A DNA stretch of 64,000 nucleotides from Pomacea canaliculata (taxonomy: Eukaryota; Mollusca; Gastropoda; Architaenioglossa; Ampullariidae). Shown here one piece after another: positions 1-64,000 of this stretch. The stretch covers positions 43,626,296 through 43,690,295 of the forward strand of contig NC_037590.1 in the NCBI RefSeq assembly GCF_003073045.1, read 5' to 3'. Position 1 is the stretch's first letter, and each line of letters starts with the position of its first letter. Made by a program: the position numbers and the translations under genes. The notes below the pieces were generated by a model. That model searched no databases. It worked only from the letters and a program-made list of their open reading frames with translations, and was not told the DNA's origin.

Positions 1-1305
1 TCCTGCCTCGATAAAGACAGATTGTCTCTGGTGCCACACAGTTGCCTGCCTTTATACACTCATTCAGCATTTTGAGTCCTCAAACGGATCTTACCACACG
101 CGGCAATAAAAACATTGTAACATATTATGCTTAGAGTTTTCTGTGCAAATATTTCAATGTTTAGCCCGCCTATAACAAGAAATATGTGGGGCGCGCTGAT
201 ATTGTTTCCATAATGTCCCAGCAGGAGGAGATAAGCGGCGCCCATCGCCTGCCATCTGTCCCAGGGCTGATGTGAGTGATTTCATGTGATGTGATGTGAT
301 GTGATGTGGAGGCAGGACGACCCGCTGGTCTCGTGTCACGCAGTCCGTGCGCCTGTCCTCCAGGACACAGGTTGCCATGGCTACCAGCCCGTGGTGGGCA
401 CAGACGCTGCTGTAGGCAGGACAGACCTTTGACCAGCCTGTAGCTACAGCCTCGATATGAAACCAACACAACTTTGTAAATCAACTGAAGAACAAATGCT
501 ACTTGACTGTAACATGCCTGCCAGAAACTTGTAAAAATGCAGCTAATGGTGCTTGGATTTTAATATTGCACAAAATGGTAGAAATGCCTGTAACTCAGGT
601 GGTTGCTCCCTTGTACATAAAGACAGTAGATGTTGGTACTTAGTTCGCACTGACAAACACACTGACGTTCCTCCTCTGTTTCCACAAGTCCTCCTCTGCT
701 CTGAGTGAGACTGTTCGCCCCTATAACCTGCTGGTGCAAACACACCTGAGGTAAATAGAATAATTCTTTGTCACCAGTCCAGCTCAGCAAAATGCACAAA
801 TTCAAATTTGTAACTTGTATACTTCATAATTGTTTACAATACTGTAGATACAATCACAGTCTGTCCACCAATAAGGTACACGTGTCTACATTTACGTATG
901 ATAGAAAGACAGATGTATTAGAAAACCTAATCTTATTTTTCTTATGTTTTTTGTAAAGAAATACAATCCAGGATGTTCATCACTCGATCAATTAACTACC
1001 AGTCCATTAATTAATAAGTCAATGCCATTTTCCTGTCTAGTCGAGGGAAAATCCCATGACGACCATCATAAAAGTTTCATACGGTCTTTTCCTGGGTTCT
1101 CTCTGACCTTTGGCACACAACTGTCATGCCTGTGACACAGTCAGATCTTCGATAACGAATGTTTTAGTTCGAACATCTGTTTCATTTCTGAAAATGTGGT
1201 TCAGAAGTTAAAGGTAAAAAAGGTCATCAATTTTTTTTCATCCAGCTACGATTTGAGGACGACGACTGTAACTGTTATTACTAGAAAGAGGACGGTAGCA
1301 GGGGC
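1..1305. other. Intergenic region upstream of protease 1
   Basis: No exon-like sequence is recognisable on either strand. There is a short GTGAT pentamer repeat at about 280-308. The last 50 bases lead into the TATA box of protease 1, and a GATAA motif lies near 1150. Confidence 0.5.
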
Positions 1306-1312
1306 TATAAAT
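1306..1312 (+). promoter_or_regulatory. TATA box of protease 1
   Basis: TATAAAT lies 52 bases before the ATG at 1358. Proteases 2 and 3 have the same box at 55 and 54 bases before their ATG. The constant spacing implies a focused core promoter and a very short 5' UTR. Confidence 0.7.
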
Positions 1313-1357
1313 CTTCGGGGGACAACTTGTCTTTGGTTGTTTCACTGGACGAAAACA

Positions 1358-3966
<2,609 letters not shown>

Positions 3967-4080
3967 TTGAGAACAGATTGCTCTGTTGAACAATCGCGGA
4001 TTCCTACCTGTCAGCGAGACATTTTGCATTAAATATTCGGTGGAAACTGTACTGGCTTCTTCTCTTGTGTGTGTTTTTTT

Positions 4081-4086
4081 AATAAA
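4081..4086 (+). promoter_or_regulatory. Polyadenylation signal of protease 1
   Basis: AATAAA, 115 bases after the stop codon of protease 1. Confidence 0.6.
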
Positions 4087-4215
4087 CTGTGTGGAACAGA
4101 GCTTTACAGGCTGTATAGTGGGATAAAGTGAAGAAAAATGATAATTTAAATGAATGGACAAAGAACGCAGGAAAAAGTGCTTGTCAGCATATTGAGGTGT
4201 ATTCTTTCTTGTACA

Positions 4216-4353
4216 CAGGCCCGTTCTTAGGCAAAGGGCATGTTCACACGGTTTTAGTTGGGATCTAAAGTCACTTTTTTCCTTATCTTGTAGTTACCAT
4301 ATCAATCAAAAGCGCGGGGCCTAGGCAGATGCCTCGTCCGCCTGCCCCTAAGC
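4216..4353. mobile_element. Decayed hAT-like MITE (second copy of the 17.2 kb element)
   Basis: The left end CAGGCCCGTTCTTAGGCAAA resembles the inverted terminal sequence of the element at 17237. The right part shares a run of about 35 bases with it (GGCAGATGCCTCGTCCGCC type sequence). The last bases of the right terminus are missing and no target duplication is visible. No coding capacity. Confidence 0.6.
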
Positions 4354-7047
4354 AGTGATTTGACAGCATTGCAGTTAGTATTTACAGTTTTTGCAGCTAG
4401 TATCCTCAGAAGGTATGCCATGTACAGTGACATGGACAATAGTTACCATGTCCACCAGTTGCTGTCTGAGGTAAGGACAAGGGGGTCACGTGAGCTTTAG
4501 TCCGTGCTGGTCACGAGCTAGGGACACGATGTTCTTGGGGCAAGTTTTTGGATGCCCTGTCCCTCCCTGCCTTACCTCCCCCAACCTGTTTGAAGAAGTC
4601 GGGTACCCACAGCCGGGTCAACAAGGGCAGTAGCCTGTCAGACAAGTCTGGAATAAGCTGACTACAGGGGACACCTTTCATTCTGCACAGAGAAACAGCC
4701 AAACTAGACAGGACCACCTACAAGTCTGTAATTTACAACATCTGAAAGAAATATACCCGACACTTTGTGTTTCAATTACCTCACAAGGGCACAACCCATA
4801 ATCAATCTAATTTCTAAATCGTGTGTACTCAGCTTGATATTAAAAATAAAGAAACTACAAAAAGATAAATTACGACCTAGTCATGTGGAAAAGAAGATAA
4901 AAGAAAAAAAATTAAAAGAAAGAGTTAACTACCTCCTTGTGGCTAAATAAGCAGACTGCAAGCATCACATGATTAAATTCCCTCAGTTATAGAATACTTT
5001 AATAACTTATTAATTAAGGAAAGAAGGAGGCAATCAAGCGATGTAAATCAGCTTGTCTGTGGTCCACCTATGTGAGGACGAAAACAACACATGGAGATAA
5101 GCTTTTGAAACTCATCCACCCTTATCTCCAGGTCCCGTGTCTCCTATTGTCAGAGGAGCCCAAAGAACAGGTCTGTCTGGTGTTGGCCAGAAATTAGAAC
5201 TAAAAGGTGTAGTTGAAAACTGATTTGTCAGGTCACGATCCAACTCAGATTTTTAAGTTTATATCTTTACTTGAGCGAATATTTTTATAAGATATAAGAA
5301 GAGTACGTAGACTACGCCCGTCGCTTATTTAAAAACCAAGATAAATCAGGGTTAGACCACTTATTTCTGCTCTCAGTGGCTTTGCCCTTCTGTTCCATCC
5401 CAGAAAAATCTTACAAATTTACAAATAGGTATACCGGGGTGCAAGTCGTTTTTCTGATGACAAAGTTCAGTGTCAGATACTATTTCTAAACATCTGGTTG
5501 AGTATCCCCTTCTGTTCTCGACATGTGTCTACACACATCATGAACAGAAAGAGGTTCATGGATACGATGATTGTACAAAATATCACATTGATGTGAAGGA
5601 TTACAGCAAATGGATGAGCTGAGACCACATTTAATTAGGTGTAAATCGCACAAAAGTTATGTTTTGACTGCATTCAGTGCATGATGTTTATAAACTGATA
5701 TTTTGAGAATGGAATGGGATTATTAACCCAGGTTTGGCAAAATAATATCCTATGGTAAGCTTTACCCACTAGAAAATATTCTGTGACCATACAGACATGT
5801 CATGAAGTGCCTGAGTCAGCTGAGGCACTGTCAGCAATAAAATGTGTACTTGTATACAGCACGCCCCCGCCCATGAAGGATCAGTAGGTCAGGTCCCCTT
5901 CACTATTTCCATTTTAGTTCTATTGTGAAAAGGCACAAATCTCTTACAAGCCAAAATTTGTATGAAATTATAAAAAGCTATAAAAATGTGACTACTGGTG
6001 TGAAAAGGTAAGTACCGATGTTTATGTATTATCTCTTCAAAAGAAATGGATTGTATATCTGTCAGGTGGTTGACCCTTTGTAAAAATTTATACTTAAAGT
6101 TATTTTGTGACTTCTTTGTCTTTAATAACCGAGTACACAAAGTCCGTGGTCTAGATTTATGAGTTCAGAATTATGGGTTCAACTGTCTGTGTCTCTGTCT
6201 CCATGCCACCTATCTTTCTGTTGTAATTTTGCTATTCAACTGTCACCAGCTACCTGTTTGGAAAGACAGCCAGGTGGTCTCAATCAATTTTTTATTGTGT
6301 TTTTTTTTTTTAATGTTCAATTTTTCTCTCTCTTTCTGGCGCCACAGATATAGATATAGTTCAGTGTGTTCTGCTCTATTATATTATTCTGCACTTTAAG
6401 CTTTTGTCCCATCCCTAGTCAGATTTTTACTATATTTTCTCTTATTATTTCTTGATTTCTCTTCTTTAATTTCTATAAATAATAATCTGTGGTTTTTGAA
6501 CAACATTTGCATTTCATATTATTTTGTCCATTTTACAAAAATCTTAATCTCTGTTTTAAGCGCTTAATTAACAATGAATGTAGCAATAACACATGAAATC
6601 ATGTAACTTGAGATTAACGGGAGATAACCAATGAAATGCTTGATTGACCGCAGTAGAGTCCCCTCCCGTGATGCTCTGCTGCACACCTTGCGGTCACAAC
6701 TCGCTGCAGGTTGAGTGAAGGTGAGCAGCTGCATATAAAGGTGAGACATGTCTGTGTTGTGCGCCCTGCTCACTCTCTCAGAGCGTGACAGGTGTGTGTC
6801 AGGCCCCGTGACAGGAACCCAGCAGGTGGGGGCGACTGCAGACCGTTTCTGACCTCACCTGTCCTACTTCTTCATTGGCTGTGACGTAACGGAATCTTCC
6901 GATAAGCTTTGTGCGCAACACCCTACTCATTTTTTGCTGTTCAAAATGTATTTACGGAGTTAAATTGACAGTTTCACTAAAAGATAACAATGCTACAGTC
7001 TCGGACTACAGCTGTACTCTTACTGGAGTCGGTGCGGTACAAGATGC
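4354..7047. other. Intergenic region between proteases 1 and 2
   Basis: AT-rich, with stop codons in all frames and no conserved exon. The last 200 bases contain a TGACGTAA motif near 6881 and a GATAAG motif near 6900, upstream of protease 2. Otherwise I see nothing. Confidence 0.5.
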
Positions 7048-7054
7048 TATAAAT
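7048..7054 (+). promoter_or_regulatory. TATA box of protease 2
   Basis: TATAAAT, 55 bases before the ATG at 7103, in the same position as in proteases 1 and 3. Confidence 0.7.
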
Positions 7055-7102
7055 TAAGGCTGAGGGGCGGAATGGGACTATTCTTCTGGAATCAGTGACA
7101 AG

Positions 7103-10100
7103 ATGCGGGCAATCGTTCTGTGCTCATTGTTCGGTAAGAGGTTTATTTTCGTCTTGGTCATACTTTGCATATATCTTACAGAAACACCGTGTCACCGTGC
7201 ACTCCACACATCGTGTCTTTAGAACTGAAGGAGAGGCAGGGTGGGAGACGAGTTGACAGCGGAGTGTCCAAAGACAATTGCTTCCAATAATCTGTTAGAG
7301 TAACAACTATTCTGTTGTGTTATTCTGACTGTCAGTTCTTGACTAACTGGCTACATACAGTCTGTGTCAAGCCACACACCACGTGACTAGGCTCTACCTT
7401 GAACCAACCAGCTACAGTGAACAAAATGAACGGGTTGTTTGACCAGCTGCTTCGTCCATTTTGGTATTTTTATCTTTGACCATCAAAGGAAAATGCATGC
7501 TGAGCTAAAATGATAGACGCTAAAGCTCTCAAACAATTTCGGGTTACACACAAACCCTATAACTACAATCATGTCTGTGCTGGTCTTCAAAGATACCCGT
7601 GTGATAGCTGACCACCTTGACTAATCCTTGTACCTGAAACACGAGCTGTGCTTAGCTCCAGATTGTCTGTGCTCAGATAGGCACTATACTTATTGTAATT
7701 CGTAATCTTAAGTAAGCATTAGGAGACAGAAAATTGGAAATAAGAAGCAGTATTAAATCTAAAAATAAGTTATAATTTAATAGTAAGGAAACTTAGCATA
7801 TTCATTAAATAAACCCAATATTTAACTTTGAAATAAATACATTTTTTTAAGATCCGGGTGTGATATTTTGTTCATTTTAGCATTATTTTATTTGAGCATT
7901 TGAGCATTTCTAATTTCTCTGAAGCACTTTAATTACAACTGCTCACGTGACTAAACCTTATGGTTTTCACTGATTGGGTGGATGTGTGTTGAAAGTAAAT
8001 TATAATGGCCTCTCCTGCTGAATAAACTCTGATTGCTAACAAATCCTAAAAACACTCTCTAGTCGATGCCCCTGATGCACTTTGCGATGTCAGTGAACAT
8101 TTGAGCTTCTAACACGTTTTCAGCAGCGCCAGTTCAACAGTAAGTCTTGTTTCAGCCGTTGCGGCCTCCATTTCGCCATGGGTGGTCCAGATGAAGATCG
8201 ACTACGGAGGATGTGGTCAGAGGAACCCTCCTCTGTACCGAGAAGACTTGGACCCTTATGTCGTGGGAGGAAGTGAAGCCCCGCCATACACCTTCCCATT
8301 TGTCGTAAGTGTGATATGTACCTCCGTGTTTAAGGAGGCAGTATTTTACAAAAGTTACAATTTGGCGATTGTGATATAACGAGACCTCTTCTGTGCTTTT
8401 TTTTTTTTTACTTTTTATAGTTCAAAGCATCTGAAAAAATCCTCTTTTCGGAGACATTATTTAACTGTCTTATTTATTATTTTTTTGTGAGACTGGATTC
8501 CAGTAAAAAAAAAAAAGACTGACATCTGCTTATCTACCAACGTGAATAAAACGTACCATTAGGTTTTCTGTATTTTTTATATTTTATTTTTGACACTACT
8601 CATTTGTATACAAAGAAAAGCTACATGGGTTTTGATCGCAGTACCTCTATCTCATTTCATCAGTTATTTGTGATAGTCATTTCATGTTCTTTATATATGT
8701 TCTCTCTATTTGTTGTCATCTCTCACATTTCAGTGTGCCCTGTACTATGGCTCATCTCAAATCTGTGGTGGCTCTTTGATTAGAAACCTGGCCGGTAACT
8801 ACTGGTTTGTGACCGCTGCTCACTGCGTGTAAGTGAGAACCTTTTACAACAATTGTCACTTTAGGCATTTCATACAAGACATTATATAATATAGCATAAA
8901 AACAATGCACATCTAAATGGGATATGGTTGTACAATAAATTTAATTGTCGATACCACAGGTAAACACGAAGTAGTGAAGAGTGCGTTGTCACTACAGACC
9001 ACATGCTGTAAACTGAACAACACTGTTCAGTTGTTGTTGTAAATAGTTAGAAGCACCCGTACTACTGGTCCGACTCTGAGCGTTCAGTCTTTCTTTACCG
9101 AACCTGTTCACAGCTCCGGGACCCTCAGCTCCTTCTCCATCAGATGTGGTGTTCACAATCTGCAGTCCAGCTCCCAGCCCTTCGAGTTCAAGCCCACCAT
9201 CCAGGCCCGCATCATCCACGAGTCGTACAGCTCCGCCAGCCTCAAGAACGACATCGCCCTCTTCAGACTCAGCCAGACCGGCTTCCCCCGGGACAGGATC
9301 GGGGCCGTGTGCATCCCCACCCAGGACTACGTCGCTGGCGAGAACTCCACCGTCATCGGCTGGGGTCTCTTGAGGGAAGGTAAGTTACCACATAGCATTC
9401 CGCACATAAAATCATCCGTTGGAGCGAGTTTACACCTCACTACAGGATCGGCAAAATGGTTTAGTTACAGGCACTGCACGGCTTCTGAAACTTCTTATCA
9501 CAATTTTCTTTTTACAAATATATTGCTCTGACCAAGTCGGTCAGTTGATAGTTTTGATTTTTCTCGTTTTTAATGTGATTAATTAATGAAGTTAGTGCAT
9601 ATTTAGTATATTTCATGAAAGGTCCCGGTTCGTAAGTGACGTGCAATGTGATCTCTGTGTGCGGTGTTCCTCACGTTCCTCACATGTACTGTAATAAAGT
9701 GTAAGGTGACCCTCGCGTTCCCGGTGTGAGGTATAGTCTATGGGTGAGGTGACCCTCACGTTTCTGCTGTGAACCTCACTTGTCCTTTGCCTCTTGTCGC
9801 AAGGTGGCTCCTCCTCCAGCACCCTGCAGCAGGCCTCCAAGCCCATCGTCAGTGATGCCACCTGCAGAACCGCCTACGGCTCCAGCTTCGACGCCAACAC
9901 CATGGTGTGCGCCGGCGTCTACCCCACTGGAGGCATCGACGCCTGCCAGGTAATTAAACACACGCAAAGACTAGAGGAGAGAAAAGAAGATAACGCGTGG
10001 AACGGTGGGGAGAGGGAATGTAGTGCTAACTTATTAACAACTGAAAGAATACAAAACTCCGTGAGTCAACAAGTCCAGGAAATTAAAATAAATGCATACA

Positions 10101-10978
10101 TTATCGGAAAAAACATAGTCCTCTCAAACAGGTAATGCGAGGCACATTCCACTCCATTAGATAATTAGATAAACGCAGTGTATGTCTTAGACATCAAACC
10201 GAAAATAAAATAACTCAGAATATAGCTTTAGAGTACAGGTGTTTTAATGAGGTCCTTTGAAGTGTGAAATGTTTTATTTTTCTAGGGAGACAGCGGTGGC
10301 CCACTGGTTGTTCAGAGAAATGGAGAGCTCCATCTTGTCGGTGAGTGTTTTGTAATCGCGATAGTGCAGTTCTGTAGACATTTATTTTATACTGCCAACA
10401 GTCTGATTAGAAAACCCATTGCTACTCCACTGGTCAGTGTTTCCCCCACAAGAATTTCCACAGAAATTTGTTTATGTCTTCACCAATAATATTGTATTGA
10501 TATGCCAGAAGCTTGACTCTGTTGCTGATTCATCCTCATCTGTGTCAGGTACAGGTTATGATGGTCCTAGGTTTTGATAATACATGAACAGCTTGTTAAA
10601 GAAATTTGTCTGAACAGTAGTGCCCAGAACATGTGAATTCATCCTATTACCTCCTGACTGCTGGTCGATTGTCTAGATGTCATATTACAACAGACAACTC
10701 ATATCATTCATGTTTCTCTCACGTCTGGACACTTTCCTACCGAGTTCAGTAAATATAGGTCACAGGGTATGAGTATAAATATAGACATCGGCAGGTCACA
10801 GGCCATAGACACGAACAAACTAACAACACTCGAAGTCTGCCATGTGTTTGATGCGAGATGTTTCATGTTGCAGGTATTGTGAGCTGGGGCTACGGTTGTG
10901 CCCGTCCTAACTACCCAGGGTGTGTACTCCGATGTGCTGAGGCTCAAGAGCTGGCTGAACACCAAGATCAATGCCTGA
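7103..10978 (+). CDS. S1 serine protease 2 (trypsin-like specificity), 7 exons, frame break in last exon
   Basis: Close paralogue of protease 1. Exons: 7103-7133, 8156-8304, 8734-8828, 9114-9379, 9804-9949, 10286-10340, 10874-10978; phases match. Signal peptide MRAIVLCSLF; propeptide GCGQRNPPLY; mature start VVGGSEAPPY preceded by Pro-Tyr. Catalytic His, Asp and Ser are in TAAHC, NDIAL and GDSGGP, with Asp189 in DACQ. Exons 4 and 5 are very close to those of protease 1. In exon 7, after the codons for RPNYPG, there is one extra base compared with protease 1. As written, the C terminus becomes unrelated and stops at 11034; in the family frame the gene ends at 10978 (about 281 residues). All splice sites and catalytic residues are intact, so this may be an assembly error or a young loss of function. 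AATAAA at 11101. Confidence 0.88.
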
Positions 10979-11100
10979 TCCCAAGGCTGAGCGAGCCACA
11001 CCTCGCGGTTGCCCCCTTGTCAGCCAGAAGTTGAATACCGTATCGTTGTCATGGCGACCGGAAAATACTCCGACTGCCTTTACTCTGCATTGATTCAGTC

Positions 11101-11106
11101 AATAAA
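11101..11106 (+). promoter_or_regulatory. Polyadenylation signal of protease 2
   Basis: AATAAA, 122 bases after the family-frame stop of protease 2. Confidence 0.6.
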
Positions 11107-11296
11107 GAGAGTGGAAATACCTTTGTCTCAGATTTCTCACTAAGAAAGGGAGAACAAAACAGATGATACACTACAAGGGTTACTTATGATTCATGGGTTG
11201 GAGGTTGGAGTCACTGGAGCTTTCTCGGGTCCTTTATAGTGCGGGAGAACCCAGCACAGACAGCGACTTCTGATGGCCTTGCCGTCGAACTTCTAC

Positions 11297-11400
11297 TTCT
11301 CACAGGTAGTGAAAATCCTCTCACAGGTAGTGCAATTTCTCACACAGGTAGTGCAAGTCCTCTCACAGGTACTGCAAGTCCTCTCACAGGTAGTGCAAGG
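11297..11400. repeat. Minisatellite, about 21-bp unit, 5 copies
   Basis: Five imperfect copies of a unit around CTCTCACAGGTAGTGCAAGT. Each unit contains CAGGTA, so splice-like AG/GT sites recur. A frame across it reads as repeated Ser-Gln-Val-Val-Gln but is short, has no homology I recognise and is probably not coding. Confidence 0.9.
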
Positions 11401-13204
11401 TAAACAGGCCTTCAAACATACACATAAACTGCTAGACATTTTCCATGAGCAGACAAACTTTCAGACATAAGGGAGATAACTGCGACTAAAACTTATTCGC
11501 TGATTATCCTGGATTATCTTCCTTTGACCACAAAGCTCACCACACCATATTGGATTAGGAGATAATGTCGCTGAAGAGAACATAATTATCCTTTGCCAGT
11601 ACAAGCTAAACATCGTGTTTTTAACCCTTCATTCCCTGAGTAGTTCTCTACGAGTGCAGAGCGCGCTGGTCAGTTGACATAGAGTGGACACAGCTAGACA
11701 GAGACACACCTGTATCTACACCTGTGGATAACCCAGCCAGCAAGGGAGGAAACACATCTGCTCGCAGCATGTCTCACGCTTTGACGGCAATTAGTAGTAC
11801 CAAAGTGTGTGTGTGTGTTTAAACTGGAACTTATCAAGATGAAAATAACGTCGATTACTGAAAAGATGATGAAGACAGTGACGATAAAGGTAGTAATGAT
11901 GATTATGGTTCCAATATTAAGCAGTGAGTGAACAGTAACCATCCTACTACAGCTATTAATAATAATTAGATGATTCTTTCTTTTTATCACACACATTAGC
12001 TGATGAGAGTAACATGAAAAAGAAATAAATTAAGAGAGACAGAAAGAGATAATGGGTATTCGAAAAAGAAAAAAAAAGGTGGCATACCGTGCCTTGTGTT
12101 AAATAACAATAACAACAAAAATAATGGGTATTTATAACACGCAGCACCACGACCAACATAGATCTCACTCTCTGAATACAAGATAACAGCCAGTGGACAC
12201 TGAGGTACGTATAGACACACTGAACAACATGAAGTGATGTAGATACTGTAAACAGTGTAAGATTCAGCCAACTACATCTCATCGGTTCCCAGACTTCTCC
12301 ACACATTAAATTATTCACAAAGCCACGAATGTTACCTGGGCTGGACAAGGAATTACTTCTTAATCGCTGACTTCTGAACTTCTCTATGCACACACGGCGG
12401 CTTCCTTCGATTGTCGATGTCGTCTGCGTTTTACTATTTCGCCAGAGTGATCTCCCCTCCACCAATAATTATTTTTCCTTCCGCGACATACATTCTTATA
12501 CTCACCCACACTGCATTCCTGACATTCTTTACGTGTTTCTCTCTATGTGTGAGTGGTTGGTTATATCTTTATGTATATACAAGGGTGTGTGTGTGTACGC
12601 ATGTATGCACGTTGCCATGTGTGTGTACATACGATGTGGTGTGTTACTTTTACATCTGTGGTCGAGCCTCTCTGTATTCTGTGCACGCGTGTTACTGCGT
12701 GTGCTCGTGTTCGCCACTGAATGGACCAAACTTTGAATTAACAACCAAAACCCTAGTCTCACTATTAATTCTTTCTTTGATGCTCTTTTGATGTCCTCAA
12801 ACTACTTTTACTCTCCACACTTCAACTCACAATACTGAACGAACGATTTAGACTATGTCTCCTTCACACACACACACACACAATTAGAGCACAAGGAACT
12901 ATTTGTAGAAACAAACTACCTACAAATGTGCAAGACCGGTGGTCAGTCGTCTTATTTGTACAACAGGCTGTGTGCCCAGAGGTTATTGAGTGCTGCGGGA
13001 CCCCCAGTCGCAGAAAGCAAACATCGTCCCCCATTTTACAGAATAAAAGTACCAGCACTCAAACAAGCCTTTCTCTCCACTTCTATACCCATGTCAATAA
13101 ATACAAAACGTATCAAAGATTGAACTCTAATAACCCATTGAGATCAAATTTTCATGTTGTTCCAATGTTTGGGGTGGTACTGACCAGGTGTGAGTCCAGT
13201 TTCC
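11401..13204. other. Intergenic region between proteases 2 and 3
   Basis: No conserved exon on either strand. It contains a copy of an interspersed repeat at 12171-12272, GT-rich stretches at about 12585-12720, and a short (CA)n at 12864-12882. Confidence 0.5.
12171..12272. repeat. Interspersed repeat shared with 62945-63145
   Basis: The stretch containing GAGGTACGTATAGACA, then AACAACAT, then GATGTAGATACT and CAGTGTAAGAT recurs in the same order near the end of the window. There the AAGTGAGGTAC-type unit is repeated two or three times. Family unknown; no terminal structure identified. Confidence 0.7.
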
Positions 13205-13211
13205 TATAAAA
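13205..13211 (+). promoter_or_regulatory. TATA box of protease 3
   Basis: TATAAAA, 54 bases before the ATG at 13259. Confidence 0.7.
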
Positions 13212-13258
13212 GACGCAGAGCCAGAGCCAGGTGTTCTCTTGGTGTCCACAACGGAGGA

Positions 13259-14855
13259 ATGAATCCCCTGCCAGCACTGTTGCTGTCCTTGGTCGGTAAG
13301 AGAATCATACACATTCTGAATTGCCGAACGATGGATACCTGGAAATTCATTTTGTGTATTCTTAGCATTATTTTTTATCACATTCAGCGCTTGTTTCCCT
13401 AATATATTGTTTTTCCTTTCTGATGGTTTTCTGTATCACTCTAAAACATATTGGCGTTAGTCCGTTCGTGCATCCACCCATGAGATCTGCCTCGCTTGGA
13501 GAAAAACACTGGGAAAGATAAGAGATTAAAGCTGTTGAGCTTGCTGAGATACAAGATAGTAACTACATTTCTAAAAGTTTGTTCTAGAATAATAATGCTA
13601 TCGCTTTTGAACTTTAATATTATTTAAAACTGTTTTGCCCGCTTATCAAGATAAACATCTAGTGGGACATAAATGTAGTCACCTGTACATTTCCTGTACC
13701 AATAAAGTAGAATTGCCTTACAAATAGCCGGGTTTCTATTAATCAACAAAATCTTCACTTGACATAACACAATGATTAGTTTTCTCACTCATTAGTCTTA
13801 GTATGGGAAAAACCTATACTGACACATTGTTTTGTACACCACAACTGTCTACTTCCGGTGACCGTGCGTGAAGAAAGCTGATAATGTCATGACCTGTGAG
13901 GTACCCTGTAGAGAAACCCTGCACTGTCTTCTTCCTGTAAAGAATCAACAGAAGAAGTATTTGATGCAAAAGCAACTCTATTGTTCTAAGGTTTGACTAT
14001 TTTAACCTCCTATTTGTCAGTTGTTGCAGTCGTCGCTGACGACAGCCTCACTGAGGTGAAGATCGATGGTCCAGGATGTGGGCACAGAAATCCGCCCTAC
14101 ACTGAGCCCATGATCAGCACTTACATCGTCAACGGAGAGCCTGCACCGCCATATGTGTACCCGTATATAGTAAGTGAACTGTCACATGGCTATCACACGG
14201 TTACATACTGTCAGTAGTAACTGTATGTGGTCAAACAAGGTAAATATATAATCATAGTAGACTATGAAGTGGTCAAAAGATGGATGTGATTTTATGTGTA
14301 TATATATGTGTGTGTGTGTGTGCCATAGGTAATAACACGTAATGCTAATGTTTGCAAATCCTTCAAATAAAAACGCATAGAAGTTTGATAAACATTGTAA
14401 CATTTCTCAACCTGATATTAAAACGTTCTAACATGCAAGTTGCACGTACGAATTATTCCTTAATTAAGTATAATAATTTTAATAAATACTTTCCATGTAC
14501 AGATTTTACTGCACATATACCCTGATAAATAATCACAAAACCTTTTTTCCCAATAAATAAAGCTTTCGTCTGAAGCTTAGATTTTTCTCTCTATAAAAAT
14601 TCGGTCCATGTGCCCACTGATAATACAATCGTCCTCAATTCTGTCTCAGAAGAATGACCATAGCAAAGAGAGAACATGAGAGCAGCAGGTAGATAATGGA
14701 AGGTGTGCTTTGTTCTGTCCTCAGTGCCTCCTGTACCATGGCAACATGCAGGTGTGTGGAGGGGCGCTCATCACCAACAGCACAGGACACTACTGGTTCC
14801 TCACCGCCGGCCACTGCTTGGAGTAAGAACAGCATCCATGGCATACAAGCACTCC

Positions 14856-14886
<31 letters not shown>

Positions 14887-16976
14887 AATTCTGTTAAGAT
14901 TTTTTTCATTGATTGATTGGTGATTACAGTATTACATTAATTACTTACTGTCGTTGATTTGAAGATGTTTCGATGTGGGGAACAGTCTTGTCTCAAAAAT
15001 ACTGCTGTGATGGTTAACGATACTATTTTTTTTTTTAAAAAAGGTTGTTTTTTTTTTTTTTACATGACTTTTGTCAGATGATTTCCTATACAGTATAGAA
15101 TTCTTTGCTCCTCGTCTGTCCCACAGGACCGGCCTAGACGCCGTCTACACTATAAGATGTGGGATTTACAACACTCGAGGGCCGAGTCAGCCATTCGAGT
15201 TTAATCCCCAGCACCTGAGGCCGTTTGTTCACGAGGACTACGATACAAAGACCAAACACAATGACATCGCCCTCTTCCCCCTGCGACAGACGGGCTTCCC
15301 CCAGTGACCGGGTGGGCGCCGTGTGCATCTCCAGGCGGGTGGCCAGGGTGGATGAGCGAGCAGTGGTACTGGGCTGGGGCAAGACGAGTGAGACAAAAGG
15401 TACAGCCCCTAGCCTTCTGCAACCTTCTAGTTTTGTTCTGTTTTTGTTATTGATGTCTTGATTCGCTTTTAATTGTTTGAATGTGTTTTTTTACTTCATT
15501 GAATCGTTTTTTGTTAATTTTTGTTAGCGTTAGTTTTAAATGTTTCGATTCATTCGTTGATAATGTATACATAACTTAATAGGAATTATATAGTCATGCG
15601 ATTATTCAACTAAGTAAATTAAAATAAAAATTAACTATTAATAAAATGAGAACAACCATGCGTTCTAGTTTACACAGCAAAGAGATAAACTATTTATGAA
15701 TCCGTCTAAATAAAACTTTTTTTTTTTGTAAATGCAAATAGCACGAGCTATACCAACAACATTTAAGATATAAATTCTATTCATTATTTGGGTGGATTTT
15801 TTTGTGTTACTTCTCTGTTAATTGTTCCTTTTACTTTTGTTGACATTTGTTGTAGAAAAACTTAAGCATGTTTAAATGGACAAAAATAATACGACACAAA
15901 ACATAAGATGGACCTGTTTAAGTTGATCCTTTCTCTAGACACCAGATTTTCATGAATTTACATGTTTGTATTAACTGAATTATTTTGTCTTCTCAGGTAC
16001 TGCAAATAGCAATTCCCCGTATCTAAAGATGGGCATAGTGTACGTGCTGCGAGACAGAGAATTGTTCGGAAATATATGGGAGCTACTTCTTCCACGACAC
16101 AGAGATGTGTGCCGCCAACACTGTCAGAGGCGATGACTCCTGTCAGGTGAGCAGCTATGTGCACAATTTAAAAAAGTAGTTTGAATAACTAGAAATATAA
16201 AATTGTTTTAGTTGCTTTTCCACTCTTAACAAACGTATGTGTGTGTTCGAGCTCTTCTGAACATCCTCATGCTCTGTGACTGTCTTTACTATGCAGCTAA
16301 TAGTAGTGCAATGTCAGCTAATATTAGTGTTAGGCCAATATTACAACAACTCATGCTAATGTTACACTTACTTTCGACAATGTGTTAGTAAGGTTGGAAA
16401 GGAAGTGGTAATGTTCTTCTGACTACTGAAAACCTTCCGGTATTGTTGACAGGGTGACAGTGGCGGCCCACTCGTGGCTGAGAGACACGGAGAGCTGCAG
16501 TTGATAGGTATGAACCCTTTCTTGACCTCCTACATGGTTCGACTATTTTACACCTATTAAAATAAATAAGAAAAGAGAGAACATGTTCCCTTTTTATGTC
16601 ATAAACATGTATTTTTAGCAAGAGAAGTTTACCTCCATTATAAGTATGCGACTTACATAATTGTAAATATTAAGCTATACTGTTAATTTATATTGTCATA
16701 ATTAGCTAAAGCAGGCCAGCTCCCGGTGACAAAGATTTGCTGGAGCGATCCATGAAAGATTGGAGTCAGTGGATCTGCCCTGTGTACAGCCCTCATGTAG
16801 GTCCTGCATATGTAATCTGGTTTTTACAACTATGTGCAGGTATCACAAGCTTCGGATGGGGATGCGGACGGCCACAATTACCCGGGGTGTATGCAGATGT
16901 CACAAAGCTGAAGTCATGGATCAACTCTAAAATAAACTCCTGGGCACCTGAGGCACCCGGCACGATGAGCAGTTGA
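13259..16976 (+). CDS. S1 serine protease 3 (trypsin-like specificity), 7 exons, two frame breaks
   Basis: More diverged member of the same group. Exons: 13259-13295, 14021-14169, 14725-14822, 15127-15399, 15997-16146, 16453-16507, 16840-16976; same phases. Signal peptide MNPLPALLLSLV; propeptide GCGHRNPPY; mature start IVNGEPAPPY preceded by Thr-Tyr. Catalytic His is in TAGHC, Asp in NDIAL, Ser in DDSCQGDSGGP, a textbook trypsin pocket with Asp189-Ser190. The C-terminal tail is about 10 residues longer than in protease 1. One extra base in the C run near 15299 (exon 4) and one extra base near 16061 (exon 5) shift the frame; splice phases are only consistent if both are ignored (about 298 residues). 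This is a pseudogene or a sequence with residual assembly indels. Confidence 0.85.
14860..14884. repeat. (TCTG)n microsatellite
   Basis: Six TCTG units in intron 3 of protease 3. Confidence 0.9.
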
Positions 16977-17236
16977 ATGTATATTGCCTGAAATGTGATT
17001 TCGATTTTCTTTTACTGGCTTCCATTGTATTTAGTCGGTCCTGTATATTTGAAAGTAAGCCTTATAAACTACCTGTAAATCCTGGAAACGTTTGAGACTG
17101 TCACCATCCTCGTCCAGATTAATGACAAGTCTAGCCGTTGTTCTTGTAATTGCATCGTTCTACAATTGAGTATTAGTGTTGCATGCTCACTGTGATATTT
17201 ATACCGTGATTATTTTATTGTCGTCTTGATTTCAAT

Positions 17237-17347
17237 CAGGGTCTTGCAAAGGGATGCCTACGGCTGACTACTTCATATGCCTAGTTACCCTCAAAAGCGA
17301 GGGCCCTAGGCAGATGCCTCGTCCGCCTGCCCCTAAGCACGGCCCTG
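17237..17347. mobile_element. hAT-type MITE with 8-bp target duplication
   Basis: A 111-bp element begins CAGGGTCTTGC and ends GCACGGCCCTG (imperfect inverted ends). It is flanked by ATTTCAAT at 17229-17236 and again at 17348-17355. An 8-bp duplication and CAGGG ends are typical of hAT elements. It is too short to code for a transposase. A decayed relative lies at 4216-4353. Confidence 0.85.
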
Positions 17348-17355
17348 ATTTCAAT

Positions 17356-20058
17356 GATGTTGTAACTGTTCTAAAGTCTGCTCAGTCAAAGTAACATCAA
17401 AATTATTCCGTATGTAGTACTTCACAAATTTTCATAACTTACAGACACAACAGTTCGCAACGGAAAGATATTTCTTTACTCTCTATTTCCCCATGGTATA
17501 TTTAGAAATACGAACAACAAAAATACAAAATTAAAAATGTAATCACTTTCCTATTACTTGAGTGACTAAATTTAAATGTTATCGTTTCTAATTGTAATAA
17601 ACTTACGAAATCTGTCAATGAATCAATCAAACAATCATTCAGTTAATTAATCAGTAGATTCTGCTAGTGTAGTGTAACTATTGTCACTTTGATTCATGCG
17701 AAGAACAAATGGCTTCACTAATTTAGGAGAATGTTGTTAGAGTCGGCCAAGAACAAGGCGATAAACTCGACAGTAAAGGGAGATAACTGTAGATGTAAGG
17801 GTAACGACTCCAGAGAATAAGGTCAGTGACATCAGGAGAATACTGGGAAGATATTGAGTAATCTTGAGAATACGAAGGAATATTATCATACGAAACTACA
17901 AGAGGGTGATGATCACTTCAGTTTACTCGCTGTACCTCAGGCTGCCAAAGCGAGTGAAACATGGCGGCGTGGAGTCCAGCACACAGCTCGCACTTTAAAT
18001 AACATTTATTTTTTATCTGTATCCTCATTTATACAGCTCGCACTTTAAATAACATCATACACAGTCCTTAGTAGACACAGGGGTGGGTAGGTGTGGCTAT
18101 GCATATCTTCTAATTGTTTATGTGTGTACGAGTTAAATGTTCATGTTTTCCTGTGTGCGTGTGTTTGTGAACGTGCCCGTAGCTTCAGAGACCGGACTTT
18201 GTACTATGTAGGTGTAAAATTGTATCTGACAGTTTGGATAACCACCCGAGTATATTTCTCTCTCTCTATTCACAAAGTCTACCGTCTATCTTCCCTTCCA
18301 CGCTGGGCGATGTTCTCTTCGATATGTTTTTCAGTGTCCTTACCAGATGAGTTTCTTTATCATTCAGTGTCACTGTAAACACAGTCTCGTTACTTTTCTT
18401 TGTTTTTATTTACTTCCTTTCTCGCTTTCAATTTTTTGTATTTTCTTAAGTCCCACGGCTCTCTGTATGCTAAGCTCGTGAGGATACACGTGAACTCGTA
18501 TCTACTTCAGCTTCAGTTTGCTTCTCACACAAACTAGCTTTGAGTTATCTTTTCTTTTTCGCTACTTTCACTTCTGGCTGTTCAACCTTTAAATATATTT
18601 GTGTTGTAACCAAAAGTTATGTATCAAAGTCCTAAATAATTTTGTTGGGTCTTCCTTTATTGTTTTGTCGGGAATGTCCCCAGCTCTGTTTATTGTGATG
18701 TTTATTTAACCCGTAATGAACGCTCGGTTTACATAGCATCACTGACCAAAGTCCATTCATACGGATGTTTGTTGTGTCTTCAGACCCAGGTTTACTTTCT
18801 GTGCAGCCATAGTTGTTTTCCTGCATTTAGTTCGCTCGTCACAGCTTGTTTACAGAGCTGTTGATTTTCTGAAATGTGTTTCCAGTTTTCTAATACAAAG
18901 CACGAGACTAAATCCGGGGTGAAGAAAATGTTGCCGTGCACCTGGACAGGTGATATATTAATGTTGTTTAGTGTGACACACACCTCTGTCGTCTACTGAA
19001 GGTGATTCGCTTTCCGACGCCCAGACACTTCCTTGTCCCTCAGTTTGTCCTCACAACCGCAGTTGGATACCCTGGAGGTTCGGGGTGTAGAGGGCAGAGT
19101 ACCTTCCACAAGTTGTAAATTAAGTAGCGAACAGGAGATATGTGGACAAAAAGAAACAACAACGGCTAGTTCCTTTCTGAAGCTCAGACAGTGGAATGCT
19201 TCCAACAGTCTCGTTATACCCACTACCTGTGAGACACCCACGGGTACATCCCTGGCAGTTTGCAACACAAACGCTGAGGTTCCGCGCGACCAGGTTACTG
19301 CTGACCACCTGTAGTTCCACGTGTCCTGTCCTTGTTTAGACACACAGACCCTGGCTGACCACCTGTCCACCTCCCTCCTTCTGTTGTAGTTTTACATGGT
19401 GGAGCTACATGATTGATGTTAGTAAAGACATTTACAACGCCGGACATTTGCGATAAATGTTTTAGCTGACTCAGTCAAAAATTGAATGGAAAATCCGCTT
19501 TTGAGAAATGATGATGATGATGATGGATGATGATGGATGATTGGTGATTTTTCGACTATTTTGCAATATACCGAAATCTCACACAAGCCGCATGGATTAA
19601 GCTGTCAGTTGTAAATGAATTTCTAACAAAAAGTAAAACAGAAAGCAATGTTTGCATGGCAATCACGAGCTTCATCACTTCACTCTGTAAAACCTGGCAA
19701 GGGATGGAGGTGGACACAACAAGAGGATGAGAGTTCACTCCTCATACTGAAATCCTCTACAAACACCTGTAGCACCTTGGCGAAGATCAATGAGACAAAA
19801 GTCGGAGCAGCTGGTCTGTGATTTATTGGAGGTAGTGTTTATGTGTGTGTAGAAGGGGGAAGGAATGTTTGGTGGATTTTTTTTTTTATCGAGGCGATAA
19901 GCTAAACAAAGAGAGACACTGCAGTGAGTAGTGTAAGATCAGGTCAAACACATTTGTGGAGAACCATCGGGGGACTGGCTTGTCCACAGCGTACAAGTAG
20001 TTCTAACAACAGCTGCTTACCTGTCTGCTCACCTGCCTGTTGAGAGATACAGACTGTC
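17356..20058. other. Intergenic region between proteases 3 and 4
   Basis: About 2.7 kb with no conserved exon found. It contains a 23-bp direct repeat (17983-18005 and 18033-18055) and a short GATGAT run near 19510. Longer open frames around 18990-19370 show no domain I recognise. Confidence 0.5.
17983..18055. repeat. 23-bp direct repeat
   Basis: ACAGCTCGCACTTTAAATAA plus CAT occurs twice, separated by 27 bases. Origin unknown; possibly a local slippage duplication. Confidence 0.8.
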
Positions 20059-20597
20059 ATGCTCCGCTGTCTTCTGCTTCTGCCATGCTTCCTTCCGCTG
20101 GGTATGTATGAGAATGTGCATATGTACTTTAGTACCCGTACATTTGGGGTTTGTATTTTTGCTTCTGCTGATGTCTGTCTGTCCGTCCGTGTCTGTCTGT
20201 CTGTCTGTTGTCACGCCTTGTGTCACACCCTGTGTCACACCCTGTGTATTGTCTGTGACAGTCAACAGTTTGCTGTTCAGTTGTGTTGGCCAAGTGTCCG
20301 TGCCATGCGGCTCGCCTCAAGTACTACAGCGATCCCATCGAATCGTAGGAGGTGAACAGTCCACCCTGGGTACGATGCCCTGGATGGTAGGAAACTGCTT
20401 TGAGTGAATGTGCGTGTACGTGTGTGTGTGTGTAAGATAAATAGTACACATATATACTGTAGAATAATTGTTTGTTGTATACGTAGTTAATAATGTGCAA
20501 TAAGTGTTTTCTCAACTATGACAACAGTTTATGTCTACCCAGACCAGTGACAATGTAGCTGCCAACATCACAAGTCAAACTGATAAACTTGCTACAA

Positions 20598-20681
<84 letters not shown>

Positions 20682-23317
20682 CGCCCTAATTTGTTAAGAT
20701 GACTTTTTAATGAAACAAATCAACAACTGCTTTATGCATCATAAAACAAAACAAACCAAAAGCATACTGCATGTATGTTTGTTTGTTTATTTATTTATTT
20801 ATTTATTTGTTTGCTTGTTCGTTTGTTTGGAAAGCTTAACTGTCACAAACACACTAACACACGCAAGCTAAGAAAGACATTTACACAAAGACCCATGGAT
20901 TTAATGTTTAGGAAAGCTTAAACATGGGGTCTTAAGTCATTAATTCAAGCAACTAACACACACACACACACGCACACACAACTGCATGCACATACGCACA
21001 CACTATCAAAAGGAAGGAGACACCCCGTATAAATCACCAGCTGGTAACCAGTTTGTTTGCACTGACTGCCTCCTCCCTCCCTTTCCCCGCCCCAAGGCGT
21101 GGGTGGAACCATGTCCCTGTACATGCATCTCACCTGTGACTTGCAGGTAGTGATAGCTGACCGGGGATTCTACCTGTGCGGGGGCTCCATCATCAGCTCA
21201 CGACTGATCCTCACTGCAGCCCACTGCTTTGACACGTGAGTTTACCTGGGGTGTGTCTGGATGTCACTCGGTTCACACCTGTCCATGTTCGGACCCTCGT
21301 GACCCATTCAGTGTCCAGGCTACGTGGCAGGTAGTCTCCTGATCACCTTGCTGAGCTGACCAATCAGAAAATATCACAACTAAATAAATGTGAAGCAAGG
21401 ATTAACAACCACTGTACTCATTATTAGACCTAGTATTAGTATTAGCATTAGTATTAGTAGACATTTGCAGTAAAAAGATATCGTTCTATTTCCATGATGG
21501 GTCGCTTGCCCGGCCAGGGAAGAATCGCAGAATCCCAGGAACCTGCAGGTGTACGCCGCCAAGCTCAGCCTCACCAAGGCCAACAAGGAGGAGCAGCTGC
21601 TGACAGTGCAGACACTCATTTTGCACAAAGACTTCAACAACATCACCGGCGCCAACGACATCGCCCTGCTGGTGCTGGACAAGGATCTTGTCTTCACTTC
21701 CATCGTCGCACCCATCTGTCTTCCCTCGTCAGGCTCAGGCTTGCTGCTGGCATGGCGGCCATCGTGGCGGGCTGGGGCCTCACCCTGGGTACGTGGCTCT
21801 GAAACTTGACAAAAAACTGTTAAACTCTACATTTAGACATGGTTTACATTTAAAAGGGAATACCCAGGGATTTCTTGTTATGATAATTATATCAAGTTAA
21901 TTGTTCTGGAGGCGTGTACTCAGTAACCTAACCACACCTGTCTCTGTGCAGGTACCGGCACTGAATACGTCCTCAATCAGGTTCTCGTCCCCATCGTCAG
22001 TGACGACACGTGCTCGCTCCCTGACTGGCAGGGCAGCAAGTTTCTGCCGGAAGTCACCTTCTGCGCAGGCTACGAGGAGGGCGGAAGAGACGCGTGCTCG
22101 GTAAGACGTCACGTGCGGCAGCAAAGAATGACCTTTCAACTCTCACGCACTCTTACAATTTCTTTTCTGTTCTATAGCTCTGGGGATGTTCGTAGGTGAG
22201 ATGAACTTTGAAAACAGATTGGGAGAAATAATTTTTCAAGAAAGCTTGCTGTGTCCGTGGCGAAAATTGTCAGCAGATAAATTTTCAAAGCAGAGTTTTC
22301 CTGAAATATTCTTAAATGTTTAATTGTATCGTAATGTTCTTGTGATGATTTTACTTAAATCAACTTACCTGTAATACTATTATTTACCAGGACAAAACGT
22401 TTTACATCACTTGATCTTTACAATCTGTTTTCCGGTTGACGAAAGCTCAACAAGATTCAGTACATCGTCGCCATCGCATTGTCTTACAGTAATGTCCCTT
22501 TGACTGATTTAAATTACTTTGACAGTATATAAGTCACGCACACACACAGGGTTTAGCATCGAGCGTAAATAAATGAATCCATAAGGGAGAAAATACTAGA
22601 ACCTTTAGGAATTGTTCTAATATGGATTACTTCCCTTTACCAGCAATCGCACGCATGCGCCGTAGCGTAAGGAAAGAGAAAATTTAAAAAATGACCGTGA
22701 TTTTTAATGTACCTTATATTCCTTTTTATTGCTTTTTTTTCTTTTTTTTTTTTTTTTTTGCAAAACATCTATGCGAGCATCTTTGTTGTCTGCTGCAGGG
22801 GGACAGTGGGTCACCACTCATTCGAAATTCCAACAATAAATGGTTTGCTGTTGGTGAGTTCATCATCATCGTCATCATCATCATCATTGTTTGTAGTTTA
22901 CAATAAACGATTAACTACCTGAACACAACTATTAAATACTACCAATAAGAAAAGCTTTAGATTATCATTTACTGTATGGAAAAATGGTAGTTAGAGACTC
23001 AATACCTCTGATCCTCTTTGCCTCTCTGCTGGTAAAACTTTTTTTAATCGTTCGTTCGTCATATCTTACAATTAGCCATTCTGTCTTTTCTCATATTTAT
23101 TTAATCATTTTTATATGATAGTCGGTTGGGAAAGCTAATATATTTCAAGACATTTTCTCACGAACAGACATTCTCCCTTGCAGGTATCGTCAGTAACGGC
23201 GACGACTGCGCCCTCCCACGCAAGCCTGGTATCTACACCAACGTTTCTTACTACATGAAGTGGATCGAAGATACTTTGCTCTTGAACAACCTGCCTTTTC
23301 CGTGCAACTTTCGATGA
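20059..23317 (+). CDS. S1 serine protease 4 (trypsin-like, Arg activation site), 7 exons, one frame break
   Basis: Exons: 20059-20101, 20262-20386, 21147-21235, 21518-21788, 21952-22100, 22799-22853, 23184-23317, with the same phases as proteases 1-3, so the structure is ancestral. Signal peptide MLRCLLLLPCFLPL. The pro-segment has VPCGSP and a standard activation site SHR before IVGGEQSTLG. Catalytic His is in TAAHC, Asp in NDIAL, Ser in GDSGSP. Asp189 is kept in RDACSGDSG. Departures from consensus are Ser for Gly after the catalytic SG, and SNG where trypsins have SWG. Between ICLPSS and IVAGWG (about 21725-21752) the frame shifts by one missing or two extra bases; everything else is consistent with about 288 residues. 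The spacer to the TATA-driven genes and a lack of a clear TATA box suggest separate control. AATAAA at 23536. Confidence 0.87.
20599..20682. repeat. (GTCT)n microsatellite
   Basis: About 20 GTCT units in intron 2 of protease 4; a shorter related run lies near 20180. Confidence 0.95.
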
Positions 23318-23396
23318 GCTCATTGTTATAATTTATTGTATAAATCCTTTGTGTTGTACTGAGCATGGGCTCCACACGCTGAGCAACCCGTGCAAA

Positions 23397-23460
23397 CACT
23401 CACACTCACACTCACACTCACACTCACACTCACACTCACACTCACACTCACACTCACACA
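23397..23460. repeat. (ACTCAC)n hexamer repeat
   Basis: Nine to ten ACTCAC units in the 3' UTR region of protease 4. There are no spacers, so this is not a CRISPR array. Confidence 0.95.
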
Positions 23461-23535
23461 CATGAAGCAGTAAACACAGATGGCTCTCTGTTTTACAATT
23501 GGTTTATAATAGAAGTTTTAGTTTTCTGACGTGGC

Positions 23536-23541
23536 AATAAA
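23536..23541 (+). promoter_or_regulatory. Polyadenylation signal of protease 4
   Basis: AATAAA, about 220 bases after the stop codon. Confidence 0.5.
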
Positions 23542-23817
23542 AGAAAAGTTTATCAAGAAACAGGTGTTGAGCATCTTTTGTAGAATTGATGGAAATGTTT
23601 ATGTGTGCCCCGGACAGTGTTCTCTGGGGTTGATTTTGTCTCAAGTGTCTGATGCAGCGTACAGCGGATCTTCAATTACTTTTAACTCCAACAATATCTG
23701 GTTATCTTAAGTCTAGCGTATATAATGTTTGGTGGTTAGCTGATGGTTAATTGGTTATTAAAGAGGAAATGAATTTTAAGATACACCTTAGAAGTTAGTG
23801 GAACACGTGCAGTGCAG

Positions 23818-23945
23818 GTATCGTCAGTAACGGGTATGACTGACTGCGGTGTTCCACGTAAGCCGGGTATCTACATCAAAGTTTCTGGTCGGTCAGGTGC
23901 ATTGAAAATCCTTTGCTGCTCAACAACTGAACTTTCCTCCCTCCT
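23818..23945 (+). pseudogene. Decayed duplicate of the last exon of protease 4
   Basis: After a TGCAG acceptor, the sequence repeats the start of protease 4 exon 7 (GTATCGTCAGTAACGG), and then codes for CGVPRKPGIYIKVS, matching CALPRKPGIYTNVS. It reaches a stop early in the family frame (TGA near 23838), and the frame differs between its two halves. The match fades near CAACAACTGAAC. No second copies of exons 1-6 are seen nearby, so only the last-exon segment was duplicated or survives. Confidence 0.75.
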
Positions 23946-23959
23946 TCACTTACAAAAAT

Positions 23960-25106
23960 GCAAGATTTTTTTTTTCTTTAAGGGTGTACAATGTTTTCAG
24001 TCTTAACTGCTTTAGTTTTCAGTTTTCAACAAAATCAGTTGGTGCAACTGTCTCATTTTCTTGCGAACTTTCATAATGTTCGTCTTTGTACCATTGTCCT
24101 CTGGATCAAAGTTCTTTAGTGAGAGGGACATCTGTGCGAAATGTACCGACCAAACTCAAAACTTTACTGGGCGGTGTGTTAGAGACTGAAGTTCAGTGCA
24201 ATGATGTTGCCATACAACATTAAAAACAATGGCAGCCAAATGTACATATGATAAGACAAGGAGTAACAATACAGAGAAACATGAGTTAGTTATTGTTGTT
24301 GAAGTAAGGACACACATGCAGACACAAAGACAAGGTCAGTCAGTACAGTTCACTTCACTTACAGTCAGAAGGCAATGGGAGCTCTGTTTACATCTCTCTC
24401 TTACATCAAACAGTAAACATCACACGCCTATTTTTGGTTGTTTGCAATCTTTGGCTTAGTTGTACTCACGGATATGGTATCCTTTATCTGGACTTAAAAT
24501 CCATGTGTTTCTGCAGTAAACATGGATATTTTTTAAGAGGAAGCACGTTTTTATCTACATGTTCTCCTTTTCTTGAGATACAGTCGACCTTCCGTAAGTC
24601 GAAATTGTTCCTAACCAGAATTGTAAACACCAGTTACTTGGTTTCCCATTAGAGCAATGCATATTTAACTTCCCAAGCTTGAATCAGCCTAACCATGGAC
24701 TTGCACAACTCGAAAAATTTTAAGCCAGTCAGCATGTTGAAAAATTTTTTTTTTTAATTCGTGAGAGTGTTCTGCCCTATTAACAATGAATTGTTCCTTC
24801 ATATTTTTCTTTGTTTTATTTGTGGCTACATGGGGCCACCACTTCTTTGTCTTTGGGCTGCTTACAACTCCGTGACTAGAGCATTCTCATAACACTGAAA
24901 TGATATTATTCCTCAAAGATTATGATACCTTTAATTATTGCTGTCTGAGCTGTTTAATCATGTGCATCGATGATGAGCTGTTGCTACTAGTGGCCTCAGT
25001 TGACACTCAGGATAGAATACCAATCTTTTCGTGAGATGACAACGATTTCTTGATGATTCCTCTGTTGATGTGTCACAGTATACAGCAGAAGGGTTAAGAA
25101 ACAATA
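23960..25106. other. Spacer between protease cluster and Ig-SRCR cluster
   Basis: No exon recognised. A sequence resembling the A/E/F promoter block (CCTCAGTTGACACTCAGG) occurs near 24992-25010, about 115 bases before the main block. One pogo-like end may lie near 24583 but lacks a partner. Confidence 0.45.
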
Positions 25107-25267
25107 ATCACGACATCGACCTCCAGTGACAAGTAAACAAGTCAGACCTCTCATAGCAGGATGTTTGTAGATGTTGCATGCATGTGAGCTCGAGCTCTGG
25201 AGATAAGGTCCAGCCTTGCAGCAGGAGGTCGGATAAAAAAGTCAGGAGCAGGGAACAATGTATATAA
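25107..25267 (+). promoter_or_regulatory. Conserved upstream block and TATA-like box of gene A
   Basis: ATCACGACATCGACCT starts 243 bases before the ATG, and GAGCTCTGGAGATAAGG lies about 150 bases before it. Genes E and F carry the same two motifs at nearly the same distances. TATATAA at 25261-25267 may be the core promoter. The AGATAA core fits GATA-family binding sites; use in hemocytes is an inference. Confidence 0.5.
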
Positions 25268-25349
25268 TACATCGCAAAGTGCCTTGTGCAACAATCACTA
25301 TCATCAACATTTGCAGGATTCATAACAGCCTTCTAGAAAAGTGCTAAGG

Positions 25350-28300
25350 ATGGGCATCCTCTGTGAGATTCTCTTGACTGTTGTTTCTATATCAGGTATT
25401 AGCCATCGAGTGTCCACATTACTTTCGTACTATTCTCTCTTTCTCTCTTAATCTTCTTTGAGCCCTTTTCGACAGTTTTGTATCAAACTATAGTTTTATT
25501 ATTAATTTTATGTCTGTAGATACACGTTTATTTGTCCATGAAACATTTTAATATAATACATTATTCAGTGCGACACTTGTTTTTTCTGTATTTGTTTACT
25601 TTACTCGTGTAAGGTATTGGTCGTTTAAACGATTTGTAGTCTTTAAAGAAGCTACACAAATTCTTTCCATTTTACTTTGGTCCACTCGTCCTTCTGTGGC
25701 AGTGAGTCAAGCTTACACCTGGACAAGCACCTCTCCCACCAACGGGAGTCTTCACTACGCATGCGTGGGCGACTCCGTGACACTCGCCTGGTCCATCGTC
25801 ACCACGAGTTCAGAGAGAGTCAATGATGTGGAATGGCTTTTCGTCGACGATAGTAAGCCCTCGTTGTATAGTAGTCTTGGTTACAGTACATAGCAGAACA
25901 AAACTCTTGTCCTACAGACTTCATTCTATCTCTTCCTTAAGTGATGATATTCTTCTATGTCTGCTATTCATGATATAGTAAAAAGTATATATATATTTAT
26001 AGATTCTGATTTGCTGTAATATTAATATCATAATAATATATAAAAATATATGTAAATGTATGTTTTATTTATGTCATTTTAATTCACACAGACGGAAATA
26101 CTGAGCTTCTGGCAACTTCTGTCATGGGCGAGGTTCTTCTGTCCCCATCTGCGCGACAGCGCCTGTCGTTCGTGTCCAACGCAGGGTTAAGGGTCAGCGA
26201 CATCGCACAAGAGGAGTTTGGACGATACATCGTTCGCGCCGTCATCACCACTGGTTCATCTTTTGTAGCTGAGGCGAGATACGTGTATCTGCGAATGCCC
26301 GGTAAGACAGCCATCAATACTCCTGAGTACCTCTAAACTAAGCTTTTCATTTTATTGTGTGTTTATGCAGCTTTTGAAAACACAAAACTACTTGAAATGT
26401 CTTTGATGTAATATTTAGGAGGAAAATCTCTAACAAATGTTCATGATGCCTACTGTTATTGAAAACAATAATCTAAAGTGCTTTCGTGTGTTTTCTCTAA
26501 TAGCATTTTCGTGATTTTGTTCTCTTTCCAGTTCCTCCGACAACCACAGACCGAATGTTGCACGCGCAAGTGAAGCCAACGCCCTGCAGCAGTCGGGAGG
26601 CTGGCACGTGCAGCTGGCGTGCGGCGAGTTTTCCTCCTGGGGATCTCTGTCTTTCTCTGTGCTGTGGAAGGTAAGTTACCTTTTCAGCAGCGAAAACAAA
26701 TGGTTAACTTCAATATTCGCTCCTCTGACTGAGGCTTTCATTTGTAATCTGATAAATCATTCAAACTGACTGACCACAAAAACAGATTTTTTTTTTCAAA
26801 TCTCGTGAAAAAAACTAGTCCAGTGTGAGAAACAAACTTGAAACATTATCTGAAACTATGGGCTCATGTTCATCATTTAACTTGCCACGTTTTAGATGTG
26901 GAGAAGTTTGGAAGAACATCAAAAAAAATGAGCAACTTTTTTGTTTACATAGACTTGTTCGTACGATGACAAATGCTTTCTTTTAAACTGTAAAATTATA
27001 AGACTTATTCAAAATAACCTTTCTTACAACCTTATAATCAGATAACTTTATTTATGTTATGAACTAATTATTATAACAGTAAAACACTGTTTTGCAGACA
27101 CCTTCAGGTCGAATACTAAGCAGCACTACCACGACGTACGGGGAGGCAACTTTGACGCTGGCCAACCCGCTAGAAGAGGGAAGCTACTCGTGTTTTCTGG
27201 ACATTCGTGACCCTAACGCCAAGTGTGCGTATGTCAGCCCCACCATGCTGGTCAGTAACGAGGTCCGTATAGACACGTGTACCGTCCAGCAGGCCCTCCT
27301 GGTCACCCCCCTGCAGCAAGAGAACGCCGCCCTGGTGGCCGCCTTGCAGGTCATCATGGGAGGCAATGGTGCGTAGCTGTCAGCCGTGTTACAGCCTTTT
27401 GTAACAGTGAATTCAGCAGTTGTAGATATGTCTTTTGTGGCAATAGTACAAGAAACACATAGACATATAACAAACATTAAACATACACACACACACATTG
27501 TGATATTACATTACGGTGTGTCGTATGGAATTAGAATCATGTTATTAGTAAAACTTTTTTTAATTAGCAGCGGACACATGTAAAGTTCTGCTATGAGATC
27601 AGCAGTTTATCTTGTATATTAATAAACTGGTGTGTTGTACATTTGCGTGAATAGCTCTCAAGGGAAGTCAGTAAGGACATGCTAAAAAGAGCGCAAATAA
27701 AAATAGAGGCTTTCTTAATGCAGTAAACAAATACTTTAAAAATAAACATTCAGAACAGGTGCGCCTTATGAACGGCACCCGACCATGGAATGGAAGAGTT
27801 GAGGTGAAGTATTACAACGGCACCTGGGGAACAGTGTGTGACGACAGTTTCTCTACTTCGTCTGCTGTTGTCGTCTGCAGAATGTTGGGACTGACCAGGT
27901 GAGTGGTGTCCTCTGCTGACCACAGGTTTGAAAGTTCATGACTTTGTTCACCTTTGCAGTGTAGAGTAAAGAAAGAAATTTTCTTAATATTTATTTAGTG
28001 CATGTAGCGGTCGGGCTTAAATGGTTTATGATAAATTTGCCAGCTGGAATTTTAAGGGTTCAACCGCTGTCTTCTTTCTAAAAATTATTTCCTCATTTGG
28101 CATAATGAATGAGGGAGTTACCATGTAGACAGTATAGTCATATTTATTATGTTGGAAACAACACAATTCATACAAATCTTAGTTTGTTTGGTTTTTTGGG
28201 GTTTTTTTTTTGTTTGTTTTTTTTGTTCGTTTGTTTGTTTGTTTGTTTGTTTGGTTTTGTTTTGTTTTGTTTTGTTTTTTGTTTGTTTGTTTGTTTTGTT

Positions 28301-28639
28301 TTGTTTGTTTTTTTGTTTGTTTTTTTTTTTTTTTTGGGGGGGGTACCGAATTCCTGTGTGATTGCGTTTGTATGAACACGACCTGTGATGAGCAATGTAG
28401 TCATCATGTCATTTAGATGTGAGAGTCACAGGTTGTTGTCTTTATTGACAGACAAACACCTGTCGTGTACAGCTCCGCATTCTACGGCGCGGGTTCGCTT
28501 CCCATTCTGCTGGACGATGTCACGTGTCTTGGCAACGAGACCAACATCTTTAGCTGCAGCCACAGACCGTGGTGAACACAACTGTGGTCACGGTGAAGAT
28601 GTCGGAGTCGACTGTTTGCCAAGCATCAGGACACATTAG
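25350..28639 (+). CDS. Gene A: secreted Ig-Ig-SRCR protein, 7 exons, two frame breaks
   Basis: Exons: 25350-25395 (signal peptide [15 protein letters not shown]), 25703-25852 and 26092-26301 (Ig1), 26532-26670 and 27098-27368 (Ig2 plus linker), 27754-27898 and 28452-28639 (SRCR). Ig1 has [12 protein letters not shown] and EEFGRYIV, so the usual B- and F-strand Cys are Trp and Val; the N-terminal Cys found in genes B-F is Ser here (VSQAYTW). Ig2 is canonical, with QLACGEF, VLWK and EEGSYSCF. The linker has [19 protein letters not shown], a short predicted helix. The SRCR domain keeps six Cys ([30 protein letters not shown]), which is group A. Exon 4 (one base missing after HAQVK) and exon 7 (after SHRP) are out of frame relative to the family; otherwise about 383 residues. 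Likely a soluble recognition protein. Confidence 0.85.
28193..28337. repeat. GTTT/T-rich low-complexity tract
   Basis: About 145 bases of GTTT, GTTTT and poly-T in intron 6 of gene A, ending in a G run. It produces spurious open frames on both strands. Confidence 0.95.
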
Positions 28640-29947
28640 ACAAACAACAAAAAAAATTGTTTCGCCCTTATCTCGTGGTCAGACATCCGTCTAAACATCA
28701 CGTGACTTTTCAGTCGTACGTGCAGCATGGAGTTGTTGACAAGAAACTATTACTGAGTGCTGAGTACACTACGCCTGTTATCTATGTATATCGTCTGTTG
28801 CTGATGTCTATGTTGTTTATATTCGCTGTGTCTGTGTCAGTGTGTGATGTCATTAAACTAGTTGGACAGACTGTCTATTGTCATTAACAAGGATGTTATT
28901 ATGTATTATATCTACAGCACTGCATGTAACCACACAACTACAGTTGCCCAGCTGTTGCTATGACAACATAAGCTAGATAAGGAACTCTCAGTGTGACCTC
29001 AGCACGTGGTGTAGACTTTGTACACAATCCACACATGTGAGCAGTGAACAGAGCAGTCTGTTGTACTTCACTCTCCGTCTGTCACATGACATCCTCTAAA
29101 CAAGGTCACCACGGACAGTTCACCAAACCAAAGTCCATCAAACCTGATAAATTTTGTTTATTTTTGTTATTAAGCAAAATATTAGTGAGCGAAAAGGACA
29201 AGATTTTTTTTAAACTTTGCACACGTTCTTTCAGTGTAGCTCCCGGCTACGGTTTGCCTGAATTCATTATCTGGGTCTGAGTAATGCACAGGTAATGTGA
29301 CAGGTTGGTGGCCTGTGAGTGTAAACATACCTCACAAATATTAAAGTCCTACACGTGTGCTATGAGTCACGAAGGAGTCTCTGTGACAATAAGTAATCAG
29401 TAGATGGGCACACAGACACATATCTACGTCTGTCCTTGTATACACACATACAAAAAATATTATTTCCACGTATTCTAAACTCCTCTACACCACACTGTGG
29501 AGGTTGAGGGAGTGGATGCGGTGTTGTCCACCTTCTCTCTCTTGTTGTCCACTCTCCAGGGTAAGGGTCACGTGTCTGTGTCGGCCCTTGATTCGAGTCC
29601 CAGCCCTCGCGAGGCCTCCAGTGCGTCTGGGTTCGTGGTAATCCTCACGGTAGCCGCTACAAAATACAATGTTAACCCTAATATCTATTCTATTCACTAG
29701 TTTCTCGACTGTTAGTATCTTCTATCATTTGTCTTCAGATGAATATATTTTTTGACATACCATTCTACTTCAACTAAAATAATCACAATATCCACTTTTG
29801 TATTAAAAAACACTTTCTTTATACTAAAAAGGAAACTTAAGAACTATTTGAGATCACTCACCCTTTACCCAGTAGGTAAAACTGTTCTTGGTCTCGTTGT
29901 CTGTCGCAGACTGAAAAGTGGAGTCATCAAGTGCTGCCTCACTCTAA
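28640..29947. other. Intergenic region between genes A and B
   Basis: No exon recognised and no AATAAA close to the gene A stop. It ends at the SINE at 29948. Confidence 0.45.
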
Positions 29948-30140
29948 GGGGGCGGTCACGTGGTGCAACGGTCAGCGCCTGTCACCAATACAGTGAGGGC
30001 GGGCTGTCCTGGGTTCAACCCTCGTCTCGGGCACGTGTTTCATTCACTGCATGTGGCATCTGTTTACATGACTGGTTGTCTTGCCCTGATATAGTCTTAG
30101 CTGCTGGCTCGGGGTAAAACACCATTTCTCTCTCTCTCCT
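29948..30140 (+). mobile_element. tRNA-derived SINE, full head
   Basis: The head has an A-box-like CGTGGTGCAACGG (about 29959) and a B box GGTTCAACC at 30012-30020, spaced as in a tRNA. A unique body follows, ending CTGGCTCGGGGTAAAAC and a CT-rich tail. Related bodies occur at 37811 and, as a fragment, near 58160. Confidence 0.8.
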
Positions 30141-30717
30141 CCCCCTACTCCACTCTCACTGTAAAGGTCATCCATTCTGACCCTTTCCCCCATTACGTGG
30201 TCTAAGAATTTAGTCAGGATTTTCTCACACCTGAGTGACTAAAACATTTTGGCATCAAAATACTGGCTTTCAGCATCATTTCCCCAAAATGTCGAATGAA
30301 CCTTCGGGTTTGATAGGCAATGAGGTCTACAGCACAGCTGAAATCAGTCAGAGCGAGGACTGTACATACAGATGTGGTCAGCAGTTCTGCAAGATATTGT
30401 TCTCGATAACAGCTAGAAGTTCACGAAATCGACAGCAGCTGGCACAGAGGTGGCACTGCCCTATATACTTGTATATATTTATCTCTGTGTGTATGTAATA
30501 GGTGAGGGCCATGTTCTGGCTTCCATGCGTTTCTGTGTAGGCACTGATAAGGACGAGATACTTTTTGCAAAAAGATAGGGAATTAAAATGCCACGAAACA
30601 ACATTGTTTCTATCTTCAAGCCATTGTCAAACGTGTGTCATCTTCAAGTATCATTTCAACAGAAAAAGGCCGCTGCAGGATTGTGTACAGTTCACAACCT
30701 TCATAAAAAAACTAAGA

Positions 30718-33700
30718 ATGAATTTTGCATACGGACTCGTCATTATCGCAGTCTCTACATCAGGTATTATTCTTTATTTATGTCTGTGTACTGATGTGTG
30801 TGTTTGCGTCTGTTTGTACACGTGTCTATGTGTGTACACTCGTACTCCCTCCATTGTAAACTAGCTTGTACGTCTGATGCTGTCTTAATATTTCTGGATC
30901 CTTCTCTCTCTCTCTTTCTTTCTCCTTTTCCTTTTCTGACGAGTCGGGTGGGGGAATTATCTGTTTGTGCCAAAGCTTAGGTTAGATAATTCGTTTAATT
31001 TCTCTTTTTTTTCTTTTTTTTCTTGTTTAGTAATATGTGGTGTAGGATGTTTCTATCTATACGTTTAACAGCTTATTGCACACAAGTGAGTAAATTTTTT
31101 TTCATTTTATGTTGTCATTATCATTAGTATTGCTCAGCACATTGCTAAACATGGTTACACAGCCACCTGAAACCCGTTTGCACACGGTCCTTAGTCATAC
31201 AAGCGGTTTTCTCTTGCCTAGAGAGAAGTGATGAACTGTATTCCACTTCGTAAGGCGGACGTTTTGCCGACGGACGTTTCGCCGCCGGACGTTTTGTCGA
31301 CTGGACGTTTCGTCTCTGGACGTTTCGGAGTCGGACATTTTGCCGACCGGCGTTTCGATGCCGGACGTTTCGCCGCATTATGTCAGAGAGAGAGAGTTTA
31401 CTTACTTCTCAAAGAATGAAAGTAACTACTAGATTACACAATAATTCTTTATTTCAAACAAATTTTACACACAGACTTCACAGACAGTTCACTTTGATTG
31501 TCACAGATTATGCGCAACAGCTTTGAGAAAAAACATTGATACAATGTGTGAGCTAACGGTTCACATGAGGAGGGATAGTGAGAGAGAGAGTTCACTGATA
31601 CATTGATACAATGGCGAGAGAAATGTGTGAGCTAACGGTTCACATGAGGAGGGATAGTGAGAGAGAGTTCACTGATACATTGATACAATGGCGAGAGAAA
31701 TGTGTGAGCTAAGGGGCGCCACACACTTGACTTCGGCTAAAGGTCCCGCGTGAAATGCCGAAATGAAGTGCCCCGCGCCCAAACGTCCGGCGGCGAAACG
31801 CCGGTCGGCAAAAGGTCCGGCTCCGAAACGTCCGGCGGCGAAACGTCCGTGTACCATTCCACTTGACATCAGTAAATACAAGTCGTTTAATTTTTCTTTT
31901 TATTATTGTTTTCTTGTTTAGTTATATGTGGCGGAGGTTGTTTAACAGCTTATTGCACACCAGTCAGTAAATTTTTTCTTCCTTTTATGTTGTCATTAGT
32001 ATTAGTATTGTTCAGCACATTGTCAAATATGATTACACAGTCAGACGAAAACCGTTAGTTGTTAGTCATACAAGGGATTTTCTCTTGTCTAGAGAGAAGT
32101 AATGAACTGTATTCCACTTGACATCAGTAAATACAAGTTCTATGTCGCAGTGTGTAACGGCTACTACTGGACACGAGACTCGCCCACCAACGGCAGCGTC
32201 TACCACGCGTGTGTAGGCGACTCCATCACCATTCCCTGGGCTGTCGTCACCTCCACCTTTGAAAGTGTCAACGACGTGGAGTGGTACTTCTCAGGTGAGA
32301 AAAGGCCGTTAGTGAGTGATGGAGGCTTTGTTCATTTTAAACAATGGACATAAAGTCTCTCCCGGCCTTGTCCACATCAACTGTATGACAGAAGGTTTAA
32401 AAATGTTGTAATTATTGTATCGCTTCTACTTTGCTGAAGTGGCATTGCGGCAACAATGATATTAATAAGAATGACGACAGACAGGTGTTGCAGGTTTACT
32501 CGACGAGATCCATCTCCTCAATCCCTTTAAAGATTTCTGTTACTTTATTTATTAGTAAATTGTCTCACTCATGATGTTTTCTGTGTGTGATTTTCTTTTA
32601 TATCATTTGTTGTAGCAGTGAAGACGGGAGGGAACATGGAGCATCTTGCCAGTTACATCAATGGCGACTTTTTTGTGTCCCACTCGAGCCGCAAGCGAGT
32701 GAGCTTTGTGACAAACGCAGGTTTGAGGATCAGCGACGTGACTCAAGAGGATTTCGGCGACTACATCGTCCACATCGTCATCAACAGCAATTCATCTTTT
32801 GTGACTGACTCCAGATACGTGTCTCTACACCTGCCAGGTAACACCACATCCTCCACGGTTCAGCTTACCATGAAGCCGTTTTCTTCTCCAGAAAAGATTT
32901 AGATGTATTTAGATGTATTCTAATTTTTGTCTGAAATAATTTTGTTTGAATTATTTTTATCTAAATATTTTTTCTCAATCTGCCATCATACGTTTTGTAA
33001 CGTGAAATCGACAAAAAGTGTTTTTTCTCTGATCACAGAGCCCCAAGCAGCTGTAGACCGACAATTACACGCTCGGATGCTAACGAGCGCCGTGCAGGTG
33101 TCCGGAGACTGGCGCGTGCAGCTGGCGTGCAGCGGGTTCGACTCTTGGGGCTCCCTGCTTTTCTCTGTTTACTGGAGAGTTAGTGACATTATTTACATTA
33201 TTCACTAACAAACAAACAACACGTTGACTTTTGGGCTTTAAAGTTGTACTAGACATCGTTATAACATTAGGCACTTACGATAATATCCAGAATTTAACGA
33301 CGAGCATAGTTTCTCATTATACGCGACTACAAACATTTTTATGAAGCTGCCAGTATTGAGTAATCAATGGTTGTCATGGCAATGACACCTGCCAGATACA
33401 GGAAGCTCAGGGCAGGAAGAAACAACATTAAGACTGAAGATTTAATGTTTTACATTGTCTATATTGTAGTGGTCACGTTCTTCATGAATTCAAAAGTCAA
33501 ACTGTCAATCTAAATATAGAACATATTTCTTACAGACTCCATCTGGACGATTTGTAAACAGTAGCATCTCCGGATTGGGCGAAGAAATGTTGACCTTGAC
33601 CAACCCGGTAGAGGAGGGCAACTACTTCTGCTACCTGGACATTCACGACCCCATGTCCAGGTGTGTCTACGATGGTCCCACCTTTGCGGTCAGCAACGAA

Positions 33701-34979
33701 GTGCACGTGGACAACTGCTCTGTGCAGCAGACGATTCTTCGTAGTTCGTTTGAGAAACAAAAAGCAGAACTTCAGCTTGTTATAAATAGAGGTACGTTAG
33801 TTATTGTGGGTTACTTTAGCCGTATATGGTGGGGGTGTTCTTATATAGCAAACCACCACTCATGCTTATATAAAGGTCATGACATGAAGCCAGGTGAATA
33901 AGGAATCTCTCCCTAGATGTCATGGCAAGCTAACTTATACAAGACCCTCTCGGTACCATAGTGGCAGGACTCTGTGTGTGTGGGGGCGCGTGTTTAACTG
34001 CTAGCGTGTGTGTACGACTCCTGACATACAAGCAAATACCGTATAAAGTGTAACAAAAGTTCATTTGTCTTACAGTGTACATAGTGTCCCACATGTATAA
34101 AAAAGTTCTCTCAAATTAGTCCACTGTGTTTCTTTGAATGTAGAAAGACTAATCACCGGAGTCGTATCCTCTGCACTGCTACAAACTGGAACAATTACAG
34201 ACACACAATGGTATGAATAGAGTTCAAGGGAATTTTCATATTTGTATGTAAGAATAGACTCAATCCGCCTTGTCGGCGGAAGTCGACCCTGGAGAGGACG
34301 AGTTGAAGTGTGGTACAACGGAACCTGGGGAACAGTCTGCGACGATGGTTTCGATGTGCGGTCTGCTGTTGTCATCTGCAGAATGTTACAATTTCACGGG
34401 CAAGTGATACTATCTGTTACATCATCATTGTACAGTTATAAGATTTAAACATATAGGACAAAGCTTCCAGTAGAAAGACTTCCATTATTCACGAGACCTT
34501 GGACTTAAGAGACATGGTCACTGGCTTACTGACCCAACCACTCAGTCTGCTACACCTGTCGCCTTACAGGCAGGTGAAGACAATTCGATACCACAGCAAA
34601 TAAGTATATCCTCCATAATTAATGATGGAAAGGCTACAAGACTTCGTGCGGGTGGATTTCATGTACATGTTTACGTGTTGCCCTACAGGAGTCCGAGTTA
34701 GCTCTGTTGTGTGAATATGAGAGTTATTGTGATTAATATATGAAAGTTCAAGTTCACTAGTGCATTATTTAAGTATGTGTTGTTGTTGTTGACAGAGAAA
34801 CTCCTGTTGTGCACTCATCCGCGCACTATGGCGAGGGTACGTTGCCGATTCTACTGGACGACGTGATGTGCAGAGGCAATGAAACGAACATCTTGGACTG
34901 TACCCACAGTCCCATCGGTGTCAGCAACTGTCGTCACAATGAAGATGCTGGAATCGACTGCCTGCCGAGCATTAAATAA
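30718..34979 (+). CDS. Gene B: secreted Ig-Ig-SRCR protein, 7 exons
   Basis: Intact frame of 377 residues. Exons: 30718-30763, 32151-32294, 32616-32837, 33039-33178, 33536-33791, 34258-34399, 34796-34979. Exon 1 (46 bases, as in A, C, D, E) encodes signal peptide [15 protein letters not shown]. Ig1 starts VCNGYYW and has [12 protein letters not shown] and EDFGDYIV; Ig2 has QLACSGF, VYWR and EEGNYFCY. The linker has [10 protein letters not shown] followed by a charged helix ([14 protein letters not shown]). The SRCR domain has WGTVCDD, VICRMLQ, DVMC, LDC, NCRH and IDCLP. Intron 6 has a GC donor (CACGG then GCAAGT). N-glycosylation sequons NGS (Ig1), NGT and NET (SRCR) fit a secreted protein. 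Near-identical to gene C in Ig1 but not in SRCR. Exon 3 could start 3 bases later. Function is inferred from architecture. Confidence 0.93.
30992..32138. repeat. Tandem duplication of about 275 bases in intron 1 of gene B
   Basis: The segment from CGTTTAATTT to ATTCCACTTGACATCAGTAAA plus TACAAGT is present twice (30992-31248 continued at 31865-31883, and 31884-32138). Gene C has it once. The first copy is split by the foldback element. The second copy ends at the real exon 2 acceptor region. Confidence 0.8.
31249..31855. mobile_element. Foldback / Mutator-like non-autonomous DNA element with 9-bp target duplication
   Basis: A 607-bp insertion flanked by ATTCCACTT at 31240-31248 and 31856-31864. 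Both ends are built of short units of the form CCGGACGTTTCGCCG in inverted orientation (31255-31376 and 31770-31850). The middle holds two to three copies of a unit of about 75 bases (31530-31710). It is absent from the matching intron of gene C. A 9-bp duplication with long repetitive inverted ends fits Mutator-like elements, but no transposase is present, so the superfamily is tentative. Confidence 0.75.
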
Positions 34980-36660
34980 ATCTGGATTAGAAACAAAGAA
35001 ACACATGAATGTTTAGTTGGCCTGCCTCTCTCACCGACACGCAAGGTAACCATACATCAACTTGTCAACACTATAATAAAAGTGATATATGAGGACATTG
35101 TTAACAAATATCTCCATCTTTGAAATTATTATTTTAATCTGAAATGGAATAGGACTGTATACCTTACTACTTGAAAATAAATGGATGGGTTTTGCTGGGT
35201 GGCTTTGCGTCACAAATGTTTTATTTCTTCCAGCGAGTGAGTGAGTGCTTATTTTTCCTTTTCCAAACTCAGCTCACGCCCCCTTCCCCCACATAGTCTG
35301 CAGACTATCGTCTAAACACGAAAAAGTAAAAGTGGCCTGAATGTTTAAAAGGTCATCTTTTGCTTACGATGTGTGGTAGACGCGTCACTTCCGCTCTCTT
35401 TTAACTGGCGCATAAGACGACTTCCGGCACAAACTTGCTGCCCTGCCAGTCATGGAGTTAGCACGTGTTATCACTGACGATAGGGACGAGAACCTGATTG
35501 AGGACATCATCTCTACCGGTACACCTCACTTCACTACAAAGGAATTAAATTGGAAAAGAACGGATGTCCTGAGGTTTAGCCAATGGCAGTGACTTGTACA
35601 CAAATGACTGAGCTTTTAAATGCTGCATTTATTTTCTTGTATCCGAAGCCGTAAACAAAAAACAAAAAAAGCACTTCACAGATTCGTGAAACGTTGAATC
35701 AGGAAAGCTATTGTCTGAGGTTTGTGGGCCTCCATTTTATTGAGTAGCTGAGACATTTCCATAGAAGATAAGTATCTTTATTCGCGATGACAAAACTGAA
35801 AAGACACTTTGCAACCTCGACTTGATATAGTTATATCAGGAACTGCAGTCATGTGATCCAACGGTGGTTGAGGACTGAGGTGTGAGATCCCCCAGTTTTC
35901 TCGAGGGACATCTTGTTTGTCAGAGCGATTCCCTCTCCTCCCTGCATTTTTCTCTATGTTGATTCATGTTCATTCCACAGTTGTCAACAACGAGTAGTCT
36001 TAGTGTGTGATGCTGTTGTATGGGCAGGTGTTCGTGCATGAGTGAAAATTTTAGTGAAAGGACGGAAAAAAGAAAAATAAGATGTTTTCTCTAAGTGTAA
36101 ACAGATGCAGCATATATTTTACATTATAAATCAATTGTAAATAGTCCTCTTTGACTGAGGTTGACCTCTTGTGGTGTAGGCAGAGCTTAGATAAAGAGAG
36201 GCCACTCGTGACCGCAGGGAAAACTCGTCGGTTAGAGTTATCGTTCGTAACGTGATGCTAAGAATCGACATGACACCAGCAGGCAAGGCGATCGTCTGAG
36301 GCAAGGTGGACAATTTTGTTCTGCAATTAACTGTCAGATCGCCAGGTTTAAATTAACCTCAAAAGAAAAACGTTTCCACAATTTCCCAAAGAGAGGTAAG
36401 CTAGGAATTTATTCTCAAACTACGATCCATAAGTGTACTGTAGTTGAGAGCAGTCTACTACAACATGGTCGCTTTCTTTACTATGATTATTAAAAAGACT
36501 TGATTGATTATACTGTGAAACTGTGTGATGAATTCTCACTTATCTGATTGCAAACCTATTTAAATTTGTTATAGTATTATCATTTAAGGCATTCGTCACT
36601 GGGGTGAGGTGTTATAAAAATATTTGTTATCAATATATTGAATAAATCATTACACAACAG
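34980..36660. other. Intergenic region downstream of gene B
   Basis: Holds the gene B 3' flank, with AATAAA at 34976 (overlapping the stop) and at 35176, and the tail of the segmental duplication. No exon recognised. A 60-residue open frame on the other strand near 36131-36313 has no recognisable domain. Confidence 0.45.
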
Positions 36661-36667
36661 GTGAAAA

Positions 36668-37603
36668 ATATGGATGAATTTTACAAGAAGAAAAGATTTT
36701 GACCATCTTACACCATCTGATGTGTATGGAAAAGGCTACTCTCTTTGTTTTGATCATTTTGAGGAAAGTCAGTACAACTGTCCAACCCAAAAAAAGTCTT
36801 GTCTGGAATGCTGTGCACACAGTTGTCTCCATTCCAAATCCACCATGCAAGGTTGATAACTTATGATTATTAGATATTATTATATTCCAATATATATTAT
36901 TAAGCCATATTTTACCATCATGGTCCTTTGTTTCTGTCATATTTTATTTTTTTAATTAACATTTATCATGAGAGATCACTCTAATTGGCACATAAGGCTA
37001 ATGATGATCCTAACTTGCACTGCAAAAGGTCTGTTTGAATGTGTGTGTGTTGTACAGATTCTACATATAGATTTATTGGATATTTTGGCTACTGTTAACT
37101 CCTTTCATTATGCTAATAGGTGCAAAATCTGTAAATCACATTTCCATGTACCTGTATTTGTAGGTAACTTCTTCAAGAAAGCGACCAATGGACAGAATGT
37201 CCAAACCTACCTCTGCAAAGCAGCCCAGGATTTCACAGAAAGCTGTAGTCTTGCATGGTAATTGTTTTTAAATCATATATATCTTCTTGCTATTTTTCAT
37301 TCATTAGAAAATATTTATAAGATGAGGGGTGATATTGTCCAGTACATTATAAGCATCTTTTTCATACATCTGTTTGCAGAAGAACAAGCAGATATTGCAG
37401 TTGAGCCTGCATGCTCTATAACTGTGCCAGATTCTCCTACAAAAGCTGAATTAATGATGGAGATCACAAATCTTTAAGAAAAACTGAGCAAAATTCTGAG
37501 TGAGACAGTTAAGATATTAGAGTGTGCCAATTGTAAAAATATTGACCAGTTACTTCCTGGCAAAAAAGTTAAATCTCAGTTGATTCGACTTCTGTGGGAA
37601 AAC
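36668..37603 (+). pseudogene. Decayed THAP-domain gene or P-type transposase fragment
   Basis: 36668-36850 encodes WMNFTRRKDFDHL then YSLCFDHFEESQY, matching the second half of a THAP zinc finger (Trp, then C-x2-H). The family's AVPT-like box follows in the next frame (SLVWNAVHTVVSIPNPP), so there is one break. The first Cys pair of THAP is not present and a stop precedes the Trp. Later pieces at 37160-37259 and 37380-37603 (AEEQADIAVEPAC, an acidic Ser/Thr-rich segment, then a Leu/Lys helix ending LIRLLWEN) look like the following exons of the same gene, with a stop at 37475. THAP domains are found in P-element transposases and in host genes derived from them; which this was cannot be said. 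Confidence 0.55.
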
Positions 37604-37723
37604 TAAAAAGCATTGACCTCTGTTGTCCACTTGGTGCGTGTAATCTGAAAGAAAGTGTGATTAGTCTATTTATCAATGTTCGCCTTCATTTTTCTCTTAA
37701 AGACAGCTCTAGGTTGTAATTAT

Positions 37724-37800
37724 AAAATAAAAATTCAATGCTTGAAATTAACCATCTATCAACTAAAACTCTTAAAGGATCTTATCTTAGACAAATGTAC
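37724..37800. repeat. Short repeat shared with 52280-52348
   Basis: The string AAAAATTCAATGCT, then AAATTAACCATC, ATCAACTAAAA, CTTATCTTAGA and ATGTAC occurs in the same order at both places. This copy abuts the left end of the C duplication block. Family unknown. Confidence 0.6.
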
Positions 37801-37810
37801 GTTTCACCCA

Positions 37811-37965
37811 TACAGTGAGGGTTGGCTGTCCTGGGTTCAACCCTCGTCTCGCGCAAACTGTTCTTTCTCTGTACGTGGCATCTGTTTACAGGGCTGGCTG
37901 CCTTGCCCTGATATAGTCTTAGCTGCTGGCTCGGGGTAAAACACCATTTCTCTCTCTCTCCACCC
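37811..37965 (+). mobile_element. SINE copy lacking the A-box head
   Basis: Begins at ATACAGTGAGGG, keeps the B box GGTTCAACC at 37834-37842, and ends with CTGGCTCGGGGTAAAAC and a CT-rich tail. It is the duplicate of the SINE at 29948, cut at the left breakpoint of the segmental duplication rather than an independent insertion. Confidence 0.8.
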
Positions 37966-38334
37966 CATACTCCACTCTCACTGTAAAGGTCATCCAGACT
38001 GACCCTTTCCCCCTTTACGTGGTCTAAGAATTTAGTCAGGATTTTCCCACACCTGAGTGACTAAAACATTTCCGGTATCAAAATACTGGCTTTCTGCATC
38101 ATTTCCCGAAAATGTCGAATGAAACTTCGGTTTGATAGGCAATGAGGTCTACGGCTACAGCACAGCTGACATCAGTCAGAGCGAGGTCTGTACATACAGA
38201 TGTGGTCAGCAGTTCTGCAAGATATTGTTCTCGATAACAGCTAGAAGTTCACGAAATCGACGACAGCTAGCTCACAGGTGGCACTACCCTATATATATAT
38301 TTATATCTGTGTGTGTATGTTATAGGTAAGTGTT

Positions 38335-39556
38335 TGTAACGGACAACTGCGTAGTAGAGGGGGCAAGACGGGATGGGGGAAGGTTGACATCCGGTGTTGA
38401 CGGTTTGTTTTTAGAAAATGCTTGCGACGCAATTCAGCGAAGACCACGTGCGGGACAGGCAGTGCTGACACCTGGTCTAGAGAGACTGGGGTGGTTATAT
38501 TTAAGCCCGACCATGAGTGGCCAGGGGGGCGGCTGATAAGAATTTGGTGGATTTGTGGTTTTAATTCACCGACTCGACGATCTCTGTGGACGTGATACTG
38601 TGTATGTATTACGGGAGAAGTACTTTGTGGTTGTACTATCTCTGTGGACGTAATAATATGTATGTATTACGGGGGATCTACTTTGTGGAAGTACCATCTC
38701 TGTGGACGTGATACTGTGGCTGTATTACGGGAGAAGTACTTTGTGGTAGTACCATCTCTGTGGACGTGATACTGTGGCTGTATTACGGGGGATGTACTAG
38801 TGCCGATGTACTACTGTGGATGTACATCGTGTTTCTTTACTCCTTATCATCGCCGTGGGAGCTCTGTGGTGAGAGCAACAGGCCGTGCAAAGTCTTGGGG
38901 GCCAAGAAACTGCACACCGACGTGGGCGAGCAGGAGCAGTAGACTCGGAGTAGGGAGGGGGCTACCCTGCCCTTCCTTACGCGGACGTACCGACCACCAC
39001 CAGGGAGGGTGCCTGGTCAGCTGAAACTAACCGCCGGAGGAGGGATGGTTTCCCTCTTAGTTTTATCCCAGCTGCATATTGTTCTACCCCGCCTGACAGT
39101 AACATATCGGTATGGTAAAAACACTCTTTTATCATTTATTGAACTGTAGAAGAAAGGATTTAAGTGGACTAAAAGAAACCAGGGGACTGGAGAGCTGCAG
39201 GGACTAAACGGTTATTAACATGTTGAACTTTGATGGTGTGTTATTATTGCAATTCTTCATTTGTTGCCGTGTGGATTCCGGCTGAGTGACATGTTAAACT
39301 TTGATGGTGTGTTATTATTGTAACTCTTTAAATTGGTGCCGTGTGGATTCCGGCAGTGACTTGGTAAACTTGGATGGTGTGAACGTGATGGAGTGTTATT
39401 ATTATTGACTGTGGATTACTGTGCATATTTTGTCTACTTGTAAACTTGTGTTCGGTTCTAATAATTATTGGTGCCTCTAAGGAGGGACGCCCACCCTTAA
39501 GCGATCTTATATTGGTTTTTGGAAAGAATGCGCATGTCTGCGGATGGTCCGTGACA
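38335..39556 (+). mobile_element. Solo LTR, probably Ty3/gypsy-type retrotransposon fossil
   Basis: A 1222-bp sequence starts TGTAACGGAC and ends GTCCGTGACA, flanked by the 5-bp duplication GTGTT (38330-38334 and 39557-39561). The matching site in the B block is empty. Internally there are nearly four tandem units of about 58 bp (38580-38800) and a second pair of units of about 72 bp (39216-39370); a TATATTTAA promoter-like motif lies near 38497. No internal genes or second LTR are present, so it is the remnant left by LTR-LTR recombination. The insertion is probably younger than the B/C duplication. Confidence 0.85.
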
Positions 39557-39774
39557 GTGTTGTATTCTGGCTTCCATGGGTGTGCGCTATGGGTGCGTAG
39601 GCACTGAAAAGGACGAGATACTCTTTGCAAAAAGATAAGGATTTAAAATGCCAGGAAAGTGCATTGTTTCTATATTTAAGCTATTGCCAAACGTCAGCCA
39701 TCTATTCTACAGCTATCATACAAAAGGCGGCTGCAGGATTGTGTACAGTTCAAAACCTTCATAAAAAACTAAGA

Positions 39775-43074
<3,300 letters not shown>

Positions 43075-44325
43075 ACCTGAATGAAAAAGAAACACATGAA
43101 TGTTTAGTAGGTCTGACTCACTGACACGCAACTTGTCAATACTACAGCAAAAGCGGTATTTAAGGAAATTGTTTACAAATAAATATTCTTCATGTTTGAA
43201 ATTATTATTTTAATCGTAAATGGAATAGGACTGTATACCTTATCACTTGATAATAAATGGGTGGGTTTTGCTGGATGGCTTTTCGTCACAAATATCTTTG
43301 ATATCGAGTATAGTGGAGTGGAGTGGAGTGGAGTTAATGTGAGGTGAGGTGAGGTGACTTGTACACAAATGACTGAGCTTTTAAATGCTGCATTTATTTT
43401 CTGGTGCCAGTAGCCGTGAATAAAAAAATTCACTTCACAGATTCGTGAAATGTTGAAGCAGCAAAAGTCCTTGCTGTTTCTGTGTGAACATCGCCAGGAG
43501 AGAAGGAGCGAAATGATTGTCAAGTCACAGAACAAGGAGGAACAAAGAAAGATGGCCTGAGATCGTCTGTTCCCGTGTGTTTGTGTGACCATAACAGACA
43601 TTTTATTGGAGATTTTGCTGGCTATTGCATCCAACAAAATTAGAGGTAACACGGCTATTACAGATAATGAAAGGGATGGATGCACATGCATGTGTACGTG
43701 CTTGGTTAAATATGTTTTTTTTGTGTGGAAAGGATGGAAGAAAGAAAAAAGATTTTGTCTCTACGTCTAAACAGACTCAGCATAGAGTTTACATTCTGAA
43801 ATCAATAATAAATGAAAATAATCATGTACTACGAATATAAAGAAGTAAAATTCATTTAATTACTTTATTAGAGATCAAGTACTATCGGAGATATAGCAGC
43901 ATAAACAGTTATTCGGAAAAAAAGTGTAATTGTTTTCTTTCATTTGTCAAAGTTCTTAAAATGTTTCGCTTAAATACGTCAGATGTACAAGAAAAATATC
44001 AAGCTTAAATTTACAATTTTGTTTTATTCATAACTCAGTTTTTCTCTAGAAGAATATCCTTTATATTTTTTTATCTATGATGTGTTCAAGACAACAATGG
44101 CAGAATTATGAACACCTCACTGAAGAAAACATCAAAGTAATTAGTGCAGCTGATAGTTTCTGTCAGAAAATCAAGATTAATTGAATGTTTGGATTTCGCC
44201 AAAGTTGTGAATATTAGTGAATAGGTCATCGTGTTCCGACTCCATTGAATAATGATATAATGGGCATGCGCACTGCAACGCTACCCATCAGAAGAGCGAA
44301 GGCACTCGGTGTTTTTTTTAATTAT
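43075..44325. other. Intergenic region between genes C and D (tail-to-tail)
   Basis: C and D converge here. The first 400 bases are the C duplication block, with AATAAA near 43254. A GGAGT/GAGGT-rich patch lies at 43315-43355. TTTATT at 44023-44028 could be the polyadenylation signal of gene D on the - strand. No exon recognised. Confidence 0.45.
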
Positions 44326-51158
<6,833 letters not shown>

Positions 51159-51456
51159 CGTGAGTTCGTGTTATTTAAAGTGAGACAACCAAGGTAGATA
51201 TTTCTGATATCAATATGATGAACACCGATAGTGAAACCTAATATTACTCTTGGCTAATCTCAGTGTCGCTTTTATCGAGATATTTCAACATGGAGCAGTC
51301 CCATAATGCACTGCTGGCATGCTTACATAAATGTAGCAATTAATTAATGAGACTACAGGTAATTATGGTGGAGAGACAAGATACAACTCTTCCCTAGTTC
51401 AGCTTTAGTTTACCTATATTCCTCTACCTTCCTTGTTTCCATATGGAAGATACGTT

Positions 51457-52110
51457 TTGTGTGTTCCTCACTGTAGGTGCACTTGTATCTCATCTCTTGA
51501 TCCAACAACAGCGGCGGATGATGAGCAGAACTGATGTTTGTTAAGATGAAACATTCCTGAGGTTGTTGTCACTCCGTTGTTAAATCTTTCTGTTCCTTTA
51601 TAAATGCTTGAGAAGTTTGTAAGCAGGTCTAAGAAATATTCTCAAGTAAAAAACAATTACATTTGTGCATTATATCTACTTATTAAAATGTTGTACAAAC
51701 ACTCTGGTATCTGATGCTTGTACATTTCAATTAAATCAGTTACATTTTGTTTGACCTTTACTTTCAAGAAAACATAAAAGACAGTTTTACTTCTTGAACA
51801 CTTGTCCTAATCTTATGAGTGTATCTACATCCTGGTCTTGAGAGTGCACATATGTTGTTGATATGAAGCAGTGATTGACTTACATATGAGACAGAGATAA
51901 AGCAAGCCAGACACATGGCAAGAAGTATCTTCAGTGATCCTAGTCATTCCTGAGAGAAGCTCATCGTTGTTTACGATGTTGATTGGATAAGTAATACAAC
52001 CGCTGGCTCTGTCTACTGTTGTATCAGGCGTTGCTGATGCACTGACACATTGACAGGACAGGACATTGAATTTAGTCTCATGGAAACAACTGTGTCTGCT
52101 TTAAACAATT
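51457..52110. repeat. Upstream duplication block of gene E (matches 58266-58840)
   Basis: Runs such as TGTTCCTCACTGTAG, CATCCTGGTCTTGA, CAGTGATTGACA and TTTACGATGTTGATT recur in the same order upstream of gene F. The E and F transcription units were therefore duplicated with at least 1.5 kb of their 5' flank. Confidence 0.75.
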
Positions 52111-52279
52111 CAAAAAGAATTGAGGAGGACAAACACATAACGAGCTTTAAACGGGAACAAGTGTGATTAAGTTAAAGAAAGTAAACGAGGAAGAAATGTT
52201 TGAACATTGATAAATATTTATCAATTTTTCTAATTTTTTTTTTAATTGTAAAAGAGTTCTTATCAGCAGTAGGTGAAAC

Positions 52280-52348
52280 TATAAAAATTCAATGCTCAAA
52301 ATTAACCATCAACTAAAAATCTTACAGGACTTATCTTAGAAACATGTA
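52280..52348. repeat. Short repeat shared with 37724-37800
   Basis: See the entry at 37724; the same ordered motifs occur here about 0.7 kb upstream of gene E. Confidence 0.6.
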
Positions 52349-52631
52349 CAGTTGAAATGTCCTTGTATTTTATTAACAACAATACACATCCAAACAGTAA
52401 CTCTCCTTTACAAAGAATCCATAATATTATAACGTATAAAGGGCCGTGACTATTTCCTATTGAATTTTTAGCTGGAGAAGATTTACTTACTATTTTACTG
52501 ATTGAATCCGGTTTGGACCTTTTAAGTTGTTAACTTTAGTTTAAGCTTCAAAATAAACTTCTTATCTGTAGGAGTGTATTCAATCAGCCGTTTTGCTTTT
52601 CAGGTTGGGAATTTTTATCGTAAAAGCAATT

Positions 52632-52632
52632 T

Positions 52633-52679
<47 letters not shown>
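52632..52679. repeat. (AAC)n microsatellite
   Basis: About 16 AAC units upstream of gene E. Confidence 0.95.
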
Positions 52680-52802
52680 AGCTTCACTCGCATTGTCCTT
52701 GAAGAACATCATCGTGTTTACTGAGATTATTTGCCAAAGTTTCAGTTTAGCTGAGTAACAAGCCATCTGCCACAGAACTTCTTCACCTCTGACAAAAAAT
52801 CC

Positions 52803-52892
52803 TCACGACATCGACCTTAGTTGACACTCAGACTACACTGAATTTTTATACAGAGATGTTTGTGTTTGTGTTTATGCACGAGCTCAAGATAA
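52803..52892 (+). promoter_or_regulatory. Conserved upstream block of gene E
   Basis: TCACGACATCGACC starts 245 bases before the ATG and GAGCTCAAGATAAAG lies about 160 bases before it. The order and spacing are the same as upstream of genes A and F. Confidence 0.55.
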
Positions 52893-53047
52893 AGTAGAGG
52901 ATGAGAAAGGTTGTTAGGGTTAGTAGTTAGGAGCATGAGTCGTTGTCTCGTATTTTGGTCAACTGTGTCTATCAGTATTAGTATATATATAGACAGAAGG
53001 CCAGTGTATACATTTCTAACAGTATTCAGTACAAGAAAGTACTCAAG

Positions 53048-56000
53048 ATGATGGTATCCGCTTTTATGATTCTCGTTGTCTGCTTTTTACCAGGTATTGT
53101 TTATTAATGGGACTGTCTGTATGTGTGTGTGTGTGTGTGTTTTCTGGGTAAATGTTTCCACGCTCAACCATTGGATGTGTCTCCTTCGACTTCTTTTTGG
53201 ATCCTTTTTTATCTCTTCCTCTAGTTTTAATCTTTTGTTCATTTTTCGACTTCTTTGCTTGAAAGTAATTATTCCATTAATTTTTTTTTCTTTCACTCAA
53301 TAATATTTACATATTCTTCAGTCTCATGTTAATTTAAATTTCTCCTTCACAATGTTCTTCGTGAAAAATTGTAGAATTTTCTCGAAACATTAAAAAATGA
53401 TTTCATGAGTTGAACATATGAAATAGCAGACTTTTCTACTAGTCTATTAACATTAATAAGATCTTGATAATTATTTTCGAAATGTTACTTTTGAAGTTGT
53501 AAATAATTAATACTAATTAACAAAGATGTTGAATACGGGAATAGAAAGTCCTTTATAAGTCTTTTAAAGTCGGTAAGTTGTTTTTGTCAGCGTGTTACGG
53601 GTACACGTGGCTGAGTGGAGCACCCTACAACGGCTCTACCTACTACTCGTGTGTGGGCGACTCAGTCACCTTTCCCTGGGCCATCATCCCCATTGCTTCT
53701 GAAAGAGCTGAGCTGGAATGGTCCTTTAGAGACAATGGTACGTCTGATTGTCCGCGTGCGCTCGTGTACGTGAGTGTAAAAAAAAAATGTGTGTGTGGTT
53801 TACTGTGTCAATGGCAAATAATGTGGAAGTCAATGCCTAACCCACATCCATCGTATTAATCATCGTTAATACAACAGATAATCTACGTAAGATACATCTA
53901 CATCCTACTTAGGCAAAGCATATTTTACCTGTCGTACACAATCTTCTGCTTCTCTGGTAGACACAACAAGAAATTGTTTCTAGGATATATGTCTACGTTT
54001 TTATACAGTACACGAAGGTTATGTACAGATGCATGTCTATATCTATGTATGTTGTACATGTTTTGATTTGCTTTGTATGTTTACGAAGATGGCAATTCAG
54101 AAGTTATTGCAACATACCTCAACGATGAGTTTCTCGTGCCCCACTCTTCACAGCGAACTTTGACCTTCGCTGGAAGTGTGGGCCTTATAATCAGCAACTT
54201 AAAGCACGAAGATTTCGGCGAATACTCAGTTCGTGTTATCATCAACGGCTTCATTACTGAGACGAGATACGCTTACCTGAGACAACCAGGTAATCAAGTA
54301 ACCATGTAGATAATACACAGTTATTTGTGGTAAACTATAAAATACATTTTTTTGTGTTCAAGTATTTTTCGTAAGCTTTCTTACACTTTGTTGATCAAGC
54401 ACCGTGCATTTTTTTTTAGACAAAGCATCACAACACCCTTGCAAGCAGACTACAAACACTACACAGAAGTCGGGGAGTTAAAATGTGTTTAAATCAGTTA
54501 ATTTAACATCCAATTCTGTAAGCTGGCCTCGATTGTTCCCATGGTTGCAGATCCTCCGAGGACGGACGACGACCGGCTGCACGCGCGGATGTTGCCCAAC
54601 GCCATCTTCAGCTCCGGGGAGTGGCAGGTGCAGCTCGCGTGCGGTTCGTTTTCCTCCCGGGGCTCCTCATCTTTTTCTGTGAAATGGAAGGTTGGCTACT
54701 TTTTACATTAGTTAAATGTCGGTGTAATCAAATATTTTGTATTCCTATAGAGGTCGCCACTATAAGCTGACAAATTCGTGTTAACCCTCTCACGGCCGTG
54801 AACTTTTTAGAGCTTTGACCACAAATGGTTCATAAGGATCCCAAAACTATTTTGCCATTCGTTTCATGATGAAAATGCAAATTTTTTGCAGATATTTGAA
54901 AATTCATTTCATCCACGATCAGTTCACCACTAAAAGTGTAAAAGCTAAGAAATTTCAAATTTCAAATAATAAATGGTTTGCATTTTATAAATAGCGAAAT
55001 TTCGGTTGGGGTCCGTATGGTGAAGACAAAAAAACTTTTCAGTTATGACAATGACCAACATTAATAATCCCAATGACCAATTTAAACATGGGGAAAGTGC
55101 TCGGTTACTATATGCAGACTACAATATTCATACACACACCATCTCTCTCTACACACACACTAAAGCCGTCGGATACACGTGTTAGCACATCTCCTAGTTG
55201 TGACACTTGAGTACAAAGCACGTGGATGTCAACTAAACCTCGCACATAGATGACTGGCGTTAGTAAACATAACAGTAATCATCGGTGACAGAGTATATCA
55301 TGTATCACTGGTAGCAAAACCACATGCCGTGGGGACTCACGTATATATATATCACAATCTAAACAACATACAGAGAGTAAGAAACTCATCCGCAGATATG
55401 AAAATTAGAAAATTTCAGTGAAAAGCAGTTTCCCCTAAAAGTAAAAAAAAAAATATTCCAGGCATTGTGGAATAGTCATAAGGAAATGACAATACGTTGA
55501 TGTCACTGACTTAATAGAGTGATAGAGTATTTTGTTAGACTGTGAGGCTGTCATTTTAATGTGTTGTGTGAAGAAGAGGACTTGGAGATGACTTCTGTTG
55601 TACACACTTAACTAGTTTATTCTAAACCTTGCGTCTCTTGACAAACTTTAATTGTTGTTGTAGCACTGTGACAACTGTTTTACAGACACCTTTAGGTCAG
55701 ATACTGGACAGCGACATTTCCGCAGACCACGACTACATTTTGAAGTTGAACAACCCTTTAGAGGAGGGAAACTACTCCTGCTTCATAGACCTCCACGAGC
55801 CTGCTGCCAGGTGTGCGCATGTCCCACCCACCATGCTGGTCAGTAACGAGATTCACGTAGACGAGTGTTCGGCACAGAGGGCGCTGTTCAGTTCAGCCAA
55901 GCGTGAAATCCAGGAAATCACATCCATCTTCCAACAGTTTGTAAATCTAGAATCTGGTAGGTTACCTTCAAGTACTCGGGTTTGTTTCCACAGTGTCACT

Positions 56001-57885
56001 GTATGAATGCAGTTTACCAAGTTTACATAACGAGATTTAGTGTGAACAGGGATTTGTTCTACAAGGCTAATAATGTGTTGGTCAAAATATATGTTTGTGT
56101 TTGCGTGTATTGATGTAAATGTATGTAAGTAAATGCAATTTTGTGTGTGAGATAGAGAGAGAAAAAAACAGAGATTATGATTAATGTTACAATGAGCTAT
56201 TATTTAGGTTACATTTAAATTTGTTTCGTAGGAAATTAAAACAGTTAATCTTATCCTACTACATGTGCACTAACCACAAATACGGAGGAAGGTATTACTA
56301 TTACTTACTATTGTTGATTATGTCTTGGCTGTGAGTTCTCCCTTGTCTGACCGATAAAAAACTTCAGACAGATGCTCAGAGACATAGAATATCATCTCAA
56401 CTAATTCATTCCACGTGCTATGCTCTTAATAAGTTCCACTGGCCGTGATGATGTGTTAGCCAGGTGACCAAACGCAGGAACCAACTGTACCTACTGTTAC
56501 TGTTATTAAAAACTGTACTCACTGGTAGTCAGTATGTACATGTATGAACTCAGCAGTATATTTCTAGTGCTTGAACAACTGTAAATCTTACCTGCAGTTG
56601 TCCTCTGGAATTGAAAAGTTGTATTGTATTGTGTTGACACTGTGCGCCTTGCTGGAGGCAGCAGACCGTGGAATGGAAGACTTGAAGTGAAGGTGAACGA
56701 CACTTGGGGAGCGGTGTGCAGCAGCAACTACTACTCGTCCCTTGCCCTTGTTGTCTGCAGGAGTCTACGACTCAAGCGGTGAGAGTTTGTATGATATGAT
56801 ATGATGCTCTTATACGACCCCACCACCCTGTACATCTTTTTGGAAATAATGGACAAAATCCATAGTCTGTAGTAATGTCTTCCAGTCTGTAGTAATGATC
56901 TTCTGTTATGAGTGGAATAAGACAAAACAAGGGAGTGATGGAGATTGGGAAGGATAAAGAAGTCAGAATTTTTAATTATTACTGAGATGCTCCTGATTTA
57001 AAAATCCTTTATGGAGGGCTTGCTGATAAAAACATACTAATTATTCGAGAAAATGTACACAGAAGAATTTAAGCAAATTTCACTCAGCATGTAGAGCAGC
57101 TCATTCTTTCAATCATGATGGTTGATGTCTCGATTGCTATCACACTAACTCGGCTGTTTAATCACGTGGGTGGACTTCCAGATTACGAGACACTGCTTCT
57201 TTTTGTTATCATATAATACTGAAGGCATTGTGGTAGCAAATTTAAATCTCCTCTCCAATTTAGTACAGAATGGACAGTTTGTGGACTAATGTCATATCTT
57301 TATTAACATTTTTGTGAATATTTAAAAATAGTAATACAGAAGACTAACGTAGTTAAAATATTGTAGTTTGCTTGATGAGAATTCAGTTTCAAAACGTTTA
57401 AAATCTGCGAACAACAAACACCTGGCTATGAGGTGTGTGTCAAGGTTAAATATCTTTATATTTATTAAGTTGTTTGAGATGGTGAACTAGTCATCATGTG
57501 TGTATGTGGACGGACAAGTGTTTGCATGTGTGTACTGCTCTAGTTATTTTAACGTGCATGGCTGCGCGCGCGTGTGTGCGTGTGTGTATGTGTGCTTGTG
57601 TGTGCGTGCGTGCGTGCGAGAGAGGGAACGGTTTTGTGTAAGTGCGAGAGGTTTACTTCCTTTTCACTGTTATCTTTCTTATCTGACAGAGATGCAAGTT
57701 ATTCCCCGCAAGTCAGTATCGGCACAACGTACGGCACGAGCACGTTACCGGCTCACATCGGATACATTACCTGTAACGGCGATGAAGACAGCATCTTTGA
57801 CTGCTCCATCACCTACAACGGTCAATCCTGTTATCGCTACTACGATATCGGAGTGGACTGCTTGCCGAGATTCACACTGAATTAA
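53048..57885 (+). CDS. Gene E: secreted Ig-Ig-SRCR protein, 7 exons
   Basis: About 386 residues. Exons: 53048-53093, 53591-53737, 54089-54289, 54551-54690, 55686-55956, 56619-56778, 57690-57885. Starting at the first of two adjacent ATGs gives the family's 46-base exon 1 (MMVSAFMILVVCFLP). Ig1 has ACYGYTW, YSCVGDSVTFPW and EDFGEYSV; Ig2 has QLACGSF, VKWK and EEGNYSCF. The linker ends in a helix (AKREIQEITSIFQQFV). The SRCR domain is unusual: WGAVCSSN replaces WGTVCDD, and the second half has YITC, FDC, SCYR and VDCLP, so all six Cys are kept while the acidic pair that often binds metal in SRCR domains is lost. The exon 6 acceptor is uncertain: the better-looking TGCAG at 56597 leads to a stop, so the weaker GAAAAG at 56618 is used here. 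Confidence 0.85.
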
Positions 57886-58154
57886 AAACAAGTAGACCTT
57901 ACAAAGTTGTAGTAATGAAGTAACAATGCCTCATTATGTGACATGTTCACTGTCTTAGCATAAACTTACTTTTATTTACAGTGATTCAACTTTGAAAAGA
58001 CACACGATGAATTCTTTATGAACATTCTTATCTTTTTCATTATTTGGTTTGATTCTTTCACGATCTACCTTGATTAGTCGGCAAATTTGTAATAAAGTGT
58101 TAATAGTTCTCTTAATCTGCAGACTCGTCTTTACAAGGGCACTAAAGATAAGTT
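57886..58154. other. 3' flank of gene E
   Basis: AT-rich with no clear AATAAA near the stop; AATAAA appears at about 58091. No other feature seen. Confidence 0.4.
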
Positions 58155-58255
58155 GGAAGGTTGGTTGTTCTGGGCTCAGCACGGTGTTGTTTCTTTTCAT
58201 ATGGCATCTGTTTACAGTGCTGGCTCGGCGTAAAATACCAGTTCCTCTCCAGTCT
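58155..58255 (+). mobile_element. SINE fragment, same family as 29948
   Basis: Shares GGCATCTGTTTACAG and GTGCTGGCTCGGCGTAAAA with the body and tail of the SINEs at 29948 and 37811, with a deletion between them and a degraded B box. Confidence 0.6.
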
Positions 58256-58265
58256 ACCTTGTAAT

Positions 58266-58840
58266 CTGTCTGTTCCTCACTGTAGCGTGTATTTTATCTC
58301 ATCACTTTATTATACAACAGCGGTGTGTAATTCGCTTAATTTATGTTTGTTAAGAAGAAACATTCTGCAGTATGTCAGTTTATGCACCACTGTTTGGTTC
58401 TGTCGTAGAATAAAATTATTATCTGCTATATTGGATAATTATGTTTTTTATGAAGTATTATAGAATGTATTTTAACTAAATGAAAGGAATAAGTAAACCT
58501 TCTCGAGTGAAAATGCTCATTATATCAAAGAACCATACAAATCTTATTTCTGAAACATGTGATCCTTATCTTATGAATGCATCTTCATCCTGGTCTTGAA
58601 AGTGCACACAGGTTGCTGATATGAACCAGTGATTGACACATTGCCTGAGTGAGCGATAAAGCAAGTCAGACACGAGTAAAGAAATATCTTCCTCAATCAT
58701 AGTCTGTCCTCAGCTAAGCTCCTTGCAGTTTACGATGTTGATTTGGTGGGCAATACACCCGCCATCTTTACCTCCTTCTCTACGAGGTGCGCCTGCTACA
58801 CTGACAGACTGTCCGGACAGGACAGCAAACGCACAATGAG
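58266..58840. repeat. Upstream duplication block of gene F (matches 51457-52110)
   Basis: Counterpart of the block upstream of gene E, about 75-80 percent alike by eye. The F flank is longer because a second SINE, a pogo-type MITE and a second promoter-like block lie between it and the gene. Confidence 0.75.
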
Positions 58841-59084
58841 CGCAGGCGAACGGCGAGAACGCACACTGGCAACAGTATATGTAAACTGACTTGTCTACAA
58901 TGATTCTTATAAACAGTTTATTTAAATGTAGTAATTTTAGACATCAAGACAGGTGCATGTGTGCCCAAAGCTCTGTCTTCACGAATGACTAGGACACAAC
59001 CACCTGTATTTAATAGAAAAAGAGTTCAAAGACATCATCGCTAAGAGGACAATACTGTTAGGAGGCAGACACGCACACACGGTG

Positions 59085-59165
59085 AAGCAGATAGCGAAAA
59101 TGGTTAGAACAGTGTATTCCGAAACCCTGTAATGTGCCGGTTCGATACCCGCAGTTGTAATAAGT
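59085..59165 (+). mobile_element. tRNA-like SINE head, second family
   Basis: An A-box-like TAGCGAAAATGGTTAGAAC at about 59092 and B box GGTTCGATACC at 59139-59149 are spaced as in a tRNA. The sequence does not fold into an obvious intact tRNA and differs from the SINE at 29948. The tail is not defined. Confidence 0.6.
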
Positions 59166-59768
59166 TGTGGTAGGTCGTGTATTGTTTACAGTACGAATGG
59201 TCTCTTGTGTCTGACGTCTTGTGTGCGTCATTTGTTTTACGTCACTTACACCAGAAAAAAACGTCATACATAAGAGAATTTGCTCTCAAAATGGCCAACT
59301 GAGCGGGAAAACAACGGCGTTCGTCCGCCATCTTCTTTATGACTCTCTCAGTGACCTTCCTCAGAATTTGTGCCTCTTGGATTCCATTCATCTACAAATC
59401 TCTTTATCCTGATCGTCATCTTATCATGTTCGTCTTGTGTATGTGATACGTCATGCATATGTAAGGTAAGTGTACGTTCGTCGTATTACATAACCGTATT
59501 GTGCTTCCCCTACATCATCAACCCAGCTGTTAAATGGATGGAGAGTAGGAGAAGGTAAAGTAAGGAAGGAAAAGACATGCGTGCGGTTTGTCCCGAGAAA
59601 AGCTCTGTCGTGAACATTTTCCTCCATAGCGACTGACTGGGGACTGACATTTCCGTTATCTGATATTCCTCCATCTTGGCAGGACATAGTACAGCCCGTA
59701 GCCTTACACTCTCTCCAAGGTTTACCTCAAGTTAATTTTTGTAAGACGCCCTGCTAATGTTGTAAATA

Positions 59769-59866
59769 CAGTGGAACCTCGGTTAGCGAACGCCTCGGAT
59801 AGCGAATATTTCGGATAACGAACAACTTTCCAGAACGGATTTATTTCGTTAACCCAGGTTCCACTG
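59769..59866. mobile_element. pogo/Tigger-type MITE flanked by TA
   Basis: A 98-bp element begins CAGTGGAACCTCGGTTAGCG and ends CGTTAACCCAGGTTCCACTG, with TA on both sides (59767-59768 and 59867-59868). Inverted ends starting CAGTGGAACCTC with a TA target are typical of pogo/Tigger elements of the Tc1-mariner group. No coding capacity. Confidence 0.85.
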
Positions 59867-60015
59867 TACTTGTCCATTAGCTTAATATGTTTTCTCCTGT
59901 AGTCTTGCTCGTCAGACCACATTTACTGCCAAGATTATTCGCCATATTCTGCTTTTCGCTGAATGATAATCCATCTGCCATTCATCTTCTTTCTCTGATG
60001 GCCAAAACAAAATCA

Positions 60016-60106
60016 TCACGATATCCACCTTATTTGATACTAACCACAGAACCTTATTCTTATTTGCAGATTTGTGTGTGTGTGTTTATGCGTGAGCTGA
60101 AGATAA
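60016..60106 (+). promoter_or_regulatory. Extra copy of the promoter block upstream of gene F
   Basis: TCACGATATCCACC followed by GAGCTGAAGATAAAG, about 85 bases apart as in the proximal block, but 620 bases before the gene F ATG. It looks like a duplicated promoter whose downstream exon 1 has been lost. Confidence 0.45.
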
Positions 60107-60399
60107 AGTCTATTCGGTTGCAGCACGATGTCAGGGATGTAAGTAGCTAGGAAATGTCTAAGCAGCCAACACTACATGACCAACTCTTGCAAACGCTGAC
60201 CTAAAGTCGATTAATTTACGGAAGACACCCTGCTGATGTCGCAGGTATTCATCCTTGAGGACGAGACAGTCGAATATGTTTTTCTCTAATATTCCTGTTC
60301 TTTAAATCATTTTACTGAGGACATTACACGACAAATTTCGATTTTAGTTGAGTAACGAACCACCTGCTGGTTATCTTCTGTTTAGGACAAAAAAACTCA

Positions 60400-60484
60400 T
60401 CACGACGTTGACCTCAGTTGGCATTTTATTTTTAGACGGACATGTTTGTAGGTGTGCTTGTATGTCTGCGCGAGCTGAAGATAA
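60400..60484 (+). promoter_or_regulatory. Conserved upstream block of gene F
   Basis: TCACGACGTTGACCTCAGTT starts 238 bases before the ATG and GAGCTGAAGATAAA lies about 160 bases before it. Confidence 0.55.
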
Positions 60485-60637
60485 ATCTAAGTGGTTTCAG
60501 CTGGATGTCAGAGATATAAGTAGTTAGGAACATTGCACTATGTTCAGTGTTTTGGTCGCCTTCATCTAGTGGACTGTGTATTATCTTTAAAATACACCCA
60601 CAACTTCTGACAGTTCTCACCTCACAACAAAGTGCTG

Positions 60638-63600
60638 ATGATGGCATTTTCCTTCAAGATTCTCACCTTTGTCGGCTTTTTCTCAGGTATTAACACTGTG
60701 TGTGTGTGGTTGGTGGAGAGACACTTGTTGCCTTGACCGGTTTCTTTTCCGTGATACACTTACAGCTGCTGGCTTGGGGTAGGAACCCACCCAACACCCA
60801 AAACCTTCCCTGTCCTCTCACACTTGACTGAATGGTGTGTCTTACAAAATGTTTGCTTCTTTCTATTTTTTTTTTTTTTTTTTTTTGTACCATTATGTTT
60901 ACAGCTTTGTTTTGCTTCTTGTCACAGACACTCGAGTTAGACTACCCTAAATGTAGAATCCTGAACAGTTGAACGTTCTTTTACTTCGCAAAAAACAAAA
61001 ACGATTAACTTTTTTGCACGCCTGTCTATATTTAAGTATAGTAGCAAACAAATGGCAAAATACTTAATAAATTTCTGCGAGAATTGTTGAAATAAAGCTA
61101 ATTCTTAATATACATCGTGAAAGGTACTAATTACTAAGTATTAATCGTATATAAGATATAAATACACTTCCTCTCAAAAGTAATCGTAGAGATGTTCTAT
61201 TTAAAATGAGTATATTTGTCGTTTTCTCATAAAGCATGTTACGGGCACAGCTGGTCGACTGGAGCACCCTCCAATTTCACTATTTTCTATGCTTGTGTGG
61301 GCGACTCAGTCACCTTTCCCTGGGTGCTCACCCTCTCTAGTACTGAGAGAGTGATTGATATGGAATGGTACTTTGCACCGAACGGTAAGACTTACTTTTA
61401 TACTGGTAGTTCTGTGAGTAAATTTAAAATGCTGGAACTGACGGACATTTGCATGTAACTGGCTGAAGACTCAACTGTCCTAGTCTTTGAGCTTTTGACT
61501 GATTGTCAACGTGTTTGCATGAGCGGAATATAAAATAATGAAGAATATGCTATACTGTGTGTGCTTGTATGACCTTAGAATGCATCAGGGTAGTTTTTGT
61601 GTATAACACTTTCAACTATTAGAGAACAACACTCTGTAAGAAGCATAACTTTTGTTGTTCTTCTTCATTGTTATTATTATTGCTGCTTTAAGAAGGGAAT
61701 TGTAGAATCTCTAATACAAAAAAGTTTTCTCATTGCTGATACTTTCACGTTTTGAATACTTTGTTAATGTGACTAAATTTTAAAATGTAATAGAATCTAG
61801 ACATATGACGGATAGATGCTAGGTGGCTATCACTGAGATAAACAAGTAAAGTTTAGCTGTAATTAAAGGTGTTTACCCTGTAAGGGAGACAGGAAGTGGA
61901 ACACGTGAGCAAGTTAACTTTCTGACCAAATTTTACCTTCGATGACAAAAGAGATACCGCTTTCGAGGTAAACCTATGCTAGTGGGTAGGGGATTTCCCG
62001 TCGATAATAATGATAATGATAATGATAATTTGAGAGTTTTGATTTCTGAAGTAAAAAAATAAATGCACGTAGACATAAACAGTTTAACTCAACAGCTGAA
62101 CATTATGTTTGTATACATAATACAAATGCAACACACACATACACTACGTATACAACAAAAAAAAAGCAGCCACACACACACTCACAGAAAGGAAGTTATG
62201 AAAGAGAGAAAACTACCAGCTACTAAAAGTAGTTCCGGAAAAGATGGGCTTAAAGGCCAGACTTAAAAGCATCATAGCATTATGAGCGTCTTGCCCTGCT
62301 ATAGCAATATATATATATTATAATTTATTGCCATGTATTTTACATTGTTATAAATCTATTCTTTTTAATTTTTCATAATTTTTCCATAAATTAAATAAAA
62401 TAGGTATGTTTCCTTTATTTTTGCGAAGCAGTTTATGATCCTGAAACCATTGCAACGTACGTGGACGGTAGGTTTCTCGTGCCCCAGTCCACTCACCAAC
62501 GTTTGTACTTTGCGGAGAATGTCGGCCTCACCATCAGCAACCTAACGCACGAAGACTTTGGAACATACTCAGTTCGTGTTGACATCAGGAGCGGTTCATC
62601 TTTTGTATCTGAGGTGATATACGCAACTCTGCATCAGCCAGGTAATAAAGCTCTTAAGCACTGTATAAGTGAACATAATCGTTACTTGTGAACATATAAG
62701 CGTTGTTTGCTGTGTGTGGCGAGAACTTGATTCTTCGTAACTCTCTTTTCTTATTCCTAGATGATTATGCTGTTTTATACGCACTTTTTTCATTTTCTAA
62801 ACATAGTATCAAAGAGACGTTCAATGAAGTTATCAAAAATAAAAATACTGCATTAAAACAGTGATTTAATATTAAAAATAATAATAATAATGTGACCATC
62901 ACCACCAAGATAGATGGCACTCTGTGCACAGGCCAATAATGATGATAAAAGATAAAAGCCAGTAGACAGTGAGGTACGTATAGACATACTAAACAACATC
63001 AAGATGAGGTACATGATAACAGTCAGTGAGAAGTGAGGTACACACACAGACACAGTAAACAACATAAAGATGAGGTACAAGAGTACAAGGTAAAGTAATG
63101 GATGAAGGGATGTAGATACTATATACAGTGTAAGATGGAGTCGTTACATGGTGATTAACATGACAGACAGTATTGCCAGGGAGTTAATATAGTAACTCAG
63201 GGATAGCGCTTTGTGGACAGATGTGTTTTCACAGAGCCTGTGAATGTAACCTTGTAGTTTGAGTGGCGAATGTAATGTGGACGAGAGTTTACATCCAATT
63301 CTCTAAATATGACTTTGATTTTCTCCGTGATTCTAGTTCCTCCTACAACTGAAGACGAGCTGCTGCACGCGCGGATGTTGCCGAATGCCGCGTTCAGCTC
63401 AGGGGAGTGGCACGTGCAGCTCGCGTGCGGTAGATTTATCTCTGTGTTTTCTACGTTTTTCTCTGTGAATTGGAAGGTTAGTTACTATATACATGAAGTA
63501 ATTAGATACTAGTGTAATATGTTTTTATTCCTTTAGAAGTCATGAATTTAAGTCAGAAATTCTTTAATTAAACAATCTTAGAAAACGAAATAAATAAGTA

Positions 63601-64000
63601 ATTGTGCAGGCTTGTCAAACTCAAGAAACATTTCAGTCAAAAGAACTAATTTCAGACTAAGATGTCAAATTATCGAAGTCAAAATTTCCGGATACTGAAT
63701 AATCACAAAAATAGCAAACATGTGATTTATGTAGCTATTTCCAATGTTACTATATTCCCAATGCGCTTTACAAAACTAATAAAATATCAATACAAATTGC
63801 ACATAGTGCACATAGAAAGAAATACCTTATCAACCATAGTGAAAAGACAGAAAGGATGATCAATATAATGCCACAAGACAGTTGAAGTAACTCGGACACT
63901 CAAGAGAAGATATGAATGTCGTTATAAACTGTGAGGCAAATGACACGAGGCAGCTGTCCTGTGTAGACACTAAAGACAACAGCTGCAAATCTTTCAGGTG
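60638..64000 (+). CDS. Gene F: secreted Ig-Ig-SRCR protein, first four exons, runs off the window
   Basis: Exons seen: 60638-60686 (signal peptide MMAFSFKILTFVGFFS; the second ATG at 60641 would give the family's 46 bases), 61235-61384, 62429-62641 and 63337-63476. Ig1 has [19 protein letters not shown] and EDFGTYSV; the first half of Ig2 has LLHARMLPNAAFSSGEW, QLACGRF and VNWK. Intron phases match the family. Closest to gene E by exon 4 sequence and by 5' flank. The second half of Ig2, the linker and the SRCR domain must lie beyond 64000; I found no exon 5 in 63477-64000. The exon 3 acceptor could be 3 bases further on. Confidence 0.87.
62945..63145. repeat. Interspersed repeat shared with 12171-12272
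   Basis: In intron 3 of gene F. It has two or three internal units around GTGAGGTACGTATAGACA and ends with GTAGATACTATATACAGTGT, parallel to the copy in the protease region. Confidence 0.7.

Follow-up and report, generated by a model that had tools for sequence, protein, structure and literature searches.

The window analysed here, that is the whole 64 kb stretch (C1:43626296-43690295 in the genome), is eukaryotic DNA with zero N and a GC content of 40.6%, and it carries six copies (c1 to c6, Table 1) of a gene in which two Ig-like domains are followed by an SRCR domain. This number had been given in the original prediction and was confirmed by exon models, for which splice sites were picked by hand. 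Exon profiles compared with the 2811 open reading frames of at least 15 amino acids in the window matched six exons each for Ig1a, Ig1b and Ig2a and five each for Ig2b, SRCR1 and SRCR2. The listed matches are self-matches, and the profiles found no further copy among these 2811 reading frames, the next best match having an E-value of 0.025. Rfam and tRNA searches of the window returned nothing, and searches for relatives in bacterial/archaeal and in viral collections yielded 16 and 22 pattern matches, respectively, none of which was confirmed.

Table 1. Positions in the window of the six gene copies and of the point at which the identity between c2 and c3 changes.
Feature	Extent	Strand	Exons or location
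c1, degenerate copy	25350..28639	+	25350-25395, 25703-25852, 26092-26301, 26532-26670, 27098-27368, 27754-27898, 28452-28639
c2, intact, stop-free frame of 376 aa	30718..34979	+	30718-30763 (SP), 32151-32294 and 32619-32837 (Ig1), 33039-33178 and 33536-33791 (Ig2, linker), 34258-34399 and 34796-34979 (SRCR)
c3, intact, stop-free frame of 376 aa, nearest copy c2	39775..43074	+	39775-39820, 40346-40489, 40821-41039, 41255-41394, 41761-42016, 42484-42625, 42891-43074
c4, intact, stop-free frame of 385 aa	44326..51158	-	51158-51113, 50821-50672, 49471-49262, 47687-47551, 47121-46848, 45935-45785, 44515-44326
c5, intact, stop-free frame of 386 aa, SRCR without any of the six cation-site residues	53048..57885	+	53048-53093, 53591-53737, 54089-54289, 54551-54690, 55686-55956, 56619-56778, 57690-57885
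c6, exons 1-4 of seven	60641..63476	+	60641-60686, 61235-61384, 62432-62641, 63337-63476
c2/c3 identity breakpoint	33791..33798		end of Ig2b exon

Copies c1 to c5 are seven-exon models, and c6 consists of four exons, its remainder lying beyond the window edge, where matches to the Ig2b, SRCR1 and SRCR2 exons start at C1 43690760, 43691811 and 43692713. The junction phases are 1,1,1,0,1,2 in c2, c3, c4 and c5 and 1,1,1,0 in c6, and the claim of identical phases therefore holds for these copies but not for c1, whose frame is broken twice, in the Ig2a exon (139 nt versus 137 or 140 elsewhere) and in the SRCR2 exon, each of which was matched by its exon profile in two frames. These breaks may be assembly errors. 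Five complete copies had been expected, and all seven exons are indeed present in c1 to c5, although only c2 to c5 are intact; the proposed start of c1 at base 25350 was upheld. At the hand-picked sites the donors are GT in 32 of 34 cases and GC in two, both GC donors being located 3' of the SRCR1 exon, in c2 and c3, in the context GCAAGT, and all 33 acceptors are AG. The pyrimidine tract at the SRCR1 acceptor of c5 is weak.

With respect to the encoded proteins, the first exon is short and hydrophobic and begins with ATG, specifying a putative signal peptide recognised from hydropathy alone. The N-terminal hydrophobic stretch is short, with a best 19-residue mean of 1.23-1.38 in c2, c3, c4 and c6 and of 2.13 in c5, and this counts against a secreted receptor; in the remainder of the protein past residue 20, the highest such hydropathy mean reaches 0.96-1.26 in c2, c3, c5 and c6, and 1.65 in c4, where it falls inside the SRCR domain. 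Two Ig-like domains follow, each encoded by two exons, and then a short variable linker. Ig1 is devoid of the usual Cys pair of strands B and F and has two Cys N-terminal to strand B, located in c2 at 17 and 36; c1 lacks the earlier of these and has Ser in place of one Cys of Ig1. The Pfam V-set match to Ig1 is weak and exceeds the cut-off in c6 only. The PDB profile matches of this domain are headed by the V-set proteins JAML (E 3.6e-6) and SLAM family member 6 (E 1.3e-5); titin and numerous variable domains of antibodies rank lower. Ig2 contains a Cys loop, which in c2 runs from 167 to 215, as well as two more Cys; its Pfam and PDB matches are weak (best PDB E 0.01), which counts against the explanation favoured below, and a profile comparison of Ig1 with Ig2 gave no match.

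The SRCR domain is encoded by two exons and has six Cys, located between 296 and 371 in c2 and equal in number in c3 to c5, and as group A SRCR domains are defined in the accessible text of PMC3100851 by six Cys and two exons, those of c2 to c5 belong to group A, as had been proposed. Pfam SRCR is matched in these four copies at 61.7-100.9 bits (cut-off 26.1; E 8.8e-17 to 5.4e-29), and the PDB matches include the solved structures of CD163, DMBT1 and MARCO. The resemblance to DMBT1/SALSA, CD163 and MARCO is one of SRCR sequence, the cation-site residues being retained in c2 and c3; DMBT1 has group B domains, usually with eight Cys and, in the excerpts available, one exon per domain, whereas the window copies have a single six-Cys, two-exon SRCR domain behind two Ig domains. 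The domain plan put forward in the original prediction thus stood as regards the hydrophobic first exon with its ATG, the two Ig-like domains, the short linker and the six-Cys SRCR domain, and has to be qualified for Ig1 in view of its missing B-F Cys pair and of a V-set score over the cut-off in c6 only.

The window covers the 5' part of a larger array. When the genome (440,159,624 bases in 24 contigs) was searched with the Ig half of c2, 125 matches with E-values up to 10 were obtained, and 15 Ig modules were located at C1:43.652-43.805 Mb, spanning about 155 kb, 14 of them on the plus strand; a further weak minus-strand Ig match lies at C1 43.737 Mb (E 0.001). Matches elsewhere had best E-values of 1.9e-15 on C14, 3.3e-10 on C2, 0.002 on C3, 0.12 on C9 and 2.2 on C7. 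Several modules past the window have stops inside the matched stretch, and the figure of 15 counts Ig modules, not intact genes. The tandem family predicted at 25350..64000 is accordingly real, but c4 is inverted between c3 and c5, and the array reaches far past the window. An SRCR1 match was found 3' of every one of the 15 Ig modules and on the same strand (best 150 of 1187 candidates plus a direct search for c6), and SRCR2 was seen for at least 14 of the 15, the exception being the tenth (best 150 of 1187 candidates plus the c5 model and the c6 search). It could be argued that the Ig exons and the SRCR exons belong to separate, adjoining genes. This proposal was rejected, and must be considered extremely improbable, on the grounds that exon order, strand and compatible phase are constant in every intact copy, including the inverted c4, and that the SRCR1 match follows the Ig module on the same strand throughout the array.

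To place the Ig half in its genomic context, ten stretches around other Ig clusters (L019 to L028) were picked by their tblastn match to c2, a choice that makes some profile match expected, so that the informative features are the exon order and the downstream domain. Ig1a, Ig1b, Ig2a and Ig2b occurred in this order in eight of the nine stretches profiled on the match strand, the weakest Ig2a having a domain E-value of 0.0065; L025 contains the Ig1 exons only, followed by fibrinogen (Pfam), and L021 has Ig1a, Ig1b and Ig2a up to the end of the stretch. Downstream of the ordered Ig exons Pfam identified C1q in L019 and L026, fibrinogen in L027 and SRCR in L022, and the window exon profiles matched these loci with E-values of 7.7e-13, 5e-16, 5.3e-39 and 1.9e-26, respectively. 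L022 therefore represents a second Ig-Ig-SRCR locus, on a different contig from the array. By eye, L020 shows fragmented C1q-like frames (a 35-aa piece was without Pfam match) and L024 fibrinogen-like exons, and in L023 and L028 no C-terminal domain was recognised. None of the 125 Ig-half matches fell inside the large SRCR clusters (C1 at 3.0 and 7.8 Mb, C11 and C13); eight 3.3-kb SRCR stretches (826 reading frames), too short to include a distant Ig1, yielded a single Ig2b match (E 0.037) and, with E 0.05 as the limit, none to Ig1a, Ig1b or Ig2a. A search for C-type lectin domains gave no match in the Ig clusters among the best 150 of 360 candidates, and CREP-type genes were thus not seen there, which counts against the explanation favoured below.

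Sequence comparison hence indicates that the window copies and the C1q- and fibrinogen-bearing loci elsewhere in this genome have homologous Ig1-Ig2 modules. The ordered Ig exons ahead of C1q and fibrinogen, taken together with the lack of Ig-half matches in the SRCR clusters, argue that SRCR occupies the lectin position of QREPs and FREPs, and this part of the original prediction is borne out. In a tree of 13 modules, which omits c1, c6, L021, L025 and the second partial module of L026, the SRCR-bearing modules stood apart from the rest with an ultrafast bootstrap of 80; the tree is unrooted and compatible with one gain of SRCR. Constraining the SRCR-bearing modules to monophyly gave a likelihood equal to that of the best tree and was uninformative, and for Ig1, Ig2b and SRCR of c1 to c5 none of three topologies was rejected in any of the separate trees.

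It has been reported that Pomacea canaliculata has a lectin with two Ig domains and SRCR, maybe exclusive to Caenogastropoda (the review PMC9178244, crediting Gorbushin 2019, Dev Comp Immunol 94:35-58). The Ig-Ig-SRCR plan is therefore already in print, as far as the relevant section of that source goes, and the earlier statement that no described family has this exact plan does not stand. The likeness between this lectin and c2 to c5, which have the same domain plan in the same species, is one of description only. Among the open papers listed in the literature searches, no description of the array or of a cation-less subclass was seen, and the features observed here but absent from the papers found are the array, the conversion-like break between Ig and SRCR in c2/c3 and the cation-less c5/c6 subclass. 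QREPs are C1q-related proteins with N-terminal Ig domains, and both they and their expansion in Caenogastropoda are credited to Gorbushin 2019 in the accessible portion of PMC10672478; c2 to c5 resemble them in the homologous Ig1-Ig2 exon module (L019 and L026 by Pfam, L020 by eye) and differ from them in having a C-terminal SRCR instead of C1q. FREPs combine Ig with fibrinogen, and a homologous Ig1-Ig2 module is also present in this genome at loci with fibrinogen, identified by Pfam in L027 and by eye in L024, but c2 to c5 end in SRCR, and Ig1 of the window copies lacks the Cys loop that PMC7588048, in its available text, requires for calling an IgSF domain. More broadly, c2 to c5 show the plan of the VIgL superfamily (FREP/CREP/GREP/QREP), one or more N-terminal IgSF domains followed by a C-terminal recognition domain, and their Ig module has homologues in front of C1q and fibrinogen as compared within this genome, whereas their SRCR domain is not among the C-terminal fibrinogen, C-type lectin, galectin or C1q domains of that superfamily; counting SRCR members as VIgL is a naming question.

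This kinship also bears on the suggestion that the genes encode secreted reproductive, egg-fluid or shell-matrix proteins built from SRCR and Ig, their duplication reflecting demand for secretion and not immunity. Such uses of SRCR are documented in gastropods: a Littorina oviduct protein pairs SRCR with TSP1, one species having a C-type lectin domain in addition (PMC8614816), and the scaly-foot snail has up to 65 tandem DMBT1-like SRCR genes expressed in scale epithelium and mantle (PMC7142155). However, no Ig domains are described for these SRCR proteins in the accessible text of either source, and the Ig module of the window is common to C1q- and fibrinogen-bearing loci, QREPs and FREPs being linked to immunity in the literature as available, so that a reproductive or shell role appears unlikely.

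The individual copies have diverged unevenly. Over 2776 aligned positions (32061-35000), the divergence between c2 and c3 is 4.1% as far as position 33798 and 17% beyond it, a break with a log-likelihood gain of 64.6 compared with a maximum of 11.3 in 500 shuffles. It is located 7 bases after the end of the Ig2b exon, and coding and non-coding sequence are both affected, divergence beyond it being 16.6% in exons and 17.1% in introns and flank. Selection alone as the source of the SRCR divergence was ruled out, since the introns there have diverged as much as the exons, and the pattern is conversion-like, suggestive of gene conversion or unequal exchange. The dN/dS of the c2/c3 SRCR domain is 0.88 (p 0.72), indistinguishable from neutral, and counts against the favoured explanation. 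For the nine pairs other than c2/c3 the ratio over the whole compared protein is 0.21-0.55, with a high dS (to 2.7) in several.

The available text of PMC7043408 describes six residues of DMBT1 SRCR8 as the cation ligands of sites 2 and 3. When these were placed in c2 to c6 by motif and spacing, that is without a structure alignment, c2 and c3 retained all six and c4 five together with an N-to-D replacement, while c5 had none and c6, by eye, none either. The SRCR domains of c5 and c6 are identical at 65 of 106 residues, with a dN/dS of 0.52 (Fisher p 0.013), and the shared loss of the cation residues combined with this ratio makes them look like a retained subclass and not like decay. It is conceivable that the proteins of the array regulate other humoral factors, such as other VIgLs or complement-like proteins, or serve them as adaptors, instead of binding microbes directly, the clearest case being the c5/c6 type, whose SRCR is under purifying selection despite the missing residues, and the linker, only 20-24% identical among c2, c4 and c5, would fit this role. 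This is rather improbable given the full set of residues in c2 and c3 and the acidic nature of the replacement in c4. A two-tier receptor system, in which one array of 15 Ig modules would combine a calcium-dependent subclass (c2, c3 and c4 type) with a conserved cation-independent one (c5 and c6 type), the Ig and SRCR halves being exchanged separately between paralogs, can be put forward tentatively; we consider it doubtful.

The explanation we favour, and hold to be probable, is that VIgL relatives bearing SRCR are arranged here as a tandem array in the germline and that their products are secreted humoral recognition proteins; from the family and the residues we infer secretion, ligand binding, oligomerisation and an immune role. 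Each product would comprise a signal peptide, a V-set-like Ig1 without the usual disulfide, an Ig2 with a Cys loop, a short helix-like linker and one group A SRCR domain. In c2, c3 and c4 this domain may bind anionic ligands on microbial or parasite surfaces via divalent cations, while the Ig half and linker could serve in assembly or in contact with partner proteins or hemocytes, with agglutination or opsonisation as the outcome. A different binding surface would be employed by c5 and c6. Diversity among the copies would arise through duplication and through conversion-like exchange in which the Ig and SRCR halves are separated.

As judged from sequence, one genome joins the same two-Ig module to C1q, to fibrinogen and to SRCR, and with three C-terminal types behind this common module, C-terminal swapping looks recurrent in P. 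canaliculata. If the two-tier system were true, recognition and effector halves would be recombined in the germline. The array provides concrete genes with which antibody-free recognition of microbes and parasites may be tested in a snail.

Among the array copies, c2 and c3 share a GC-AG intron (donor GCAAGT) 3' of the SRCR1 exon, at 34400 and 42626 respectively, and the first intron of c2 carries about 0.9 kb (31171-32070) missing from c3, a stretch that contains GC-rich tandem repeats with 15/30-bp and 77-bp units. The Trypsin model of Pfam was matched by eight of the ten exon pieces of the trypsin-like genes 5' of the array, and a motif scan found no His motif in the third of these genes. 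An extra protease last-exon fragment, spare to the four genes, was seen near 23.86k.

A tandem repeat, a reverse-transcriptase-like fragment and trypsin-like serine protease genes, in window coordinates
Feature	Position	Strand	Remark
Trypsin-like serine protease genes, four in tandem	1760-23320	+	upstream of the Ig-Ig-SRCR array
Trypsin-like gene 1	about 1.76-3.6k	+	
Trypsin-like gene 2	8.1-10.4k	+	approximate
Trypsin-like gene 3	14.0-17.0k	+	approximate
Trypsin-like gene 4	20.3-23.3k	+	approximate
Tandem repeat, 58-bp unit, 3.8 copies	38580-38798		between c2 and c3
Reverse-transcriptase-like fragment, YADD motif	50313-50555	-	inside c4 intron

The genome search for SRCR gave at least 197 matches, with 150 of 1496 candidates scored, and very large SRCR clusters lie away from the array at C1:7.75-7.99 Mb, C1:3.01-3.07 Mb, C13:13.77-13.84 Mb and C11:12.6-13.5 Mb. 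A second Ig-Ig-coiled-coil-SRCR locus is present on a contig other than that of the array (L022, G000:C2:25166500-25170500), and SRCR and Ig matches among those listed suggest about three genes around C2:25.11-25.17 Mb. One more Ig-SRCR gene possibly lies at G000:C7:13892838-13896231, where the matches listed include one of SRCR2 type and, 3 kb 5' of it, one to Ig that is very weak (E 2.2).

Three further loci matching the Ig half of c2 (L027, L024 and L025) combine Ig with fibrinogen in a probable caenogastropod. Bona fide FREPs are confined to Heterobranchia according to excerpted text of PMC8878817, whereas an excerpt of PMC12074976 admits them in Caenogastropoda as well.
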